This document shows, piece after piece, positions 1 to 64,000 of a stretch of DNA of 64,000 nt (position 1 is its first letter; every line of letters starts with the position of its first letter). Source of the DNA: Streptomyces sp. NBC_01296 (GTDB lineage: Bacteria > Actinomycetota > Actinomycetes > Streptomycetales > Streptomycetaceae); assembly GCF_035984415.1 (NCBI RefSeq), contig NZ_CP130720.1:8308001-8372000 (forward strand), given 5' to 3'. The notes below the pieces were generated by a model. It saw only the letters and a list, made by a program, of their open reading frames with translations, was not told the DNA's origin and ran no database searches. A program made the position numbers and the translations under genes.

Positions 1-1366
1 AGCCGGTGAAATCGGTGTTTCTTTCCCGTTGACCGTGATCCGCGCCGCTACCATGGCGCACTCGCATTTCGGCGCGCGGTCGATGTGACTGTCCAAGTCG
101 CCATTTCAGGAGCTTTCTCTTTCAGTGGTCGCAGCTCGATAACGCCGAGCGCGACAAATCGGCACGCAACGACGTGCCGCAGATGGTGACGGAGAGAGGA
201 AGGTGCCGGGGCCGTAATCAGGCACGCCGGGAAGGGGGCTGCTTAGCAGCCGTGTGCTACACGACCGGGAGCCCAGGCGATCTGGTGTGCGAGGCGAAGC
301 AGCTCGGAGACGGTCGACATCCGGTTTCGCCCCCTTCCAGTCGTAGCTCTCGAGTCGGTGCGGTCGAAGCTACGTTGCCGCAGGTTCATCGGTCAAGCAG
401 ATGTCGGTCGATTCCATGAACCCAGGCCACTTCGGGTGACGGATTTTCGTACGCGAAACCAGTCGTGTCCCGACCTGATCCGTTGGTCCACTGACTTCCA
501 CGCGGGGCCGGGCAACGGATCCAGCGGGTCAGGGCCGCCGCCGTCCGCAAACCGTTGGAGGTGCTGCAGGGCTTCAGATTCGCCTTCGGACCCCGCTCAG
601 GGTTGTCCCGGAATCCGGTGCCGGCCTGGTAAGCCGCTACTCCCTGGGTGGGAGGTGTCAGCTGCTGGTCTTGGCGTTTGCGTTCGATACCCGACCCGGG
701 AAGAGTTCCGTCCTGAGGACGTCGTTCGGGGAGGTGCCGTGGGGGCAGGGGCAGAGAGCTGTGTGTGATGGATGCGGCGGCCAAAGAGGCTGCCGTCGAT
801 CGGTTCCTCCGCGAATATCCGCACATGGAGCGAGCAACATGCGACCATCCCGCACTGCTGGGCTGCACCGATGTCGACTGGTCACAGCTTCCCGGGTGCC
901 CTGCCGGGATGCTGGTCCTGTTCCGGCGGCCCGCGCTGTTGTGCGCCTGTTTCCGGACCTGACGGTGTAAGTCAGTGCGATCAGCCGGAGCATAGGAGAA
1001 CCGCCCCGTTCGCGAGGACGTCACCGTGGCGGAACCGCGAACGGAAGCCGGGGGCTCCGTGCAGCTGCGGCAGACACCGAGAGCAACTGCCGTTGCCGGG
1101 AACCATGCTGAACGGTCCTCAGGCCAGCCCTCCCACCCCCATGTTGCCCATGACGACGGTGGAGCTGGCCTCTCTGAAAGGTCGAGCCAGGCCACGGAAA
1201 GTCCTTCAGCGACGGAGAAGGCGATCAGGTCTGCGCCCCGGGAAACGAGCGTGCCGGGTGCTGTCCTGTGCTGCGCCCAGAACCTGTTGAACGGCGCTGC
1301 CGGCGCGGGCCAGGCCGTCGCGTCCCCGAACTACCGGGCCGGCTGATGGCTGTACCAGCTCAGCTT
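1..1366. other. gene-poor left edge, no recognisable gene
   Basis: I see no convincing protein-coding gene in this stretch. Long open frames exist on both strands but have the Arg/Pro/Ser-rich composition of out-of-frame high-GC DNA. The most protein-like stretch is on the plus strand at about 765-962, a 65-codon frame containing DHPALLGCTDVDWSQLPGC, which may be the remains of a small gene; it ends without a recognised family. The ADP-ribosylglycohydrolase gene ends at the right border. Confidence 0.5.
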
Positions 1367-2269
1367 CTACTCCGGCACGCATGGCGGCAGCGGTTCACGG
1401 GCTGCGTGCCAGGCGGGCGGAAGCGTGGCGACGCCCGTGCGAGCGGCGATCACCCCGCCCACGATGGCGCAGGTGGTGTCGATGTCGCCGCGCCCGGTGA
1501 CGGTGGACCACAGGCCCTCGTGCAGGTCGTCGAGGTGAGCTGCCGCGCACCAGAGGGCGTAGGGGACGGTGTCAGGCCCTGACATTCGGTATCCGGAGCC
1601 CAGGACGCTGGCGGCGTGCCGAACCGAGGTGTGTGCCGACATGCGGGCCGCGACCCGCACTGCCGACCGGACGTCGCTGTCGGGCAGCCGTGCTGCGACC
1701 GCTTGGAGGAAGTCCGGACGTGCCGGCGCGGGTCCGCCCCGGCTGCGCGTTGCCAGCGCCGCGGCGAGGGCTACCGCCACGGCTGCAACGACCGCTTCCG
1801 GGTGGTGATGCGAGACCTTGCTCTGGCGGGCGGCCTGTTCGGCGACGGTGTCGAGGTCGGCGGCGTGCCAGGCGCCGAGCGGGGCGACGCGCATGGCCGC
1901 GCCGTTGCCCCAGGAGCCCTGGCCGCCGAACTGTCCGGCGACGACCTCCCGCCAGGGCTCGCCCGTGCCGATCCGGCGGAGCACGTCGTGCATCGAGGCT
2001 CCGTAGCCGCGGTGCGTGTCGTCGGCGTAAGCCTCGGCGAGGCGCAGGGCGAGGCGGTCCTGGTCGACGGTGCCGCCGCCATCGGCGAGTTCACGGACGA
2101 GAACGAGCGCCTGGGCGGTGTCGTCGCTCCACTGCCACACCGGCTCCGGGGGCAGGATCCGTGCCTCCAGGGCTGCGGGGCCTTCGCGGCGCAGGATGCC
2201 GAACCAGCGGTCACCGAAGGCATCACCGAAGGCGAGCCCGGACAACGAGTCCAGTGCAGCTGCAGGCAT
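1367..2269 (-). CDS. ADP-ribosylglycohydrolase (DraG/ARH family)
   Basis: About 300 residues, the normal length of the family, which removes ADP-ribose from proteins or small substrates in the cytoplasm using two metal ions. Visible family motifs are LSGLAFGDAFGDRW at the N terminus, the metal-binding WSDDTAQALVLVREL near residue 50, NGAAMRVAPLG and SHHHPEAVVAAVAVAL in the middle, and the second metal site DIDTTCAIVGGVIAAR near the C terminus. I chose the ATG at 2267-2269 (MPAAALDSLSGLAFGD) because family similarity starts there; the frame stays open 43 codons further upstream with low-complexity sequence. The gene is transcribed away from the Nudix gene. Its substrate cannot be told from sequence. 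Confidence 0.9.
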   Translation of the reverse strand: MPAAALDSLSGLAFGDAFGDRWFGILRREGPAALEARILPPEPVWQWSDDTAQALVLVRELADGGGTVDQDRLALRLAEAYADDTHRGYGASMHDVLRRIGTGEPWREVVAGQFGGQGSWGNGAAMRVAPLGAWHAADLDTVAEQAARQSKVSHHHPEAVVAAVAVALAAALATRSRGGPAPARPDFLQAVAARLPDSDVRSAVRVAARMSAHTSVRHAASVLGSGYRMSGPDTVPYALWCAAAHLDDLHEGLWSTVTGRGDIDTTCAIVGGVIAARTGVATLPPAWHAAREPLPPCVPE

Positions 2270-2643
2270 ATTGATCACCGGGCTAGTGTCACAAAGTGAC
2301 GGCGCTCCGGCATTCCGATTTTGGTGCGGCCCTGCCCGGCAGCCACGCTGCCGGGGGCCAGCGGTACGACAGCCCCCAGGACCAGCCCCGGCCGACAAGG
2401 CACGAAGCCGGACAGGGCGCCGAGCGCCGCCTTGGCGTCTGCGCGGGCTGAACCCGTGCCTTCTCCGGCCTCAGGGGGCGTGCGATGAGCGCGCCGGCCT
2501 GCCGGCGCACGGCCCGCCGCTCGAGCCCGATCGTACTCAAGGGTGGGCTGCATCGGCCCGTTTACTGACCTCGCGGTGTTCGGCTCGTCGGTGACCTGCG
2601 TCTGAGTGTCGCGTCGGAGCCTGGGACGTTGTCCGAAGGCATC

Positions 2644-2667
2644 GCGTTGTCAGACGCGTTGTCAGAC
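2644..2667. repeat. perfect 12-bp tandem duplication upstream of Nudix gene
   Basis: The 12-mer GCGTTGTCAGAC occurs twice in a row, and a related TTGTCCGA lies about 10 bases further upstream. It sits 20 to 44 bases before the GTG start of the Nudix gene, in the 418-base gap between that gene and the divergent ADP-ribosylglycohydrolase gene. It could be a repeated regulator site or a replication-slippage duplication. I see no good minus-10 box at the right distance. The rest of this gap holds nothing recognisable. Confidence 0.45.
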
Positions 2668-2687
2668 CCTCGCTCTACGGTGACCCG

Positions 2688-3209
2688 GTGATTCGTGATG
2701 CGTTTGACCACCGGGTGGCAGAGGCCGCGGCCGCTGATGTCCGGCTGGCGAAAATGGAGTTCGACGGTGCCGGCCAGTGGCTGACGACCGTCGGCCAGGG
2801 GCCCTCGGGGCCGCTCGCCGCAGAAGTGTGGGTCTTCGACGAGGATCTCGCTCGGGTGCTGCTGGTTCATCACCGTTGGCGTGGCTGGGTTCCGCCGGGC
2901 GGGCGCGTCGAGCCGGGTGAAACACCCCGGGAAGGAGCGCGCCGCGAGCTCTTCGAGGAGACCGGCATCGAGGTGGAACTGCTGCCCGAACCTGCCGCGG
3001 CGACGGTGCGTTCCTACCGCGCCGAGTGGCCGGCAACTCTTGGACTGTCGTTCGTTGCGATCGTGAGTGCGTCAACGCCCTTGGTGACCGAGAGCGGACA
3101 GCCGGCGGCCTGGACGTCCCTGAACGAGGACTGGGCGAGCTACTTCCCCGAGGACGCAGCGCGCGTCCGTCAGCATGCGCGATGGCTTGGTGAGGTCTCC
3201 TGCCGCTGA
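2688..3209 (+). CDS. Nudix hydrolase
   Basis: A 173-residue Nudix (nucleoside diphosphate linked to X) hydrolase. The complete Nudix box is visible around residues 71-93: GGRVEPGETPREGARREL followed by FEETGI, with the REXXEE-type metal-binding glutamates intact. An N-terminal beta strand region (EVWVFDEDLARVLLVHHR) and W-x-P-P-G-G just before the box are typical. Such enzymes clean up oxidised or signalling nucleotides; the substrate cannot be inferred. The GTG at 2688 gives a normal N terminus. It stands alone, divergent from the ADP-ribosylglycohydrolase gene, so both neighbours act on nucleotide-derived compounds, although no functional link is proven. Confidence 0.9.
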   Translation: MIRDAFDHRVAEAAAADVRLAKMEFDGAGQWLTTVGQGPSGPLAAEVWVFDEDLARVLLVHHRWRGWVPPGGRVEPGETPREGARRELFEETGIEVELLPEPAAATVRSYRAEWPATLGLSFVAIVSASTPLVTESGQPAAWTSLNEDWASYFPEDAARVRQHARWLGEVSCR

Positions 3210-3223
3210 TACGAAACGCCCTG

Positions 3224-3316
3224 GGCCTGGCGGGGGACGCACCCGAGCGGCAGCGGCTGCCGGACATCGCGGCCGACAGCGGCGGTACCGAGGTGGAGCA
3301 CACCCCCGCCCCGTAG
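3224..3316 (+). pseudogene. tail remnant of HNH-type endonuclease gene
   Basis: Thirty codons ending in TAG at 3314-3316 read GLAGDAPERQRLPDIAADSG and onwards. They match, codon for codon in pattern, the tail of the larger remnant at 43641-43865 (GLAADGPERERLLDIAADRG). Only the last part of the gene is present, directly after the Nudix stop codon. I assign the family from the longer remnants at 20.7 and 43.6 kb, which carry the conserved REAYAND and KDPAQWLPP signatures of secreted DUF1524/HNH-type endonucleases. The 325 bases from 3317 to 3641 contain nothing else I recognise. Confidence 0.5.
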
Positions 3317-3641
3317 CCGCGCCTCGAAGGGCCAAGCGGTACACCACCGAAGCGATCACCGGCGCCGTCGCCCGCACGCATATCCAGCCGCGACTCCTCG
3401 TCCTCGGCCGCCCGGACGAACACGGCCGGCTGCGTGCGGTTGGCTGCACGGTCCCGCGGCGTCTGACGAATCCCGGCAGAGATGCGATCGGGCGCGGCCC
3501 TACGGGTACGGGGTACGTGCCGCTGACGCGGGCGGCAGCGTTGTCGTGCCGCCATGTCTCGAACCGGAGTCAGTGATCCCCGGGCGCCTGACCGGGCGGT
3601 CGCAGTGCTCGAAGCGTCGTCTCGCGCTGGCCCGGGGTGGT

Positions 3642-3899
3642 TCAGATGTGGATGTGGCTGGTGGCGCCGTCGTGTCCGTCGGCACTCGGGTCGTCGAACC
3701 AGTAGTCGCCGGCAGCGAGGTAGCGGAAGGAGTGCGTGCTGTGGGCGGGGTTCCTGTGGTTGAAGTCTCGGACCATGCTGACTGGCCCTTCGGGGGTGCT
3801 TTCGGGCAGGACGAAGGCGACTGGGGTTCGGTCCTTGAGCTGCTTGCGTTCCAGCACGGTGTTCTCCAGCCGTGGGTCGTCGGGGGTGGGTCCGGGCAT
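3642..3899 (-). CDS. shortened isoamylase early-set (glycogen-binding-like) protein
   Basis: An 85-residue protein beginning at an ATG at 3897-3899. KDRTPVAFVLPESTPEGPVS followed by MVRDFN matches the start of small Streptomyces proteins made of one isoamylase N-terminal (CBM48-like) domain, and AHSFRYLAAGDYWFDD matches their end. The central strands that normally follow the DFN(D/E)W motif (about 18 residues) are missing in frame, so the beta-sandwich fold is probably incomplete. Intact relatives are thought to bind glycogen or related glucans. This copy may be non-functional. No partner gene is adjacent. Confidence 0.6.
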   Translation of the reverse strand: MPGPTPDDPRLENTVLERKQLKDRTPVAFVLPESTPEGPVSMVRDFNHRNPAHSTHSFRYLAAGDYWFDDPSADGHDGATSHIHI

Positions 3900-4377
3900 C
3901 TTCGCGTGTGCGGCGGCTGGTCGCGATGGGACGTGCCGGTGGTCTGGATGTCGGTCATCTGTCCGATCCCCGCCGATGGGAGAGGGCAACGGGGATGGGT
4001 CATCCGGGCCGGAAGGGGGAGTGCGCTCCTGGTCCGTTGTGGGGCCCGGCCGGGGCATCCTCGACCGGCCGGGCTCCACGTGAGTGGACCTCTCATCGCC
4101 CTGCCACCGTGACACGGACCAGCCCGCACCGCCCGTGCGGGGCGGGGGTGCTAGGCCGTTCGGGGGACTCCGCTGCACGCCGCCTGGTGTGGCCGCGGCC
4201 GAAAGGTCAGGCACCGCGTCCTGGGGGCAGGGTCCGTGGTCGGGAAGAGCGCGTCGAGGCCGCAGGCGTCGCAAAGGGCCAGCTCGGGCGAGGCCGACGA
4301 GGATCTTCCCCGGGCTGCCCGGGCTGCCCGGCTGGGTGATCTCGGATGCAGGGCGTCGTACAGCATCGCGGTCCGCG
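3900..4377. other. intergenic stretch without a recognisable gene
   Basis: Between the shortened early-set protein and the next minus-strand gene I find only frames of out-of-frame composition. A short minus-strand stretch near 4160-4280 (CDACGLDALFP) might be a gene remnant, but I cannot assign it. Confidence 0.35.
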
Positions 4378-4920
4378 TCAGGCGCTGTTCGGGCGGTCGG
4401 CGATCTCCATGGCCCAGGCGTGGAACGCTGCCCTGTCCGTCGGACCGATCCTCAAGTGCTCGGGAACCACGCTGCCGCAGGCGGCGTCGAGGAGGTCGGC
4501 AAGCCCGAGGTGGTGCCAGTCCCAGTGCACGGAGTTGTAGGCCAGCATGAGCGGCCCGACCTGGCCCCGGATGCGGGCCACCTCGGCCGCCGCCAGGCCG
4601 GCCCGGGCCAGCCGTTCTATGGTCCCCGCCTGCTGTTCGGCGGTGAACGAGGTGTCCAGAAACGGTTCGAGCAAGGAGCCCCACACGTCCGGCCGGCGCG
4701 TCAGCCGGATCTCGTGAGTCGCGCAGAACCGCTCCAGTTCGGCGCGCTGCAAGGACGGGACGAAGACCGTGTCCCCCGACACCGTGCGTATCTCAGGCGG
4801 GGCCGCATCGGGGTCGGCGTCCCGGATGGCCGTCGCGGTGAGCAGGCAGTCCGACGGCCATCCGTCTTGCGGGAGACGGATGGCGTCGTCCGAGAAGATC
4901 GCCCCGCTGTTTCGGTTCAC
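4378..4920 (-). CDS. conserved hypothetical protein
   Basis: A 180-residue soluble protein with no signal peptide or membrane segment, starting at the GTG at 4918-4920. The composition is that of a real protein: for example GDTVFVPSLQRAELERFC, PDVWGSLLEPFLDTSFT, and a helical C-terminal half with VGPLMLAYNSVHWDWHHLG. I do not recognise the family; the pattern of paired helices and the conserved-looking W-D-W-H-H suggest a structured helical domain. It is not in an operon: the initiator tRNA lies upstream on the opposite strand. Confidence 0.65.
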   Translation of the reverse strand: MNRNSGAIFSDDAIRLPQDGWPSDCLLTATAIRDADPDAAPPEIRTVSGDTVFVPSLQRAELERFCATHEIRLTRRPDVWGSLLEPFLDTSFTAEQQAGTIERLARAGLAAAEVARIRGQVGPLMLAYNSVHWDWHHLGLADLLDAACGSVVPEHLRIGPTDRAAFHAWAMEIADRPNSA

Positions 4921-5041
4921 CCGGCCATCCTGGCAGCTGAGTTGTCCGGTGCGGGCGCCGCGCCGGCCTGGGCAGGCCGGGCAGGCCGGGCGGGAAAGCG
5001 TCGGGCGGCGCCGCTCGCATGCCGTACGCTTGTCCTACCGA

Positions 5042-5118
5042 CGCGGGGTGGAGCAGCTCGGTAGCTCGCTGGGCTCATAACCCAGAGGTCGCAGGTTCAA
5101 ATCCTGTCCCCGCTACCA
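5042..5118 (+). tRNA. initiator tRNA-fMet (CAT anticodon)
   Basis: Seventy-seven bases fold as a complete cloverleaf with CAT anticodon in the loop CTCATAA. The anticodon stem has the three G-C pairs (GGG/CCC) that mark initiator tRNA, and position 1 (C) is unpaired with position 72 (T), again an initiator feature. The T arm is GCAGG-TTCAAAT-CCTGT and the encoded CCA end is at 5116-5118. A strong hairpin follows after three bases. Confidence 0.96.
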
Positions 5119-5121
5119 ACA

Positions 5122-5161
5122 CGACAGGCCCCCTCGACCAGCAGGTCGAGGGGGCCTGTCG
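5122..5161 (+). terminator. 18-bp perfect hairpin after initiator tRNA
   Basis: CGACAGGCCCCCTCGACC and its exact reverse complement are separated by the four-base loop AGCA. It begins three bases after the tRNA CCA end and is a typical Streptomyces factor-independent terminator without a long T run. Confidence 0.9.
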
Positions 5162-5235
5162 CATCCAAGGCCCGCCAGTGCCACGACGCGGAGCCGTCGC
5201 TCCGGCGGGGAGCGGAGCGGTGGTCCCGGGAGCCG

Positions 5236-5589
5236 TTACGGGCAGAGTGCGTCCCACTTGGTGTGCGCGTTCCCTCCGAATTTCGTGGGGTAGCGCTTGA
5301 TGACGCCGCACGAGAGGAAGTCGGACATGACCAGGATGTGGTCGTGCACGGCGTCGTAGTCCGCGATGTGGGCCACCGCCTGCTGCGACTGTGGCTGGCA
5401 CGGCGCCGGGACACCGGCGCGCCGGATGCAGCCGCCCACGGTCCACGTGCCACGGAGACACGCCTCGGGATCACCGCGCTCGACGTCATCCGGCCCCAAG
5501 GCCTGCGCACCAGTCTGCACGCTTCGATCCTCTGGAAGGGGCCAAGTGCCTTGGGGGATCGGGATGTGGTTGGCCAGCCGCCGCCCCAC
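5236..5589 (-). CDS. possible small cysteine-containing protein or gene fragment
   Basis: An open frame of up to 117 codons whose second half looks like protein: VAHIADYDAVHDHILVMSD, then LSCGVIKRYPTKFGG and a final WDALCP. Four cysteines occur in the last 75 residues, which would suit a small secreted protein, but no signal peptide is visible and the N-terminal part is Arg/Pro-rich. The true start is therefore unclear, and it may be the C-terminal remnant of a longer gene. No family recognised. Confidence 0.3.
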   Translation of the reverse strand: MGRRLANHIPIPQGTWPLPEDRSVQTGAQALGPDDVERGDPEACLRGTWTVGGCIRRAGVPAPCQPQSQQAVAHIADYDAVHDHILVMSDFLSCGVIKRYPTKFGGNAHTKWDALCP

Positions 5590-5724
5590 TGCGGCAGGAC
5601 CGCCCCCTGTCCTCCGGCCGACGGAACCGTATGGCGTGTCGCACGACTGGTCGTCGTCCCACGTACGGCATGTTCTGCTCAGTGAAGGGTGTCCGATAGC
5701 TCGGGTGTGCGCGGAGGTGTCCCA

Positions 5725-7164
5725 GTGAGTCCGAACGATGGCGGTCGGGATGAGCCTGGTGGCATGTCACGCCCGTCGGCGTCGGGTGGTCGGAAGCCAC
5801 AGCAACAGGGGGAGCCGCGTCCGGTGGCAAGCGCTCCGGCCACCGCCTCAGCCGCTGGCGAAGAGGGGCGGAACGGCCGGAAGCGGGTGCGTGAGGTTCT
5901 GCGTTCTGTCGTGCCGCCAGGGCCTCCGCCGGGGCCGACGCGTCCGGAGTTCTGGCGCAGCCCGCTGAGGGGGCCGTGGCTGACCGCGGTCTTCGGCCTG
6001 ATCCTGCTCGTCGGCGTGACGGTCCTGTTCGTGACCGGGCTGCTGTCTTACGCCGCCTACAACCCGGACCTGGCGCGGGTCAATGACCAGACGCCCGACA
6101 AGGGGTGGCTCGGCTTCTACCTGTTCTCTTGGCCGACCTCGCCGTATTGGCTCTACCGGGTGAACCAGGGCGTCCACGTGGTCCTGGGCATCGTCCTCGT
6201 GCCGGTGCTGCTGGCGAAGCTGTGGTCGGTCATCCCCAAGCTGTTCGAGTGGCCGCCGGTGCGGTCGGTCAGTCACGGCATCGAGCGCCTGTCCCTGCTG
6301 CTCCTGGTGGGCGGCGCCGGCTTCGAGTTCGTCACCGGCATCCTCAACGTGCAGCTGCACTACATCTTCCCGGGATCCTTCTACGTCCTGCACTTCTACG
6401 GGGCGTGGGTGTTCATCGGCGCCTTCGTCGTGCACGTGGCCTCCCGTCTGCCGCGAGCACTCCGCGCTGTCAGGGCCGGTCCGGTCCGGCCCGAGGCCGG
6501 CACGGACGAGGCGGCCGGGCTGGTCTCGCCCCGGCCGGCGCCGCCGACCATCTCCCGCCGGGGCGCCCTGGGCATGGTCGGGCTCGGGTCCCTGGCGCTG
6601 TTCGTGGTGACGGCGGGGCAGAGCGTGGGCGGCTGGTGGCGCCGGACCGCGCTGCTCGCCCCGCACGGCCAGGACCCCGGTTCCGGGCCGAACGGCTTCC
6701 AGATCAACAAGACCGCGGCGTCCGTCGGTATCCGGGCGAGCGACACCGGCCCCGCCTGGCGGCTGACCGTACGGGCGCCAGGCCGCCAGGTCATCCTCAC
6801 CCGCAAGGAGCTGCTGGCCATGGAACAGCACGAGGCGGCCCTGCCCATCGCCTGCGTGGAGGGCTGGTCGACCCCCGACCAGCTGTGGAGCGGCGTGCGC
6901 CTGACCGATCTGGCAGCCCTCGTCGGACAAGGTACGGACACCCCACAGGCACTGGTGGAATCGGTGCAGCGCGGAGGGTCGTTCAGCTCGGTCGTCCTGC
7001 GAGACAACCAGGTACGCGACCACCGCTCATTGCTGGCCGTTCGCGTCAACGGGGCGGTCCTGTCCGCGGACCACGGCTACCCGGCCCGCGTGATCGTCCC
7101 CGGCGCACCCGGCGTCCACAACACCAAGTGGGTCACGCGCCTCACCTTCGGAGGGCCGGAGTGA
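5725..7164 (+). CDS. membrane-anchored molybdopterin-dependent oxidoreductase
   Basis: A protein of about 479 residues that joins a cytochrome b561-like membrane part to an extracytoplasmic sulfite-oxidase-type molybdopterin domain. Hydrophobic segments lie near residues 84-110, 145-170, 188-210, 219-242 and 280-302; histidines in segments 2 and 4 (NQGVHVVLG, LHFYGAW) could hold haem. The molybdopterin-binding domain fills residues 330-479 and contains IACVEGWSTPDQLW, whose Cys377 is the expected molybdenum ligand, and GVRLTDLAALVG. Start: I prefer the GTG at 5725 because GGAGG lies 7 bases upstream; the GTG at 5689 is also possible. It overlaps the following membrane protein by 4 bases, so the two are co-translated. 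The electron donor and substrate are unknown. Confidence 0.85.
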   Translation: MSPNDGGRDEPGGMSRPSASGGRKPQQQGEPRPVASAPATASAAGEEGRNGRKRVREVLRSVVPPGPPPGPTRPEFWRSPLRGPWLTAVFGLILLVGVTVLFVTGLLSYAAYNPDLARVNDQTPDKGWLGFYLFSWPTSPYWLYRVNQGVHVVLGIVLVPVLLAKLWSVIPKLFEWPPVRSVSHGIERLSLLLLVGGAGFEFVTGILNVQLHYIFPGSFYVLHFYGAWVFIGAFVVHVASRLPRALRAVRAGPVRPEAGTDEAAGLVSPRPAPPTISRRGALGMVGLGSLALFVVTAGQSVGGWWRRTALLAPHGQDPGSGPNGFQINKTAASVGIRASDTGPAWRLTVRAPGRQVILTRKELLAMEQHEAALPIACVEGWSTPDQLWSGVRLTDLAALVGQGTDTPQALVESVQRGGSFSSVVLRDNQVRDHRSLLAVRVNGAVLSADHGYPARVIVPGAPGVHNTKWVTRLTFGGPE

Positions 7165-7679
7165 GCAGTACGAACGCCTTTCGTCGACGTTACGGAGCCT
7201 CCCCCCTCCACCTGCTGCTCGTGCTGGCCTCCTTCGCCCTCGCCGCCTACGCCGGCGTGCGGCTGCTCAAGGGCGACACCGTGGGCGTTGCCTTGTGGTT
7301 CGTCGGGGCGGCGCTCCTCCACGACCTCGTGCTCCTCCCCTTGTACTCGGTGACCGACCGGGCGGCGCAGCTCCTGTTCGCGGGTCGGACGGGCCCTGAG
7401 GAGGGGGTGCCGAGGCCAAGCGTCAACTACGTGCGGGTTCCGGCCTTCGTTTCGGGGCTTCTGCTGCTGGTCTGGTGGCCGCTGATCCTGCGCCGGGTCG
7501 GCCACTACACGGCGGCCACGGCACTCCCGGCGGACGTGTTCCTGGGGCGCTGGCTGCTGATCACCGCTGCCCTCTTCGCCGCCTCGGCAGCGACCTTCCT
7601 CGTCCGCAGGTGGAATGAATCGAGGCCCCGGCGACGAGCGGAACGACGTCAGCGGCGAGCACGCAGCGCCACGAAGTGA
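7161..7679 (+). CDS. small integral membrane protein, partner of the molybdopterin enzyme
   Basis: A 172-residue protein starting at a GTG that overlaps the stop codon of the upstream gene (GTGA). It has four hydrophobic segments (around LHLLLVLASFALAAYAG, VALWFVGAALLHDLVLLPLY, FVSGLLLLVWWPLIL, WLLITAALFAASAATFLV) and a very basic C-terminal tail rich in Arg. I do not recognise a named family. The overlap and shared membrane location suggest that it assists or anchors the oxidoreductase. Its last 31 bases overlap the end of the convergent methyltransferase gene. Confidence 0.75.
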   Translation: MSSTNAFRRRYGASPLHLLLVLASFALAAYAGVRLLKGDTVGVALWFVGAALLHDLVLLPLYSVTDRAAQLLFAGRTGPEEGVPRPSVNYVRVPAFVSGLLLLVWWPLILRRVGHYTAATALPADVFLGRWLLITAALFAASAATFLVRRWNESRPRRRAERRQRRARSATK

Positions 7680-8323
7680 CGCCGCTCACCGGCCGTCCAC
7701 CGCTCGACCGTCCTCCAACCCGATACCTGGGCGTACCGGCCCAGAGCCGCAGCGCCCACTACCGCCCAGGGGAAGACGCCGCTCACAGCATGCTGTCCCG
7801 CGTGGATCCGGACGCGACGGCGCTCGTCTGCATCGCCGGAAGCGGTCTCCACGATCAGCAGCCCATGGCCGTGGACAAGGTCCCTGATCCGCCGCAGGAG
7901 CCTGCAGGGGTCGCCGCCGATGCCGATGTTCCCGTCGATGAGCAGGGCCGTTCCCCACGTGCCCTCGTCAGGGATCGGGTCGAACACCGAACGGCGCAGT
8001 GCGGCGCCACCCCGGCGCACCGTAGTGATCACGGCGGACGGCGACACGTCGATCCCGAGTGCGCAGTGCCCGCGGTGGAGCAGCGCCTCGACCAGTCGGC
8101 CGGCCCCGCACCCGATGTCCAGTACGCGCCCCTTGCAGCGGCGCAGCACGGCGTGATCACCGGCATCCGCTCGCGCACACCACCTCTCGACATCCAGGGG
8201 GCAGCACCAACCATCCGCGTCGCGCAGCGACAGATCGCCCCGCCGGGCATGCATCGCCGCCGCGTAGGAGCCGTTGTTCCAGTCCTCAGCGGTATCGGCC
8301 GACCCAGAACCAGAGGTGCTCAC
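7649..8323 (-). CDS. class I SAM-dependent methyltransferase
   Basis: A 224-residue cytoplasmic protein with the Rossmann-type motif I VLDIGCGAGRLVEALL near residues 67-82, followed by the acidic motif II end LGIDVSPSAV and a later GLLIVETASGD strand. The N terminus contains ERWCARADAGDHAVLRRCKG, common in small Streptomyces methyltransferases located next to molybdopterin oxidoreductases. Start is the GTG at 8321-8323. It converges on, and overlaps by 31 bases, the membrane protein gene. The methyl acceptor is unknown. Confidence 0.85.
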   Translation of the reverse strand: MSTSGSGSADTAEDWNNGSYAAAMHARRGDLSLRDADGWCCPLDVERWCARADAGDHAVLRRCKGRVLDIGCGAGRLVEALLHRGHCALGIDVSPSAVITTVRRGGAALRRSVFDPIPDEGTWGTALLIDGNIGIGGDPCRLLRRIRDLVHGHGLLIVETASGDADERRRVRIHAGQHAVSGVFPWAVVGAAALGRYAQVSGWRTVERWTAGERRHFVALRARR

Positions 8324-8541
8324 ACAGGCTCCCTACGAGCGACAGGGGCCGCGTACTCCGGGGCAGGCGGCGGCTACCCTCCATGCATCGCCACAAACGC
8401 CGGGATGGGACGGGCCGTGGCGGCCGATTCCATCGAACGGCTCTCTCCGGACGGCGGCGGGGTCGGATATCCGGTCGAGGCGGAAGACGCGCCGGTCGTC
8501 CTTGCCTGGGTCATGGGCGAGCAGATGCCCGAGCGTCAGCG

Positions 8542-8949
8542 TCAGGGCATTTGATCCGGGTCGCAGGTTGCGCGGCGCAGGCCGATCGTGCGCAGGGCGC
8601 GCATCAGTCCGTCCTCGTCGCCCGCGCGGACCAGGTGGACGGCCCCGTCCACGGTGAGGACGTCGAGGTCTCCGGGGGCCGAGCCGGCCTTCGTACGGAG
8701 CACGACCCCGCTCGGCGGGTCCAGGGCGCGTACCCCGTGGAAGATGCCGAGTGCGGCCGGGTTGTCGCGGAAGCCGCCGGACAGGGTGAGCACGGTGATG
8801 TCGGGGAGCAGGATCCGGGCGTGCGCCAGGGCGATGTCGGGCGTGTGGGCATGGGAGATGACCTGGAAGTGGGGGTTGCGCTGGATCCGCGACCGCAACC
8901 GCTCCAGCTCCTCGCCTTCCGGTACGCCGACCACCAGAACCGTCATCAC
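8542..8949 (-). CDS. receiver-like domain protein lacking the phosphoacceptor
   Basis: About 135 residues forming a single CheY-like alternation of strands and helices: VLVVGVPEGEELERLRSRI, then ALAHARILLPDITVLTLSGG, then GVVLRTKAG and HLVRAGDEDGLMRALRTI. The strand that normally ends in the phosphorylated aspartate reads PDITVLTLSGG, with Thr instead of Asp, and the usual acidic pair near the start is absent. It is therefore probably a phosphorylation-independent receiver or a degenerate regulator that has lost its output domain. Start: the GTG at 8947-8949 sits 9 bases after GGAGG; an ATG six codons upstream is too close to that site. Confidence 0.6.
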   Translation of the reverse strand: MMTVLVVGVPEGEELERLRSRIQRNPHFQVISHAHTPDIALAHARILLPDITVLTLSGGFRDNPAALGIFHGVRALDPPSGVVLRTKAGSAPGDLDVLTVDGAVHLVRAGDEDGLMRALRTIGLRRATCDPDQMP

Positions 8950-9116
8950 AGTTCTCATCCTCCGTCGCGGCACCGTGCCCGTCGAGCGGAGCGACGGTGC
9001 GCCCTTTCACGTGTGGCGTCGGCGGCTCGCGCCCCCGAGGCCGCTGCGTTGGCCTCGAGGGCGGAACGGCCGAGCCGGGCCGCGCGACGCCACCGTCAGT
9101 GCGGCGTCCGGGTTGT

Positions 9117-9240
9117 TCAGTCCTGGCAGCCGCAGCCTGCGGTTGCCTTTGCCTCGCTGAGCGTGGTGTGGGGGTCGGCGGCCTCCTCGGCAGGCGTGCA
9201 GCAGGCGGTGGCTCCGCAGCAGGTCTCCGCCGTCCCGGCC
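9117..9240 (-). pseudogene. C-terminal tail of an ArsI/CadI-like metalloprotein gene
   Basis: On the minus strand about 38 codons ending in TGA at 9117-9119 encode a cysteine-rich tail, TCCGATACCTPAEEAAD and ending AGCGCQD. Such paired-cysteine tails close actinobacterial ArsI/CadI (C-As lyase / cadmium-induced) proteins. The conserved N-terminal dioxygenase-like domain is absent: upstream the reading frame runs straight into the antisense of arsC. The assignment rests on the tail alone and is tentative. Confidence 0.45.
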
Positions 9241-9573
9241 GTCGCTGCGGGCCCGGCCGTCGCGATGGTCGAGGTCCGCTCCGCCGGATCGGCGCCTGCC
9301 GACGCCGTGAACCCGGCTGCCGTCGAAGCGATGGCCGAGGTCGGTATCGACATCTCCGCCCAGACCCCGAAGGTGCTGACGGTCGAGGCCGTCCAGGCAT
9401 CCGACGTCGTGATCACCATGGGCTGCGGCGACGCTTGCCCTGTCTTCCCCGGCAAGAGGTACCTCGACTGGAAGCTCGACGACCCCGCCGGGCAGGGCCT
9501 GGAGGCCGTCCGTCCGATCCGGGACCAGATCGAGGACCGCGTCCGGCGACTGCTGGATGAACTGACCGCCTGA
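9241..9573 (+). pseudogene. arsC: N-terminally truncated arsenate reductase (LMW-phosphatase type)
   Basis: The last ~100 codons of a thioredoxin-coupled arsenate reductase: VEVRSAGSAPADAVNPAA, VEAMAEVGIDISAQTPKVL, VVITMGCGDACPVFPGKRYL, DWKLDDPAGQGLEAVRPIRD. The family's N-terminal catalytic loop (V-C-x5-R-S) is missing, so the protein cannot reduce arsenate. An ATG at 9265 could still start a 102-residue product. Directly to the left lies the tail of an ArsI/CadI-like gene on the other strand; a deletion seems to have removed the 5' halves of both genes. Confidence 0.75.
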
Positions 9574-9688
9574 CGCCCCTGCGGCGACGCCGTCGGCCCT
9601 GACGCCGGTGGTCGGCCCACCGATCACGCGAACACCATCGGCACGGCAATGGTGTCTGTCTGCGGGGGCCACGGTCGCGTGCGGTCGG

Positions 9689-10087
9689 CTAGCTGCCGAG
9701 CTTGGCCAGCGCGATGCGGGTGAGCTCGGTCGCGACGAGGATCGCGACGGGGTCGGTGGCGGTGACCTCGACGCGCAGGGGGCTGTTCTGCGTGTCGATC
9801 AGGCGGAGACATTCCAGGTGGACGTACTCGGAGGCGTCCTCGTGGTCGAGACGGAGCTCTACGCGTCCGGACGGGTAGATGTACGCGGCCGAGGCGGTGG
9901 CATCGACGCCGCGGACGCGGACGTACTTCTCGCCTCGGCCGTCGCCGGTGGCGGGGGTGACGGCGGTAACGCTGCTGTCGGCGAGGACGCGGTCGAGGAC
10001 GGCGAGGGCGCTGCGCAGGTGCTCGGCGTCGGTGGCTCCGGCGGTGAGGTGGGCGGTGACGGCGTCGGGTATGGCGCTGGTGCTCAT
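9689..10087 (-). CDS. conserved hypothetical protein
   Basis: A 132-residue soluble protein, starting at the ATG at 10085-10087 (MSTSAIPDAVTAHLTAG). It alternates helices (EHLRSALAVLDRVLAD) with a beta-rich middle (KYVRVRGVDATASAAYIYPS, VELRLDHEDASEYVHLEC) and a final helix (PVAILVATELTRIALAKLG). I know of no named domain. The neighbouring genes downstream are small membrane proteins on the same strand, but gaps of 230 bases separate them. Confidence 0.6.
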   Translation of the reverse strand: MSTSAIPDAVTAHLTAGATDAEHLRSALAVLDRVLADSSVTAVTPATGDGRGEKYVRVRGVDATASAAYIYPSGRVELRLDHEDASEYVHLECLRLIDTQNSPLRVEVTATDPVAILVATELTRIALAKLGS

Positions 10088-10315
10088 GCTGGGCTGAATC
10101 CTGTTTCTGGTGTGGGTGCGTCTCGACGAGGCGGGCGACAGGGGGCGACTGATGGGTGGAAGCGGATGGGGGTGGGGTCGCCGCACCGGTGACGACCCCT
10201 CAGCCTGTCCGGCGCAGGCGCGGGACACGGCACACCGGGTCCCAGCCGGGGCTGCTTGCCCCGGATACGCCGGAGGCGGGGGCCTTGTGCTCAACTCGAC
10301 GTTTCTCGAATACCT

Positions 10316-10666
10316 CTACGGGTTCATCGGGGTGATGGAGGGGATCGGGGCGGGTATCCCGGACTCCCCGTCATCGTCCGCGCCGGCCCAGCATCCCCAT
10401 CGCCAGGCGATCCCGAATTGGGGGTCTTCGAGGGCTCCGGCCGTCAGGCACCAGGATTCTCCTTTCCCGTTCTCGCCGGCATCCGCGCCTTGTACGTAGC
10501 CGTCGACGGCGGTCGCCGTCACGCCGATGGCGAGGAGGGCCAGGACGACGCGAACGAGGTGGCTGGTCCAGGCCGGAGGGGCGGGCCTGGCAGGAAAGCC
10601 CAAGTAGGAGCTGCCGAGTTGGCGTCCGGGCAGGCCTGGCGGGGGCAGGGGAGTCTTCTCGCTCAT
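10316..10666 (-). CDS. small single-pass membrane protein
   Basis: A 116-residue protein with a proline-rich cytoplasmic N terminus, one membrane segment near residues 38-57 (VRVVLALLAIGVTATAVDG) and an exported C-terminal part holding two cysteines (SWCLTAG, RWGCWAG). The ATG at 10664-10666 follows a GGAG site and lies 8 bases after the stop of the upstream Excalibur-domain gene, so the two are likely one transcript. No family recognised. Confidence 0.6.
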   Translation of the reverse strand: MSEKTPLPPPGLPGRQLGSSYLGFPARPAPPAWTSHLVRVVLALLAIGVTATAVDGYVQGADAGENGKGESWCLTAGALEDPQFGIAWRWGCWAGADDDGESGIPAPIPSITPMNP

Positions 10667-10674
10667 GTCCGCTC

Positions 10675-11310
10675 CTACTCGCACGCCACGCCGTCGCCGT
10701 CGCGGTCGAGGTGGGGGCCGTAGCCGGGCTCACCGCGCCGCACCGGCGCCGCTCCCGCTGCGCGGGCCGCAGCGCAGTTCTTGTAGTAGGCGCTCCCGTC
10801 CTCTTCGGACGATGAGGAGTTGGAGGAGGACCCGTCCGAAGACGACCCGCCGGAGGTTGAGTCACCGGAGGAGTTCGGCCCACTGGCCGAGGAGGAACCG
10901 TCGTTGCCGTGGTCGGCGGGCGGGGCGGGGGCTGGCTCCGCGGCTCGTGTCGGTGTCGGTGTCGGCGTCGGGGTCGCAGTCGCGGTCGGGGTGGGCGTCG
11001 GGCTTGGTTGAGGCGTCGCGGTGACCGTTGCCGTCGCGGTGACGGTGACGGTCGGCGCGGGAAGCGGCTTCGCGGCAGGGGACTTGGGCGCCGGCCCGGA
11101 GGCCGCCACGATCAGGATGACGAACCACAGCGATGCCGCGGAGACGGCCACGGCCTTCCCGGCCTTGCCCCAGCGGGCCATGAACGCCAGCGCGGAGCCG
11201 AGCGGGGGCACGAACAGGGTGGCTGCGACGACCGCGATCACGGCGATCGCCGCAGGCCATGCACGTCTGGCGGGGGTCTGAGGGTAGGGCTGGTCCGGAG
11301 ATGGGTACAC
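10675..11310 (-). CDS. membrane protein with C-terminal Excalibur calcium-binding domain
   Basis: About 211 residues. Two hydrophobic segments near residues 18-37 and 55-72 are followed by a long Thr/Pro/Ala repeat region (TATPTPTPTPT), a Ser/Gly-rich spacer, and a C-terminal Excalibur motif, AYYKNCAAARAAGAAPVRRG, ending in DRDGDGVACE with the calcium-binding DxDxDG. This domain is common in actinobacterial cell-surface proteins. Start: I prefer the GTG at 11308-11310, six bases after GAGAGG, over the upstream TTG. Its DNA contains a GC-rich simple repeat encoding the Thr-Pro region. The following gene is only 8 bases away. Confidence 0.8.
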   Translation of the reverse strand: MYPSPDQPYPQTPARRAWPAAIAVIAVVAATLFVPPLGSALAFMARWGKAGKAVAVSAASLWFVILIVAASGPAPKSPAAKPLPAPTVTVTATATVTATPQPSPTPTPTATATPTPTPTPTRAAEPAPAPPADHGNDGSSSASGPNSSGDSTSGGSSSDGSSSNSSSSEEDGSAYYKNCAAARAAGAAPVRRGEPGYGPHLDRDGDGVACE

Positions 11311-11768
11311 GCGATGCCTCTCAGGCAAAAGATGTCACCGACCGGCAGAGGTTACACATTTTGTTGAAGGACTGTACTGGCCTGTGCGAGGAGTGAGACA
11401 GGGTCGGCCGCAGCCCCGGTTCGGCGGGGACCTCGAGTTCCCCGAGGTGCATCCGGACAAGGTGGCGCGGCACGGCCGCCGCCGGGACCTTCCCGCCCCC
11501 CGACTAGGGCTGGTCGGCGGATGGTCCCGGCGGCCTGGACGGGCAGCTGAACTTACGGGGCTTGAGCGCTGAGGGTCGTCCGGCTGATTCGGCCCCCTTG
11601 GTCCGGCCTCTCACCACCTGGTCGGAAGGGGGCGGCGGCTGCGGTGAGTTCGGACTTGGCCGCAGCGGACGGTGCGGCACCCTGCGGGATGGTGCGGAGC
11701 CGCGAGGCCCGGGGTGCGAGGAGGCCAACCTCGGCTACGGCGCAGCCTGACGACTGCGGGACCGGCCT
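11311..11768. other. intergenic stretch, no gene seen
   Basis: A plus-strand stretch near 11430-11490 reads DLEFPEVHPDKVARHG, which resembles the start of small BrnT-like proteins, but it is too short to call. The rest has no coding character. The promoter of the Excalibur-domain gene must lie at the left end. Confidence 0.35.
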
Positions 11769-12131
11769 GTGAGACGGATTTTCACTTGCTCGAGCCATCC
11801 CACGGTTCGGGACCCCGGCGCCCACCTGGGCGAGTCGTACCGGCTCTTCGGGAAGATCACCCAGTTCGACTCCGCGACCGGGACCAATACCTTCCGCGCG
11901 AGCATCGGTTACGACAAGAAGTGGCCTGCGAGCTACGGCTACGTTGACTACGACGCCAACGCAATCTTCCTCGGTGTCTCCACCGACCTCGAAGACGTCG
12001 TCCAAGACGACGTGGTGGAGCTGTGGGTGACCTGCATGGGATCGACCACGTACCAGACGACTATCGGCGGCTCCCAGACCGTGCCCTACTTCCTGGTGGG
12101 CAAGGTCAAGCGGTACGCCACCGCATCCTGA
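11769..12131 (+). pseudogene. C-terminal fragment of a secreted or lipoprotein-type protein
   Basis: An open frame of 120 codons whose last 105 have clear protein character: DPGAHLGESYRLFGKITQFD, then NTFRASIGYDKKWPASYG and VPYFLVGKVKRY at the end. This OB-like beta-rich module closes some actinobacterial lipoproteins and substrate-binding-like proteins, in which a much longer N-terminal region with a signal peptide precedes it. Nothing of that N-terminal part is present upstream, so I read it as a truncated gene. The family memory is approximate. Confidence 0.5.
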
Positions 12132-12421
12132 GGAAGTCAGCCCATGTCGCCGTCCGTCCACGGCGGCACCGGCTCGGCCGGGCCCCGCGTCTGCCCGATA
12201 GCGGCCTGCTCCCTCTCCACCGCCGCCCCCGCGCCGACCGGTGGCATGCTCCAGCGAGGCCCGCAGTTGTCCCCAGCTGCTGTCATGGAATGACCGGGCT
12301 GCTGGCGCTTCACCCCGACTGCCCCCGGGTGGGCGGGCGTTGCTCCAGGCCCGGCACGGCGCCCCGATCCAGGATCGTTTCCCGGACCTGGTGGCCGCTG
12401 CCGATGGGGCCCGTGGCTCAG
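12132..12421. other. intergenic stretch, no gene seen
   Basis: About 290 bases between the truncated gene and the cupin gene. No frame with convincing protein composition is visible on either strand. Confidence 0.35.
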
Positions 12422-12940
12422 TCAGAGGTCGGGCGGGGGCGTCAGGCCGAACCTGGAGATGACGTCGGGCAGCCAGGCGGGCCGCCCGAGCACGAGCCCG
12501 TACTTGGCGGCGAGCTCCGGTATCGCGTCCTCGGCCGGCGGCTGTCCGTCGGCGAGCATCTCGGCCAGCTCGCGGAAGAAGTGCTCGAATCCGGCCGGAC
12601 TGATGATCTCGATCATTCGGGCGGGGACGGGCCCGGCGTTCCACATCGTGTGCAGCTCCCCGCGCGGCTTGGTGATGTAGCCGCCGGCACCCAGAACGGT
12701 TTCACGGTCACCGGAACGGAACCCGATCTCGCCTTCGGTGACGATCGAGTACTCGTCCTCGCGGGTGTGCAGGTGCGGCGGCACCAAGGCCCCGACCGGG
12801 AAGGGATGCTCAACGACGGAGACTGCGCCGTCGGTGTCTTCTCCCCACAGCTTGAAGGCGACCCCGATCGAGCCGAGGAAGCCCTCGGAGCCCTCGCCGG
12901 GGCGAACGATGGTGAGCGGAGGGGCCAGCGGCTCTGTCAT
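12422..12940 (-). CDS. cupin-domain protein
   Basis: A 172-residue protein with one conserved cupin barrel. Motif 1 is seen as VPPHLHTREDEYSIVTEGEI, giving the metal-binding His, His, Glu set; motif 2 is PRGELHTMWNAGP. The C-terminal 60 residues (FEHFFRELAEMLADG and onwards) are helical. Function is unknown; such proteins are often metal-dependent dioxygenases or isomerases, or bind small ligands. The ATG at 12938-12940 follows GAGGAG by 8 bases. It is divergent from the TetR gene, with an imperfect palindrome in the shared promoter, so it is probably that regulator's target. Confidence 0.85.
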   Translation of the reverse strand: MTEPLAPPLTIVRPGEGSEGFLGSIGVAFKLWGEDTDGAVSVVEHPFPVGALVPPHLHTREDEYSIVTEGEIGFRSGDRETVLGAGGYITKPRGELHTMWNAGPVPARMIEIISPAGFEHFFRELAEMLADGQPPAEDAIPELAAKYGLVLGRPAWLPDVISRFGLTPPPDL

Positions 12941-12966
12941 GGCGATCACTCCTCGACAGGATTTGG

Positions 12967-12985
12967 AGATACACTGGTGTTCTCT
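12967..12985. promoter_or_regulatory. probable TetR operator in the cupin/TetR promoter
   Basis: AGATACAC-TG-GTGTTCTCT forms an imperfect inverted repeat (AGATACAC against AGAGAACAC) in the 124-base space between the divergent cupin and TetR genes, 27 bases upstream of the cupin start. The position suits repression of both genes. Confidence 0.5.
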
Positions 12986-13064
12986 TAAAAAGTCTCCGCC
13001 GCATACGCCAGGACGTCAAGAATTGAGTGATCAGCAGCGTTCGACGACACCGCGTGGCTATGAG

Positions 13065-13631
13065 ATGCGCAAACGTGCCGAGGATGTGGGCCGGACGCGG
13101 CAGCGCATCATCGAAGCCGCCGTGCATCTGCACGGCACCGCCGGGCCGGCGTCGACGAGCATCGCAGCGATCGCCGAGCGTGCGGGCGTCACTCGGCTGA
13201 CCGTGTACCGGCATTTTCCGGATGAGAACGCCTTGTTCGAGGCGTGTTCGGGACACTGGCTGTCGCGGCAGAAGCTGCCTCGGCCCGAAAGGTGGAGTGC
13301 GTTCGCGAGCCCCGTCGAGCGGCTGACGGCCGGGCTCGCCGACCTCTACCGCTTCTATCGCGCGGGTGAGCAGATGCTGACGCTCGTCATCCGCGACCAG
13401 CACGCCGTACCCAAGCAGGTCCGCGAGGCTCGAGAGGAGACGAGCCGAAAGTACGTCGAGGCACTGGCCGGTGCCTGGCCTGAGGCCGACGCCCCGGTCC
13501 GGCGGGCGGTGATCGGGCATGCCGCTGCGTTCTCGACGTGGCGCTCTCTGTGTCGGGAGCAAGGGCTCACCGACGACGAGGCGGTCGAGGTCATGGTCAC
13601 GCTGGTGGAAGCGGTCGACGCAAGGGTGTGA
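13065..13631 (+). CDS. TetR-family transcriptional regulator
   Basis: About 188 residues. The N-terminal DNA-binding domain is clear: RTRQRIIEAAVHLHGTAGPA, STSIAAIAERAGVTRLTVYR, HFPDENALFEAC, with the recognition helix at TRLTVYRHF. The remaining helical domain is ligand-binding and unassigned. The ATG at 13065 gives a typical length; a TTG at 13023, preceded by a weak site, would add 14 residues. It is divergent from the cupin gene and probably represses it and itself through the palindrome between them. Confidence 0.88.
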   Translation: MRKRAEDVGRTRQRIIEAAVHLHGTAGPASTSIAAIAERAGVTRLTVYRHFPDENALFEACSGHWLSRQKLPRPERWSAFASPVERLTAGLADLYRFYRAGEQMLTLVIRDQHAVPKQVREAREETSRKYVEALAGAWPEADAPVRRAVIGHAAAFSTWRSLCREQGLTDDEAVEVMVTLVEAVDARV

Positions 13632-14204
13632 AGGATCTTCTGGCGGGCCGGTGCCTCGGCCCCTGCGCCGTGTCCGACGTTGCTTTCGGGGCCTGCTTCG
13701 CGGCGGTCTTGCGTCGTCGGTGTTCGCGTGGGGCGTGTCCCGTCAGGCCGGCGAGCAGCTGAGCCCGGGCCCGCAGAGCCTTGCGCTGCTGGCGCACCCA
13801 CCGCCCGAGGGGACGTCCTTGGTGGCGCCGACCTCGGTCTCGGTGCGGTACGGACGGCGTACAGGCCGGTGATCCCGTTCTGCGCCCGCCACCGGAGTGC
13901 AGGAACGACGCGACGGTGGGGGCGTCGCGCGGGGCGGAGAAGTGGAGCGGGGCCGACTCGGCCGCGGCGTCGGCGCCGTCTTCCTGGTCCTCGTCGTCAC
14001 CCTCGCTGCGGGCCCCGAACGATCCGCCCGTCCTCGTCGCGCTGGAGGTGCACCTTGCGCTTCCGCTGGTGACTACGCAGGTTTACGCTGCCTCGTGCTC
14101 GAGGAGCGCCGTCTGCAGCAGCCGTACGTGCCGTCCGGGTCGTCGGTCAGGGTCGCGATCTCCGCCGCCTCGCTCCGGCCGACGCCGGCCACCCCCGCTT
14201 GCCG
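13632..14204. other. decayed stretch with a possible helicase-associated domain fragment
   Basis: No intact gene. On the minus strand at about 13741-13860 one frame reads HQGRPLGRWVRQQRKALRAR, resembling the helicase-associated repeat found at the C terminus of actinobacterial helicases. Just upstream the match would continue in another frame (TETEVGATKDV), suggesting a frameshift. The remainder to 14204 has no recognisable coding content. Confidence 0.35.
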
Positions 14205-14846
14205 TCAGTCCGCCCGGCGGGTCAGGCTGGCCATTGGGGAGCGGAGGGTCCAGCCCAGAGCCTCGTACAGGGCCCTGCCGTCGGGCGTGGCCACCAGTAC
14301 CCCGTCCCGTGCCCCCGCCTCCCACGCGGCGTCCTGCAGCGTACGCATCACCAGGGCGCCCAGGCCCCGGCGCCGCTGGTCCGGGGCGGTCTCGATCTGG
14401 TCCACCACCGCGGTGCGGTCGGCCAGGCCCACCTGTCCCCTCGCGGCCAGCCGCCCGTCCCCGGCGCGGATCAGGGCCTTGATCACCCAACCCCGCGTCC
14501 ACGTCGTCACGGTGTAGCCGGCCGGCGGAGGCCCGGCCGGCGCCGGGGCGAGCGGGAGGGTCATCAGGAAGCCGGCGATGTCCGTCTTCCACTCGTCCCC
14601 AGCCCAGGGTCGCACCACCTCGTCCGGGGCGAAGAGCTTGAGCCAGGTGCCCTGCGGGGCGGTGGCGGCCAGTTTGCGGACGTCGGCTTCCGCGGGCACG
14701 GGCACCACGTGCCGGGCGACTTCCTTCGGCAGCCCCACGGCGATGGTCCACCCCCACGGTTCCTCGACCGGGTCGGCCGCGCCGCGTGAGACGGTCCAGC
14801 CGTCGATCCACTGCTTTACCCAGCCGGTGAGCCTGTCCTCGGACAC
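14205..14846 (-). CDS. GNAT-family N-acetyltransferase
   Basis: A 213-residue acetyltransferase that would move an acetyl group from acetyl-CoA to an amine. The acetyl-CoA binding motif A is seen as VVDQIETAPDQRRRGLGALV, with the pyrophosphate-binding RRRGLG, followed by the helix MRTLQDAAWEAGARDGVLVA and motif B GRALYEALGW near the end. The first ~90 residues are an extra N-terminal region. Start: GTG at 14844-14846, just after AGGGGG. Substrate unknown; no operon partners. Confidence 0.85.
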   Translation of the reverse strand: MSEDRLTGWVKQWIDGWTVSRGAADPVEEPWGWTIAVGLPKEVARHVVPVPAEADVRKLAATAPQGTWLKLFAPDEVVRPWAGDEWKTDIAGFLMTLPLAPAPAGPPPAGYTVTTWTRGWVIKALIRAGDGRLAARGQVGLADRTAVVDQIETAPDQRRRGLGALVMRTLQDAAWEAGARDGVLVATPDGRALYEALGWTLRSPMASLTRRAD

Positions 14847-15117
14847 GATTCCCCCTGTATGTAATGAGCTGCTTCCCATAAGGATCATTACATCATCGGG
14901 TCCGGCATCACCGCGCGAGGGTGTCCTGCGGTGAGGGTCGACGGGGAGCGCCAGGAGCGGGTCAGCCGCCAGGGGTCGGCGCAGGGCTTCCTGAGGCGTT
15001 GTCAGAGGCGCGACACGTTGCACGGACGGAAGGGGGAACCGCCAAGCACGAATGCCTGTCTCCGAGCACACAGCAAGACGTGTCCGGGCTGGCCCGGCTC
15101 GATCCTCAGGGGGGATC

Positions 15118-15579
15118 TTGGCTTCATCGCACCGCGGACGATTACGTGCCCTGGCCGCCGGCGGCGTACTCGCCCTGGCTGCAGGCGCCTTGGCCGCCGC
15201 CCCGAGCAGCGCAGCCGAGCAGCACCGCATACCCGGCTCCGCCACCGCCCGGCCTGCGGCCGGCCCGGCGGCGGATTCGGTCTCCGCGGCCGCACTGGGC
15301 AGCGACCGCCAGTACCCGAGCGTCGTCCTGCCCGGCCGCGCCACGGAGCCGGCGCGGGTCGCCAGCGCCGAGCGACGGCACGACGTCGACGGCGACGGCC
15401 TCAGCGACATGATCCCGTGCTCCCCGCTTGCCGCCCTCGCCCCGGTCGTCCTGGGCCAGGACCGGGTGCTGCCGGCGAAGGTGGGGCGGATCGCCCGGGT
15501 GGGCCGGTCCGCGGTGGTGAACCGGCGCTGCCGGCACGCCGACTTCCCCGAGCCGGCGCCGGCCGTCGACGACGCCTAG
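15118..15579 (+). pseudogene. truncated secreted FG-GAP/VCBS-type protein
   Basis: A TTG start follows AGGGGGGATC and opens a frame with a classical signal peptide (HRGRLRALAAGGVLALAAG, AAAPSSAAEQH). A mature part follows that reaches DVDGDGLSDMI, the calcium-binding motif that begins the first FG-GAP repeat. After this the sequence loses the repeat pattern and runs to a stop 55 codons later in unrelated composition. Intact relatives are extracellular proteins with several repeats. I read this as the surviving N-terminal end of such a gene. Confidence 0.55.
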
Positions 15580-15864
15580 GGGGACGGACCGGTTGTCCGG
15601 CTGGACCGCCGAGACAGACGCCGAAGGCCGGCCGCCCTCGCGGCCGGGGAGTTCGGGGCCTCCGAGCGCCGGCTGACCGCGCCCGGAGCCGTGAGTGGTC
15701 CGTCACGGGGTGCCGCAGGTCGGCCCGGGGGAGGCGTACAGGTTCGAGCGGCACCACTGCGGCGGCCTGGCGCCGTCCAGCCGTAGTCATCACGGAAGCG
15801 CGGTCACGGCCACATTCAACGAGTGCGATCAACGTGCCGGGGGACTGGGTTACGGTCGGTCCCT

Positions 15865-16593
15865 GTGAACCGAACCGATCGTCTGTACGCCCTGGTGGAA
15901 GAACTGCGAGCAGCGTCCCCCCGGCCGCGCAGCGCACGCTGGCTCGCGGGCCGGTTCGAGGTCAGCACCCGGACCATCGAGCGCGACCTCGCCGCCCTGC
16001 AGCAGGCAGGAGTCCCCCTCTACGCCGAGACCGGCCGCACCGGAGGCTACGTGCTCGCCAAGGACCAGACCCTCCCGCCGCTGACGATCACCTCGGCGGA
16101 GGCGACTGCGCTCGCGGTGGCCCTGCACGCCCTGGCCGGCACGCCCTTCGCCCGGGACGCCCGATCCGCCCTGCAGAAAGTCCTCGCCGTCATGCCGCAG
16201 CGCGAGCGGCACGGCGCGGACGAACTGGCCGGCCGGGTCCGACTCGCCGCGCCCGCCCGGCAACCCGCCGCCGTGCCCCAAGCACTGCGCGAGGCGCTCT
16301 CGATGCGCCGGGTCCTGCGCCTGTCCTACTCCGACGCGCAAGGCGCCGCCACCGACCGCTGCGTGGAACCCCACGGCTTCCTCGGCGGCGACCACTGGTA
16401 CCTCATCGGCTGGTGCCGGCTGCGCTCCGCGGTACGCGGCTTCCGGCTGGACCGCATCCAGCACGTCGAGACACTGGCCGAGACCGTCCCGCCGCGCGTA
16501 CTCGACCTCGCCGAGCTCGACACGCTGGGCTGGGAGTTCGTCGGCCTTGACGAACTCGTAAAGTCCGACAGGGGGTTGTCGCCCGAGGCGTAG
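15865..16593 (+). CDS. YafY-type HTH/WYL-domain transcriptional regulator
   Basis: A 242-residue regulator. The N-terminal winged helix is typical (NRTDRLYALVEELRAASP, ARWLAGRFEVSTRTIERDLA ALQQAGVPL, then ETGRTGGYVL). The C-terminal WYL domain contains DHWYLIGWCRLRSAVRGFRL followed by DRI. WYL regulators sense small ligands or nucleic acid. The GTG at 15865 places the HTH at the usual distance from the N terminus. The SnoaL-like gene starts 38 bases downstream on the same strand and is the likely partner or target. Confidence 0.9.
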   Translation: MNRTDRLYALVEELRAASPRPRSARWLAGRFEVSTRTIERDLAALQQAGVPLYAETGRTGGYVLAKDQTLPPLTITSAEATALAVALHALAGTPFARDARSALQKVLAVMPQRERHGADELAGRVRLAAPARQPAAVPQALREALSMRRVLRLSYSDAQGAATDRCVEPHGFLGGDHWYLIGWCRLRSAVRGFRLDRIQHVETLAETVPPRVLDLAELDTLGWEFVGLDELVKSDRGLSPEA

Positions 16594-16631
16594 AGGCTGG
16601 TGCCCGACCGACAACAGGAAGGCACTTCCCC

Positions 16632-17096
16632 ATGACGCGCATGCCCACCGCCGCCGCCGCTCCGACCGCCGCGCCGACCAGCACCTCGACCGGAACGGAC
16701 CCACTGACCCGGGCACAGGGCACCGCACTGCTGGACGGATGGACGCGGCTCTGGAACGGCGACCTTCCCCTCGCCGAGGAACTCATCGCGCCCGACTTCC
16801 GGCTCCGGTTCGCCAACACAGCCCCCGGCACCGGCCCCGACGCCACGCTCGACCGCCCGGACCTGACCGCGTTCATCGGTGCCCACCGCCAGGAACGCCT
16901 GGGGCTCACGTACGCGGTCGACGGTCCGCCGGTGGTCGACGGCGCCCGTGCGGAAGTGGCCGCCCGCTGGACCGCCACGTACACCGACGGCTCTGGCGAT
17001 CCCGTCACCAAGAGCGGCATCGACCTGCTGGCGATCGCCGACGGCCGCATCGCGGCCGTCTGGTCGCTGACCGGAGACCGCCGCTTCGCGCCGTGA
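16632..17096 (+). CDS. SnoaL-like (NTF2-fold) protein
   Basis: A 154-residue cytoplasmic protein of the NTF2/SnoaL-like fold. After a low-complexity N terminus (Ala/Thr-rich, about 25 residues) come the typical elements: LLDGWTRLWNGDLPLAEELI, APDFRLRFANTAPG, FIGAHRQERLGLTYAVDG and a final GRIAAVWSLTGDRRFAP. Members are polyketide cyclases, ester-forming enzymes or binding proteins; no catalytic residue can be assigned here. It lies just behind the WYL regulator and is probably co-transcribed with it. Confidence 0.8.
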   Translation: MTRMPTAAAAPTAAPTSTSTGTDPLTRAQGTALLDGWTRLWNGDLPLAEELIAPDFRLRFANTAPGTGPDATLDRPDLTAFIGAHRQERLGLTYAVDGPPVVDGARAEVAARWTATYTDGSGDPVTKSGIDLLAIADGRIAAVWSLTGDRRFAP

Positions 17097-17504
17097 CTCG
17101 CCGGGCCGCCGCCACCGCTGAACGCGGGTTGGGGCCGGTTGCCCGCGAAGGGGTAGTTGCGGCCCGTCTGGGGGAGCCAGTGCGTGCCGGGCTGAAGCCG
17201 CCCGGCACGCACCCAACCCCGCTGCCGCGGAAGGCAGGAAGTCGGCTTGCCGGGCATCCGATACGGGCCCGCGCCGTCGCACCGGATCCGCCTGCGCCTC
17301 CAAGGCGAGTGCGACCACCCGCAAGCAGGTGATCCCCGCGCAGGGTGCGGTGGCGCCGAGTGGGACGGCTGGCTGCGAGCTGACGCTCGGTCAGTGGCCG
17401 AGCCCGTACGACGAGATCGTGGTCGGAGACGACGATCCGGCCGAGTAGCCGCCGCCGGCCGTGCTGAACGGCCGATTCCGGAACCGCGAACGAAATCCCC
17501 TTGC
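17097..17504. other. intergenic stretch, no gene seen
   Basis: About 400 bases with no convincing frame. The right end holds the promoter of the ArsR-MFS operon. Confidence 0.4.
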
Positions 17505-17532
17505 CCAATGGTCAAGAATCGTTGACCATTGG
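17505..17532. promoter_or_regulatory. perfect palindromic operator before the ArsR gene
   Basis: CCAATGGTCAA-GAATCG-TTGACCATTGG is an exact 11-bp inverted repeat with a 6-base spacer, ending four bases before the ATG of the ArsR-family gene. The half-site TTGACC also offers a minus-35-like sequence. It is very probably the site at which the regulator represses its own operon. Confidence 0.85.
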
Positions 17533-17536
17533 AGAC

Positions 17537-18076
17537 ATGCCCACTGATGAACTTCCCGAGACGTTCCACGTCACCACTGACGAGCAGCTGCGCGCCGTCT
17601 CCAATCTCACGCGTCACCGGATCATGGCCGTGCTCCGCTTCGAGCCCGCGACGATTACGCAGATCGCCGAGCGAGTGGGCCTGGCGAAGGGGAGTTCCAG
17701 CTACCACGTACGGCTGCTGGAGCGGGCCGGCCTGGTGAAGGTGGTGCGAACGCGGAAGGTCCGGGGGGTCACCGAGCGGTACTACGCGATGGCCGCACGG
17801 TCCATTGAGCTGCCGGATCCGGGCGAAGGCGGGCCGGATGTGCTCATGCGGCACGCGGTGGCGGATCTTGAAGCAGCGCCCGCGGAAAGCGAGCGGCACG
17901 TACGGATGGCGCATCTGCGGCTCACCGACGAGCAGTTCGCGGAACTGGGGGCGCGGCTGCAGGCACTGGCGGACGAGTACCGGGAGCTGTCCGATGCGTC
18001 GCTGCCGGACGCGTCACTCGTCTTCGCGCTGTTCCACCCGGCATCGCGCAAGCAGAACGAAGGAGACGCCCAGTGA
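17537..18076 (+). CDS. ArsR-family winged-helix repressor
   Basis: A 179-residue regulator. The winged helix-turn-helix covers residues 10-80: DEQLRAVSNLTRHRIMAVL, TITQIAERVGLAKGSSSYHV, RLLERAGLVKVVRTRKVRG. The C-terminal part is helical (ERHVRMAHLRLTDEQFAELG). No metal-binding cysteine pair is present, so it probably senses an organic compound. The ATG at 17537 directly follows the perfect palindrome 17505-17532. Its stop overlaps the GTG of the MFS gene (GTGA), so the two are co-translated, and the regulator probably controls the exporter. Confidence 0.9.
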   Translation: MPTDELPETFHVTTDEQLRAVSNLTRHRIMAVLRFEPATITQIAERVGLAKGSSSYHVRLLERAGLVKVVRTRKVRGVTERYYAMAARSIELPDPGEGGPDVLMRHAVADLEAAPAESERHVRMAHLRLTDEQFAELGARLQALADEYRELSDASLPDASLVFALFHPASRKQNEGDAQ

Positions 18077-19359
18077 CCTCAGACGTACGGAAGCTGCCGA
18101 CCGGGTTCGGGCGGCTGTGGACCGCGCAGACGATCTCCTCGCTCGGTGACGGGGTAACGCATGCCGCACTGCCCCTTCTCGCGCTGACGCTGACGCGGGA
18201 TCCGATGGCGCTCGCCGTCGTCACGGCCGCCGGAACGCTGCCGTGGCTGCTGTTCGGCGTGCTCGGCGGTGCGCTGGTGGACCGCTGGGACCGTCGGCGC
18301 ACGATGTGGGTCACGGACGCGGCGCGTGCGGCGCTGCTCGCGATACCGGCGGCAGCAGCCGCGCTCGACGTGCTGAGCATCCCACTGCTCGCGGCCGTCG
18401 CCTTCCTGCTCGGCCTCGGCGGACTCTTCTTCGACACGGCCGCCACGGCCTATCTGCCGGATCTGCTCGGCCGCGACCCCGCGCTCCTGGAGCGCGCCAA
18501 CTCCCGCCTGCGCGGCACCCAGACCGCCGCGTCCGGCTTCGCGGGTCCGCCTGCAGGCAGCGCCCTGCTCGCGCTCGGGCGGGCGGTTCCGCTGCTCGCC
18601 GACGCCGTGTCGTTCGCGCTCTCCGCACTGCTCGTACGGTCGCTGCCTGCCGCGCCCCGGCCCGTACCGCAGGCCCGCGAGTCGCTGCTGCGGCAGGCGC
18701 GGGCCGGCGCCTCGTACGTATTCCGGGATCAGTTGCTGCTCGGGCTCGCGCTGCGTCCGGCGGTCGGGAACATCGCCTTCCTCGCCGTGGAGACCGTACT
18801 CGCCCTCTTCGCGCACGATCGTCTCGGCATCGACACCTTCGGCTTCGGCCTGCTCCTCACGGCGGAGGCCACCGGCGGCCTGCTCGGCGCGGGCATCGCC
18901 TCGTTCCTCGGCCGACGACTCGGCACCGGCACCGCGCTGACCTGCACGGCTGCAGTCGAGGGACTCGCCATCCTGGGCCTTGCCGCCGCCCCGAACCCGT
19001 ACGTCGCCGGCCTCGCGCTCGCCGTCTGCGGAGCGGGCATGGGCGCCACGATGGTGCTCGCCCCCTCCCTCCGACAGTCGATCGTCCCCGCCCACCTGAT
19101 GGGCCGGGTCGCCGCCACCTCCCGCATGCTCGGCATGTGCGCCGCCCCGTTCGGCGCCTTCCTCGGCGGCTGGCTGGCCACCACCTACGACGTACGCACC
19201 CCGCTCTACACCGCTGCCGGCCTCCTCCTCGCCATGACCGCCGTCACGGCGACCATGACCAGCAACCGCCGGGTCGAGGCGGCGCTGCGCGGCGCCGCCC
19301 CGGCCGATGATTCAGAGCACCCGGAATACCGGGATCCCGTTCAGGCGGGTGCCCTTTAG
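18073..19359 (+). CDS. MFS transporter
   Basis: A 428-residue major facilitator protein with about twelve hydrophobic segments. It begins FGRLWTAQTISSLGDGVTHA, typical of the macrolide/drug-efflux branch, and carries the loop 2-3 signature GGALVDRWDRRRTM and a second half repeat RQSIVPAHLMGRVAATSRML. It would sit in the cell membrane and export a small molecule using the proton gradient. The GTG start overlaps the ArsR gene by 4 bases. Immediately after its stop comes a decayed IS1182-type transposase gene. Confidence 0.9.
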   Translation: MTSDVRKLPTGFGRLWTAQTISSLGDGVTHAALPLLALTLTRDPMALAVVTAAGTLPWLLFGVLGGALVDRWDRRRTMWVTDAARAALLAIPAAAAALDVLSIPLLAAVAFLLGLGGLFFDTAATAYLPDLLGRDPALLERANSRLRGTQTAASGFAGPPAGSALLALGRAVPLLADAVSFALSALLVRSLPAAPRPVPQARESLLRQARAGASYVFRDQLLLGLALRPAVGNIAFLAVETVLALFAHDRLGIDTFGFGLLLTAEATGGLLGAGIASFLGRRLGTGTALTCTAAVEGLAILGLAAAPNPYVAGLALAVCGAGMGATMVLAPSLRQSIVPAHLMGRVAATSRMLGMCAAPFGAFLGGWLATTYDVRTPLYTAAGLLLAMTAVTATMTSNRRVEAALRGAAPADDSEHPEYRDPVQAGAL

Positions 19360-19361
19360 GG

Positions 19362-19990
19362 CTCCGCGAGGTCGCTGAGCCGGTGCGCTCGCGGCAGAGC
19401 TCGAGGCGCTTGTGGCGATCCTTCGGAACGGGCTCCTCCTTGGCGGCTCGCTCTTGCTCGAGCCTGCCCCTTCGCCGCCCGAAACCAGGCCCGGCGGCGG
19501 CCCTCCCGGGTGGTCAGCTGTTCGGGCAGCTCGCCGCCGCGGGCATCGCCGTAGAGCTCGTCTTCGGCGGCGTCGATCCGGCCGCCTCGGCGAGGATCTC
19601 CCTTGCGATCTGCTCGTAGCTTCGGTTGGTCTGGTTGGTGGCCGAGGCCTCGAACTTCGAGCCGTCGACGGCGAGCACCGCCACCTCGACCAGGCCAGCC
19701 TCGGCACAGAGGCCGAGCACCTGGCCGAAGAGGTCGGCGAGGGCCTCCTGGTGGCGGACCCGGAAGCCGGCAATCGTCGTGTGGTCGGGGGCCTGGTCTG
19801 CGCAGATCGCCCGGAGGGTGACGTTCTCTCGGCAGTGGCGCTCGATCCCGCGCGAGCTTCGCTCGCCGATGCAGTGGGAGTAGGCGAGCAGGGTGAGCAT
19901 CATCTTCGGCTCGTGGGCAGCTCGGCCGTGCCCGGCGCAACGATCGGCGCCGTAGAAGGGCTCGAGGTGGAGCTGCTCGATCGCATGTGA
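19362..19990 (-). mobile_element. IS1182-family transposase remnant
   Basis: The minus strand encodes, in more than one frame, the N-terminal half of an IS1182-type DDE transposase. Visible parts are EPKMMLTLLAYSHCIGERSS, APDHTTIAGFRVRHQEALAD, VLAVDGSKFEASATNQTNRS, and after a frame change IDAAEDELYGDARGGELPEQ. The catalytic second half is missing. No terminal inverted repeats are visible. The element ends just after the MFS gene. Confidence 0.8.
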
Positions 19991-20065
19991 GGAAGTTCTG
20001 TGGCATTCCCCGATGGTCCAAAACGACCCGGACGACAGGGGTTTGTGCGACAGCCTCCTTGAGAA

Positions 20066-20362
20066 TCAGGTGCCAGAGTTGTCGACGAACCCCACGATAT
20101 CGAGGTATTCGATTTTGGGCGGGGCCCCATAAACCCCCGTCACCTTCTCGACGAGCTCCGGCGTGAAGAAGGCGCGGGCTTTCTCCTCGTCGTCCCACGC
20201 GTAGAAGTTCTTCGCCTGAACGCCGTCTTCGCCGAGCATGAAGCTCTTGAAGCGAAGGCCGGCCATGCCTTCGAACGGTCCTCGGAGTTCGTCGGCAATC
20301 TTTGCGATAGATGAACGATCGAACTTGTCGGTCTGCGTGAATGTCACGAGCACGCCGATCAT
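20066..20362 (-). CDS. small dimeric alpha/beta-barrel-like protein (YdhR/monooxygenase-like)
   Basis: A 98-residue protein starting at the ATG at 20360-20362, preceded four bases earlier by AGGAGG. VLVTFTQTDKFDRSSIAKIA, DELRGPFEGMAGLRFKSFML, and FYAWDDEEKARAFFTPELVE give the ferredoxin-like pattern of YdhR-type or ABM-like proteins. Function unknown. It stands alone between IS remnants, with a strong ribosome site, and its composition is less GC-rich than its neighbours, which suggests that it came with foreign DNA. Confidence 0.75.
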   Translation of the reverse strand: MIGVLVTFTQTDKFDRSSIAKIADELRGPFEGMAGLRFKSFMLGEDGVQAKNFYAWDDEEKARAFFTPELVEKVTGVYGAPPKIEYLDIVGFVDNSGT

Positions 20363-20529
20363 CGGGCCTCCTATCGATTGGGTGAGCAACGGTCGATCGA
20401 GTGATGCTAGCGGCGGATCCTAGTACACACGGCCGGGAATTCTGGTCGTTAGGCAGCGAGTCGGAGGTGCGGCACGCGGTCGGCACTGCGGGCCGGGAGC
20501 GCGTCGAGCTTTGCGTGCGTGAACATCGA

Positions 20530-20690
20530 CTCGGATGCACGATCGATAAGTGGATCTCGACCTGGTTCGGCCGCGAGGCGTGGATCGACAGGTGGGTCAG
20601 CCGGGCATTCTTGTAGGTGTCCTGCATCCCTGCGATCGAGGTCTTGCCGGCGTCACGGAATATCGCAAGATTGCAATGGCGCTCCCCGCC
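20530..20690 (-). mobile_element. IS630-family transposase remnant
   Basis: The minus strand reads DTYKNARLTHLSIHASRPNQ and VEIHLSIV, matching the C-terminal catalytic motif of IS630-type transposases (usually HLPIHASWLNQVEIYFSIV). Upstream on the same strand CNLAIFRDAGKTSIAGM may be further decayed sequence. Only this small part survives. Confidence 0.6.
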
Positions 20691-20715
20691 GGTTGGTGCC
20701 AGTTCGTGGACCGTG

Positions 20716-20889
20716 CAGAGGTGTGAGGCGTACGCCAACGACCAGGTCCGGCCCGCTTCGCTGGTGGCGGTGACGGCGGCCACGAACCGTTTCAGGGGTG
20801 ACAAGGATCCGGCGCAGTGGTTGCCGCCGGCGCCGTATGCGCTGTGCCGGTACGGCGCGGAGTGGACAGCGACGAAGCTCCGCCGGGGT
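20716..20889 (+). pseudogene. fragment of a secreted HNH/DUF1524-type endonuclease gene (left copy)
   Basis: One frame reads RCEAYANDQVRPASLVAVTA, TNRFRGDKDPAQWLPPAPYA and YGAEWTATKLRR. The (R/C)EAYAND and GDKDPAQWLPP elements are the most conserved part of small secreted HNH-type nucleases of actinobacteria. The signal peptide and the catalytic His region are missing. A second, more complete tail lies in the same orientation at 43641-43865 and a third at 3224-3316. Confidence 0.65.
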
Positions 20890-20891
20890 CG

Positions 20892-20994
20892 GGGCCGGGC
20901 GGCTTCCTTGTCGGCACACGGCGTTCTACCGTCGTCCGAAGTGCCTCTGCCAGCTGGTGCGGCAGTCGATGGGGTGTTGGAGGGCGGTGTCGAG
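20892..20994. repeat. ~105-bp repeat, copy 1 (other copy at 50071-50176)
   Basis: The 3' end of the GNAT-like gene plus about 35 bases beyond its stop is repeated, with roughly 85 percent identity by eye, at 50071-50176. Shared anchors include GGTGCGGCAGTCG and GGGGTGTTGGAGGG. The second copy lacks the rest of the gene. Confidence 0.7.
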
Positions 20995-21633
20995 GAGGTA
21001 GATCCCGTTGCTGAACTCCGTGAACCCGACGGACTCCCACACCTTTGCGATCTTGGTCTGGGCGGCCTTGTATCCGGGCTCGTCGTCCTCGAACTCGCCG
21101 TCGGTGGGTGCCGGCTCACAGGCGACCGCGCAGCATCCGGGGGCGAGGCGGCGGATGGCTTCGGCGGCGGCGAGGGCGCCGATCCCGTAGCCGCGCCACT
21201 GCGGTTCGATCCGTACCCGGTCCATGATCAGGAGGTCTCCGACCGGGCATTCGATGCGCCCCTCGAACGCGGGTGACCAGTGAAGTCCCGGCGTCATCGC
21301 ATAGGCGGGGTCGGTGCAGACCGAGACGATCTTCTCGATGTCACCGGTGTGGGCGTCCGCCGCCTCCCACCCGGGATCCCGGGTGAACCCGCGAACCTTG
21401 ACGAACTCCATGCCGCCGATCGGGGTCCCGTCCTCGAAGCGGCAAGGGCTCTGGCCGGGCGGGCACTCCGGGCAGCCGTCCTCGCCGTGGTACTGCAGGA
21501 TCCCCACTGACCACACTTCGAGGGTGTCCTCGAACTCGTAGGGGAGCGCGGGGTGCTCGAAGCTGTAGCGCAGCACGATGTCGGCGGCCTCGAAGGGCAG
21601 TGCGCGGGGCGCCTGCCTGGGGATGTAGTCCAT
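20926..21633 (-). CDS. GNAT-like acetyltransferase-fold protein
   Basis: A 235-residue protein starting at the ATG at 21631-21633. The second half contains LLIMDRVRIEPQWRGYGIGA, a clear acetyl-CoA binding R-G-Y-G-I-G-A motif, followed by LAAAEAIRRLAPGCCAVACE and AKVWESVGFTEF. The first half is a family-specific region with a CPECPPGQSPC cluster of cysteines. Substrate unknown. The very 3' end of this gene is duplicated as a short relic at 50 kb. It stands alone. Confidence 0.7.
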   Translation of the reverse strand: MDYIPRQAPRALPFEAADIVLRYSFEHPALPYEFEDTLEVWSVGILQYHGEDGCPECPPGQSPCRFEDGTPIGGMEFVKVRGFTRDPGWEAADAHTGDIEKIVSVCTDPAYAMTPGLHWSPAFEGRIECPVGDLLIMDRVRIEPQWRGYGIGALAAAEAIRRLAPGCCAVACEPAPTDGEFEDDEPGYKAAQTKIAKVWESVGFTEFSNGIYLLDTALQHPIDCRTSWQRHFGRR

Positions 21634-21891
21634 CCCGCCACCGTAGGAGCAGCATGCGGAGGCCCGGGCTGAGAACAGCCGAACTACATCACCGGGAGTG
21701 AGCCGCCGCCTTGCTCGTGCCAGGGCCGCTGGGTGGCCAGGAAGTAGAGCCCCGGCGCTGACCCGGTTCCCGTATGGCGTGCGACTTTTCGAGAGGGTTG
21801 CCGCCCGGTTCGTTCGGCCGCTGGTGATCGTTGAGCTGGGCTGTCGCGCGTGCTATTTTTTGTGAGCAATCGTTCAACTATGGAGGTGCTC

Positions 21892-22488
21892 GTGGGGCGC
21901 AGACAGCTCTGGGACCAGGCAGAGGTCCTGGCTTCTGCCATGCGGCTGTTCCGGCGCCAGGGCTACGTCGGCTCCTCGCTGCGGGACATCGAGGCGGCGA
22001 CCGGGCTGCACCCGGGCAGCCTGTACCGGAACTTCGAAAGCAAGGACGGCTTGTTCCGCGCCGCCCTGGACGCCTACAACGATCAGGTTGTCCGGGGTCG
22101 GGTCCGGGAGCACCTCCTGGAGCCGGCAGACCCCGTGGCGGGCATCCGGTCGTTCTTCACTTCGGCGTTCGAGACCGGCCCCGGTCCCGATCCGGGCTGT
22201 CTGCTCACCAACACCGCCGTGGAGTCCTTCACCGTCACCCAGGCCGCCGATGCGGTCCGCCGAGGGCTGGAGACGATCGAGTCGGGCTTCGCCGATGCCC
22301 TGACGCGCGCCCGTGCCCTGGGCCTGCTGTCCGCAGATCTGGACGTCGAGGTCTCGGCAGCCCACCTGCTGGCGCTCTATCAGGGCCTGCTGGTGCTGGT
22401 CCGGGCCGGCACGCCCCTCACGAAACTGCACACGATCACCGACGGCGCGATGGCGTCGATCGGCCCCAAGAAAGAGGGACAGCGATGA
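21892..22488 (+). CDS. TetR-family transcriptional regulator
   Basis: About 198 residues. The DNA-binding region reads QAEVLASAMRLFRRQGYVGS, SLRDIEAATGLHPGSLYRNF, ESKDGLF. The C-terminal domain is of the TetR_C type found with small ligand sensors (GCLLTNTAVESFTVTQAADA). I chose the GTG at 21892 because GGAGG lies five bases upstream; the ATG at 21880 is inside that site. Its stop overlaps the ATG of the SnoaL-like gene (ATGA), so both form a two-gene operon closed by a strong hairpin. Confidence 0.9.
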   Translation: MGRRQLWDQAEVLASAMRLFRRQGYVGSSLRDIEAATGLHPGSLYRNFESKDGLFRAALDAYNDQVVRGRVREHLLEPADPVAGIRSFFTSAFETGPGPDPGCLLTNTAVESFTVTQAADAVRRGLETIESGFADALTRARALGLLSADLDVEVSAAHLLALYQGLLVLVRAGTPLTKLHTITDGAMASIGPKKEGQR

Positions 22489-22832
22489 GTGACTCACAGC
22501 AGCTCTGGGAGAACTATGCCGCGTGCTGGTCGGCCGATCCCGGCGAGCGGCTCGCCGCACTCGGCGCGGTCGCGGTCGACGACGTCGCGTACCGGGACCC
22601 GGGCACGGAGGTCGGCGGGCGGACCGAGCTGGCCGCGTACATGGCCGGGTTCGCCGGAGCCTTCCCGGGTCACCGGTTCCGCATCGACGAAGTACTCGAG
22701 CACCACGACCGGTCGCTCGCACGGTGGACCCAGCTCGGCGAGCAGGGCGAACCGGCCATGGCGGGCGTGAGCACCGCGCTCCACCGCGACGGCCGGCTCG
22801 CCGACATCACCGGGTTCTTCCTGCCCGCCTAA
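22485..22832 (+). CDS. SnoaL-like (NTF2-fold) protein
   Basis: A 115-residue single-domain protein of the NTF2-like fold: LWENYAACWSADPGERLAAL, DDVAYRDPGTEVGGRTELAA, FAGAFPGHRFRIDEVLEHHD, and ITGFFLPA at the end. These proteins bind or turn over small hydrophobic substrates; here the role is unknown. It starts at the ATG overlapping the TetR stop codon, so its expression is tied to that regulator. Confidence 0.85.
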   Translation: MSDSQQLWENYAACWSADPGERLAALGAVAVDDVAYRDPGTEVGGRTELAAYMAGFAGAFPGHRFRIDEVLEHHDRSLARWTQLGEQGEPAMAGVSTALHRDGRLADITGFFLPA

Positions 22833-22844
22833 ACGGATCCCGCA

Positions 22845-22890
22845 GCCTCGCCGAGCACGTCGCCGATCAGCTGGCGCCGCTCGGCGAGGC
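22845..22890 (+). terminator. 12-bp perfect hairpin closing the TetR-SnoaL operon
   Basis: GCCTCGCCGAGC and its exact complement GCTCGGCGAGGC are separated by 22 bases, starting 12 bases after the SnoaL stop codon. Confidence 0.65.
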
Positions 22891-22904
22891 ACCATCTCAC
22901 CGAC

Positions 22905-23279
22905 ACTGCGTCAGCGGGTACTGCGCGGTCACGGCATCCAGTTCGAGAGGGTGGTGGGCCAGGGCGCTTCCCCGCAGGGCAGGGCTCCTGGACGGAGATC
23001 GCCCAGTACCTGGGTATCGGTTCAGCAGAAGCGGAAGGGCGTTTTGCCGCGAGCCTGGACGGTTGGAACACGGCCTTCGGTGTTCCCTACCGGCTCGACG
23101 ACACCGGTCGAAAGCGCATACCCCAGCTGCCAACGGCAGCGTATGACCCCGCTTGGGCATGCGACCGGCTCGACACCTGGGCCGGGAACCGGCTCATTCT
23201 TGTCAACGACAAGCGTCCCGTCAGCTCGGGTCTGGTCATGGCTCTGCCAATGAGTAGCACCCCTGGAATGCCTGGCTGA
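22905..23279 (+). pseudogene. frameshifted, 5'-truncated gene of unknown family
   Basis: From about 22989 a frame without a start codon reads SWTEIAQYLGIGSAEAEGRF, AASLDGWNTAFGVPYRLDD, and CDRLDTWAGNRL, ending in TGA at 23277-23279. The part just before it continues in another frame (GHGIQFERVVGQGAS). I recall Streptomyces proteins of the form SWAEIGRHLGV...RFG...LDEW in which this helix-turn-helix-like segment recurs, but I cannot name the family. One frameshift and loss of the start make it non-functional. Confidence 0.5.
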
Positions 23280-23417
23280 CCCGGCCCCCGGGACCGGCGT
23301 CAGGGTCGTTCTCGGTGGCGACCAGACCCGCGGCGCCATCGGCGACGTCCACGGCGTGATCGCAGAGGACCAGGCGTGCCAGCGCTTGGCGGGTGAATCG
23401 GGCACGGTCGGCGTCGT

Positions 23418-23927
23418 ATGGGGTCGTCTCAGTCACCCGCACAGCCTCGCAGGCTGTGCCCGCATCGACCGGTGGCCTACCGAGAGTTCCTCACCGAACT
23501 CGGGGGCAGTGGTGCCGGCCCCTTCTACGGGCTCCTGCCGCTGGAGGAGTGCAGGCTGCTGTTCACCATGAACCGGAAGCCACCGGATGGCAGCCCGCGA
23601 GGATTCACACACGTGAGCCACCCGGACGCGCTGGAAGGCGACCTGTTCCTGCACATCGTCGAGATGGGCTGCAGCGATCTGTGCCTCATCGCAGTCACCG
23701 GTCCCCTTGCCGGCCGCGTGGTCACCGGCAACGCGGACGGATTCCGGCCTCCGAATGTCTCCTCGGCGAGGGACTTTCTCAGCTGGTACGAACGCTGGCT
23801 CAACCACATGCAGGCCGGCAAGGACAACCGTGCGCTGGGGCTCACCTCCCCGTCGACCGTCGCAAGCGCCCCATGGGGACGTCGAGTTGGGGAGGGCCGA
23901 CGACGACCACGTGCCCGGGCGGATTGA
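23418..23927 (+). pseudogene. N-terminally truncated SMI1/KNR4-family protein
   Basis: From about 23472 the frame reads AYREFLTELGGSGAGPFYGL, LPLEECRLLFTM, GDLFLHIVEMGCSDLCLIAV, TGPLAGRVVTGNADGFRPPN and FLSWYERWLNHM. These are the central and C-terminal parts of an SMI1/KNR4 (SUKH) domain, a family often acting as immunity protein against polymorphic toxins. The first ~50 residues of the domain are replaced by unrelated sequence (MGSSQSPAQPRR), so the immunity function is probably lost. No toxin gene is adjacent. Confidence 0.6.
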
Positions 23928-24201
23928 GGAAGAGCGGACTCGGGGCTGGATGACCACTGGGCGCGTGTCTCGTGAGACATGGCGCGGTCTGGAGAACGAC
24001 GGGCACCGGCCGCCGATGTGGACCCGCCGCGGGTCACTGGGCCGGGGCGGTTTCCTCGACCTGGTGGCCGCTGCCGGGCGCCGCAGTAACCAGAGCGGGT
24101 GAACGGACACACCCGATGGGCCCCCAGTCGCTCCGCGTCGCGGCCCTCCCGTCTGCGGCGCGGCTTACGGTCGGGATGTGCGTACCCGCGAGGAGACCGT
24201 C
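23928..24201. other. leader region of the giant operon
   Basis: This 274-base gap must contain the promoter of the four-gene operon. I see a short perfect inverted repeat CGGGTG-aacggaca-CACCCG at 24096-24115 that could be an operator or small hairpin, and a TACGGT box at about 24167. No convincing minus-35 partner is visible. No gene is present. Confidence 0.4.
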
Positions 24202-27200
24202 GTGAACCCGTTCGACGTCGTGCTGACCGGTGTCGCGTACGTGCCCGGCGATCCCTGGTTCCTCGGACTCCGCTGGCAGGCAGGCGACGGCACCCCCGCA
24301 CCCGCCTACCGCGAACGGGGCGGGACGGGCGCCCCGGGCAACTTCCCGTACGCCACGCAGCTCTTCTCGTCCGCGGTTGCGGAACCCCGGTACGCCGTCG
24401 GTAAACCGGTCGCCGCCGACGGCGACACCAGCGGGACATGGGACCAGAAGCGGGCCGGCTACACGCTCAAGCCCGGCAGCCAGTACTGGATCGCGGTCGT
24501 CGGCAACCCGCCGTCGATGGCCTCCAACACCGTCGCGGTCCTCTGGCAGCCGCCGTCCTTCGTCTCCGTCACGTGCGACGGCACCGCGCTCGACGTTGCC
24601 TGGGCACCGGGCGGCGCGGGCGCGACCGGGGCGGTCGCGACGCTCACCGCGGGGGGCGCCGAGGTGTGGCGCGGCTCCGCGGCTCCGGCCGCGCCATCGG
24701 CCGCCGCGGTGGCATCGCGCTTCGACGTGGCCGGCGCGCCGCTCGCGCTCGCACCCGGCACGCTGACGCTGACGCTGCGTCCGACCGCGACCGACGCGCA
24801 CGCCGTCTCCACCGGGCCCGCCGCGGTCGCCACGGCGTACACGCACCCGCCCGTCGTCCTGACGACGGCCTACGCCTCGGGCAGCGCCGTGACCGGTCTC
24901 AGCTACGCCGCCGAGGTCGCCCCGGCGGGCAACACCGGCCTCCAGTACGCGGTCACCCTCCTCGACGGACGCGCACGCCTGGCCGGGCCAACGCTCGTCA
25001 CCGCCACACCGGACGGCGACACCGCCGTGCTCAACGTGGTGGTACCCCGCGTGCCGAGCGGCTCGCCGCTCGCGCTCGTCGTCGCCGCGGCCGACCAGGT
25101 CGCAACGGGTCCGGCGTCGGCGCCGTTTCCGCTCCTGGCCGTCGCGCCGTCGGTCGAGGAAGCGGTCTGCGCAGTCCCGGGCACGGTCGAGCTGCTGCTC
25201 CGTTCCCCGACGGGCGCCACGTTCGTCACCGTCACGGAGGCCGAGGTACCGGTCGCCACTGCCGTCGTCGAAGGCAGGACAGGCCGGATCGACGTCCCCG
25301 CCGGCACCGGACCCTACGCCGTCACCGCAGCCGCCGTGGCCGGGGCGGCGACCGGCGTACCGGGTGCTCCGGTGCCGCTGCTCACCGCGCATCCGGTGCT
25401 GGTGTCCGCCGCGTACGACGGCACGACCGTCACCGCGCGGTGGACCGAGCCCGCCGGGTCACCCGCCGCCTACCGGCTCCGTGTCCTGTCGGGTGGCGTC
25501 GTGGTCGCCACGGCGCCGGCAGGCAGTACCTCCGGCGCCGTCGACGTCCGGGTCGACGGCGAGCTCGCCGACGGCCGGCTCGTCGTCGACGTAACGGGCG
25601 TGACCGGACCGGTTGTCGGGCCTGCGTCCGGGCCGCTGCCCCTCGTCACCCGGGCCCCGCGGGTCACGGCCGCGGCCACCGACCCTGCGACCGGGACGAC
25701 GGCCGTCGCCTGGCAGGCGACCACCGGCGCCACCTCCTACCTCGTACAGGCGTTCCGCGACGGGCTCCGTGACGGCGAGCCGCGCACCGTCACCACGCCG
25801 TGCTGCGATGTCACCCTCACCCCGGGAGCGGACGCCGCGATCGCGGTCGCGGCCGTCGTGAGCACCACCACGACGACGGTCGCCGGCCCCTTCGGCGACC
25901 CGTACCCGCTGCCGACGGCGCAGCCGGTGGTCTCACGGGTGGCGTTCGACGGCGCCGACGCAACGGTCTCGTGGCTCCCGGTCGAGGGCGCCACCGGCTA
26001 CCGCGCCACCGCGCTCGCCGCCCGGTCGGCCGGCTCCGGCAGGGCGCCGGTGGGCGCCACCGAGGTGACGTTCGCGGTCGACACCATGGCCGGCGGCGAC
26101 TACACCGTCGTCGTCCAGGCGCTGCGCGGGGCGGACGCGGGACCGCCGTCGCCCCCGGTGCCGCTCGTGCCCGAGAGCTGGTTCCTCTCGGCCGGGCCGG
26201 CCACGACGGCGTACCCGTACGTCTACACCTCCGCCGGCGTCGCCCCCGCAGCAGGCGATGTGACCGTGGCCCTGCCCGGCCTCGGGACGTCGTTCACCGG
26301 GCCGGTGGAGAAGGACGCGTTCCGGGTGGACGCGAGCGGACGCACACTGACCGTCCGTGCGGTGCCCTTCACACCCGAGGCGGTGCGCACCACGCTGCGC
26401 GAGGCGTACGCCGCGTTCCTCACCGCCGTGGAGGAGAAGGGCGCGGACGCGGTCGGAGTCGCGCTGCTCCAGCAGGCGGTGTCCCGTGCGATGCCCCAGA
26501 CGTTCGCCGAAACGCTTTATTACGCCTACGGCCTCGACGCCGACGCCGGGTACGTCGACCTGCGCCCCGGCGTCGTGCTCCGTGTGGCGTTCGCCGACTA
26601 CGTCAATGCCGGCCAGTCCGCACCGCCGCTCTACGTCAACGGCTGGGTCGGCACCGGCCACGCCGATTACGACGTCACGCCGTGGACCGCGGCCGACGGC
26701 AGGCGGCTCGCCCTTGACGCCTTCCTCGCGCAGCTCGTCGCGACCGGCGCGTTCTCGGTCGGCGCTCCGGCCGGCAGCGGCAACGTCGTGAGCGGGCTCG
26801 CCGACGCGGCGGACCTGTTCGGCGTCGTCGCGCCCGCACGGTACTTGCGGCTGTTCGCCCCGGAGCGGCTGGCCGCGGCGGACGCCGTCGGGACGGCGAG
26901 GACGAGCTCCGGGTTCGCGATCGCCGCCGCCGGCTCGTGGGCGGCCATCGAGGCCGCGGGGCGTGACCCGGGCCCTGGCTGCCCCGCCGTGGACTTCCGC
27001 GGCCGCGCCGTTCTGCGCGCGTGCGTGCGCGTGTTCGTGGACGGGGCCGAGGCCGTCGTGCCGATCGGCACGACGGTGGGCGACATGCTCGCGCGCCACG
27101 GCCGCCGCCCACCGCACGGCGCCGGCCGCGCCACCGGCGTCGCCCTCGACCGCGCGACCGGTCCGATCCCCGTGAACGGCGGCTACGACGTCGCCGCCTC

Positions 27201-27303
27201 CCGCCGCGTCCGCTTCGACTGGGAGGGACTGGCGGAGTACGGCCCCGGCCTCGACGCGTTCTCGCTCCCGCTGCTCGCCGGCGACAGAGTGACCACGCGA
27301 TGA
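24202..27303 (+). CDS. giant-operon protein A: tandem FN3-like repeats plus beta-grasp-like C terminus
   Basis: A 1033-residue protein. After an N-terminal domain (residues 1-110) come about six fibronectin-III-like modules starting near residues 113, 212, 312, 396, 483 and 571. The best show the shared pattern HPVLVSAAYDGTTVTARWTE / APRVTAAATDPATGTTAVAW / QPVVSRVAFDGADATVSWLP. Residues 656-930 form a unique domain (VDLRPGVVLRVAFADYVNAG, LYVNGWVGTGHADYDV). The last 100 begin with VRVFVDGAEAVVPIGTTVGD, which looks like an SLBB or ubiquitin-like beta-grasp domain. I see no signal peptide, membrane segment or catalytic motif. The GTG at 24202 lies six bases after GAGGAG. Its stop overlaps the next ATG. 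I know of no named family; a structural or binding role is inferred. Confidence 0.85.
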   Translation: MNPFDVVLTGVAYVPGDPWFLGLRWQAGDGTPAPAYRERGGTGAPGNFPYATQLFSSAVAEPRYAVGKPVAADGDTSGTWDQKRAGYTLKPGSQYWIAVVGNPPSMASNTVAVLWQPPSFVSVTCDGTALDVAWAPGGAGATGAVATLTAGGAEVWRGSAAPAAPSAAAVASRFDVAGAPLALAPGTLTLTLRPTATDAHAVSTGPAAVATAYTHPPVVLTTAYASGSAVTGLSYAAEVAPAGNTGLQYAVTLLDGRARLAGPTLVTATPDGDTAVLNVVVPRVPSGSPLALVVAAADQVATGPASAPFPLLAVAPSVEEAVCAVPGTVELLLRSPTGATFVTVTEAEVPVATAVVEGRTGRIDVPAGTGPYAVTAAAVAGAATGVPGAPVPLLTAHPVLVSAAYDGTTVTARWTEPAGSPAAYRLRVLSGGVVVATAPAGSTSGAVDVRVDGELADGRLVVDVTGVTGPVVGPASGPLPLVTRAPRVTAAATDPATGTTAVAWQATTGATSYLVQAFRDGLRDGEPRTVTTPCCDVTLTPGADAAIAVAAVVSTTTTTVAGPFGDPYPLPTAQPVVSRVAFDGADATVSWLPVEGATGYRATALAARSAGSGRAPVGATEVTFAVDTMAGGDYTVVVQALRGADAGPPSPPVPLVPESWFLSAGPATTAYPYVYTSAGVAPAAGDVTVALPGLGTSFTGPVEKDAFRVDASGRTLTVRAVPFTPEAVRTTLREAYAAFLTAVEEKGADAVGVALLQQAVSRAMPQTFAETLYYAYGLDADAGYVDLRPGVVLRVAFADYVNAGQSAPPLYVNGWVGTGHADYDVTPWTAADGRRLALDAFLAQLVATGAFSVGAPAGSGNVVSGLADAADLFGVVAPARYLRLFAPERLAAADAVGTARTSSGFAIAAAGSWAAIEAAGRDPGPGCPAVDFRGRAVLRACVRVFVDGAEAVVPIGTTVGDMLARHGRRPPHGAGRATGVALDRATGPIPVNGGYDVAASRRVRFDWEGLAEYGPGLDAFSLPLLAGDRVTTR

Positions 27304-30300
27304 CCGCCCCCGCGTTCGTCCGCGTCGCCGACGGCCTCTACGAGCTCTCCTCGGACGCAGACTCGCCCGTGGCCGGGTACTGGGCCGGCTACCGCGCGAA
27401 GGGAGACCTGCCCGACCCCGCGACGCTCGACGACGTGTGGCGCGACGCCGGTGGCGCGTACGTCTTCTGCACGGCGAAGCCCGCGGCCTACCCCCCGTTC
27501 CTGGCCGGGGTCGACCAGGTGCTCGCCCAGCTGCCGTACACACGGTTCGTGTGGATCGCCGATCCGGACGGTGACCCCGCCTATTGGCAGCTGTGGAACC
27601 TCACCGCCACGTCGACGGGGAGCGGCCCGGCCATCGTGTGGACGGTCCGGCAGGGCGCGTCCTTCGGCTGCGGGGGCTACGCCGTCACGGTGCCGCGCGG
27701 CACGGCGCTGACCCGGGCGACGGCGGGCGTCGCGTTGGCCGCGGCATCGTTCGACGGGCCGGACGGCACGGTGTACCACACGGCGCCCGGAAGCGCGGGC
27801 ATCCCGTTCTCCGGCCCCGCCGTCGGCTGCCTGACCGGCACGCTGACACTGGAGCACGCCGACCCCGACGACATGGCGCGCCTCGACGTCGGCCTGCGCT
27901 ACTCCATGCCCGACCCGAACGACCCGAGCCACGCCGCAGTGCTCGCCGTTCCCATGCCGCTGCTCGCACAGGACGGCAGGGCGCTGACGGTGTACCTCTC
28001 GTTCGACCCGCTGTTCCCGCTGGTGCCCGACCGCTCGGCGCTCGGGTTCTTCGCACCAGACCCGCCCGACGCGCCCGACCCGCCGGACCTGCCCGCGTTG
28101 CGGTCCCGGCTCGCCACGACGCTCGGCGCCGAGGTGACGCTGGCTCCGGTCCCCGGGACGCCGCCGCAGTGGCCCGCGCGGCTGGTGTTCGCCACCAGCC
28201 CGCGCGTCGTCGACGCCCCGTCCGACCCGCACGTGTACCTGACCCCGGACGGAGCGTTCCGGCTCGCCGTCGAGGCCGAGGGCAGCACACGGCTCTCGCT
28301 CGGCCTGTCCGGCCTCGAGTACGTGGACGTCGGCGACGGCGTCATCGCACTGTTCCAGTCGGGCCACCCGGCGTATCTGCCCGGCACGGGTGACGCGGCG
28401 CTGGAGCCGCTCGGAACCACGGCGTACGTCGCCCTGCTCCCCGACACCGCCGCGGACCTCACGTACTACGCGCAGCCGTGGCAGTCACCGCTGTACGCGC
28501 GGGCGGACGACACCGAGTTCCTCCGGTTCCACGAGATGCCCGCGGCGACGCTCGGCGACTTCGCCGACGGAGACCCACCCGTCGTCCCGCTCGGCGCGTA
28601 TCTCGGCGTCGACCCGGCGCTGGCACCGTACGCCGCCACGATCGAGCAGGCGGCCCTCGCGCCGGTGCGCCGCGCGAACCTGCCGGTCCGCGACGCGGCC
28701 AAGGGGCCGACCGGCGAGGACACGGCGCTCGCCGTCACACCGAACGGCCTGCTCGCCAGGCTGTCGGCCGACGGCACGGCGTGGCGGCAGGCCGTCCTCG
28801 CCGGCCTGCCCGGCGCGCCCGTCGACGAGCTGGTGCTGACCGCCGTGGGCCCGCGCCTGCAGGCGCTGCTCCAGTCCACCGAGGCGTTCGCCGTCGTCTC
28901 GGACGTCACGGAGTTCTTCCGGCAGTCCTCGGTGCGCTACCGCGTCGACGAGGTCGTGCGCGCCCTGCTCCTCGCGCGGGGTGTCCCCGCCCCGGTCGTC
29001 CAGGCGGTCGCCGACGCGGCCGGGCCGGACACCTACGACACCGAGGAGGCGTTCACCGCGCAGGTCGCGGTAGCGGCCGGCGCCTACCTCGACACGCTGC
29101 TGTCCGTCGCCGGGCTGCTGAAGGCGGTGCTCCAGGACTGGACGTTCCAGCTCTCTCCGCGCTCGTGGCGCACCGGCGGGGAGGGCAGGACGGTGCTGCT
29201 GGTGAAGTTCGCCTCCCGCTCGCTCACCGACCTCGCCGCGGACCTGCCCGCCTGGGGCTGGCCGGAGGCCGCGTACGACGAGCACGGCGACCCGCGGCCC
29301 ACGCAGGAGCTGGTGCTCGGCGTCATCGAGGACGCCCGAGAACGCGCGGGCGTCGACCCGGGCGGACCCTACGCGCGCTTCCTTCGCGAGGTCGCCGACA
29401 ACCCGGCGTGGAACGGCGTCCTCGTCCTGGGCGCCCCGGTCGCCGTAGCCGAGCTGCCGCGCGAGCTGCAGTTCGTCACTGCGGGCATCGACACCGGCCG
29501 GTTCTACGCCCACCACGTCGGGTTCGGCGTCACGCCGTTCGAGCGCACGGCCGACGGCGGCATCACGCTCGGGCAGACCGCGGCGTTCGGCCTGATCTCA
29601 TACGACGACCCGGCCGACCTCTATGTCGAGCCGGGGCAGCTGGACTTCGCGTTCAAGACACAGCAGCTGTCGGCGCGCTTCGCCAACGCCGCCCTGGCCG
29701 ACTTCTCCGCCCGCGTCGAGCTGATGACCAACCGGCTGTTCGGGTCCCTGCTCACCAAGCGTGCGCCGGAGAGCGGCAACAACCTCGTCCTCCTCGGGTC
29801 GTACCAGCGGCAGAACGACAGGCCGTCGTACGCGTTCACGCTCGCCGGCGGCGCCGACTTCGCCGCCGGGAATGCGGTGCTGCTCGGCGTCGAGGTGCTC
29901 GGCGTACAGGTGCAGACGGCCACGGGGTCGATCGACGCCGGGACGCTGGCCGTCGACTTCGTCCTCACCGGCAACCTGCGGTTCGCCGAGCTGCCGCACG
30001 CCGACCTGTTCTCCTACGGCCCGAACGCGGCGCTCCCGCCGCCCGGCACGCCGGCGTTCGACGGGTACCTGCGGTTCGGGAACCTCGTCGTGACGATGGC
30101 CTTCCCCGCCGCCGATCCCGGCGCGCAGACGTTCACGACGGCCTATGACCGGATGTCGTTCGACCCCGCGAACAGCGAGGCCCGCGTGCAGTCGCTCACC
30201 AGGGGCTTCCCCGTCCGTGTCACCGGCGCCGTGGCCAACCCGGTGCCCGACCCTCCCGGCGGGCCGCGCGGGCGGACCCCGGAGGACCTCGGTTACACCG

Positions 30301-30803
30301 GAGTCCTCTCGCCCGTCGACGCCGTGCTGCTGTCCCCGCCGTGGTTCGGGCTGGTGTTCACCCTCGACCTCGGCACCCTCGGCGCGTTGGCCGGCAGCGC
30401 AGGCATGCACGCCACGCTCCTCGTCGGCTGGTCGCCCGGGACACGCGACGAACGGCCGGTGTACTTCGGTCTGCGGCTGTCCGGCGCCGACGCGACAACA
30501 GCGACCTGGCCGCTGCAGGGCGTGCTCAAGCTGGGGTTCCGCGGCTTCGAACTGACGACGTACGAGGAGGGCGGCAGGCGCGAGTACCTGATGCGGCTGC
30601 GCCACCTCGCGCTGTCGGTCTTCGCGTTTTCCTTCCCGCCCGGCGACCTCGACGTGCTGGTCTTCGGCGACCCGGAGGGCAGGAGCTCCGCGGTCGGCTG
30701 GTACGGCGCGTACGACTCCGGAACGCAGGCGAAGGCCGCACGGCGCAGGCTCGCGGCCGGCCGCCGCCTGGCCTTCCCCGAAGAGAACGGGTTTCAGGCA
30801 TGA
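27300..30803 (+). CDS. giant-operon protein B: 1167-residue beta-rich protein of unknown family
   Basis: Starts at an ATG overlapping the stop of gene A (ATGA). The N terminus reads PAFVRVADGLYELSSDADSP. The protein is dominated by beta strands with Gly/Asp turns (ALTVYLSFDPLFPLVPDR, RLVFATSPRVVDAPSDPHVY) and has one clearly helical section near residues 537-620 (YRVDEVVRALLLARGVPAPV). The C-terminal 400 residues alternate hydrophobic and polar residues in long sheets (LQFVTAGIDTGRFYAHHVGF, GVEVLGVQVQTATGSIDAGT, HLALSVFAFSFPPGDLDVLV). No signal peptide, membrane helix or enzyme motif is visible. Part of its C terminus resembles in style the beta-rich region of gene D, so the two may share an architecture. 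Function unknown. Confidence 0.85.
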   Translation: MTAPAFVRVADGLYELSSDADSPVAGYWAGYRAKGDLPDPATLDDVWRDAGGAYVFCTAKPAAYPPFLAGVDQVLAQLPYTRFVWIADPDGDPAYWQLWNLTATSTGSGPAIVWTVRQGASFGCGGYAVTVPRGTALTRATAGVALAAASFDGPDGTVYHTAPGSAGIPFSGPAVGCLTGTLTLEHADPDDMARLDVGLRYSMPDPNDPSHAAVLAVPMPLLAQDGRALTVYLSFDPLFPLVPDRSALGFFAPDPPDAPDPPDLPALRSRLATTLGAEVTLAPVPGTPPQWPARLVFATSPRVVDAPSDPHVYLTPDGAFRLAVEAEGSTRLSLGLSGLEYVDVGDGVIALFQSGHPAYLPGTGDAALEPLGTTAYVALLPDTAADLTYYAQPWQSPLYARADDTEFLRFHEMPAATLGDFADGDPPVVPLGAYLGVDPALAPYAATIEQAALAPVRRANLPVRDAAKGPTGEDTALAVTPNGLLARLSADGTAWRQAVLAGLPGAPVDELVLTAVGPRLQALLQSTEAFAVVSDVTEFFRQSSVRYRVDEVVRALLLARGVPAPVVQAVADAAGPDTYDTEEAFTAQVAVAAGAYLDTLLSVAGLLKAVLQDWTFQLSPRSWRTGGEGRTVLLVKFASRSLTDLAADLPAWGWPEAAYDEHGDPRPTQELVLGVIEDARERAGVDPGGPYARFLREVADNPAWNGVLVLGAPVAVAELPRELQFVTAGIDTGRFYAHHVGFGVTPFERTADGGITLGQTAAFGLISYDDPADLYVEPGQLDFAFKTQQLSARFANAALADFSARVELMTNRLFGSLLTKRAPESGNNLVLLGSYQRQNDRPSYAFTLAGGADFAAGNAVLLGVEVLGVQVQTATGSIDAGTLAVDFVLTGNLRFAELPHADLFSYGPNAALPPPGTPAFDGYLRFGNLVVTMAFPAADPGAQTFTTAYDRMSFDPANSEARVQSLTRGFPVRVTGAVANPVPDPPGGPRGRTPEDLGYTGVLSPVDAVLLSPPWFGLVFTLDLGTLGALAGSAGMHATLLVGWSPGTRDERPVYFGLRLSGADATTATWPLQGVLKLGFRGFELTTYEEGGRREYLMRLRHLALSVFAFSFPPGDLDVLVFGDPEGRSSAVGWYGAYDSGTQAKAARRRLAAGRRLAFPEENGFQA

Positions 30804-32245
30804 GCAAGATGGTGTTCTGGGTACTCGACGTCGGCCAGGGCAGCGGCAACTTCATCCAGGTCTTCGACGACAGTGACAAGCTCGTCGGCTCGGTGCTCAT
30901 CGACATCGGGTCGAAGAAGAGCAAGAAAGCGGCCGGCGGCCCCTCGGTCAAGACCGTCGCCGGGCTGCTCGGCGACCCCGCCACGCTCAACCTGGTCGTG
31001 CTGTCGCACGGCGACGGCGACCACATCAACCTGATCCCCGAGCTGCTGGACGAGCTCAAATCCACGAAGCTGACGGTCAACAGGGTCTGCTACGGCGGCA
31101 GCCGGATCCGCTACAAGGGGGGCAGCAACAGCGTCCTCAGCCGGCTCGAGGCCCACATGCCCAGCGGAGTCACCACCGAGCCGCTGTCCCCGGGGTTCAG
31201 CTCGTTCACCGCGACCGATCCTCCTGAGCCGTTCGACACGTTCGGCGAACTGGAGGTGTGGATCCTCAAGGCCAACGCCGCGACATCGGACGCGAAGTCC
31301 AGCTCGTCGAGTGACGGCTCCAAAAGGCAGAGGGTCGACGGCGGCTACGACATCAACACCGATTCCGTCGTCGTCCTGCTGGGATTCCCCCTCTCCAAAG
31401 CCTGGTTCGTCGTCACGGGCGACGCGACCGCCACGACCATGTACCAGGTCAACGAGGTGGTGAACGACTCCGTCAAGAAGAAGTACCTACAACATGTTGT
31501 CATGATGACGGTGCCCCACCACGGCAGCACCTCAACGAGCTTCGACGTCCGTGGCGGCGGCGAAGCCACCCTCAAGACCTTCGCCGAGAAGATCGAGCCC
31601 GTCTCCGTGATCGGCAGCGCGGACAAGGTCGGCACGTACAAGCAGCCGTCGGCGAGGGTCCTGCAGTACTTCTGGCCGTACGTCACGGTGGGAGGGCCGT
31701 TCTGGGGGGATCCGGCCATCGGCGGCCGGCACTTCTACACGGCGTACTTCGCCCCGGACGACCACTTCAACTACGACGACGCGGGGACCAAGTACCCCTG
31801 GCCGGCCGACGCGAACTGGTACTCGGTACAGACCGCGTCCGACATCTACACCAACATGTACGTCGACCGGGTGACCGGCCAGCAGGACATCGTGCTGCCC
31901 CCCGACTCGTCGGCGCGCCATACACCGAACACCCCCTCGACGCCGCGCGCTCTCGGCGTGGCGTGGCAGTACACCGTGCAGAAGAACACCGTCACGCTCC
32001 AGCCCGTGGTCAACCGCAAGGACTACGAGCGGATGGTCGCCGCACGCGGCTTCGTGCCGGCCGGGTGGCCCGACCCCGCGACGCTGGGGGACGCACTCTG
32101 GGTCTCGCTGCCGGCGGCTGACACCTCCGCCGCGGCCGAAGCCGGTGCAGCGGGCCCCGCCGCCGCGGCGCCCGAGCCCGCGCCGCCCCGGCGCCCTGCT
32201 CCCACGTCGCGGCGGCCGCTGCCCCGACTGCGGGAACTGCCGTGA
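30800..32245 (+). CDS. giant-operon protein C: ComEC-type metallo-beta-lactamase-fold hydrolase
   Basis: A 481-residue metallo-hydrolase whose family signatures are all present: WVLDVGQGSGNF at residues 7-18, the metal site LSHGDGDHINL with His70, Asp72, Asp74 and His75, the third-ligand strand FVVTGDAT near residue 205, and VPHHGSTSTSF near residue 240. This set is that of stand-alone relatives of the ComEC periplasmic nuclease domain, which cut nucleic acid or other phosphodiesters. There is no competence-type membrane channel and no signal peptide, so it should act in the cytoplasm unless exported with its partners. Residues after about 450 are Ala/Pro-rich. ATG overlaps gene B (ATGA); stop overlaps gene D (GTGA). 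It is the only evident enzyme of the operon. Confidence 0.9.
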   Translation: MSKMVFWVLDVGQGSGNFIQVFDDSDKLVGSVLIDIGSKKSKKAAGGPSVKTVAGLLGDPATLNLVVLSHGDGDHINLIPELLDELKSTKLTVNRVCYGGSRIRYKGGSNSVLSRLEAHMPSGVTTEPLSPGFSSFTATDPPEPFDTFGELEVWILKANAATSDAKSSSSSDGSKRQRVDGGYDINTDSVVVLLGFPLSKAWFVVTGDATATTMYQVNEVVNDSVKKKYLQHVVMMTVPHHGSTSTSFDVRGGGEATLKTFAEKIEPVSVIGSADKVGTYKQPSARVLQYFWPYVTVGGPFWGDPAIGGRHFYTAYFAPDDHFNYDDAGTKYPWPADANWYSVQTASDIYTNMYVDRVTGQQDIVLPPDSSARHTPNTPSTPRALGVAWQYTVQKNTVTLQPVVNRKDYERMVAARGFVPAGWPDPATLGDALWVSLPAADTSAAAEAGAAGPAAAAPEPAPPRRPAPTSRRPLPRLRELP

Positions 32246-35200
32246 CTCCCTCGCCGCAGCAGGTCTACGACGCGCTCGTCCGCCAGCGCCGTGACGGCAC
32301 GATCGACCTGCCCGCCGCGGTCGCGGCCGAGCCCGACCTCGCCGCGCTCGGGCCGGCGCTCGACTTGCTGCACGCGGGTCCGACGTGGCCGGTACTGGTC
32401 GGCGGACTCACCTGGAGTGCCCGCTCGGTGGACTTGACCGGAGACGCGTCGTACGCCGTCCCCGGTGGGACGGCCTTCACGGTCGGCGTCGCCCTCGCGT
32501 ATGCCACCGGCGACGACGGAGGCGTCTTCGCGCTGCGGCTCGCGACGGTCCCCGGGTGGACGTTCGGCGCCGCGTTCCCCACCCTCCCGCCGACGCCGGT
32601 CCAGGAAGGCGGGGCGGTGGGCTACCGCCCGTCGTTCCTCGCCGACCTCCCGGTGTCCGGCGTCGTGTTCGCCGCGACGGCCACGACCGGAGGCACGGCC
32701 GCGCTGCGCCTCACCGGCGCAGTGGGCGCGCCACCGCTGTTCGACGCGTTCGCGGACTTCTACGGGCCGTTCCCGCTGCGCTTCGACGGGCCCGTGTCGA
32801 TTCCCGCGGACGCCACGGACCCACCGGGCCTGTCGCTGTTCGCGGCGTCGACGCGTCAGCCGATCGTTCTCGGACCGGTCACCCTGGAGGACTTCGGCCT
32901 GCGCATCGCGACCGAACTCGACCTCGACCCGGCGTTCAGCACCCAGACGTCGTACTCGACCGTCTACGGCGAGGCGACGCTCCGCCTCGGAAGCAACGAG
33001 CCGGTGACGGGGACCGTCAGCACCCCGCTCCTCGCGATGGCGACGACCTGGCTCCTGAACGTCACCTTCCCCCCGGACGACGCTCCCGGGCTCGGCGGGG
33101 GCCTGGCGGGCATCGCGTCGATGCTCGGCGTGCCGGCCGACCTCCTGGCGGCGCCGCGCGGCCTGGACGACTTCGGCGGCTTCCGGATCAGTGAGATCGA
33201 CCTCTCGCTCCTGGCCCCGTCAGCCACGGGCGGCCTTCCGGCGCTGGACTACGTCGCGGTCGTGCTGCGGTCGGCGAAACGCTGGACGCCGCCGGTGCCC
33301 TACCTCACCGTGAGCGACGTGGGCATGCGCTGGCTCTCGCTGTGGGGCGACGGCACACCGAGCGTGTCGGGGACGGTGTTCGGCACGCTCAAGGTCGGCC
33401 AGAGCGACCTCGACCGCCGTGCGCTCGCCGCGGGACGGCCACGCGTCGCGATCGGCGGTGCCGCCGGGCCGTCCGCCCTCGCGAATCCGCAGGAGCCGGT
33501 GTTCTCGCTCGACGTGACGGCCTCCTTCCCCCAGTTCGTCGTCACGGGGGCGCTCTCGCAGGGCGAGATCCCGCTCGACCAGGCGCTCGGCTGGCTGTTC
33601 GGCGTGACGTTCCCTTATGCGCTCGACATCACGGAGTTCGAGTTCGAAGCCGACCTGCAGGCGCAGACCTTCGCCGGTTCCGCCCTCGTCACGACCGACT
33701 TCTCCGTCTGGGTCGGTGACGTGGAGATCATGCTCAGCGACGTGTTCCTCCAGGTCGATGCGCTCCAGAGCGGTGTCGCCGGCGGCATCATCGCGACGTT
33801 CGTGCTGCCCGGCGTCGGGCCCGCCGGCAGCGGCGACGCGGCGTTCGCGGTCGGGGCGTCCTACGCGCCGTCGACCGCGTGGGAGTTCCAGGCCGAGCTG
33901 GGGGCGGGGGACCAGCTCGACCTGGTCACGCTGGTGCGGAAGTTCATGGGCGAGGCATCCGACAACGAGCTGCCCTCGGTCACGCTCACCGAGCTGTCGC
34001 TCCACTTCGCGCCCACGCCGGGAACCTACGACCTCGCCGGGGCGGTGGTCGGTGTCTGGCGGCCCGTCATCCTCGGTCAGCCACGGGACCTCTCCGTCGG
34101 CGCCCGCGTCGCGGTCTCCCGCGACGCGGAGGGCGGCGTGAGCGGCTCGGTGGCGGGCACCTTCTCGGTGAACAAGCTCGCGGTCTCGGCCGGCGTGGAC
34201 TTCGCCGCCAAGCAGCTCGCCTATCTGCTGAAGATCCAGTTCGGCGACCTGTGGGTCTCCGCTGCCACCTCGCGGCGAGGAGAGGACAACCACCAGGTCG
34301 TCTCCGTCCGGCTCGGCGGCGTGACCCTCGGCGAGATCATCGAGTACCTGATCGGGCTCGCGGCGCCGACGGTGAAGGTCACGCTCGACCCGCCCTGGGA
34401 CATCCTGTCCAGGATCGACCTTTCGTCGTTCGTGCTGACGGTCGACCCGACCGAGTCGACGGTGGAGTTCACGTACGCGACGACGGCGAACCTCGGGGTG
34501 ATGTCCGCGGACACCGTCGGTGTGCGCTGGAAGCGGCAGCCGGACGGCCGCGCGACGGTCGAGATGGTCCTCACCGGCAGCTTCCTCGGGCAGGACTACC
34601 CTGCCCAGCGACCGCTGTCGTGGGATCTGCTCGGCGGGTCGCCGCCCGCGGTCCCCGGCCAGGGGAAGTCGCTGCTCGACCTCCGCTACCTCGGCATCGG
34701 GCAGCGCGTGGTGCTGCGCGGAAGCTACCCCGACACGATCCGGGACACGGTCGCACGGCTGCGCGCGGACATGAAGCCGGTCAAGCCCGACGGCAACCCC
34801 GTCGGCAAGATGCCGGAGCTCGAGTTCTCGCCCGACAGCGAGTGGCTGATCGGGTTCCAGGCTGCCTTCCTCGACACGCTGGACCTGTCGTTCGTCTTCA
34901 ACGACCCCCGTCTGTACGGCCTCGCCGTCGGGCTGCGCGGTGAGCGCGCCGGCTCGCTGGCGGGCCTGCAGTTCGAGATCCTCTACAAGAAGATCAGCGA
35001 TGACATCGGCATGTTCCGGGTCGAGCTGCGGCTGCCCGACGCGTTCCGCCGCATCGACTTCGGCGCGGTGTCGGTGACCGTCGGGATCGTGGTGGTCGAG
35101 GTCTACACGAACGGCGACTTCCTCGTGGACCTCGGCTTCCCCCACGGCCGCGACTTCAGCCGGTCGTTCTCCGTCGAAGTGCTGCCGTTCGTCGGCCGCG

Positions 35201-38200
35201 GCGGCGTCTACTTCGGCGTCCTGAGCGGAGCGACCTCCAGCCGCGTGCCGCGCGTCTCCAACGGCACGTTCGCGCCGGTGCTGGAGCTGGGTGTCGGCCT
35301 GGCCGTCGGCGTCGGCAAGGAGGTGTCGTTCGGACCGCTGTCGGGGGGTGCCTACGTCGAGGTGCTCGCCCTCTTCCAGGGCGTGCTGGCGTGGTTCAAC
35401 CCGACGAGCAGCGGCGCCGCACCCGCGACGTACTACTGGGCACAGGCGGTCGTCGGCATCCACGGCAAGGTCTACGGCCGCATCGACTTCAAGATCGTCC
35501 AGGTCAATGTCACGATCGAGGCGTGGGCCGAGGCGAGCGTCGCGCTCGCGGCGTACCGCACCTCGGTGTTCCGGCTGAACGTCGGCGTCAGCGTCAAGGC
35601 GTCGGTGAAGGTCCTCTTCATCACGGTGTCGTTCTCGTTCAGCGCGCGCATCGACGTCGGCTTCACGATCGGACACGACCGGCCCACACCGTGGATCGTC
35701 ACCGGCGGGCAGTCGGCGCCGACCGCGGCCCTGCTGCGCTCCTTCGTCCTCCCGCCCCTGCGCAGCCCCGCGCGCAAGGCCGCCGCCCTCGCCGCACCGC
35801 GCGGCACCACGGTGACCTGGGATCCGACGACGAAGGTGTTCCCCGACGCTCCGCGGACCGCCGAACTGACGCTCCTGCCGGCGTTCTCCGTCAACGGACT
35901 CGCCGTCGGCTGGGGCGTCACCCCGCCCGCTCCTGCGGCGCCGACCTACCGCGCCGCGCTGCTCCTGTTCGCACCGCTCCACGCGCCGGCGGGCGCGACG
36001 CCGGGTGCCGAACGGCTCGTCGAGGCGTTCCTGCGCTGGTGTCTCGCCGCGGTCACCGGCTCGCCCGGCCACGGACCCGCGACCGTGACGGCCGGCCAAC
36101 TCGACGTACTGGCGAGGACGCTGCGCGACCCCGGGCAGACCGACACGCCCTTCGGCGTCGAGGACCTGGCGACGTTCCTTGCGACCAACCTCCACCTCGA
36201 CGTCACCGGGCGCCCGGCGGGTGAGGATCCGGCCGACGTGGAGGGCATGGTCGTCGGGGTCCCGCCGTTCGTCGCCTGGACCTCACCGCAGGCGCCGGGG
36301 CGCGACCTGGCGGCCTACCAGAAGGTCGGCCCGCTCTACGAGTGGGGGATCGCCGAGTACGCCGCACGCTTCGCCGCGACGCCGGCCCCGCTCCCGGGGA
36401 AGCCCGACGACCCGCTCGCCGCGTACGAATCGTTCGCCTCGTACGTCTTCCGCGACTGGTGCCTCGGACTGGCGCGTGCTGCCGTCCAGGAGGCGGCCGG
36501 CCTGCTGGCCGACTGGACTGTGCCCGCGCCGAAGGCGGCGGTGTCGCTCGCGGACATCGCCTCGCAGCTCCCCCGTGCCACCGTCCCCTACGCAGTACGC
36601 GCCGGCGACACGCTGGACAGCGTCGCCGAGGTGCTCGGAACCACCGCGGCCGAACTCGCCTTCCTCGACCCCGGACTGGCCCATGAACTCGAGCACGCCC
36701 CCGCCGGTACCGTGCTCCAGGTCGAGCTCGGTGTCTGCGTAGAGTCGGTGGCGCTGGCCAACGCGGACTTCCCGCTGACCGTGACCGAACCGCTGCCGCT
36801 GGGCACCGTGGACCACCAGGTCGAGGCGAAGGAAACGCTCGAGGCCGTGGCCCTCCGCTTCGGTGTCGCGGATCCCGACGTGATCGCGCAGGTGCTCGAC
36901 GACGCCGCGCTGCTGCGCGCCGGCGCCGTACTGGAGGTTCCGGCCTTCCGGCTGACGCAGGGCTCGTTCACCTCCACCGTCGAGGCGGCGGCGGCGATGT
37001 TCATGCACTACGTCCCCGACGCCGAGGTCGCATCCCTCGAGTGGTACCTCCAGGCACTCCACCACCTCGACCCCGGCTACACCGCCGGCGGCGGAACCGA
37101 GCTGCAGGTCCCGGCCGAGTTCGGCGACTGGTCGCGCCGGACGACGTACACGACACTGTCCGGCGACACCGTGCGCTCCGTCGCGGCATCGCTCGCGCTC
37201 GCACAGGGCGCCGCCACCGGCGCGGGCGGGCCGCCCGGCTGGCCGGCATTCCGCGACGCGGTGACCTTGACGCCCGACGGCACGTTCGCCATCCCCGCGG
37301 CGACGACCCGGATCCAGCCGCGGGAGACACTCGCCGCGCTCGCCGCGCGCATGGTCGCCTACACCCCCGCAACCGTCGGGCAACTGGTCGCGACCGCCGA
37401 CATCCTGGCGCCGCTCGCGCTGGTGCCGGTGCCCGACGTGGCCGCGACCGTGACCGCCGGCCGTGACACGCTGGCCGCCCTCGCGGCGTACTACGCGCTG
37501 CCGGTGGCCGACCTCGCCGAGCGGATCGCGACCCGGCCGGTGTTCGCACGGACCGGCGACCGAACGGAGCTGCGTGTCCCGCACGTGCCCGCCGTGTCCA
37601 TCGACCAGGTCGTCGCCCGTGTCACCACCGGCGAGGCGATCGGGCGGATCGCCGGGCTGGTGTCGCGCCAACTCCTCAGCGGTCAGCGGGTCCCTGCGCC
37701 GGTCGACGCCGGCGGCGGGCACCGGGCCGCCACCGGCGCCCTCACACCGCTGCACGATCTGACCGGCCAGCAGTTCGACAGCCCCGCGCCCGACCCGTCC
37801 GAACCGGACGCCGTCGCCCTGCGCATCGCCCTCACGTCGGCGGCCGGCTGGCTCGTGCTGCGCGAGTCCGCCACCGCGAACGGTGCGGTCGTCCGCGGCG
37901 ACGTCATCACCCGGCTCACGTTGGAGTTCACCAACGCGGACCTGCTGCGGCTCTACCCGCCGACGGTCATGACGCTCGAGCCGGTCAGCCCGCCCGCGCC
38001 ACTGCCCCTGGGCGAGTCGGCACCCGTCACCTACGGCCTCGACCACCGCGTCGAGCTCCAGTCCCCGATTCCCGTCCCCGTCCCCGGCCGGGACACGACC
38101 GCCACCGGCAACGCGAGCCTGTGGCCGTTCCCGGCAGCGCTGCGTGCCCGCGCGGCGCTGAGCCCGACGACGCCGTACGACGTGGTGCGCACCGCCGCGC

Positions 38201-41200
38201 CCGGTCTCACCCCCAAGCCGGGCGACATCGTCGGGGACTCCACGTTCGCGACGACGGTGACCTTCGGAGTCCGGAAAGTCGGCACGCTCCCGCACGTCTA
38301 CGAGCTCGCCGGCGTGGACACCACCGACCGCGACGTACTGCTCGCGCTCTGGGCGCACCTGGCCGACGGCCACGGCGCCGACGCCTTCCTCGCCGTCGCG
38401 CCGCCGCCCGACGCGTCCAACACCTCGGGGCTCGCGGTACTCGCGGCGGACACCTCGCAGACCTTCATCCTCAAGACGAACGAGTCCACCGAGTCCAAAC
38501 CTCCCTCCGCGGCGCCGGCCGACACCGGCTCGCAGCCCTCTGCGGCTTCGCTGGCCGACGTCGCGGACTTCCTCGTCCTGCTCTGGCAGGGCAGCGTCGT
38601 CGGCGGTACGGGCTACTACCTCCGCTACCGGTCGGCGACCGACGACGACCTCCCGCCCGGCGCGTTCGACCCCGACGGACTGGCCCGCCTGTCGCTGCTC
38701 GTCGTCCTCGACGACCGCGCGGAGCCCGCGCCCGGCGGCCGCACACTGCTGCCCTTCGACACCTGCGCGGTCCTGGCGCCCGGCCTCGACCCGTCGGCCA
38801 CGGCACTGTACGTCGAGGCGGCCGAGCCGGGCGACGAGACCGTCATCGTGCCCGTCGTACCGCAGGGGCTCACCGGTTTCACGACCACGCTGCCGCAGCC
38901 GCCGGACGACGACACGCCCGAGGCTCGAGTCGCGCGGCTGTTCAGCCTCCTGACGTACGACGCCGCGACGCCGCTCGGCGCGTGCGGCCTGCCGGTCCCA
39001 CCGGCGGACAGCGACGGCACCGGCCTGCCCGCATGGCACCGCGACCGCCTCGCAAGGGCCCGGCGCTTCGGACGCGCCGTCACCGAGGCCGCACCGGTGT
39101 ACTGGAGGTTCCAGCAGGTCATCCCCTACGCGCGCACCGCGACCCCGGAGACGGCCCCGGCGGTACCGGGCCTGCCGGACACTGCCGCGGACCCGTATCG
39201 CGGCATCGTCGGCGAGACGACACCGGTCGCGGCGATCACGCTCGGCCTGTGCGACGTACTCGGCAACACGGGCGTCTCGACCGGAGCGGACGGGGCGACG
39301 CCGTACGTCGTCGACGCGCCGGCCGGCTACACCGACGCGCTGCTCGCCGTGACGCAGTGGCCCGCGGTGTCGCTCTCGTACACCGTGGAACCAAGCTCCG
39401 CGGGTCCGCTGCTCACGGTCGCGATCGCTCCGCAGGCCGGCGCCGCGGCGCCGGAGCCGGGCGACTCGGCGGCCGGCGCGATCGAGGCCGCAGCGCGACA
39501 GGCCGAGCGCTACGCGACCGCGTACTACCAGCTCGCCGGTGGCCGGACCGCGGCATCCCTGGTGACGACGCTGATGCCCGGCGCCGACGGCGCGCCCGAC
39601 CCCCTGGCCGTGGACGTGACGCCGCTGTGGCGCTACGCCGCGGCGAGTTTCCTCGCGTCGGCCGCCGCCGCGGCCACCGCACCGGCCACCGCCTCGGCGA
39701 CCGTCGCCCACCTCGTCGCGGCGTACGGCGTCTCGCTGGAAGGCCTCGCGACCGCGAACGCGACCGCCGAGGCCGCCGCGCTCTTCGGCCCGGACGTGCC
39801 CGCCGTCCCCGCCTACGGCGTCTTCGCCGAGGGCCGCAGCGCCGACGACCTCGTCCACGGACTCGCCCCCGGCTGGCCCCACCCGGCGAGCGGTGCGGCG
39901 CTCCTCGCGCTCGAGGAGAACGCGGACCTCCCGCTGCGACCCGCCACCGCGCTGACGATCCCGGCGGCGTCCGTCGCCGTCGCCGACCCCGACGCGCCGC
40001 TCGACGAGGTCGCCGCCGCCGCGCACACCCTCCCGGGGCTGCTCGCCGCGGACAACGCGACGACGCCGGGCGTACTGTGCCCGGGGTTCGTCTTCCTGTG
40101 GGAGGACGCGCCGCTCGAGGTGCCGCAGGAGCCGCCGTACTCCTTCGCCGACGCGGCAGCCGCCTACGCCGCGCTCGGCCACGACGTGGACGTCGCAACG
40201 CTCGCCGCCGCCAATGCCACGCGCCCCGGCATCCTCGACCCTGCCGCCGTGCTCACCTCCCGGCACTACATCGCCGGCGAAGGCGACACACTCGCCGCCA
40301 ACGCCTCCGGCGCGACGAGAGCCAGGCTCGCCGAAGTGAACGGCGACACCGACGACCTGTTCGAAGCGGGCACGCTGCTCTACGCCGGCGACTTCGCGGG
40401 GGTGACGGTGCCGTCCGGGCAGACGCTGCACGAGCTGGCCGACCGCTACGCCTGCCCCCCAGCCCTGCTCCTGGCCGCGAACGCCGCCCACCCGCTCGCC
40501 GACGCCGTGCTGCCCGGCTGCGTCACCGTGCCCGATGCGGTGCGGGTGCCCTACACGCTGAGGTCCGACGACACGCTCGACGCGCTCGGCCCGGCGTTCG
40601 GGACGACAGGGCTCGGGCTGGGAGGCCGCAACGCCGCGATGCCGGGCGTCCTCGCCCCGTACCGGACCGTCTCCGTCGACACCTCGGAGGGACCGGTGGC
40701 CACCGAGACGACCGTCGACGACACCCTCGACGCGGTGTGGCAACGGCTCGCGGCGCAGGGGGAGGTGACGTTCGAGCAGACGGTGGCCGCCGTCGCCAGC
40801 GACGCGTCGTACCTAGCCGACGGTGCACTGCTCGTCTGCGGGCCGGCCGTGCTGGCCGGCAAGGGCCCGGCGGTGACCCCTGCGGGCGCGGCGGCGGCGT
40901 ACGGCCTGGACCCGGTGGCGTTCGCTCAGGCGAACGCCGGTGTCACCGGGCTGGTCGCGGACGGCGTGACCCTGACCGCCGACGGCGTGAGCGTCACCAC
41001 GGGAGCGCACGACAGCCTCAACACCGTCCTCACGCGCTTCGCCGCGGCCGGCGCAGCGCTGACATCGGCCGGCCTGGTGGCGGCCCTGGCGGACGTCGCG
41101 TTCCTGCGGCGCGGTGCAAGGGCGCTGCTGCCGCAGGCGCGGGTCTCCGTCGCCGCGGTGCTGCCCGCCGAACTGCCACTGGCGGACACCACCGTGCCGT

Positions 41201-43518
41201 TCCCCCTATCCGTCGCGCTGCGGCTGGCGCGGCCCGACGTCCTCGTCGACCCCGTGTTCCGGACCGGGGACGGCGCGGGGGCCGCCGAGCGTGCGGACGC
41301 GCCGGTGCCGCCGCACGTCACGGACAGCGGCGAGCCGGGGGAGGAATCGCTGACACTCGCGGCGTTCGAGACATCCTTCAGGGCGGCGTTCCCCCTGCTG
41401 CGGCTCGCCACCGGGCGCGCCCCGGACGGCGGAACCGATCTGTCCGTGGTGGCGTTCACGGAGGGCGGCATCACCGACGTACAGGTCGCGCCCGGCCTGA
41501 CCTGGCAGGAACCGGACGGTACAGTGAGGACGATGCCGCGCGTCTTCGCCCTGCGGCCGCTGTCCAACGAGCTCGTCAGCCGCAGCGGCGTCCCGGTTCA
41601 CGCCCTCGGCCCCGACGGCAACCTCGCCCCCGACGCGACACCGACCGACTTCGACAGCGTCGACGCCGAGGTGTGGGCGCGGCGCCTGCTCGCCGACATC
41701 GACCTGTTCCTCACCGCGGCGTACGCCACCGCCGTACACGCAGACCCCGCGACCGGCGACGCGCTGGCCCGGGTACTCGCCGCGAAACGCACGCTCTCCC
41801 GCGCCGTCGCCCGCGGCCTCTGGCCCGTCCTCGACGTCGCCGACCTCCACGCCGTTCCCGCGCAGGCCGCCGCCGTCGCGCGGCTTGCCGACGAGCTCTC
41901 GGTGAACCTGTCCCGCGCCTACGACGCGGCCGCGCTCGTGCAGTACGACGCCACCGTCGAGCCGCCGGAGAACACCGTGGGGGGACGCCCGGCCCGGCTC
42001 TACGGCACCCTCGCCACACCGCCGGGGGCCTCGTACACCCTGTCTTCGGCGAAAACGGACCTGTCCGCCGCCTCGTCGTACGTCGGGTTCCTCCTGCGCC
42101 TGCCCGATCCGCGCTGGCAGGCGTACGTCCCCGTCGACCTCGACTACGGGTTCCTGGACCTGGAGTACGACGTCGCGGCCGAGCCGCAGATCGGCGGCTA
42201 CGAGGCGTCCCGGTGGCTCGCCTTCTACCCGCCGCTGACCGGCGACGCCAAACCATCGGCGCTGCGGACCTCGCTCGGACGCGCCGACGTGCCGGTGCCG
42301 CTGCGCGCGTACCCGGCATCGCCCGTACTGCTCGGGCAGACGGCCGGCGCGACGTTCGCGCAGGAGCCGCCGACACTCGCCGGCGCGCCGCTGTGGACGT
42401 ACGCCGTCAGCTACGCGCACGAGCACGCGGCGCAGGACGAAGTACGCGTGACCGCGGCCTTCAACGTCACCGTCGGGGCCGGGCCCGCCGACGCGGGCAC
42501 CGACGACGTCATGAGCGCGCTGGCCCGCTACGTCTCGGTCGCCGACGGCCTGTGGTCACTGCTCGCCGGGTACGTCTCGGACTCGGGCGACGGCGCGGCC
42601 TGCGCCAACGCCGCGAGGACCTTCGGCGACCTCGTCCGCCTCGTCGCCGACGCGTGGGACCGCAGATGGCCCGCCGCCGAGCCGGCCGCCGCCCCGGCAA
42701 CCCTCGGTCCGCCCTCGGTGACGCCCGGTCCCGACCTGGTCGAGGTCACCCTCGGCGTGCGGGTCGGCTACACCGTCGAGGACGACGCCACGTACCTCGC
42801 CGCCGTCGAGCTCACCCCGGTGACGGCGTCGCCCGGCCCCGGCGGCGCGTGGCCCGAGGTCGCCTACGTCGATGCCGCGGGCAACACCGTTTCGCTCGTC
42901 CCCGACGCACCGGTCGGCACCTCGCGCACGTACCGGTTCGACCCGCCGTTGCCCGCAACCGGGTGGCCGCAGTTCCGGCTGTGCTGGCCGGGGCTGCACG
43001 TCATGGCGTACCAGAACGCCCGCGCCACGCTCACAGTCCGCCGCAACACCCGCCTGGTCCCCGACGGGCCGCCCACCGACGAGCAGTTCGTGTTCCGCAC
43101 CGCCCCGGCCGTCGCACCCGATGTCGTGACACCGCTGAACGTCTGGGACGAACCGGTCGACCTCACCGCACTGGGCCCGCTCGAGGACGCACTCACCGCG
43201 GCATTCACCACGCTCACCGGCGGGTCCACCGACGCCGGCGCCGCGGTGGGCGTCGGCTACGGCTTCGAGATCCTTCCCGGAATCGACGGGTCGACGGGCC
43301 TCGTGAGCCGGCTGCCGATCGCGCTGGCCCATGTCGTCATGGATCGGTCGACCGGCGCGACGGTCGGGCAGGTCGCGACCGACTGGCTCACGGAAAACGA
43401 CCCGCCCGCCACCCGCGCACGCTTGTTCACGTTCTCGCTCACGCTGTTCTCACAGCTCGACCCGAACGCCGTACAGCCGCTGCTGACGATGCCGCATCTC
43501 ACCCACCGCATCCTGTAA
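32242..43518 (+). CDS. giant-operon protein D: 3758-residue beta-rich protein with LysM-like repeats
   Basis: One uninterrupted frame of 11.3 kb from a GTG overlapping gene C. Residues 1-900 are beta-rich, with recurring strand pairs (VSIPADATDPPGLSLF, LTELSLHFAPTPGTYDLAGA). Residues ~930-1150 form long amphipathic strands (VSVKASVKVLFITVSFSFSA) resembling what I remember as DUF6603, a family shared by fungi and bacteria. A first LysM-like cluster starts near 1449 (VRAGDTLDSVAEVLGTTAAE), 1524, 1635, 1690, 1733 and 1791. A second, more diverged cluster lies near 2488, 2673, 2720 (VPSGQTLHELADRYACPPAL), 2769, 2823, 2876 and 2918. The C-terminal 800 residues are again beta-rich and end GYGFEILPGIDG...LTMPHLTHRIL. 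No signal peptide or membrane helix is seen. LysM binds peptidoglycan or chitin in known proteins; whether these modules do is unproven. Confidence 0.85.
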   Translation: MTPSPQQVYDALVRQRRDGTIDLPAAVAAEPDLAALGPALDLLHAGPTWPVLVGGLTWSARSVDLTGDASYAVPGGTAFTVGVALAYATGDDGGVFALRLATVPGWTFGAAFPTLPPTPVQEGGAVGYRPSFLADLPVSGVVFAATATTGGTAALRLTGAVGAPPLFDAFADFYGPFPLRFDGPVSIPADATDPPGLSLFAASTRQPIVLGPVTLEDFGLRIATELDLDPAFSTQTSYSTVYGEATLRLGSNEPVTGTVSTPLLAMATTWLLNVTFPPDDAPGLGGGLAGIASMLGVPADLLAAPRGLDDFGGFRISEIDLSLLAPSATGGLPALDYVAVVLRSAKRWTPPVPYLTVSDVGMRWLSLWGDGTPSVSGTVFGTLKVGQSDLDRRALAAGRPRVAIGGAAGPSALANPQEPVFSLDVTASFPQFVVTGALSQGEIPLDQALGWLFGVTFPYALDITEFEFEADLQAQTFAGSALVTTDFSVWVGDVEIMLSDVFLQVDALQSGVAGGIIATFVLPGVGPAGSGDAAFAVGASYAPSTAWEFQAELGAGDQLDLVTLVRKFMGEASDNELPSVTLTELSLHFAPTPGTYDLAGAVVGVWRPVILGQPRDLSVGARVAVSRDAEGGVSGSVAGTFSVNKLAVSAGVDFAAKQLAYLLKIQFGDLWVSAATSRRGEDNHQVVSVRLGGVTLGEIIEYLIGLAAPTVKVTLDPPWDILSRIDLSSFVLTVDPTESTVEFTYATTANLGVMSADTVGVRWKRQPDGRATVEMVLTGSFLGQDYPAQRPLSWDLLGGSPPAVPGQGKSLLDLRYLGIGQRVVLRGSYPDTIRDTVARLRADMKPVKPDGNPVGKMPELEFSPDSEWLIGFQAAFLDTLDLSFVFNDPRLYGLAVGLRGERAGSLAGLQFEILYKKISDDIGMFRVELRLPDAFRRIDFGAVSVTVGIVVVEVYTNGDFLVDLGFPHGRDFSRSFSVEVLPFVGRGGVYFGVLSGATSSRVPRVSNGTFAPVLELGVGLAVGVGKEVSFGPLSGGAYVEVLALFQGVLAWFNPTSSGAAPATYYWAQAVVGIHGKVYGRIDFKIVQVNVTIEAWAEASVALAAYRTSVFRLNVGVSVKASVKVLFITVSFSFSARIDVGFTIGHDRPTPWIVTGGQSAPTAALLRSFVLPPLRSPARKAAALAAPRGTTVTWDPTTKVFPDAPRTAELTLLPAFSVNGLAVGWGVTPPAPAAPTYRAALLLFAPLHAPAGATPGAERLVEAFLRWCLAAVTGSPGHGPATVTAGQLDVLARTLRDPGQTDTPFGVEDLATFLATNLHLDVTGRPAGEDPADVEGMVVGVPPFVAWTSPQAPGRDLAAYQKVGPLYEWGIAEYAARFAATPAPLPGKPDDPLAAYESFASYVFRDWCLGLARAAVQEAAGLLADWTVPAPKAAVSLADIASQLPRATVPYAVRAGDTLDSVAEVLGTTAAELAFLDPGLAHELEHAPAGTVLQVELGVCVESVALANADFPLTVTEPLPLGTVDHQVEAKETLEAVALRFGVADPDVIAQVLDDAALLRAGAVLEVPAFRLTQGSFTSTVEAAAAMFMHYVPDAEVASLEWYLQALHHLDPGYTAGGGTELQVPAEFGDWSRRTTYTTLSGDTVRSVAASLALAQGAATGAGGPPGWPAFRDAVTLTPDGTFAIPAATTRIQPRETLAALAARMVAYTPATVGQLVATADILAPLALVPVPDVAATVTAGRDTLAALAAYYALPVADLAERIATRPVFARTGDRTELRVPHVPAVSIDQVVARVTTGEAIGRIAGLVSRQLLSGQRVPAPVDAGGGHRAATGALTPLHDLTGQQFDSPAPDPSEPDAVALRIALTSAAGWLVLRESATANGAVVRGDVITRLTLEFTNADLLRLYPPTVMTLEPVSPPAPLPLGESAPVTYGLDHRVELQSPIPVPVPGRDTTATGNASLWPFPAALRARAALSPTTPYDVVRTAAPGLTPKPGDIVGDSTFATTVTFGVRKVGTLPHVYELAGVDTTDRDVLLALWAHLADGHGADAFLAVAPPPDASNTSGLAVLAADTSQTFILKTNESTESKPPSAAPADTGSQPSAASLADVADFLVLLWQGSVVGGTGYYLRYRSATDDDLPPGAFDPDGLARLSLLVVLDDRAEPAPGGRTLLPFDTCAVLAPGLDPSATALYVEAAEPGDETVIVPVVPQGLTGFTTTLPQPPDDDTPEARVARLFSLLTYDAATPLGACGLPVPPADSDGTGLPAWHRDRLARARRFGRAVTEAAPVYWRFQQVIPYARTATPETAPAVPGLPDTAADPYRGIVGETTPVAAITLGLCDVLGNTGVSTGADGATPYVVDAPAGYTDALLAVTQWPAVSLSYTVEPSSAGPLLTVAIAPQAGAAAPEPGDSAAGAIEAAARQAERYATAYYQLAGGRTAASLVTTLMPGADGAPDPLAVDVTPLWRYAAASFLASAAAAATAPATASATVAHLVAAYGVSLEGLATANATAEAAALFGPDVPAVPAYGVFAEGRSADDLVHGLAPGWPHPASGAALLALEENADLPLRPATALTIPAASVAVADPDAPLDEVAAAAHTLPGLLAADNATTPGVLCPGFVFLWEDAPLEVPQEPPYSFADAAAAYAALGHDVDVATLAAANATRPGILDPAAVLTSRHYIAGEGDTLAANASGATRARLAEVNGDTDDLFEAGTLLYAGDFAGVTVPSGQTLHELADRYACPPALLLAANAAHPLADAVLPGCVTVPDAVRVPYTLRSDDTLDALGPAFGTTGLGLGGRNAAMPGVLAPYRTVSVDTSEGPVATETTVDDTLDAVWQRLAAQGEVTFEQTVAAVASDASYLADGALLVCGPAVLAGKGPAVTPAGAAAAYGLDPVAFAQANAGVTGLVADGVTLTADGVSVTTGAHDSLNTVLTRFAAAGAALTSAGLVAALADVAFLRRGARALLPQARVSVAAVLPAELPLADTTVPFPLSVALRLARPDVLVDPVFRTGDGAGAAERADAPVPPHVTDSGEPGEESLTLAAFETSFRAAFPLLRLATGRAPDGGTDLSVVAFTEGGITDVQVAPGLTWQEPDGTVRTMPRVFALRPLSNELVSRSGVPVHALGPDGNLAPDATPTDFDSVDAEVWARRLLADIDLFLTAAYATAVHADPATGDALARVLAAKRTLSRAVARGLWPVLDVADLHAVPAQAAAVARLADELSVNLSRAYDAAALVQYDATVEPPENTVGGRPARLYGTLATPPGASYTLSSAKTDLSAASSYVGFLLRLPDPRWQAYVPVDLDYGFLDLEYDVAAEPQIGGYEASRWLAFYPPLTGDAKPSALRTSLGRADVPVPLRAYPASPVLLGQTAGATFAQEPPTLAGAPLWTYAVSYAHEHAAQDEVRVTAAFNVTVGAGPADAGTDDVMSALARYVSVADGLWSLLAGYVSDSGDGAACANAARTFGDLVRLVADAWDRRWPAAEPAAAPATLGPPSVTPGPDLVEVTLGVRVGYTVEDDATYLAAVELTPVTASPGPGGAWPEVAYVDAAGNTVSLVPDAPVGTSRTYRFDPPLPATGWPQFRLCWPGLHVMAYQNARATLTVRRNTRLVPDGPPTDEQFVFRTAPAVAPDVVTPLNVWDEPVDLTALGPLEDALTAAFTTLTGGSTDAGAAVGVGYGFEILPGIDGSTGLVSRLPIALAHVVMDRSTGATVGQVATDWLTENDPPATRARLFTFSLTLFSQLDPNAVQPLLTMPHLTHRIL

Positions 43519-43640
43519 CAGGCGGAGCTCCCTCCCGCACGGCGCGGCACGGGTGGTGGACAGCATCCAGCTCACCCGGCGTTGATTGGTTGGCATGAGA
43601 ACCACGGGCCTGCTCTCCCGGGGCCGAGGCTGATGTGTGG

Positions 43641-43865
43641 TGGCGCGAGGCGTACGCGAACGACCAGGGCAGTTGTCACCTTTGGTGGCGATGACGGCGG
43701 CCATGAACCGCTTCAGGGCGACAAGGACCCGGCGCAGAGTGGACCCCGACCAAGCTCCGCAGGGGCCTCGCTGCGGACGGGCCGGAGCGCGAGCGGCTAC
43801 TGGACATCGCGGCCGACCGCGGCGGCACACAGGCGGAGTTCACCCCGCCCCGCGTCAGCCGATGG
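43641..43865 (+). pseudogene. fragment of HNH/DUF1524-type endonuclease gene (right copy)
   Basis: The sequence begins WREAYANDQ, continues in a shifted frame through a stretch matching the left copy (GGCGGCCATGAACCGCTTCA against GGCGGCCACGAACCGTTTCA), and loses about 40 bases that in the left copy encode WLPPAPYALCRYG. It then reads EWTPTKLRRGLAADGPERER and LLDIAADRGGTQAEFTPP. It is in the same direction as the copy at 20716-20889. Frameshift and deletion make it non-functional. Confidence 0.65.
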
Positions 43866-43983
43866 GCTCGCGCACTCGGGCGAGCAGGGCGGCCGACTCC
43901 TCCGGCGCGAGGGCGTGGCTGTACACGAGCTCCCCGGTCATCCCGGGGAAGAAGCGGCCGGCGGGCCAGTTCCTCTGACGTGG
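43855..43983 (-). pseudogene. short C-terminal remnant, possibly LamG-like
   Basis: The minus strand reads RNWPAGRFFPGMTGELVYSH and ALAPEESAALLARV before a stop. The pattern G-F/M-x-G-E-x-x-V/Y...A-L-x-x-E-E is that of the closing strand of laminin-G-like jelly-roll domains. Only about 40 codons remain, overlapping the end of the nuclease remnant on the other strand. Confidence 0.3.
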
Positions 43984-44021
43984 CCAGGCCGAACGCGTGG
44001 GGCATCGCTCCACCCACGGCA

Positions 44022-44062
44022 CGACACCCCCGTCCTCCTGTGTTGTGGAGGCGGGGGTGTCG
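44022..44062. terminator. strong hairpin between giant operon and M4 protease
   Basis: CGACACCCCCG pairs exactly with CGGGGGTGTCG, and inside it CCTCC pairs with GGAGG, giving a nearly continuous 16-bp stem. It stands about 54 bases after the minus-strand protease stop codon and could also end plus-strand transcripts from the giant operon. Confidence 0.8.
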
Positions 44063-44115
44063 GCGTACGTGGGAACAGGCCTTTTACCGCTTCAGGTTAT
44101 GCGCAGTCAGCGCGG

Positions 44116-46155
44116 TCAGAAGGTGAGCTTGAAGTCGGTGATGGTGCCGACGTCCGCGGCGCCCTTGTCCTGGACCTTCAGCTTCCAGGTGCCGTTGGCC
44201 GCGACGGCCGAGGCGTTGACGGTGTACGTCTTGTCGAGGTTCGCCGTGGAGTCCGAGGAGGAGTTCTGCAGGCGGTACGAGGTCCCGTTGGGCGCCACGA
44301 GGTCGATCTGGAGGTCACCGATGTAGGTGTGGGTGATCTTCACGCCGACCTTGAGGGCGCTCGGCGCGTTGCCGGTGATACCGGTGACGTTGACCGACGA
44401 GGTGACCGCGGGGCCCGGGGAGTCCGGGATGGCGACCTGGGTGGTGCTGTCGAAGACGTTGCCCGGGGTGGTGGTGCCGGTCGAACGGGCGCCCACGTTG
44501 ACGGCTGCCCAGGCGTCGGTGACGTTCTTGACCTCGGCGCTGCCGGCGCCGTACAGCTCGGTTGCCGCGGCGATCGTGCCGTCGCGGGCGCCCTTGTAGT
44601 CGGTGCTGGAGTTGAACTTGGTGGTGAGCGCCTTGTACCAGATCAGCTGCGCCTTGTCCCGGCCGATGCCGGTGACGGGCTGGCCGTCGGAGGTCGGCGA
44701 GTTGTAGCTGACGCCGTTGACCGTCTTGGCACCGGAGCCCTCGGAGGCCAGGTAGAACCAGTGGTTCGCCGGACCCGAGGAGTAGTGGACGTCGAGGCTG
44801 CCGACGCCGGAGTACCAGCTGTCCTTGGAGCCGCCGTCCTTGCTCGGCTTGTCCATGTAGCGCAGCGGGGTGCCGTCGCCGTTGATGTTGATCTGCTCGC
44901 CGATGAGGTAGTTGCCCGGCGCGCTGGGGTTGTTGGCGTAGAACTCGACGGAGGTGCCCATGATGTCGGAGGTCGCCTCGTTCAGGCCACCCGACTCGCC
45001 GCTGTAGTTGAGACCGGCGGTGGCGGCGGTGACGCCGTGCGTCATCTCGTGACCGGCGACGTCCAGCGAGGTCAGCGGGTCGTTGTTGCCCGTTCCGTCG
45101 CCGTAGGTCATGCAGAAGCAGTCGTCGTCCCAGAACGCGTTGACGTACGCGTTGCCGTAGTGGACCCGGGAGTAGGCGGCGACACCGTCGCCGCGGATGC
45201 CGGATCGGCCCAGGACGTTCTTGTAGAAGTCCCAGGTGACCCCGGCGCCGTAGGCGGCGTCGGCGCCCGCGGTGGCGGCGTTGGAGTTGGCTCCGTTGCC
45301 CCAGGTGTCGGTGGTCTGGCTGAAAAGGGATCCGGTGCCGGACGTACCGCGGTTCAGGTTGTACGTCTTGTGGCCGCCGCGGGCGGCGTCGTTCAGCGTG
45401 AAGTTCGAACCGGACTGCGAGCTGCCGAGGGTGACCTGGCCGCTGTAGTGGGTGTTGCCGACACCGGTCTCGATGCCCTGCCACTGGTGGAGCTTGGCGC
45501 CGGTCTTGGCATCGGTGATGACGTGGAGCTGGTTGGGGGTTCCGTCGTCCTGGAGTCCGCCGATGACGGTCTCGTAGGCGAGGGTCGGCACGCCCTGGGC
45601 CATCCACACGACCTTGCGCGGGGCGGCGTCGGCCTTGGTGGCCTTGGAGCCGACCGCCTTCGCGGCGTCGAGGGCCTGAGTGGAGGCGGCCGCCGGAGCG
45701 TCGGCCGGGGCGGAGGTGGAGATGCCCGCCAGCTGGGCGCCGGACGCCTTGCTGACGCTCTGCGTCGTGTTGGCCGCCGTACGGCTGACGACCAAGTCGC
45801 CACCGAGGACCGGGAGTCCCTCGTACGTGCGCTCGTACCGGGTGTGGGTGGTACCGTCCTGGTCCTTGACCACATCGTGGACGAGGAGCTTCTCCTGGGA
45901 GGTGAGGCCGAGCTCCTTGGCCGTCGCGGCCGTGGTGCTCTGGGCCTTCGCTATGAGCTCGGCGCGCTGGGACGGGGAGAGCTGCGCGGGCAGCGCGCCC
46001 GGGTTGCGCACCGGCTGGCCCTTGGGGGCGGCGGCGTTCGCGGACGGCTCGGGCTGCGCGCTGGCGCTCCCGGCCTGGACACCTACGGTGAGCAGGGCGG
46101 CTGCGGCGAGCAGGGCACCAGTGGCCGTGGTGTTGCGACGATGCGTGGACTTCAC
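44116..46155 (-). CDS. secreted M4-family metallopeptidase (thermolysin type)
   Basis: A 679-residue secreted zinc protease. The GTG start follows AAGGAG by five bases. A signal peptide (ATGALLAAAALLTVGVQAGS) leads into an FTP/PepSY propeptide (SQEKLLVHDVVKDQDGTTHT, TLAYETVIGG). The catalytic domain shows H369-E370-M-T-H373 in AGHEMTHGVTAATAGLNYSG and the third zinc ligand E393 in GGLNEATSDIMG, spaced exactly as in thermolysin. A C-terminal P/proprotein-convertase-like beta domain (about residues 570-679, VKITHTYIGDLQIDLVAPNG) follows. It would digest proteins outside the cell for nutrition or development. Divergent from the S53 protease. Confidence 0.95.
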   Translation of the reverse strand: MKSTHRRNTTATGALLAAAALLTVGVQAGSASAQPEPSANAAAPKGQPVRNPGALPAQLSPSQRAELIAKAQSTTAATAKELGLTSQEKLLVHDVVKDQDGTTHTRYERTYEGLPVLGGDLVVSRTAANTTQSVSKASGAQLAGISTSAPADAPAAASTQALDAAKAVGSKATKADAAPRKVVWMAQGVPTLAYETVIGGLQDDGTPNQLHVITDAKTGAKLHQWQGIETGVGNTHYSGQVTLGSSQSGSNFTLNDAARGGHKTYNLNRGTSGTGSLFSQTTDTWGNGANSNAATAGADAAYGAGVTWDFYKNVLGRSGIRGDGVAAYSRVHYGNAYVNAFWDDDCFCMTYGDGTGNNDPLTSLDVAGHEMTHGVTAATAGLNYSGESGGLNEATSDIMGTSVEFYANNPSAPGNYLIGEQININGDGTPLRYMDKPSKDGGSKDSWYSGVGSLDVHYSSGPANHWFYLASEGSGAKTVNGVSYNSPTSDGQPVTGIGRDKAQLIWYKALTTKFNSSTDYKGARDGTIAAATELYGAGSAEVKNVTDAWAAVNVGARSTGTTTPGNVFDSTTQVAIPDSPGPAVTSSVNVTGITGNAPSALKVGVKITHTYIGDLQIDLVAPNGTSYRLQNSSSDSTANLDKTYTVNASAVAANGTWKLKVQDKGAADVGTITDFKLTF

Positions 46156-46607
46156 GCTGACTCCTTCTGCCTGTGGGGGGTTAAACCGGACGGCTGGGAT
46201 GAGGCCGGCCGGGCAGAGCGTTGCGGAGCTGGTCCGTGCGGGGATGGGGAGAGAGTGCCAGCCATCGCGATCTTTGTCAGGAGCGTGTCATGAATCAGCC
46301 GCATCGAGTCCGAATTTCGCTGTTCGGTGTCCGCTGACCGGACGTTTCGGGTGGGTAATCGGCCGGCTCGGGCATACCCGACCGGGCTGACCTGGGGCGG
46401 CACTTGTTCCGGCCGGGGGCGGATCCGCTGCGGGCGCACGCCGGTGGCCGGGGAGTGGCGGTGGAGGCTGCCGTGGAGGCGGCGTACTGCGCATTCAGGT
46501 AAAGCGTTCGGCATCAAGCGTCAAATACCCTTGTCCTGCACATGACTTGCCGGGTGTGATCTCGGAAGCCGCTCTGCGCGGCGCCACCCCCCCCCAGGGA
46601 GTCACCC
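46156..46607. other. divergent promoter region of two secreted proteases
   Basis: A 452-base gap between the M4 and S53 protease genes. It must contain promoters for both. A run of eight or more C precedes the S53 ribosome site (CCCCCCCCAGGGAG). I see no clear palindrome or gene. Confidence 0.5.
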
Positions 46608-48005
46608 ATGCATCCAGTTCGTCGTACGTGGCCGCGTGCCGCAGCCGCAACGGCCGCTGCCGCCGGCCTCGCGCTCACCGCGATGGCGGCCGCCCCACTG
46701 ACCGGTACCGCGAGCGCCTCCGCGCCGCACACCTCAGCGGTTCCGCGCACCGTGGCCCGTCCGGCCGTCGCGGGACACCAGTTGATCCGCTCCGTGGGCA
46801 GCCCTCTCTCCATCGAGGAATGCCGGACCAAGTGGAAGATCGCCTGCTACACCCCGCTGCAGTACCGCGAGGCGTACCACCTGAATCCGCTGTACAAGGC
46901 GGGCATCACCGGTAAGGGCCGCACGATCGTCATCGTGGACTCCTTCGGCTCGCCGACCGTCCAGCACGACCTGGACGTCTACAGCAAGCAGTTCGGGATA
47001 CCCAGCACCAAGGTGGACGTGGTCAAGTGGGGCAACGTCCCCGCGTGGGACCCGAAGAACGCCGACATGCTGGGCTGGGCCGGCGAGACGACCCTCGACG
47101 TGGAGATGGCGCACGCGGTGGCGCCGGACGCGAAGATCGTCCTGGTCGAGACGGCGGTCGCGGAGACCGAAGGCACCACCGGCCTGCCGGAGATGATGGA
47201 CGCCGAGAAGTCCCTGATCGACCGCGGCATCGGCGATGTGATCACGCAGAGCTTCGGCGCGACCGAGAACACCTTCCCCGGCTTCGACAAGGGCGACTTC
47301 TCGAGCATCAAGAACCTGCGCTACGCCTTCGAGGCCGCGGCGCGCAACCACGTCACGGTGCTCGCCTCCTCCGGCGACGGCGGAGCCACCGACTACAACG
47401 CCGACGGCAGCGCCTACTACGACCACCCCGTCAACTCCTGGCCCTCCTCCGACCCGTTGGTGACCTCCATCGGCGGCACCCAGCTGCACCTGAACGACGC
47501 GGGCAAGCGGACCGCCCCCGAAAGCGTCTACAACGACAACGGCGCGGGCGGCGGAGGCCAGTCGCACGTGTTCAAGCGTCCGGCCTTCCAGAACGGCGTC
47601 AAGAACATCGTCGGGGCGCAGCGCGGCACCCCGGACATCTCGATGGCCGCCGCGGTCGACGGCGGTGCGTGGATCTACACCAGCTACGACCCGACTGCCA
47701 CCGGCTGGGACGTCTCCGGCGGCACGAGCGAGTCCAGCCCGCTGTTCTCCGGCATCGTGGCCCTGGCCGACCAGGCCGCGGGCAAGCGCCTGGGGAACAT
47801 CAACGAGGCGCTGTACTGCCTGTACGGGCGCTCCGCCTACGACCGCTCCACCGGCATCGTCGACGTCAACGACGGTACGAACAACAGCTACGCGGGCGTC
47901 ACCGGCTACACCGCGGCCAACGGCTACGACATGGCCACCGGCGTCGGCACGCTGGACGCGTCCCGCTTCGTGCCCGCCCTCGCCCGCGAAGCACGGCGCG
48001 GCTGA
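46608..48005 (+). CDS. secreted S53-family serine-carboxyl peptidase (sedolisin-like)
   Basis: A 465-residue secreted protease. A Tat- or Sec-type signal (RRTWPRAAAATAAAAGLALT) is followed by a subtilisin-fold domain beginning AGITGKGRTIVIVDSFGSPT. Catalytic residues fit S53: E160 and D164 in GETTLDVEMAHAVAPDAKI, the oxyanion D257 in ASSGDGGATD, and S374 in SGGTSESSPLFSGIVAL. The large N-terminal prodomain of classical sedolisins is absent; only about 80 residues precede the catalytic domain, as in short Streptomyces members. The ATG follows GGGAGTCACCC. A perfect terminator hairpin lies behind it. It probably works with the divergent M4 protease in extracellular protein degradation. Confidence 0.92.
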   Translation: MHPVRRTWPRAAAATAAAAGLALTAMAAAPLTGTASASAPHTSAVPRTVARPAVAGHQLIRSVGSPLSIEECRTKWKIACYTPLQYREAYHLNPLYKAGITGKGRTIVIVDSFGSPTVQHDLDVYSKQFGIPSTKVDVVKWGNVPAWDPKNADMLGWAGETTLDVEMAHAVAPDAKIVLVETAVAETEGTTGLPEMMDAEKSLIDRGIGDVITQSFGATENTFPGFDKGDFSSIKNLRYAFEAAARNHVTVLASSGDGGATDYNADGSAYYDHPVNSWPSSDPLVTSIGGTQLHLNDAGKRTAPESVYNDNGAGGGGQSHVFKRPAFQNGVKNIVGAQRGTPDISMAAAVDGGAWIYTSYDPTATGWDVSGGTSESSPLFSGIVALADQAAGKRLGNINEALYCLYGRSAYDRSTGIVDVNDGTNNSYAGVTGYTAANGYDMATGVGTLDASRFVPALAREARRG

Positions 48006-48031
48006 CGGTCCGCCGTCGACAGTCCGGCACA

Positions 48032-48059
48032 GGTGCGCTGCCGCAGCAGGCAGCGCACC
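48032..48059 (+). terminator. 11-bp perfect hairpin after the S53 protease gene
   Basis: GGTGCGCTGCC-gcagca-GGCAGCGCACC, 27 bases after the stop codon. Confidence 0.88.
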
Positions 48060-48369
48060 CGTGCGCCTACGGAGAGGTAGGTCCGCAATCGCGCGATGGC
48101 CAGGGTGAGCCCGTTCTCGTGGGAGCAGCCCGCGAAGTCCTGGTAGGTCACCAGCCCTCTTCCCTTTCCCCGTTGCCGCCGCCGAACAGGATGTCGGCCG
48201 TGGCTCCGCACTTCGCAGGTGGAGGGCCGAGTCCTGACGGGCTACTCCCGGCAGGGGCGATGTCGAGGTCGTCGCCGTGGAGCAGGCGTCGGCCGAAGGC
48301 CCATCGATGGTCGCGGCCGATCACGGGAACGGGGACATCACCGCCGGTGCGGCGGATGCTGACGTTTCG

Positions 48370-48504
48370 GGCCTTACCAGTCACTGGAACTCCGGCCCCG
48401 TCGAAGGCCGCGTCAACCACATCAAAATGGTCAAACGCCAGATGTTCGGCCGCGCCGAACTTCCGCCCCTCCGTAAACGGGTACTCCTCACAGCCGCCCA
48501 ATGA
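48370..48504 (+). mobile_element. ISL3-family transposase C-terminal remnant
   Basis: Forty-four codons read GLTSHWNSGPVEGRVNHIKM and VKRQMFGRAELPPLRKRVLL before the stop at 48504. This is the highly conserved C terminus of ISL3-type transposases (SSGxVEGxVNRIKxLKRQMxGRA). The rest of the gene is gone; the 300 bases before it (48060-48369) hold only decayed sequence. An ISL3-like end sequence lies about 600 bases downstream. Confidence 0.85.
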
Positions 48505-48584
48505 CTGTGCTGCTCGGACTGTGACGGAGTGGGGAAAGACAACGAGCGCGAGGTGGCTCGGCGACCGAGGAGGCGGCCGCAGGA

Positions 48585-48950
48585 CTATGTGGTCGACTGG
48601 CTTGCTCGGCCAGCTTCTGTTTGCAGCTTGCGAGCTCGTTCGGCCGGGTCGTAGTTGGGCCTGACGCCCTCGATCAGCAGCAGGTCGCCCTCAACGTGGT
48701 CGGTACGCAGACGCAGGATGGCCCGGTAGGCCGGAGAGTCGTACCAGGCACGGGCTTCGGCGAGGCTGGGGAACTCAATCAGCACTATGCTGCCGGGCCA
48801 CGTACCTTCTACGACTTCGGCCGGCGGACCGTGGATGACGAAGCGGCCTGCGAAGGGGTCGAGGGTTGCCTGGATGCGCTCCAGGTACTCGATGACGTCG
48901 GAGTGATTCCGGCGGCTGCGGAGGTGAGCGAAGCCGTAAGCGGGCACCAC
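48585..48950 (-). CDS. DUF1330-family protein
   Basis: A 121-residue small ferredoxin-like protein: AYGFAHLRSRRNHSDVIEYL, LDPFAGRFVIHGPPAEVVEG, WPGSIVLIEFPSLAEARAWY, DSPAYRAILRLRTDHVEGDL. These match the DUF1330 pattern, including the W-Y-D-S-x-x-Y element. The biochemical function is unknown. Start: the GTG at 48948-48950 lies four bases after AAGGAG. It sits inside a region bordered by ISL3-like sequences. Confidence 0.9.
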   Translation of the reverse strand: MVPAYGFAHLRSRRNHSDVIEYLERIQATLDPFAGRFVIHGPPAEVVEGTWPGSIVLIEFPSLAEARAWYDSPAYRAILRLRTDHVEGDLLLIEGVRPNYDPAERARKLQTEAGRASQSTT

Positions 48951-49090
48951 GGGGCTCCTTCGTTACGGGGGTGAGTGATGGCCACGAACGTAGCTGAGGA
49001 GGTTGGGCGGTGCGATTACCCCGGAGGTAATTGCCGCCACATCGAGGACACACCCCGAGGCCACCGCCCGCCCCACCGTTCCGCCACTCA

Positions 49091-49112
49091 CGAAATGTGG
49101 GCCAGAACCGAG
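49091..49112. repeat. ISL3-like terminal sequence (solo end)
   Basis: Read on the minus strand from 49112: GGTTCTGGCCCACATTTCG. It matches the other ends in the window (consensus GGYTCTGGCTCAMATTCTGTGG). Its direction suggests that an element lay to the left, where an ISL3-type transposase remnant is found at 48370-48504. The rest of the 48951-49327 gap holds no gene. Confidence 0.55.
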
Positions 49113-49327
49113 TTACGAGAGCGCCTATTGCTCAGCGCCGAGAACATCCTTCTCCACAGGAGATTGATGTCGCTGGTTTCTGAGAGGACGGTTCGTGACT
49201 CCTTGTGCCCTTTCGAGGTAGGTGACACCTGATCTTGGTGATTGGCCCCATGCCGGGAACGCCTAAGCCGTGCCGGTTCGCCGCTGTGCCTGCTCCCGCA
49301 GTCTGCGCGACGTTAGGGTTGTGACCC

Positions 49328-49852
49328 ATGATCGTATGGCTTAACGGCACCCATGGCGCGGGCAAGACGACGACCAGCGTGCTCGTGCAGCAGTTGATCC
49401 CGGATTCACGGGTGTTCGACGCCGAGAAGGTCGGCGAGACGCTCATGGACATCACGCCGGGGCTGCCGGGGACGGACAACTTCCAGCACTGGCCACCGTG
49501 GCGGCCGCTCGTAGTCGAGACCGCCCGCCACGTACTCGACTACACCGGCGGCACGCTGGTGATGCCCATGACTGTCTTGGTCGAGCAATATTGGCGGGAG
49601 ATCGGCAAGGGTCTCGCTCAATACGCCATTCCGGTGCGGCACTTCGTTCTCCACGCTGACCAGGACACCCTCCGCGGGCGTATCGCGGGCGACACTGTCC
49701 TTGGCCCCAACTCTCCGTTCCGTCTGAGGCACCTTGAGCCCTACGCCGAGGCGGCGCGTACGTGGCTGCACGCCGAGGCCGAGGTTGTCGACACCACGCA
49801 CCTCACGCCCGCCCAGGCCGCCCTGCAGATCGCAAAGGCCGTCAAGAGTTGA
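49328..49852 (+). CDS. P-loop ATPase/kinase, TmrB-like
   Basis: A 174-residue protein beginning MIVWLNGTHGAGKTTTSVLV, with the Walker A motif GTHGAGKTT at residues 7-15, close to the N-terminal MIIWINGxxGxGKT of TmrB-type tunicamycin-resistance ATPases and small AAA kinases. Further typical parts are DSRVFDAEKVGETLMDI, GGTLVMPMTVLVEQYWREI and VRHFVLHADQDTLRGRIAGD. It could protect against an antibiotic or phosphorylate a small substrate; this cannot be decided. Monocistronic, between IS-like debris. Confidence 0.8.
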   Translation: MIVWLNGTHGAGKTTTSVLVQQLIPDSRVFDAEKVGETLMDITPGLPGTDNFQHWPPWRPLVVETARHVLDYTGGTLVMPMTVLVEQYWREIGKGLAQYAIPVRHFVLHADQDTLRGRIAGDTVLGPNSPFRLRHLEPYAEAARTWLHAEAEVVDTTHLTPAQAALQIAKAVKS

Positions 49853-50070
49853 GGTCCGTCTCCGCGTGAACCGCGCACAGGTGGCAAAGGAATGATTTTC
49901 CGGCCGATGTCCGTCGCACGGTGGGGCTGGTACAGGGCTGCTGGTGACGGTGCTCGGCCGGGTACTGCTTCCTGGCGAACCTGCCGGTGCCTGCCTCGGT
50001 GAGGATGTCAGGCTTGACCAGGCGTTTCATTTTGGCGTGGGCGCCGGCCCCGCGCGTCCGGGGGCCAGCG

Positions 50071-50176
50071 GGGCGTGGCCGGGGCGGCCTCCTTGCCGGC
50101 ACATGGCGCTCTACCGTTGTTCGAAGTGCTTGTGCCCGTGGGTGCGGCAGTCGGCGGGGTGTTGGAGGGGGGCGAG
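50071..50176. repeat. ~105-bp repeat, copy 2, with relic of a GNAT-like gene end
   Basis: Matches 20892-20994. On the minus strand it preserves LQHPADCRTHGHKHFEQR before a stop, corresponding to LQHPIDCRTSWQRHFGRR at the end of the GNAT-like protein. The rest of the 49853-50285 gap includes a minus-strand frame (RLVKPDILTEAGTGRFARKQ) that may be another gene fragment; I cannot name it. Confidence 0.65.
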
Positions 50177-50285
50177 GGACTGGTACGGGTGGAGGCGCCG
50201 GCCGCCGGCGCGATGCTCACGGTCACCGCGACCAGCATTCGAAACCCCCTTTGGTTCACTGGCACTGCGGTCTAGGCTGCGCCGC

Positions 50286-50594
50286 ATGTCGACCCATGTG
50301 GATCTTGTCATTCTGATCAGTGCGCTCCCAGGTCGCGGCCGGGAGCAGGTGGAGGCGTTCGAGCGCCTCGCGCCCCTCGTCCGGGCCGAGGAGGGCTGCC
50401 TGCGCTACGACCTGCACGCGGTGGCCGGGGACCCGGACCGCTTCGTCCTCATCGAGCGCTGGGCCTCGCGGGAGGCGATCGCCGCGCACGATGTGAGCCC
50501 GCACATGGTGGCGGCCGATGCGGCGAACTCCGCCTTCCGGGCCGGTCCCGCCGAAGTCATCGAGCTCGCGGCCGCGACGTCCGACGGCCGTTGA
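50286..50594 (+). CDS. antibiotic-biosynthesis-monooxygenase (ABM) domain protein
   Basis: A 102-residue ABM-fold protein: VDLVILISALPGRGREQVEA, LVRAEEGCLRYDLHAVAGDP, FVLIERWASREAIAAHDVSP. These give the ferredoxin-like dimer typical of YgiN-type quinol or heme-independent monooxygenases. The substrate is unknown. The ATG at 50286 gives the normal length. It is a single gene with no obvious partner. Confidence 0.88.
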   Translation: MSTHVDLVILISALPGRGREQVEAFERLAPLVRAEEGCLRYDLHAVAGDPDRFVLIERWASREAIAAHDVSPHMVAADAANSAFRAGPAEVIELAAATSDGR

Positions 50595-50892
50595 GCGTGT
50601 TCACAGACGGGGACCGCTCTGTGGGCGATTTGGCCTTGCAGCCGCACCACCGGCCGTGGAGCCGCTCCCAGCGGGGAACTGGATCGGCTTCGCCCCGCTG
50701 AAGCTTTCCTGCACCCTCACGCGATACGGCAACGGTTCCTGGTCGAGACGGCGTGCTTGAACGCCGTTCCCTAGGGTCGGACGCTGAGTCGGCACAACCT
50801 AACCCCGAGCGATACCGGCAGATGCGCGACGAACACGGCGCGTGTGAGCGCCGCTTGGTGCAGTTCAGCGCCAAGCGGGTCGGCTGGTCCCG
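50595..50892. other. intergenic stretch, no gene seen
   Basis: Nearly 300 bases between the ABM gene and the end of the LysR gene. Open frames here have no protein character that I recognise. Confidence 0.4.
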
Positions 50893-51768
50893 TCAGGCTG
50901 CCGGGGCGGTCAGGGCGGCCTTGGCCGCCAGCCGGAGATTCCTGATCATCGGATTCGGGTCGCCCTTGCGGCTGACCAGGACGACCTGGCTGGGGGGAGC
51001 GCCCTCGATCGGGACGGTGACGAGGTTGGGACGCAGTGAGCTACGCCGATCGCCGACCGGTAGCACGGCGATCACCCTGCCACTCGCGACGAGTTCGAGC
51101 TTGTCCTCGTAGCTCTCGACCGGCGGCACGCCGGCCCCGAGGATCCGGTAGGAAGTCCAGTCCGCGGTTTCGAACGCGCACGGCGCCGCCTCCTCGCCGG
51201 CCAGCTCTTCCGCGGTCACCGACGCGCGGTCGGCCAAGGGATGGCCGCGCGGGACCACGAGCATCCGGGACTCTTCGTACAGCGGGGTGGTGAACACGTC
51301 GTCGGCGGCAAGCGGCAGCGGGGCCCGTGCGATCAGGGCGTCGACGCGCTTGTCGGACAGAGCCCCGACGTCGCGGCAGCTCAGGTACCGGGTGGCGATC
51401 TCGGCGTCCGGGCAACGGCGGCGCAGTTCCCGTACGGCGGCAGTGATCACCAGGTCTTCGACGTAGCCGATGGCGATTCGTTCGGTCTCGGCTTGTTCAC
51501 GCACGGCCAGCTCGGCCTGGCGGGCGGCCTGCAGCAGGGCTTGGGCCTGGGGGAGGAACCTCTGGCCGGCCGGAGTGAGCCGGGTGCCCTGGGGTACGCG
51601 GTCCAGCAGTCGTGCGCCGAGATGCTTCTCGAGCCGTTGAATCTGGCGGCTCAGTGCCGGCTGGGCCACGTGCAAGTCGGCGGCGGCCCGGCCGAAGTGC
51701 TGGTGCGCCGCCACCACGGTGAAGTAGCGCACCAGCCGCAGTTCCAGGTCCTGTCCGAGATCGTTCAC
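50893..51768 (-). CDS. LysR-family transcriptional regulator
   Basis: About 291 residues. The N-terminal DNA-binding domain is intact: ELRLVRYFTVVAAHQHFGRA, AADLHVAQPALSRQIQRLEK, HLGARLLDRVPQGTRLTPAG. A type 2 periplasmic-binding-like effector domain follows (RIAIGYVEDLVITAAVRELR). The GTG at 51766-51768 places the helix-turn-helix at the usual position; an ATG at 51834 would add 22 unusual residues. It is divergent from the quinone-oxidoreductase gene and probably controls it. Confidence 0.92.
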   Translation of the reverse strand: MNDLGQDLELRLVRYFTVVAAHQHFGRAAADLHVAQPALSRQIQRLEKHLGARLLDRVPQGTRLTPAGQRFLPQAQALLQAARQAELAVREQAETERIAIGYVEDLVITAAVRELRRRCPDAEIATRYLSCRDVGALSDKRVDALIARAPLPLAADDVFTTPLYEESRMLVVPRGHPLADRASVTAEELAGEEAAPCAFETADWTSYRILGAGVPPVESYEDKLELVASGRVIAVLPVGDRRSSLRPNLVTVPIEGAPPSQVVLVSRKGDPNPMIRNLRLAAKAALTAPAA

Positions 51769-51890
51769 CCTTCCAGCGTACGCGTCATGCCGTTTCGGAA
51801 TGACGAGGTTGCCGAAGAGGTCTTGGACGGCCATGCCGTCCTGGGCCTTGACTGAAGGAGCAATGTTTCCCCAAGAAAGCGACAGACGCG

Positions 51891-52889
51891 ATGAAGGCGA
51901 TCCAGTTCCACGAAGCGGGCGGGCCGGAAGTTTTGCAGTATGACGAGGTGCCGGTTCCCGAGATCGGCCCGGGCGAGGTGCTCGTCAGGGTGCACGCGGC
52001 GGGCATCAACCCGCCGGACTGGTACCTGCGTGAGGGGCTGAAGATCATGCCGGCCGAGATGAGGCCGGCGCTGGAGTTCCCCCTGATCCCCGGAACGGAC
52101 CTGTCGGGCGTGGTCCAGGAGGTCGCTGCGGACGTGCTGGGGTTCGCCGTCGGTGACGAGGTCTTCGGCATGCTGCGGTTCCCCGGATTCGACGGCCGGA
52201 CGTACGCCGAGTACGTGGCCGCGCCGGCTTCGGACCTGGCTCACAAGCCGGCCGGTATCGACCACGTGCAGGCGGCTGGAGCGCCGATGGCCGTGCTTAC
52301 GGCCTGGCAGTACCTGGTTGAGCTCGGCCACGACGTGCCGTCTCCTTTCACCGGCCAGGTGCACCAGCCGGTGCCGATCACGCCAGGGATGACCGTGCTG
52401 GTCAACGGGGCCGCCGGTGGAGTGGGCCACTTCGCGGTGCAGCTGGCGAAATGGAAGGGGGCACACGTCATCGCGGTGGCCTCGGGCCGGCACGAGCAGT
52501 TCCTGCGCAAGCTCGGCGCCGATGAGTTCATCGACTACACCAGGACGCAGGCCGCGGACGTGGTCAGCGGTGTCGACCTGGTGATCGACACCGTCGGTGG
52601 CCCGGACAGCTCACGCTTCCTGACCGTGCTCAAGCGCGGCGGCACCATGCTTCCGGTGTTCTTCGCCCAGTACGACCCGGAAGAGACGGCGAGTCTGGGC
52701 ATCACAGTCTCGGACATCCAGGTGCGTTCCAACGGCCCCCAGCTCGCCGAGATCGGGCGCCTGTTCGACGAGGGCAAGCTCCAGGTCGGGGTGGACAGCA
52801 CCTACCCGCTGCCCGAGGCGGGCAGCGCACACACGCGAGCCGCGCAGGGCCACCTCCAAGGCAAGATCGTGCTGACGGTGGTCTCGTGA
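51891..52889 (+). CDS. NADP-dependent quinone oxidoreductase (zinc-independent MDR)
   Basis: A 332-residue enzyme of the medium-chain dehydrogenase/reductase superfamily, quinone-reductase branch: MKAIQFHEAGGPEVLQYDEV, PGEVLVRVHAAGINPPDWYL, FPLIPGTDLSGVVQ, and the nucleotide-binding VNGAAGGVGHFAVQLAKWKG. Zinc ligands are absent, as usual in this branch. It transfers hydride from NADPH to quinones or enones in the cytoplasm. A short insert (SPFTGQVHQPVPITPGM) precedes the Rossmann domain. The SnoaL-like fragment starts within its stop codon (GTGA). Divergent from the LysR regulator. Confidence 0.93.
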   Translation: MKAIQFHEAGGPEVLQYDEVPVPEIGPGEVLVRVHAAGINPPDWYLREGLKIMPAEMRPALEFPLIPGTDLSGVVQEVAADVLGFAVGDEVFGMLRFPGFDGRTYAEYVAAPASDLAHKPAGIDHVQAAGAPMAVLTAWQYLVELGHDVPSPFTGQVHQPVPITPGMTVLVNGAAGGVGHFAVQLAKWKGAHVIAVASGRHEQFLRKLGADEFIDYTRTQAADVVSGVDLVIDTVGGPDSSRFLTVLKRGGTMLPVFFAQYDPEETASLGITVSDIQVRSNGPQLAEIGRLFDEGKLQVGVDSTYPLPEAGSAHTRAAQGHLQGKIVLTVVS

Positions 52890-53119
52890 CCGCAGAACTC
52901 CAGCAGGCGGTGGCGAACTACGCCCACGCCTTAGACGAGCTGAATGTGCCAGAGCCGGAAGCGGTCATGACCGAAGACACCACCTGCACCTTCACGATGC
53001 CCGGACAGGGAGTGCTCGGCCCGGTCGCCGGACGCGCGGCGGTGCTCGACTTCATCCGCCTGCGAGCGGGGGAATTGGAGCTCAGCGCGTTGCGCAGAGT
53101 CGAGCGCATGGGCACCTGA
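52886..53119 (+). pseudogene. C-terminally truncated SnoaL-like protein
   Basis: The first ~55 codons encode a typical NTF2-like start (LQQAVANYAHALDELNVPEP, TCTFTMPGQGVLGPVAGRAA, VLDFI). The frame then changes to unrelated sequence (RLRAGELELSALRRVERMGT) and stops at 77 codons, where the family needs about 130. The break lies 60-80 bases before an ISL3-like end sequence, so insertion or deletion by such an element probably removed the second half. It was translationally coupled to the oxidoreductase. Confidence 0.75.
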
Positions 53120-53124
53120 CCCGG

Positions 53125-53170
53125 CACCACAGAAGTTGAGCCAGAGCCCGAGAAGGCTCTGGCTCACTTC
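53125..53170. repeat. two ISL3-like ends back to back, also a hairpin
   Basis: On the minus strand from 53148: GGCTCTGGCTCAACTTCTGT. On the plus strand from 53155: GGCTCTGGCTCACTTCCGTA. They are separated by CGAGAA. Together GAGCCAGAGCC-cgagaa-GGCTCTGGCTC is an 11-bp perfect inverted repeat, which could also act as a terminator. The six bases CGAGAA recur exactly after the end sequence at 54715. Confidence 0.65.
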
Positions 53171-53225
53171 CGTAGAGCATGCACTCTGAGTGACGATTGT
53201 CGGTGGCGGGGGAGAGGATGTGAGT

Positions 53226-54545
53226 ATGACGTTGCTGCCGATCACCGCGCCCGCGTCCCTGCTGGACGTCCACCATCTCGACCCCGAAGCCGATGGATGG
53301 GGGCTCAGGGTCGATCACGCGGTGGCGACGGCAGCCGGCGACACCTACGTCCTGACCGGCCTGCGCCGCTACCGCGCGCATGCGGTCGGCTCGGCCGACT
53401 CCGCCGAGCAGGATTTCGGCTACCAGCTGATCACCCGCCACGGCTCCGACGGAAAGCCCACAGCCACCGCCGTGTTCGGACAGGCGGTGCCGGGCGGTGG
53501 CCCGTCGGCCATCCCGGAGGGCGACGTGGCGACCTTGGCCGTCCTCCCGGACGGCGCGGTCGCCCTCAGCTCCAAGCCCGGCAGCACCCATCTCCTGTCC
53601 CCGGGCCTGGACGAGGTCCGCGCCTCTTGGCCGATGTCCTGGGGCTGGGGAAAGCAGCAGGGCCCCGGGGACGACCCGTTCGCCGCGTCGATCGCTGTCA
53701 CCCCCGCGGGTCGGCTGCTGTGTATGACCTCCGAGTACGGGCTCAGCAACTGGGCCGGCGCCCATCCCAACATCGTCGCCGTCTCCGAACCCGGCACACC
53801 ACTCGGCCCGGGCCACAAGCCCGTGCTGCGCGCCATCGCGACCTTGGATGCGCGCACCGACCGCCAGAGCGACGCCGACGCGTACGCGCACGTGCGGTAC
53901 GGCGACGAGCCGGTGGGGCGAGGCAACCGGCCCTCGCCCTCGTTGACCGAGGCCCTGTCGGAGCTCACTGGGACCAGCGGCAGCCTCTACGGCTACCTCG
54001 ACTCCAGGATGAGCCGCCCGGCAGCGCTCGGCGATGACCTGTTCGTCGTCCCGGTCTTCGGGAAGACCTACCGTTCGACCAACCGGGGGCAGGAGTTCAG
54101 TTTCGCCCTCGTCGACGACCACGGGGTGTTGCAGGGCCGGCTGGGAGGCTTGCACCTGCGCGAGGACAGCCCGTTCACCGGCTTCGACTTCACCGTGGTT
54201 GCCGACCCGCATCGCGCCCGTGCCTTCCATCTCAACCGCTACGGCATGTACGCGTGGAGTGCCGACGGGGTGCTGCGCGCCCGGATGTCCACTGCGGAGA
54301 AGCCCTTCAAACCTCTCGTCCACTTCGCCTTGTTGGAGTGCACACCCGCAGGGGAGCTGCTCCTCGCACACCGCAAGCAGCACCTGCTGCTGCGGGTGCC
54401 GGTGCCGCAGGACCTGGACGACCTGGCGGTGGCGGTGGAGGCCGCGCTGAAGGGCTACGGGCGCGAGCGCACCGCGCTGAAGAAGCAGTACGCGCCCGTG
54501 AACTGGCTTTGGTCGGACAGCGCGGCCACCGTGCACCATCTCTGA
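53226..54545 (+). CDS. hypothetical beta-propeller-like protein in an ISL3-flanked segment
   Basis: A 439-residue soluble protein of unknown family. The repeated pattern of short strands around small residues (GDVATLAVLPDGAVALSSKP, AASIAVTPAGRLLCMTSEYG, RAFHLNRYGMYAWSADGVLR, LLECTPAGELLLAHRKQHLL) suggests a beta-propeller. No signal peptide, membrane segment or catalytic motif is visible. The ATG at 53226 is preceded by GGAGAGG. The gene is almost the only content between ISL3-like ends at 53155 and 54715, which are bordered by the same six bases, so it may be a passenger of a mobile segment. Confidence 0.75.
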   Translation: MTLLPITAPASLLDVHHLDPEADGWGLRVDHAVATAAGDTYVLTGLRRYRAHAVGSADSAEQDFGYQLITRHGSDGKPTATAVFGQAVPGGGPSAIPEGDVATLAVLPDGAVALSSKPGSTHLLSPGLDEVRASWPMSWGWGKQQGPGDDPFAASIAVTPAGRLLCMTSEYGLSNWAGAHPNIVAVSEPGTPLGPGHKPVLRAIATLDARTDRQSDADAYAHVRYGDEPVGRGNRPSPSLTEALSELTGTSGSLYGYLDSRMSRPAALGDDLFVVPVFGKTYRSTNRGQEFSFALVDDHGVLQGRLGGLHLREDSPFTGFDFTVVADPHRARAFHLNRYGMYAWSADGVLRARMSTAEKPFKPLVHFALLECTPAGELLLAHRKQHLLLRVPVPQDLDDLAVAVEAALKGYGRERTALKKQYAPVNWLWSDSAATVHHL

Positions 54546-54691
54546 CGATCCATCATCTCGATCGCCGTGCCGGGTGCGGTGTGGCGGCTGATAGTGCGGT
54601 GCCTGGAAGCCAAGTCCGTCCAACGGACCCTTCGCTTCCAGGTCGGCAACCGATCCAAGGGCTCGATTGCAGCCGTCACTCAGCGTGCAGA

Positions 54692-54715
54692 CTCCACAGA
54701 ATGTGAGCCAGAACC
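54692..54715. repeat. ISL3-like terminal sequence, right end of segment 53155-54715
   Basis: On the minus strand from 54715: GGTTCTGGCTCACATTCTGT. The bases after it, CGAGAA (54716-54721), equal those before the opposite end at 53155. Confidence 0.65.
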
Positions 54716-54727
54716 CGAGAACGGGAG

Positions 54728-55660
54728 TCAGTCGCTCCGGGCCTGTTGGGAGTCGGGCGGTGGTGCGAAGAGTGCCTGGACGGTTTCGGTGGCCAGGTCG
54801 AGCAGCCAGGTGTGGGCGCGGTCGTCGTCGTGGCGCTGGTGCCACAGCAGGTACAGCGGGATGGCGGGCATCTGGAGTGGCAGTGGCAAGGTGATCAGAC
54901 CGAGTTGGTCCCGGGCCGCGCGGGTGACCGCGTCGGGAAGGCTGACCACCAGGTCGGTGTCGAGGGCCAGTTGCAGCGCGATGGCAGCAGTGGGCGCGGC
55001 GGCGGCGACGCGGCGTTCGTGGCCGTGTGTGGTCAGGGCTTCGTCTATCGGGTCGCGCAGGCGTCCGCGGCGCGAGACGGTGACGTGGTCGGTGGCCGTG
55101 TAGCGCTCTACGCTCAGCGGGCCTTCGGTGAGCGGGTGGCCGGGTCGGACGGCGACGACGAGCCGGTCTTTGCCGACGAGGCGGTGGCGGATGTCGGGGA
55201 GGGTCGGCACCGTGGAGCTGGATTCGAGGTCGACCTCGCCCCGGCGCAGGTCGGGGGTGTCCGTGCCGGGTTCGACGGGCAGACGCAGCTGCACGCCGGG
55301 GGCCTGGCGGTGGATGGCGGCGATCAGGGCCGTACCGCAGGCGACGGTCAGGGCGTCGTGCCAGCGCAGGGTGAACACCCGCTCCAGAGTCGCCAGGTCG
55401 AGGTCCTGCTGCGCGGAGAGAAGCTGATGAGCCTCCTGCACGAGGGCGTGGACCTGGGCGCGGATGGCCAGTGCGCGGGTGGTGGGGACCATGGTGCGAC
55501 CGGTGCGGACCAGGATCTGGTCACCGGTGACCTTGCGGATGCGGCCCAGGGAGCGGCTCATGGCCGGTGGGGTGACGTGGAGGCGGCTCGCGGCGCCGGC
55601 GACGCTGCCCTCTTCCAGCAGCGCGTCAAGCGCCGTGAGCAGGTTCAAATCCAGTTGCAT
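54728..55660 (-). CDS. LysR-family transcriptional regulator
   Basis: A 310-residue regulator starting MQLDLNLLTALDALLEEGSV at the ATG at 55658-55660. The winged HTH continues AGAASRLHVTPPAMSRSLGR and IRKVTGDQILVRTGRTMVPT, and an effector-binding domain follows (RGEVDLESSSTVPTLPDIRH, DRLVVAVRPGHPLTEGPLSV). It belongs to the NodD/NahR-like LysR branch. A decayed paralogue lies at 58078-58571. Its target is unknown: the upstream flank to 56129 holds no gene, and the divergent neighbour is the TetR/TetX pair. Confidence 0.92.
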   Translation of the reverse strand: MQLDLNLLTALDALLEEGSVAGAASRLHVTPPAMSRSLGRIRKVTGDQILVRTGRTMVPTTRALAIRAQVHALVQEAHQLLSAQQDLDLATLERVFTLRWHDALTVACGTALIAAIHRQAPGVQLRLPVEPGTDTPDLRRGEVDLESSSTVPTLPDIRHRLVGKDRLVVAVRPGHPLTEGPLSVERYTATDHVTVSRRGRLRDPIDEALTTHGHERRVAAAAPTAAIALQLALDTDLVVSLPDAVTRAARDQLGLITLPLPLQMPAIPLYLLWHQRHDDDRAHTWLLDLATETVQALFAPPPDSQQARSD

Positions 55661-56129
55661 GAGAGTAACTCTACGAGTGAAGAGCATGCACTTGTTATTA
55701 ATCGAAAACGGACCTGCCTCCGCGACGAGTTGGGCGATCGCATCGGCCGACAGGTCGGTGATCCTCCGGTCGTCGATGATTGCTCCACGCGACACTTTCC
55801 CCACCACACGACCATGATCAGCGATCGAGAGCTCGACGTCTCACCGCCAACCATGCACGAGCTCGATGGAAGAGGGCGTCGCCCGCCTCTCGCCGCTCAT
55901 GCCGGAATGTCAACTTCTTGGGCCGCTACCTGTTCAAAATGAAGACCCTGACCACGGCCGGGGCCTGCGCCCCTTCCGTGACCCCGACGCTACGACGAGG
56001 CGTCCACCGATCCGTGCAAGACCTGGCGGGTCGTTTCGGGGATCGCGTTGCGTCGGGGGTTCGGCGCGCGGAGGCCGGTGTCGGGGTGTGGAGTTCTCCG
56101 ATGAACCGCCGGTTGATGCTGCCGGATCG
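55661..56129. other. intergenic stretch, no gene seen
   Basis: About 470 bases between the LysR and TetR genes. The left end is AT-richer (CATGCACTTGTTATTAATCG) and probably holds the LysR promoter; the same AT-rich sequence type (CATGCACTTGAAGTTAATTA) precedes the LysR pseudogene at 58596. Otherwise no coding content. Confidence 0.5.
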
Positions 56130-56858
56130 TCAGGGCCGTTCGGGGAGGTTGGCGTCCCATCCGTCGAGGAGTCGCTCGAGCCCCAGTTCGAACCCGCGCT
56201 CGGCGCTGTCGGCCGCGTGGGGCAGCTCGGCATCACGAATGACCCGGGCGAGGAGTGGGTGGCGCCCGCTCTTGACGACTTTGTCGAGGTAGGGCGCGTA
56301 GGCGTCCATCCATTCCTGGGTGCCGACTCCGGAGCGTCGGACGGCTTCCTGTTGGGCGAGCTCGCCGATGGCGTAGCCGCGGACGAAGGCCTGCAGCGTG
56401 TTGACGACGGTGATCATGACGTCGATGTCGAAGCCGAGGGGATCGAGGGCGGCGAGTGCGTGTTCGGTGGCATCGAGGGAGTTCGGCCCAAGTGATGGGC
56501 GCCCTGCTGCGAGGGAGGCCATCCAGGGATGCCGGTGGATGGTGGCCCGGGAACGATGGGCCAGGGCTCGCAGGTCGCTGCGCCAGTCGCCGGTGGGGGC
56601 AGGCGGGCCGCCGTCTTCGGCCGCTACGGCGTCGAGCATGAGGTCGAGCAGGTCGTCTTTGGATGCCAGGTAGCGGTAGAGCGAGGCTGTGCCCGTTCCC
56701 AGTTCCTTGGCGACGCGCCGCATGGACAGTGCCTCGATGCCCTCGGCGTCGGCGATCGCGATAGCGGCGCTGGTGATCTCCGCCCGGGTGCGTGACGGCG
56801 CGGGGCCTTTCGCAGCCCGCTCCGGCCGGTTCCAGATCACCGTGTGAGCGTCGTCCAT
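56130..56858 (-). CDS. TetR-family repressor of the TetX-like gene
   Basis: A 242-residue regulator. DNA-binding domain: TRAEITSAAIAIADAEGIEA, LSMRRVAKELGTGTASLYRY, LASKDDLLDLMLDAV. The C-terminal domain (LGFDIDVMITVVNTLQAFVR and LDKVVKSGRHPLLARVI) is the TetR_C/tetracyclin-repressor-like type. The ATG at 56856-56858 is divergent from the TetX-like monooxygenase gene, with inverted repeats in between, the classical arrangement of a ligand-released repressor and its target enzyme. Confidence 0.92.
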   Translation of the reverse strand: MDDAHTVIWNRPERAAKGPAPSRTRAEITSAAIAIADAEGIEALSMRRVAKELGTGTASLYRYLASKDDLLDLMLDAVAAEDGGPPAPTGDWRSDLRALAHRSRATIHRHPWMASLAAGRPSLGPNSLDATEHALAALDPLGFDIDVMITVVNTLQAFVRGYAIGELAQQEAVRRSGVGTQEWMDAYAPYLDKVVKSGRHPLLARVIRDAELPHAADSAERGFELGLERLLDGWDANLPERP

Positions 56859-56886
56859 CGATTTTCCTCCTCACTGCTGCGTTCAC

Positions 56887-56939
56887 TGTTCGCAGTAGTG
56901 CTATCGTGATGCCAGTACTGCGAACACTGTATCGCAGTA
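56887..56939. promoter_or_regulatory. operators between TetR and TetX-like genes
   Basis: TGTTCGCAGTA (56887-56897) and TACTGCGAACA (56916-56926) are exact inverted repeats 18 bases apart. A second palindrome overlaps the right half: TACTGCGA-acactgta-TCGCAGTA (56916-56939). They lie in the 111-base divergent promoter, suiting TetR dimer binding and control of both genes. Confidence 0.82.
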
Positions 56940-56969
56940 GGGCGGTGTCCAAGCGAAAGGGAAACCACC

Positions 56970-58103
56970 ATGACCACTCCCGTCACGATCGTCGGCGCCG
57001 GGCTCGGCGGCCTGACCCTCGCACGAGTCCTGTACCTGCACGGCATCCCCGCGACCATCTACGAAGCCGATACATCGGCGGACGCCCGCACGCAGGGCGG
57101 TCAGCTCGACATCCACGAGTACAACGGGCAGCTCGCCCTCGAGGCGGCCGGCCTCACCGACGAGTTCCGCGCGATCATCCACGAAGGCGGCGAGGCCCTG
57201 CGCGTGCTCGACCAGCACGGCGCGGTACTGCTCGACCAGCCCGACGACGGCGCGGGCGGTCGCCCTGAGGTGCTCCGCGGAGACCTGCGTCGGATCCTGC
57301 TCAACTCGCTGCCCGACGAGATGATCCAGTGGGGACACAAGGTCACCCGTGTCCGCCCCCTCGGAGGCGGGAGGCATGAACTGACCTTCGCCGACGGGTC
57401 AACCGTGACGACCGGCCTCCTCGTCGGCGCGGACGGAGCCTGGTCGAGGATCCGGCCGCTGCTCTCCGACGCGAAGCCCGAGTACGTCGGCACCTCGTTC
57501 ATCGAGACCTACTTGTACGACGCCGACCAACGCCACCCCGCAGCGGCCAAGGCCGCCGGCGACGGTTCCCTGTTCGCCGTCACAGCCGGCAAGGGGATCC
57601 TTGGCCATCGAGAGGCCGACGCCGTTCTTCACACCTACGTGGCGCTCAACAAACCGCAGGAATGGATCGCCGCCATCCTCGCCAGTCCCGAAACGGCGGC
57701 GGCCCAGGTCGCGGCAGAATTCACCGGATGGGCGCCTGAACTCACCGCACTCGTCACTGACGGGGAAACCGCCCTCGCCCCGCGCCCGATCAGCGCCCTG
57801 CCGATCGGCCACTGCTGGGACCGCGTCCCCGGAGTGACGCTGCTGGGCGACGCCGCCCACCTCATGTCACCGTTCGCCGGGGAGGGCGCCAACCTCGCCA
57901 TGTTCGACGGCGCTGAACTCGGCAAAGCCATCGCCGCGCATTCCGACGACATCGAAGCCGCCCTTGCGGAGTACGAGCAGGCTCTTTTTCCCCGCAGTGC
58001 CCAGTTCGCCGCCGAATCCGACAAGAATCACCAGCTCATCTTCGGCGACAACGCCCCCGCAGGCCTGCTCGACCTGCTCACCGGCCAGGAGTCGACCGAG
58101 TGA
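56970..58103 (+). CDS. TetX-like FAD-dependent monooxygenase
   Basis: A 377-residue class A flavoprotein monooxygenase. The FAD-binding Rossmann motif is VTIVGAGLGGLTLARVL at residues 5-21, followed by the TetX-type stretch ARTQGGQLDIHEYNGQLALE, LRGDLRRILLNSLPDEMIQW, and the second FAD motif LLGDAAHLMSPFAGEGANLA near residue 292. Order and spacing match TetX (GGTLDLHKGSGQEAM, RNDLRAILLNSL, GDAAHLMPPFAGQGVN), the tetracycline-inactivating enzyme. Close actinobacterial relatives may instead tailor polyketides or oxidise other aromatics. It is divergently controlled by TetR. Its last 26 bases overlap the LysR pseudogene. Confidence 0.93.
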   Translation: MTTPVTIVGAGLGGLTLARVLYLHGIPATIYEADTSADARTQGGQLDIHEYNGQLALEAAGLTDEFRAIIHEGGEALRVLDQHGAVLLDQPDDGAGGRPEVLRGDLRRILLNSLPDEMIQWGHKVTRVRPLGGGRHELTFADGSTVTTGLLVGADGAWSRIRPLLSDAKPEYVGTSFIETYLYDADQRHPAAAKAAGDGSLFAVTAGKGILGHREADAVLHTYVALNKPQEWIAAILASPETAAAQVAAEFTGWAPELTALVTDGETALAPRPISALPIGHCWDRVPGVTLLGDAAHLMSPFAGEGANLAMFDGAELGKAIAAHSDDIEAALAEYEQALFPRSAQFAAESDKNHQLIFGDNAPAGLLDLLTGQESTE

Positions 58104-58571
58104 GCGAGATCGCTGACTGCTCTGCGGTGACGGTATTGATGCGGGGGAGGGGGTGCCCCTGCCGCACGACGATGACGAGGCGGGTTTCGCCCACGTTCTC
58201 GGTACGGATGTCTGGTGCGCTCGAGCGGTTGGCGTTCGCCTCCAGGTCGGCCTCGCCGCGCCGTAACTCGGGGGTGTCGAGGCTCGATTCCGCGACGAAG
58301 CGCAGTCGCACGCCCGGCGCCTGTCCGCGCACGGCGGCGAGCAGTGCGGGACCGCTCAGGGCGACCAGGGAATCGTGCCGACGGAGTGTGAAGGTGCGCT
58401 CCAGCGTTGCCGGATCGAGTTCAGGGCTCGGCGCCTGATCCCCGGTCGTGTGAATGATTCGGCCCAGACTCCGAGTCATCACAGGGGCGGTGACATGCAG
58501 GCGTGCGGCCACCCCGGCGCCCTCCTCCAGCAACGCGTCGAGCGCGGCGAGCAGGGCAAATCCAATTGCAT
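58078..58571 (-). pseudogene. decayed LysR-family regulator, paralogue of 54728-55660
   Basis: Starts ATGCAATTGGATTTG like its paralogue (MQLDL), loses a base directly afterwards, then continues DALLEEG, VAARLHVTAPVMTRSLGR. It skips in frame the ~35 residues after TTGDQ and resumes LDPATLERTFTLRRHDSLVA, GQAPGVRLRFVAESSLDTPE, TRLVIVVRQGHPL. The C-terminal third is missing, ending at the TetX-like gene. Frameshift, internal deletion and truncation make it non-functional. Confidence 0.85.
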
Positions 58572-58709
58572 GCGAGTAATCCTAGGCGTGCTTGACATGC
58601 ACTTGAAGTTAATTACGGGGCTGCATACCGTTGAGGCGAAGGCGCAAGACGGACCGCACAGTTCGGCCCGACCGACCTCACCATCCCCCTCTCACACGGG
58701 AGTACCACC

Positions 58710-59528
58710 ATGTCCGAAACGCTTCAGACCACTGACGCCGCCGCCTCCGACGCCGACCTGCTCGACCAGACCTCGGACGCCGTGCGCGCGGCCGGTTCGG
58801 CGCTGCGCGAGCGCTTCGGCGAGGTAGTCCGCTACCAGAACCGCGAAGAGCTGATGCACGCACTCGCCGCCAACGACGACACGGCCCTCGGCATACTGCG
58901 CCCCCGCCTCACACACCTGCGCCCCGACGCCGGATGGGTGGAGGACGAGTTGGACGGCGGGGCGCTGCCGCCCGGCGAATGGTGGGTCGTGGATCCGGCC
59001 GAGGGCAACGTCAACCACCTGCATGCCCTGCCGGAGTGGGCGGTGACCGCGACCCTCGTGCGTGAGAACCAGCCGGTGCTCACCGTGGTCCACCTGCCGC
59101 TGACCGGCGAGACCTACACCGCGCTCACCGGCGCGGGCGCCTACCTCGACGGCCGGCCGCTGCACGTCTCCCAGACCGCGGACCTCGGCCTGAGCCTCGT
59201 GGCCACCAGCCAGGCCCGGCCCGACGAGGACAAAAACGTCGTGCGACGCGTCGGCTCCTCGATCACCGCGATGCTCTTCGACGCGCTCGTCGTCCGCACC
59301 GCCGTGCCCGCGACCCTGCACCTCACGAACGTGGCCGCCGGCCGCATCGACGCCTTCTGGCAGTTCGCCGGTGCCCGCGCGGACCTGCTGCCCGGGGCGC
59401 TGCTCGTCACCGAGGCCGGCGGACAGATCTCCGACGCCGAGGGCCGCCCCTGGACCCCGCAGAGCGAGAGCTTCCTGGCCGCCGCGCCCGGCGTCCACGC
59501 CCAGGCCGTCGCCACCCTCTCACGATGA
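58710..59528 (+). CDS. inositol-monophosphatase-family protein with altered active site
   Basis: A 272-residue protein of the IMPase/CysQ sugar-phosphatase fold: LRERFGEVVRYQNREELMHA, GWVEDELDGGALPPGEWWVV, LLPGALLVTEAGGQISDAEG near the C terminus. The usual metal motif DP(L/I)DGTxN reads DPAEGNVN, so the second aspartate is Glu and the Thr is Asn, and the C-terminal WD motif reads RADLLPGALL. Phosphatase activity may be changed or lost. The ATG at 58710 follows an AGTACCACC leader. A decayed second copy of the gene end is found at 60241-60446. Confidence 0.85.
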   Translation: MSETLQTTDAAASDADLLDQTSDAVRAAGSALRERFGEVVRYQNREELMHALAANDDTALGILRPRLTHLRPDAGWVEDELDGGALPPGEWWVVDPAEGNVNHLHALPEWAVTATLVRENQPVLTVVHLPLTGETYTALTGAGAYLDGRPLHVSQTADLGLSLVATSQARPDEDKNVVRRVGSSITAMLFDALVVRTAVPATLHLTNVAAGRIDAFWQFAGARADLLPGALLVTEAGGQISDAEGRPWTPQSESFLAAAPGVHAQAVATLSR

Positions 59529-59604
59529 CTGGCGCGCCCGCCTGGGCCCTGCTCGGCCACCTGCGATCGATCGCGACCCACCCCACGATTCTTCCGGAGA
59601 TGCC

Positions 59605-60057
59605 GTGATCAAGACTGGTTCCGAGACGAGCCGGACACCGTACGGGTACGCCGCCACGACGCCGGTGTACTTCGACGATCTCGACCCCATGGGCATTCTG
59701 CACAACGCGCGTTACGCCGTGCTGGTCGAGCGCGCCATCACCACATGGTGGCAGGAGCGCGGTGTGTCGTATGCCGGTGGCCGCCCGACCACACCCGACG
59801 CGTTCTCTGTGGTCCGCGATTTTTCGATCACCTATCTCTCACCCGTGCGCGGCACCGGCGAGATCACCGTCCACTTCTGGATCGAGCGGATCGGTGACAC
59901 CAGCGTCGACTATCGGTTCCGATTGATCTCCCCGGGAGGCGAGTCAGTATTCGCCGAGGGCCGCCGCCTGTCGGTACGCCTCGATCCGGCCACCATGAAG
60001 CCCGCGACGTGGACCGACCGTGGCCGCGAGCTCGCCGCCGCCCTGATCAAGCCCTGA
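59605..60057 (+). CDS. hot-dog-fold acyl-CoA thioesterase (4HBT/YbgC type)
   Basis: A 150-residue thioesterase: TPVYFDDLDPMGILHNARYA, VLVERAITTWWQERG, VVRDFSITYLSPVRGTGEIT, RIGDTSVDYRFRLI. The acidic residue in DDLDPMGILHN is the expected catalytic position (usually YxDTDxxGxxxHxxY). It would hydrolyse an acyl-CoA. The GTG at 59605 follows CGGAG by about seven bases. It is 76 bases behind the IMPase-like gene on the same strand, so both may be co-transcribed; a hairpin follows. Confidence 0.9.
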   Translation: MIKTGSETSRTPYGYAATTPVYFDDLDPMGILHNARYAVLVERAITTWWQERGVSYAGGRPTTPDAFSVVRDFSITYLSPVRGTGEITVHFWIERIGDTSVDYRFRLISPGGESVFAEGRRLSVRLDPATMKPATWTDRGRELAAALIKP

Positions 60058-60114
60058 CAGCAGACCCGCGCTCAGACCCCCCGAGCCGTCCAGGCCGATA
60101 AGGCCCAGGAGAGC

Positions 60115-60147
60115 CCTCTCGCGCGTGAAGCAATGCCGCGTGAGAGG
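60115..60147 (+). terminator. hairpin after the thioesterase gene
   Basis: CCTCTC-G-CGCG pairs with CGCG-T-GAGAGG (one G-T pair) across an 11-base loop, 57 bases after the stop codon. Confidence 0.6.
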
Positions 60148-60240
60148 ACGTTCGCGCGGGCTGCTCCCGCGACGCTGGTGGCCACACCGGCGAAATGAGT
60201 ACGCACCCCTGACACGAGGGCCCGGCGAACTCGGCACCTT

Positions 60241-60446
60241 ACGTCAGCGGCGTCATCGCGCACGCCGGCAAGCATGGCCGGGTGGCCGCCTCCGGCCTGG
60301 TCGCCGATGCTCTGCTGGCCTCCAAGGGCTGAGGCACCGTCACCGACCTGGCGGGCGAGCCCTGGACCACGGGCAGCCGTGACTTCCTGGCCGCCGCCCC
60401 CGGCATCCACGCCGCCGCCCTCAAGGTCCTCTCGCCGATCGCCTGA
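60241..60446 (+). pseudogene. C-terminal remnant of a second IMPase-like gene
   Basis: The frame reads GVIAHAGKHGRVAASGLVAD, hits a TGA, and continues in the same frame GTVTDLAGEPWTTGSRDFLA and APGIHAAALKVLS to a final stop. The second part matches the end of the intact IMPase-like protein (GGQISDAEGRPWTPQSESFL, APGVHAQAVATLS). It is an old duplication that has lost its front part. Confidence 0.75.
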
Positions 60447-60505
60447 CCACAACAGCGGCCCCCGCTCTCGCCCGTCCCAGCCAACACCACAAGGAGCATC
60501 ACCTC

Positions 60506-61153
60506 ATGACCACCATCGGCATTCTGGGGGCCGGCCGCGTCGGCCGGAACCTCGCCCAAAAGCTCGCCCTGAGCGGACACCACGTCATACTCGGCCGCCG
60601 GAGCACGGAGGAAGAGACCGCAGCGCCTGTCGGCGGCGTCGACCCCCGCATCTCCTTCGCCGACCAGCACACCACCGCCCGCACCGCGGACATCGTGATC
60701 AACGCGACGCCCGGCGACAGCGCCCTGGACCGCCTCACCGGCCTGCGCACCGAACTCGCCGGAAAGATCCTCGTCGACGTCTCCAACGCAACCCGCGACG
60801 CCGACGACGGCCTGCCGGGCGAGCTGTGCTATCCCGGCAGCAGCCTCGCCGAGCAACTCCAGGCCGCCCTGCCCGACACCCGTGTGGTCAAGACCCTCAA
60901 CACCATGCTGTTCATGGTCATGACCGCCCCCGAAACCCTGGGCACCCCGCCGACCGTCTATGTGTCGGGCAACGACAAGCAGGCGAAGAGGACCGTCACC
61001 GGCCTGCTCGGCGACCTGGGTTGGCAGCCCGCGTGGATCGAGGACCTCGGCGACATCACCACCGCCCGCGCCACCGAGGCCATGATCCTGGTGGTGCCCC
61101 ACATCCTGCGCCGGCACGGCTTCCAGCCCTTCGCCGTCTCCCTCACCCGCTGA
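60506..61153 (+). CDS. NADP-binding reductase of F420-dependent-NADP-reductase type
   Basis: A 215-residue Rossmann protein: MTTIGILGAGRVGRNLAQKL with G-x-G-x-x-G at residues 8-13, SGHHVILGRRSTEE with the Arg pair that prefers NADP, DIVINATPGDSALDRLTGLR, KILVDVSNA, and TRVVKTLNTMLFMVM. The arrangement is that of NADPH:F420 oxidoreductase-like proteins and 'NAD(P)-binding' paralogues. The ATG follows AAGGAG by nine bases. It is probably an oxidoreductase acting with small molecules; whether it uses F420 is unknown. Confidence 0.88.
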   Translation: MTTIGILGAGRVGRNLAQKLALSGHHVILGRRSTEEETAAPVGGVDPRISFADQHTTARTADIVINATPGDSALDRLTGLRTELAGKILVDVSNATRDADDGLPGELCYPGSSLAEQLQAALPDTRVVKTLNTMLFMVMTAPETLGTPPTVYVSGNDKQAKRTVTGLLGDLGWQPAWIEDLGDITTARATEAMILVVPHILRRHGFQPFAVSLTR

Positions 61154-61164
61154 CCCCACCGGGG

Positions 61165-61192
61165 CCGGCGCCGCGAAGCGGGAGCCGGCCTC
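61165..61192 (+). terminator. probable hairpin after the reductase gene
   Basis: GGCCGGC and GCCGGCC are exact complements 14 bases apart, with further GC pairing inside, starting 12 bases after the stop codon. Confidence 0.5.
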
Positions 61193-61256
61193 GGACGAGG
61201 AAGCCGGGCGCCGGCACTGACAACGCCCGCCGGGGCGTATGTGACTTCCAAACTCA

Positions 61257-61280
61257 GGCTCTGACTCAAGTTTTGTGGTT
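61257..61280. repeat. ISL3-like terminal sequence, left end
   Basis: On the plus strand: GGCTCTGACTCAAGTTTTGT. It faces the end at 62121-62144 and agrees with it in about 17 of 23 positions. Confidence 0.5.
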
Positions 61281-61308
61281 TGTGACTGTGGGGCACCGGC
61301 TGAGTCTC

Positions 61309-62071
61309 TCATTCGGGGTAAGTGCACAGCGCTCCGAGGAACTCGCTGACGGCTGCGGCGAACTCCACTGGGACGGTCTCGTGGATGGTGTGTCCGGCGG
61401 GGAGTTCGATGAGCCGGGTATGGGGGCGCCGTGCCGCCATGTCCCTTGCGTGCTCCGAGCTCAGCACCGTGCTGCGGCTGCCGCGGATGAGCAGGGCCGG
61501 GCAGTCGCTGGCGAGCCAGTCGTCCCAGTGGTCCCCGTTGAGGTGCTGCTGTGAGGCGTTCATGTCCTTCGGGTCGAAGGCAAGACCCCACCCGTCGGGG
61601 TACTCGCGTACGGCGTGCATGAGGTGGCTCGCCGAAGGGCCGAGTTTTTCCAACAGCTTGGCCCGGGTCGGTGCCCGATGCGGCCAGGACAGGCTGAAGG
61701 ACAAGTCGTCATCGACCTCGGCGCCGACGTCCTCGACGATCAGTGCGTCCACAAGTCCGGGCAGCCGTGCCGCAAGCTGGTAGGCGTTGACGCCGCCCAG
61801 GGAGTGGCCGAGTACGACCGCGCCGTGGATCCCCAGATGTTCCAATACTGCCGCTGCGTCCTCGACGTAGCCGTTGCAGGAGAAATCGGGAGAAACTGTC
61901 GGAGAGGCCGTGTCCACGCTGGTCGGGCGCGATGATCCGCCAGGAGGCGCCAAGCTCCCGTGCAAGACGCGTGAAAGTGCGGCCTTCTCCGAAGTGCCCG
62001 TGCAGTGCGAACAGAGGGCGACCTGGACCACCGAAGTCGAGAAAGGACAGGCGACGCCCGGCCACCGTCAA
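61309..62071 (-). pseudogene. frameshifted alpha/beta hydrolase
   Basis: The start, at a TTG at 62069-62071, reads TVAGRRLSFLDFGGPGRPLF, ALHGHFGEGRTFTRLARELG, WRIIAPDQRGHGLSD. Near 61890 the similarity moves to another frame: YVEDAAAVLEHLGIHGAVVL, GHSLGGVNAYQLAARL with the nucleophile elbow G-H-S-L-G-G, SDCPALLIRGSRSTVLSSEH and LIELPAGHTIHETVPVEFAA with the catalytic His. All triad regions survive, so a single frameshift (or sequencing error) separates it from a working enzyme. It lies between two inverted ISL3-like end sequences. Confidence 0.85.
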
Positions 62072-62120
62072 GGCCGCGCGCTTAGGCTCGGGCGGGATCG
62101 TTAGTTACGGAGCATCCGGG

Positions 62121-62144
62121 CACCACAGATGTTGTGCCAGAACC
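62121..62144. repeat. ISL3-like terminal sequence, right end
   Basis: On the minus strand from 62144: GGTTCTGGCACAACATCTGT. With the opposite end at 61257 it bounds an 888-base segment holding only the hydrolase gene. The flanking bases show no clear target duplication. The 215 bases beyond it contain no gene. Confidence 0.55.
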
Positions 62145-62359
62145 TCAACCCATGAATAAAGCCAATGCCCGGCATCCGGTGGAGGCCACCGAGTGGCTTC
62201 ACCGAGTGAGTTCCAGCCAGTGGACTCAAGCCCGGTGGGCACCGGGGTGGGAGTGCCTTCCGGGCGGCGAGGAGTACAGCGAGGGCCTGGGCGTGAGCCA
62301 AGTCCAGCGTGAGGGTCGGCAGAGCGGTGCCGAGCTGCGAGTGACGTTCGCCGCCAGCC

Positions 62360-62677
62360 TTATGCGGGTTCGGTGTCGGGAGCTGTGTGTGGTCGTCCCA
62401 AGGTCGAGGTGATGACTTCCACCAAGGCGAGTTTGCGCAGGCTGTCGCCGGTGGTCTTGCCAGCGATCTGCTCCGCAAGGATGGGGTCGGGTTCCGCGAC
62501 TTTCACAGCGGTTCGGAGCAGCAGTTCGTCCCGGTCGGATGCAGGCAACTGGTCGACGAGCCCCTCGGCGAGGCGCCACTGCGTGGCGCAGAGTTCTTGG
62601 AGCGGCGACAGCCAGCGGTAGGTCAGGGAACTCGGGGCAGCGGGAGGCTTGCGGATGATGTGCAGGGCCCGACCCAT
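62360..62677 (-). CDS. small hypothetical protein
   Basis: A 105-residue protein starting at the ATG at 62675-62677 (MGRALHIIRKPPAAPSSLTY), after GAAGGG. It is predicted mainly helical: SPLQELCATQWRLAEGLVDQ, ASDRDELLLRTAVKVAEPDP, ILAEQIAGKTTGDSLRKLAL, VEVITSTLGRP. I do not recognise the family. The composition strongly suggests a real protein, but it could be the C-terminal end of a longer gene cut by the transposase remnant upstream. Confidence 0.5.
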   Translation of the reverse strand: MGRALHIIRKPPAAPSSLTYRWLSPLQELCATQWRLAEGLVDQLPASDRDELLLRTAVKVAEPDPILAEQIAGKTTGDSLRKLALVEVITSTLGRPHTAPDTEPA

Positions 62678-62886
62678 CGACCCTTCGCGTACGGAGGGGC
62701 GGCCGCTGCCGCCACTGCGGCGGAGACCAGGGTCGTGGCCGCCGTCGTACGGTGGCGGTCGTAGAGCGCTTCCTTCCCGGCGCCGGGTTGCAGGCCCTTT
62801 CCAGGAGGCCAAACGCCGATTCCCCGATCTCGGGCGCGGCGGCGAAGTGCCGAGCCGCTTGACGGGCAAGATCCGGAGCGCTCGCA

Positions 62887-63167
62887 GTGGCGGCACCGGC
62901 GACGACCGCCAGGGCCTGCTCCGAAACGCTCGCCTGCGGCCAACGCCTGTGCCAGGGAGCGGCCCTCGACCAGGGCCCGCCACCCGTCCAGGGTTTCGCC
63001 GCATTCCTCCAAAACGACTGGGACGCCGTCGTCAACGGCCTTACCCTGCAATGGAGCTCAGGCGCAGTCGAAGGCCAGGTCACACGGATCAAACTCATCA
63101 ACGCCGGTCCTATGGACGGGCGTCCTTCGGCCTCTTGCGAACCCTCGTCCTCGCTCAACCACCATGA
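62887..63167 (+). mobile_element. ISL3-family transposase C-terminal remnant with frameshift
   Basis: One frame gives VQGFAAFLQNDWDAVVNGLT and LQWSSGAVEGQVTRIKLI, the ISL3 signature, after which the match moves to another frame: RRSYGRASFGLLRTLVLAQP, ending at 63167. The part from 62887 to 62990 is weakly similar. It is a different element from that at 48370-48504, since its end reads VLAQP rather than RVLLTAAQ. Confidence 0.8.
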
Positions 63168-63196
63168 CCATCCGCCACATTGAAGTCGGCTGCCAC

Positions 63197-63802
63197 TCAG
63201 GCGATGACGAAGGCTGGCAGACGCTCGTTCTCCAGTACGTCACGGGGGAGGACAAGACCGAACCGGGTCTCTATGAGTGCCAGTGTGTGACGGTCCCGGT
63301 CCTGGTAGGCCTCGTCATCCGGTCGTGCGTACTCGCCGTCGGAGTGCAACACACCGGCCGCTACCAGCTCAGGTAGCAGGAGGTCCGGCTCGTCGCCCCA
63401 TCGCCAGACCTCCTCTCCGATTCCGAAGCTACAGACGTTCACACCGTCTCTCGCATAGGAGAACATCGCCGGCGGATGGTCTACGGACGGGTCGAGGTGG
63501 ACCGCCTCCACGCCGTTCCGGGAAATGTCGGCCAGTCGTTCTGCACCGTCCCCCAGCCCGTATTCAACGGCGAAGGACCATCCACCATGCGCACCGACGC
63601 GCACCACATCATCGTCGTCCGTCGCCAGGTCGAGAACCATGTGCCATGCCTCAGTGTCCGTGATCGGCGAAACGACGGATCCACTTACGCCCCCCATACG
63701 CAACCCCAGCTCCTCCGGCGTGATGCCGCGGGCAAAGACCATGTTGTGCTGCCAGTCATCTTGCTCTACAAGCCACTGAATGCCGCCACGCACGACGCCC
63801 AT
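63197..63802 (-). CDS. DUF6461-like hypothetical protein
   Basis: About 201 residues. WLVEQDDWQHNMVFARGITP followed by EELGLRMGG, then WSFAVEYGLGDGAERLADIS, MFSYARDGVNVCSFGIGEEV and LPELVAAGVL follow the pattern of the DUF6461 family of actinobacteria, a SUKH-like group of unknown function that may include immunity proteins. Start uncertain: the ATG at 63800-63802 directly follows GGGGAGG, and a GTG at 63793 has better spacing. It is divergent from the partial gene at the window edge. Confidence 0.75.
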   Translation of the reverse strand: MGVVRGGIQWLVEQDDWQHNMVFARGITPEELGLRMGGVSGSVVSPITDTEAWHMVLDLATDDDDVVRVGAHGGWSFAVEYGLGDGAERLADISRNGVEAVHLDPSVDHPPAMFSYARDGVNVCSFGIGEEVWRWGDEPDLLLPELVAAGVLHSDGEYARPDDEAYQDRDRHTLALIETRFGLVLPRDVLENERLPAFVIA

Positions 63803-63899
63803 CCTCCCCACAGGCACGAGCTGTGCCTTCGTCTGTTCCCAGCAAGTGATCACCCTAGCCAGGGGGAGTGACAACCCACATCCACAGGGGCCTGATCTG

Positions 63900-64000
63900 G
63901 TGATCACCCTTCACCGTCACGGAACGACCGCCACAGCCGATTTCGAGATCCCCATCAACTGCGACGTCATCTCCATCAACGGTCCCAGCTACCGTCTCAA
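63900..64000 (+). CDS. start of a gene cut by the window edge
   Basis: From a GTG at 63900 the frame reads ITLHRHGTTATADFEIPINC and DVISINGPSYRLK to the end of the window. The phrase DVI(S/P)I(D/N)GPSYR(L)K is one I associate with the N terminus of IstB-like or transposon-encoded proteins, but 33 codons are too few for an assignment. Confidence 0.4.
   Translation, partial: MITLHRHGTTATADFEIPINCDVISINGPSYRL

What the first reader, a model, noticed from the sequence alone, without database searches (positions are those of the whole stretch)
24202..43518. Undescribed four-gene giant operon: FN3-like protein, giant beta-rich protein, ComEC-type MBL hydrolase and 3758-residue LysM-like protein
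Seen directly: four frames of 1033, 1167, 481 and 3758 codons on one strand, each overlapping the next by four bases (ATGA, ATGA, GTGA), covering 19.3 kb without a gap, frameshift or IS. Tight coupling implies a fixed stoichiometric relation. Known: stand-alone ComEC-type MBL proteins are metal-dependent phosphodiesterases/nucleases; LysM modules bind peptidoglycan or chitin; FN3 modules are binding scaffolds. None of the four proteins has a visible signal peptide or membrane helix, so a large cytoplasmic complex, or one exported by an unusual route, is inferred. Candidate roles include a defence or antagonism machine with a nuclease component, or a cell-envelope assembly. I know of no named system with this gene set.
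Basis: partly seen in the sequence, partly recalled or inferred. Interest (0 to 1): 0.9.

Follow-up and report, generated by a model that had tools for sequence, protein, structure and literature searches.

The report
Mobile giant-protein system with swappable nuclease
Four overlapping bacterial genes, two of them over a thousand and one nearly four thousand codons long, form a rare, horizontally spread and apparently undescribed unit in which one position carries an exchangeable DNA- or RNA-attacking enzyme, as would be expected of a weapon or defence machine with swappable payloads.

Summary
The four-gene operon is real: 1033, 1167, 481 and 3758 codons, each pair overlapping by 4 bases. It is not a one-off. 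A D-core pattern scan found 247 relatives; the 80 loci kept span ten phyla, and B lies upstream of D on the same strand in 74 of 74 with enough sequence. The parts co-vary (r 0.67-0.92) while the D-core tree mixes phyla, so the cassette travels as a unit; it is rare (10 of 1575 sampled genomes, four being seeds). Main correction: the MBL is one occupant of a variable slot. In 92 distinct loci the slot holds ComEC-like MBL (35), DNase I-like EEP (32), a toxin-type deaminase (1), an HNH-like protein (1), an unidentified shared protein (2), no recognised enzyme (17), or is cut off (4). Catalytic residues are kept. A is FN3-like repeats plus a conserved end; B has a confident model with no PDB match at Z 5 or more; D has two LysM arrays and a porin-like beta-meander. 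Best reading: a self-contained antagonism complex carrying an exchangeable nuclease. Chassis and slot are shown; delivery is inferred. I found no immunity gene, export route or published description.

The parts
24190..24196 (+). Shine-Dalgarno-like GAGGAGA before gene A
   Evidence: sequence
24202..27303 (+). gene A, 1033 aa: FN3-like repeats plus conserved C-terminal domain
   Evidence: open frame; FN3 units; C-terminal relatives
24538..26175 (+). six FN3-like units of A (aa 113-658)
   Evidence: profile search, each unit iE 1.4e-8 or better, profile built from A and relatives
26119..27300 (+). conserved C-terminal part of A (aa 640-1033), no Pfam or PDB match
   Evidence: alignment A5 of 38 sequences; no PDB match at E 0.1
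27300..30803 (+). gene B, 1167 aa: conserved beta-rich hub, no recognised family
30800..32245 (+). gene C, 481 aa: ComEC-like metallo-beta-lactamase-fold hydrolase, the window's occupant of the variable enzyme slot
31007..31024 (+). HGDGDH metal-binding motif of C
31418..31429 (+). GDAT motif of C
31514..31525 (+). PHHG motif of C
32242..43518 (+). gene D, 3758 aa: giant beta-rich LysM-array protein
34669..35763 (+). most conserved core of D (aa 810-1174), porin-like antiparallel beta-meander in the model
36583..37539 (+). first LysM-like array of D (aa 1448-1766, 5 units)
39688..41100 (+). second LysM-like array of D (aa 2483-2953, 8 units)
41179..43515 (+). conserved C-terminal part of D (aa 2980-3758)

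Best explanation
The operon encodes one instance of a mobile, modular antagonism (or killing) complex. SHOWN: a conserved chassis of A (often), B and D is inherited as a unit across ten phyla and carries a slot whose occupant is exchanged between unrelated enzymes: ComEC-like MBL, DNase I-like EEP, deaminase, HNH-like. INFERRED: the FN3 repeats of A select or bridge to a target surface; B is the hub that joins A, payload and D; the two LysM arrays of D bind cell-wall glycans (peptidoglycan or chitin); the porin-like beta-meander in the D core helps to cross or perturb a membrane; C is the payload, a metal-dependent nuclease that attacks nucleic acid in the target cell. The complex would leave the producer without a classical signal peptide, for example on lysis.
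For: B upstream of D on the same strand in 74 of 74 testable loci, A in 45 of 67. Pairwise distances of A, B, D core, D end and MBL correlate at r 0.67-0.92, 0 of 300 permutations as high for each of ten pairs, while the D-core tree mixes phyla. Slot: 35 MBL, 32 EEP, 1 deaminase, 1 HNH-like, 2 unidentified shared, 17 none recognised, 4 cut off, of 92; 15 changes of state at the least, 6 between MBL and EEP alone. EEP profile: best PDB match DNase I, E 3.3e-16; MBL profile: best match the ComEC nuclease domain, E 8.7e-19. Deaminase of L076 above three Pfam cut-offs. Active-site residues kept: MBL H 42/43, D 41/43, D 42/43, H 43/43; EEP E, H, D, N each 31/31. LysM arrays and FN3 units. D core against porins Z 12.6, rmsd 6.7, 233 residues. 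Upstream genes in some loci carry a HINT-like domain, the pretoxin type, below its cut-off.
Against: No recurrent gene that looks like immunity, secretion or lysis was found in 108 flanking proteins of 15 loci. 17 of 92 loci have no recognised enzyme. Slot labels are strongly clustered on the tree (15 changes against a shuffled mean of 41.6), so exchange is occasional, not frequent. EEP and MBL families also include lipid and choline phosphoesterases: sphingomyelinase and CbpE are weaker matches. The D model has pTM 0.45 and Foldseek TM-scores to its best matches are only about 0.1, so the porin likeness may be no more than a common beta-meander. No toxicity, secretion or target is shown.
Confidence: 0.45

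Rival explanations
1. An intracellular anti-phage or anti-plasmid defence system: B and D sense or bind an invader and unleash the slot enzyme, as Lamassu, AVAST and CBASS do with exchangeable effectors.
For: Exchangeable effectors, MBL included, are a hallmark of defence systems (recalled). C resembles PADLOC models LmuA (E 1.3e-8) and RTasMBL (8.9e-8) over its N-terminal part and NCBIfam 6A-MBL (4e-4). No signal peptides on A or B by the scan. Rare, patchy and mobile.
Against: No ATPase, SMC, NTPase or nucleotide-signalling part in the operon; LysM and FN3 modules are usually extracellular. Some slot enzymes have signal peptides (L034, L041, L052 EEP; L069 MBL). Flanks show no recurrent defence gene: the commonest PADLOC family, caspase, is in 4 of 108.
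Confidence: 0.2
2. An extracellular or surface-bound machine that degrades external nucleic acid or phosphoesters for nutrition, biofilm remodelling or DNA uptake; D anchors it to the producer's own wall through LysM.
For: MBL slot enzymes are closest to the ComEC nuclease and EEP ones to DNase I; no immunity gene found; signal peptides on some slot enzymes.
Against: A deaminase of a toxin-type family in the slot does not suit nutrition; patchy spread with exchange of enzyme looks like conflict; A, B and D lack signal peptides.
Confidence: 0.17
3. Payload or accessory of a contractile injection or other secretion machine encoded elsewhere in the genome.
For: The window's genome has three sheath-family matches at 1.43 and 2.0 Mb.
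Against: They lie more than 6 Mb away; no sheath or secretion family recurs in the flanks of 15 loci; the chassis proteins are far too large for known cargo and occur across ten phyla with and without an outer membrane.
Confidence: 0.06
4. A cell-envelope or developmental structure in which the enzyme modifies lipids or wall polymers rather than nucleic acids.
For: Sphingomyelinase and CbpE are among the weaker PDB matches of the two slot profiles; LysM arrays; porin- and ApoB-like beta-sheets in D.
Against: Present in a small minority of genomes and in only 1 of 25 of the window's genus searched with C, so not housekeeping; deaminase and HNH-like occupants.
Confidence: 0.12

Closest known systems
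Polymorphic toxin systems (Zhang et al. 2012, PMC3482391; passages seen)
   Same: An exchangeable nucleic-acid-attacking enzyme on a conserved carrier; adhesion domains such as LysM on toxin polypeptides; deaminase families in common; HINT-like proteins upstream in some loci.
   Different: The enzyme is a separate gene, not a C-terminal tip; no immunity gene found; carrier proteins belong to none of the families scanned.
Tc (ABC) toxin complexes (recalled)
   Same: Giant beta-rich proteins, presumably no classical signal peptide, variable enzyme component.
   Different: No RHS/YD or Tc family matched A-D; the payload is a separate gene; LysM arrays and a porin-like core instead.
Lamassu, 6A-MBL and other MBL-effector defence systems
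   Same: MBL-fold effector resembling C.
   Different: No SMC or ATPase partner; giant LysM and FN3 proteins instead.
ComEC (DNA uptake)
   Same: MBL domain with the same motifs; best PDB match of the C profile.
   Different: C has no membrane domain; it sits in an operon with giant proteins.
DNase I-like EEP nucleases
   Same: Fold and catalytic residues of the alternative slot enzyme.
   Different: Extra 100-300 residues and fixed linkage to the giant-protein chassis.

Membership tests
Polymorphic toxin system | exchangeable toxin-type enzyme on a conserved carrier | tested here: met
   slot types on the D-core tree, 15 changes at least; deaminase above cut-off
Polymorphic toxin system | toxin domain fused at the C-terminus of the carrier | tested here: not met
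   slot enzyme is a separate gene wherever it was recognised
Polymorphic toxin system | adjacent immunity gene | tested here: inconclusive
   no recurrent family among 108 flanking proteins of 15 loci, but unknown immunity families would be missed
Polymorphic toxin system | toxicity to a target cell | not testable with these tools
   needs experiment
Tc (ABC) toxin | Tc/RHS-repeat family domains | tested here: not met
   Pfam scan of A-D at E up to 1 and of 13 full-length D proteins at E up to 0.1 list none; fold likeness of B to RHS shells is Z 3.6 at best, not informative
Lamassu | LmuA-type effector | tested here: inconclusive
   C matches LmuA over residues 9-98 only, E 1.3e-8
Lamassu | SMC-like LmuB partner in the operon | tested here: not met
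   no PADLOC match for A, B or D at E up to 1
ComEC | MBL nuclease domain | tested here: met
   profile of 22 C proteins, ComEC best PDB match E 8.7e-19; motifs
ComEC | multi-helix competence membrane channel domain | tested here: not met
   C is 481 aa with no hydrophobic window over 1.9; TIGR00361 far below cut-off, 26.9 of 190 bits
Extracellular contractile injection system | sheath, tube and baseplate genes in the cluster | tested here: not met
   no such family among the 25 commonest in 108 flanking proteins (rarer families not listed) and none in A-D; sheath matches only over 6 Mb away in the window's genome
LysM protein | LysM modules | tested here: met
   Pfam LysM over cut-off in window D, matched in 9 of 13 D proteins

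The most novel reading that the evidence does not exclude
A previously undescribed, phylum-crossing delivery machine, built of three giant proteins unrelated to phage tails, Tc toxins or known secretion systems, that carries a separately encoded, interchangeable nuclease and passes it through a cell wall and membrane by means of LysM arrays and a porin-like beta-barrel region.
Probability: 0.3. Interest if true: 0.95.

Novelty: categorically new. Interest (0 to 1): 0.82.

Why it matters
The chassis (A end, B, D core and D end) matches no family in the libraries scanned here, yet is kept in order across ten phyla of bacteria with and without outer membranes and moves between them. A fixed carrier with an exchangeable enzyme slot is the signature of biological conflict. 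If it delivers, it would be a new kind of protein delivery machine with a ready-made cargo position; if it defends, it would be a defence class without the usual ATPase sensor. Either way the slot swap makes the function directly testable: swap the enzyme, keep the chassis.

Tried and rejected
MBL as a fixed component: rejected, see slot table. Phage origin: no match of the window's D core in 50,697 phage records, 1 of 41 pattern matches in viral contigs (L089). B homologous to D core: profile comparison found no relation, probability 0.2. Known fold for B: best VIA-align Z 4.1, none of 994 chains at Z 5 or more; Foldseek's two matches at E 0.001 or less are beta-propeller proteins at TM 0.07; no viral model at E 0.001 or less. 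Absence of a match does not show a new fold. Aegerolysin idea for the paired small genes upstream in L034-type loci: no Pfam support for L052 428-916. 'GT-B-like' for the L073/L008 slot protein rests on a recalled motif only; Pfam and PDB gave nothing. Flank scan for defence, secretion or immunity partners: nothing recurrent (108 of 124 flanking proteins prepared were used; only the 25 commonest families are listed). Literature: seven searches gave no description; I saw listings, and passages of PMC3482391, PMC12419801 and PMC11297309; no preprints are held.

Results against the reading also stand in the calls: 41 of 90 D frames of relatives and window have a hydrophobic 19-residue window over 1.9 (the window's D does not), and the signal-peptide heuristic fires in 5 of 89 D frames, which I judged internal strands by eye. 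The loci come from one peptide pattern of the D core, so divergent systems are under-sampled, and only the best 80 of 247 were kept. L125, G813 and L006 sit on very long branches in the tree, and G813 is labelled D but B; they were kept in the counts. Fourteen loci were dropped before the 92-locus counts as duplicates of genomes or plasmids fetched twice. Two EEP labels (L035, L041) and the HNH label (G049) were assigned by hand.

Full report
Observation. The four frames are as described: A 24202-27303, B 27300-30803, C 30800-32245, D 32242-43518, with ATGA, ATGA and GTGA junctions, coding-type third-position GC of 0.92-0.93 in all four and a Shine-Dalgarno-like stretch before A. The flanks look unrelated: an MFS transporter and a SnoaL-like protein upstream, a thermolysin-type M4 peptidase on the other strand and a subtilase-family peptidase downstream.

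Anatomy. A: six FN3-like units at aa 113-658 and a conserved C-terminal domain. B: no family in Pfam, NCBIfam, PHROGs or PADLOC at E up to 1. C: MBL-fold with HGDGDH, GDAT and PHHG; a profile of 22 relatives matches the nuclease domain of ComEC best in the PDB, E 8.7e-19, and CbpE, a phosphorylcholine esterase, at 1.4e-7. D: LysM by Pfam (9 of 13 D proteins), two arrays of 5 and 8 units, a highly conserved core at aa 810-1174 and a conserved end at aa 2980-3758.

Relatives. tblastn against 72,556 plasmid records gave B relatives in 6 records and D-core relatives in 8, in Embleya, Tistrella, Nostoc, Lysinibacillus, Paenibacillus, Azospirillum and Mycetohabitans; Tistrella mobilis pTM1 has A-B-C-D in the same order with D split in two. 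One scan of 84,980 genomes with one D-core pattern gave 280 stretches, 247 of them relatives; the best 80 were kept: 25 Pseudomonadota, 22 Bacteroidota, 12 Cyanobacteriota, 9 Acidobacteriota, 7 Actinomycetota and one each of Chloroflexota, Vulcanimicrobiota, Bacillota, Verrucomicrobiota and Ignavibacteriota. In evenly drawn genomes the D core was found in 4 of 395, 3 of 398, 2 of 386 and 1 of 396, each count including the seed genome. C was found in 2 of 41 relatives of the window's genome, the genome itself included, and in none of 24 congeners.

Gene order. With sequence enough upstream of D, B is there on the same strand in 74 of 74 loci and A in 45 of 67. Pairwise distances of A end, B, D core, D end and MBL correlate (r 0.67 to 0.92, none of 300 permutations as high in each of ten comparisons), whereas the D-core tree places, for example, Chitinophaga within a Rhodanobacter and Pseudomonas group with starred support. 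The set is thus inherited together and exchanged between phyla.

The slot. Where the window has C, other loci have something else. Of 92 distinct loci, 35 have an MBL protein (30 one copy, 4 two, 1 three), 32 an EEP protein, 1 a deaminase, 1 an HNH-like protein, 2 an unidentified shared protein, 17 no recognised enzyme (8 of them cyanobacteria with two small genes there) and 4 are cut off. The EEP profile finds DNase I first in the PDB, E 3.3e-16, with sphingomyelinases at about 3e-5; single members pass Pfam's Exo_endo_phos cut-off (L028, L039, L048) while L074 had no Pfam match at 0.05. The Lewinella deaminase passes the cut-offs of Bd3614-deam, dCMP_cyt_deam_1 and MafB19-deam. The Cellulomonas HNH is just below its cut-off (19.9 of 21.4 bits). 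Active-site residues are kept. Fifteen changes of slot type are needed at the least on the D-core tree, 6 if only MBL and EEP loci are counted; the types are clustered all the same (shuffled mean 41.6). In five loci (L034/G574, L035, L041, L046, L052) the EEP gene lies between A and B instead, and in L034, L041 and L052 it has a signal peptide by eye. An independent record, Azospirillum lipoferum plasmid AZO_p2, is annotated as B - endonuclease/exonuclease/phosphatase - D.

Structure. The AlphaFold2 model of B (61 sequences) has pLDDT 90.2 and pTM 0.78 but no PDB chain at Z 5 or more among 994 aligned. The model of D 150-1340 has pLDDT 81.1 and pTM 0.45; its core is a meander of strands about 20 residues long and aligns with outer-membrane porins at Z up to 12.6 (6ehd: rmsd 6.7 over 233 residues) and with ApoB100 at Z 11.7. 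Foldseek's own best match, E 8.1e-5, is the Deinococcus S-layer and porin-like SlpA at TM about 0.1. I read this as a barrel-like beta-sheet region of unknown closure.

Mechanism. The combination of surface-binding modules (FN3, LysM), a beta-barrel-like region and an exchangeable nucleic-acid enzyme, carried by a mobile cassette, is best explained as an antagonism complex with a swappable payload. Shown: chassis, linkage, slot exchange, kept catalytic residues. Inferred: assembly into one complex, exit from the producer, target, translocation, toxicity. The missing immunity gene may mean that the target is not a sibling cell, that the payload is shielded in the complex, or that the reading is wrong. 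Defence inside the cell is the main rival.

Comparison and novelty. In logic it resembles polymorphic toxins and Tc complexes; in membership it fails the fused-tip feature of the former and the family domains of the latter. It is not Lamassu (no SMC), ComEC (no channel) or a contractile injection system (no sheath nearby). Seven literature searches found no description of the gene set; preprints are not held, so a recent report may exist.

Noticed in passing
L110 11288-13111 (-); L004 12982-14727; L003 10225-11976; G045, G046, G428 upstream genes: A protein of about 550-610 aa directly before A (or before B in G428) recurs across phyla (7-member cluster); the Pseudomonas one has a signal peptide by eye and a PT-HINT match below cut-off, and the Tistrella one is annotated as Hint domain-containing.
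   Followed up: partly
L034, L035, L041, L046, L052 upstream of A: Pairs of small beta-rich paralogues (about 130-160 aa) precede A in these loci; no Pfam match for the one tested.
   Followed up: partly
L007 13937-15608, L008 389-1147, L062, L063, L069, L085 upstream of B: In loci without A, a gene of about 230-300 aa with two beta-sandwich-like halves precedes B (13-member cluster); no family.
   Followed up: partly
L008 4769-8113; L073 6401-7975: Slot protein shared by Mycetohabitans rhizoxinica pBRH02 and Pedobacter, with no Pfam or PDB match.
   Followed up: partly
L064, L070, L072, L081-L083, L086, L088 between B and D: Cyanobacterial loci have two small conserved genes instead of an enzyme.
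   Followed up: no
L025 3105-7469; L009, L013, L014, L045; L040 4469-7488: Tandem copies of the slot enzyme: three MBL in L025, two MBL in four loci, two EEP in L040.
   Followed up: partly
L004, L027, L030, L038, L050, L058, L045, L124: D is split into two consecutive genes in these loci; L017 also shows two overlapping D frames, perhaps a frame break, left as it is.
   Followed up: no
L066 17522-19654: Collagen-like GFQGDQG repeat protein directly downstream of D in Mucilaginibacter.
   Followed up: no
L105 7332-18973 (-): Very large caspase-type proteins next to the Lewinella deaminase locus.
   Followed up: no
L126-L128: The window's genome has three sheath-family matches at 1.43 and 2.0 Mb, perhaps a contractile injection system or phage remnant.
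   Followed up: no
L125 23358-28822 (-): A type III-B CRISPR module and several transposases lie just downstream of the B-EEP-D locus on Azospirillum lipoferum AZO_p2.
   Followed up: no
window 44116-46155 (-) and 46608-48005 (+): Two secreted peptidases, M4 thermolysin type and subtilase-family type, follow the operon.
   Followed up: partly
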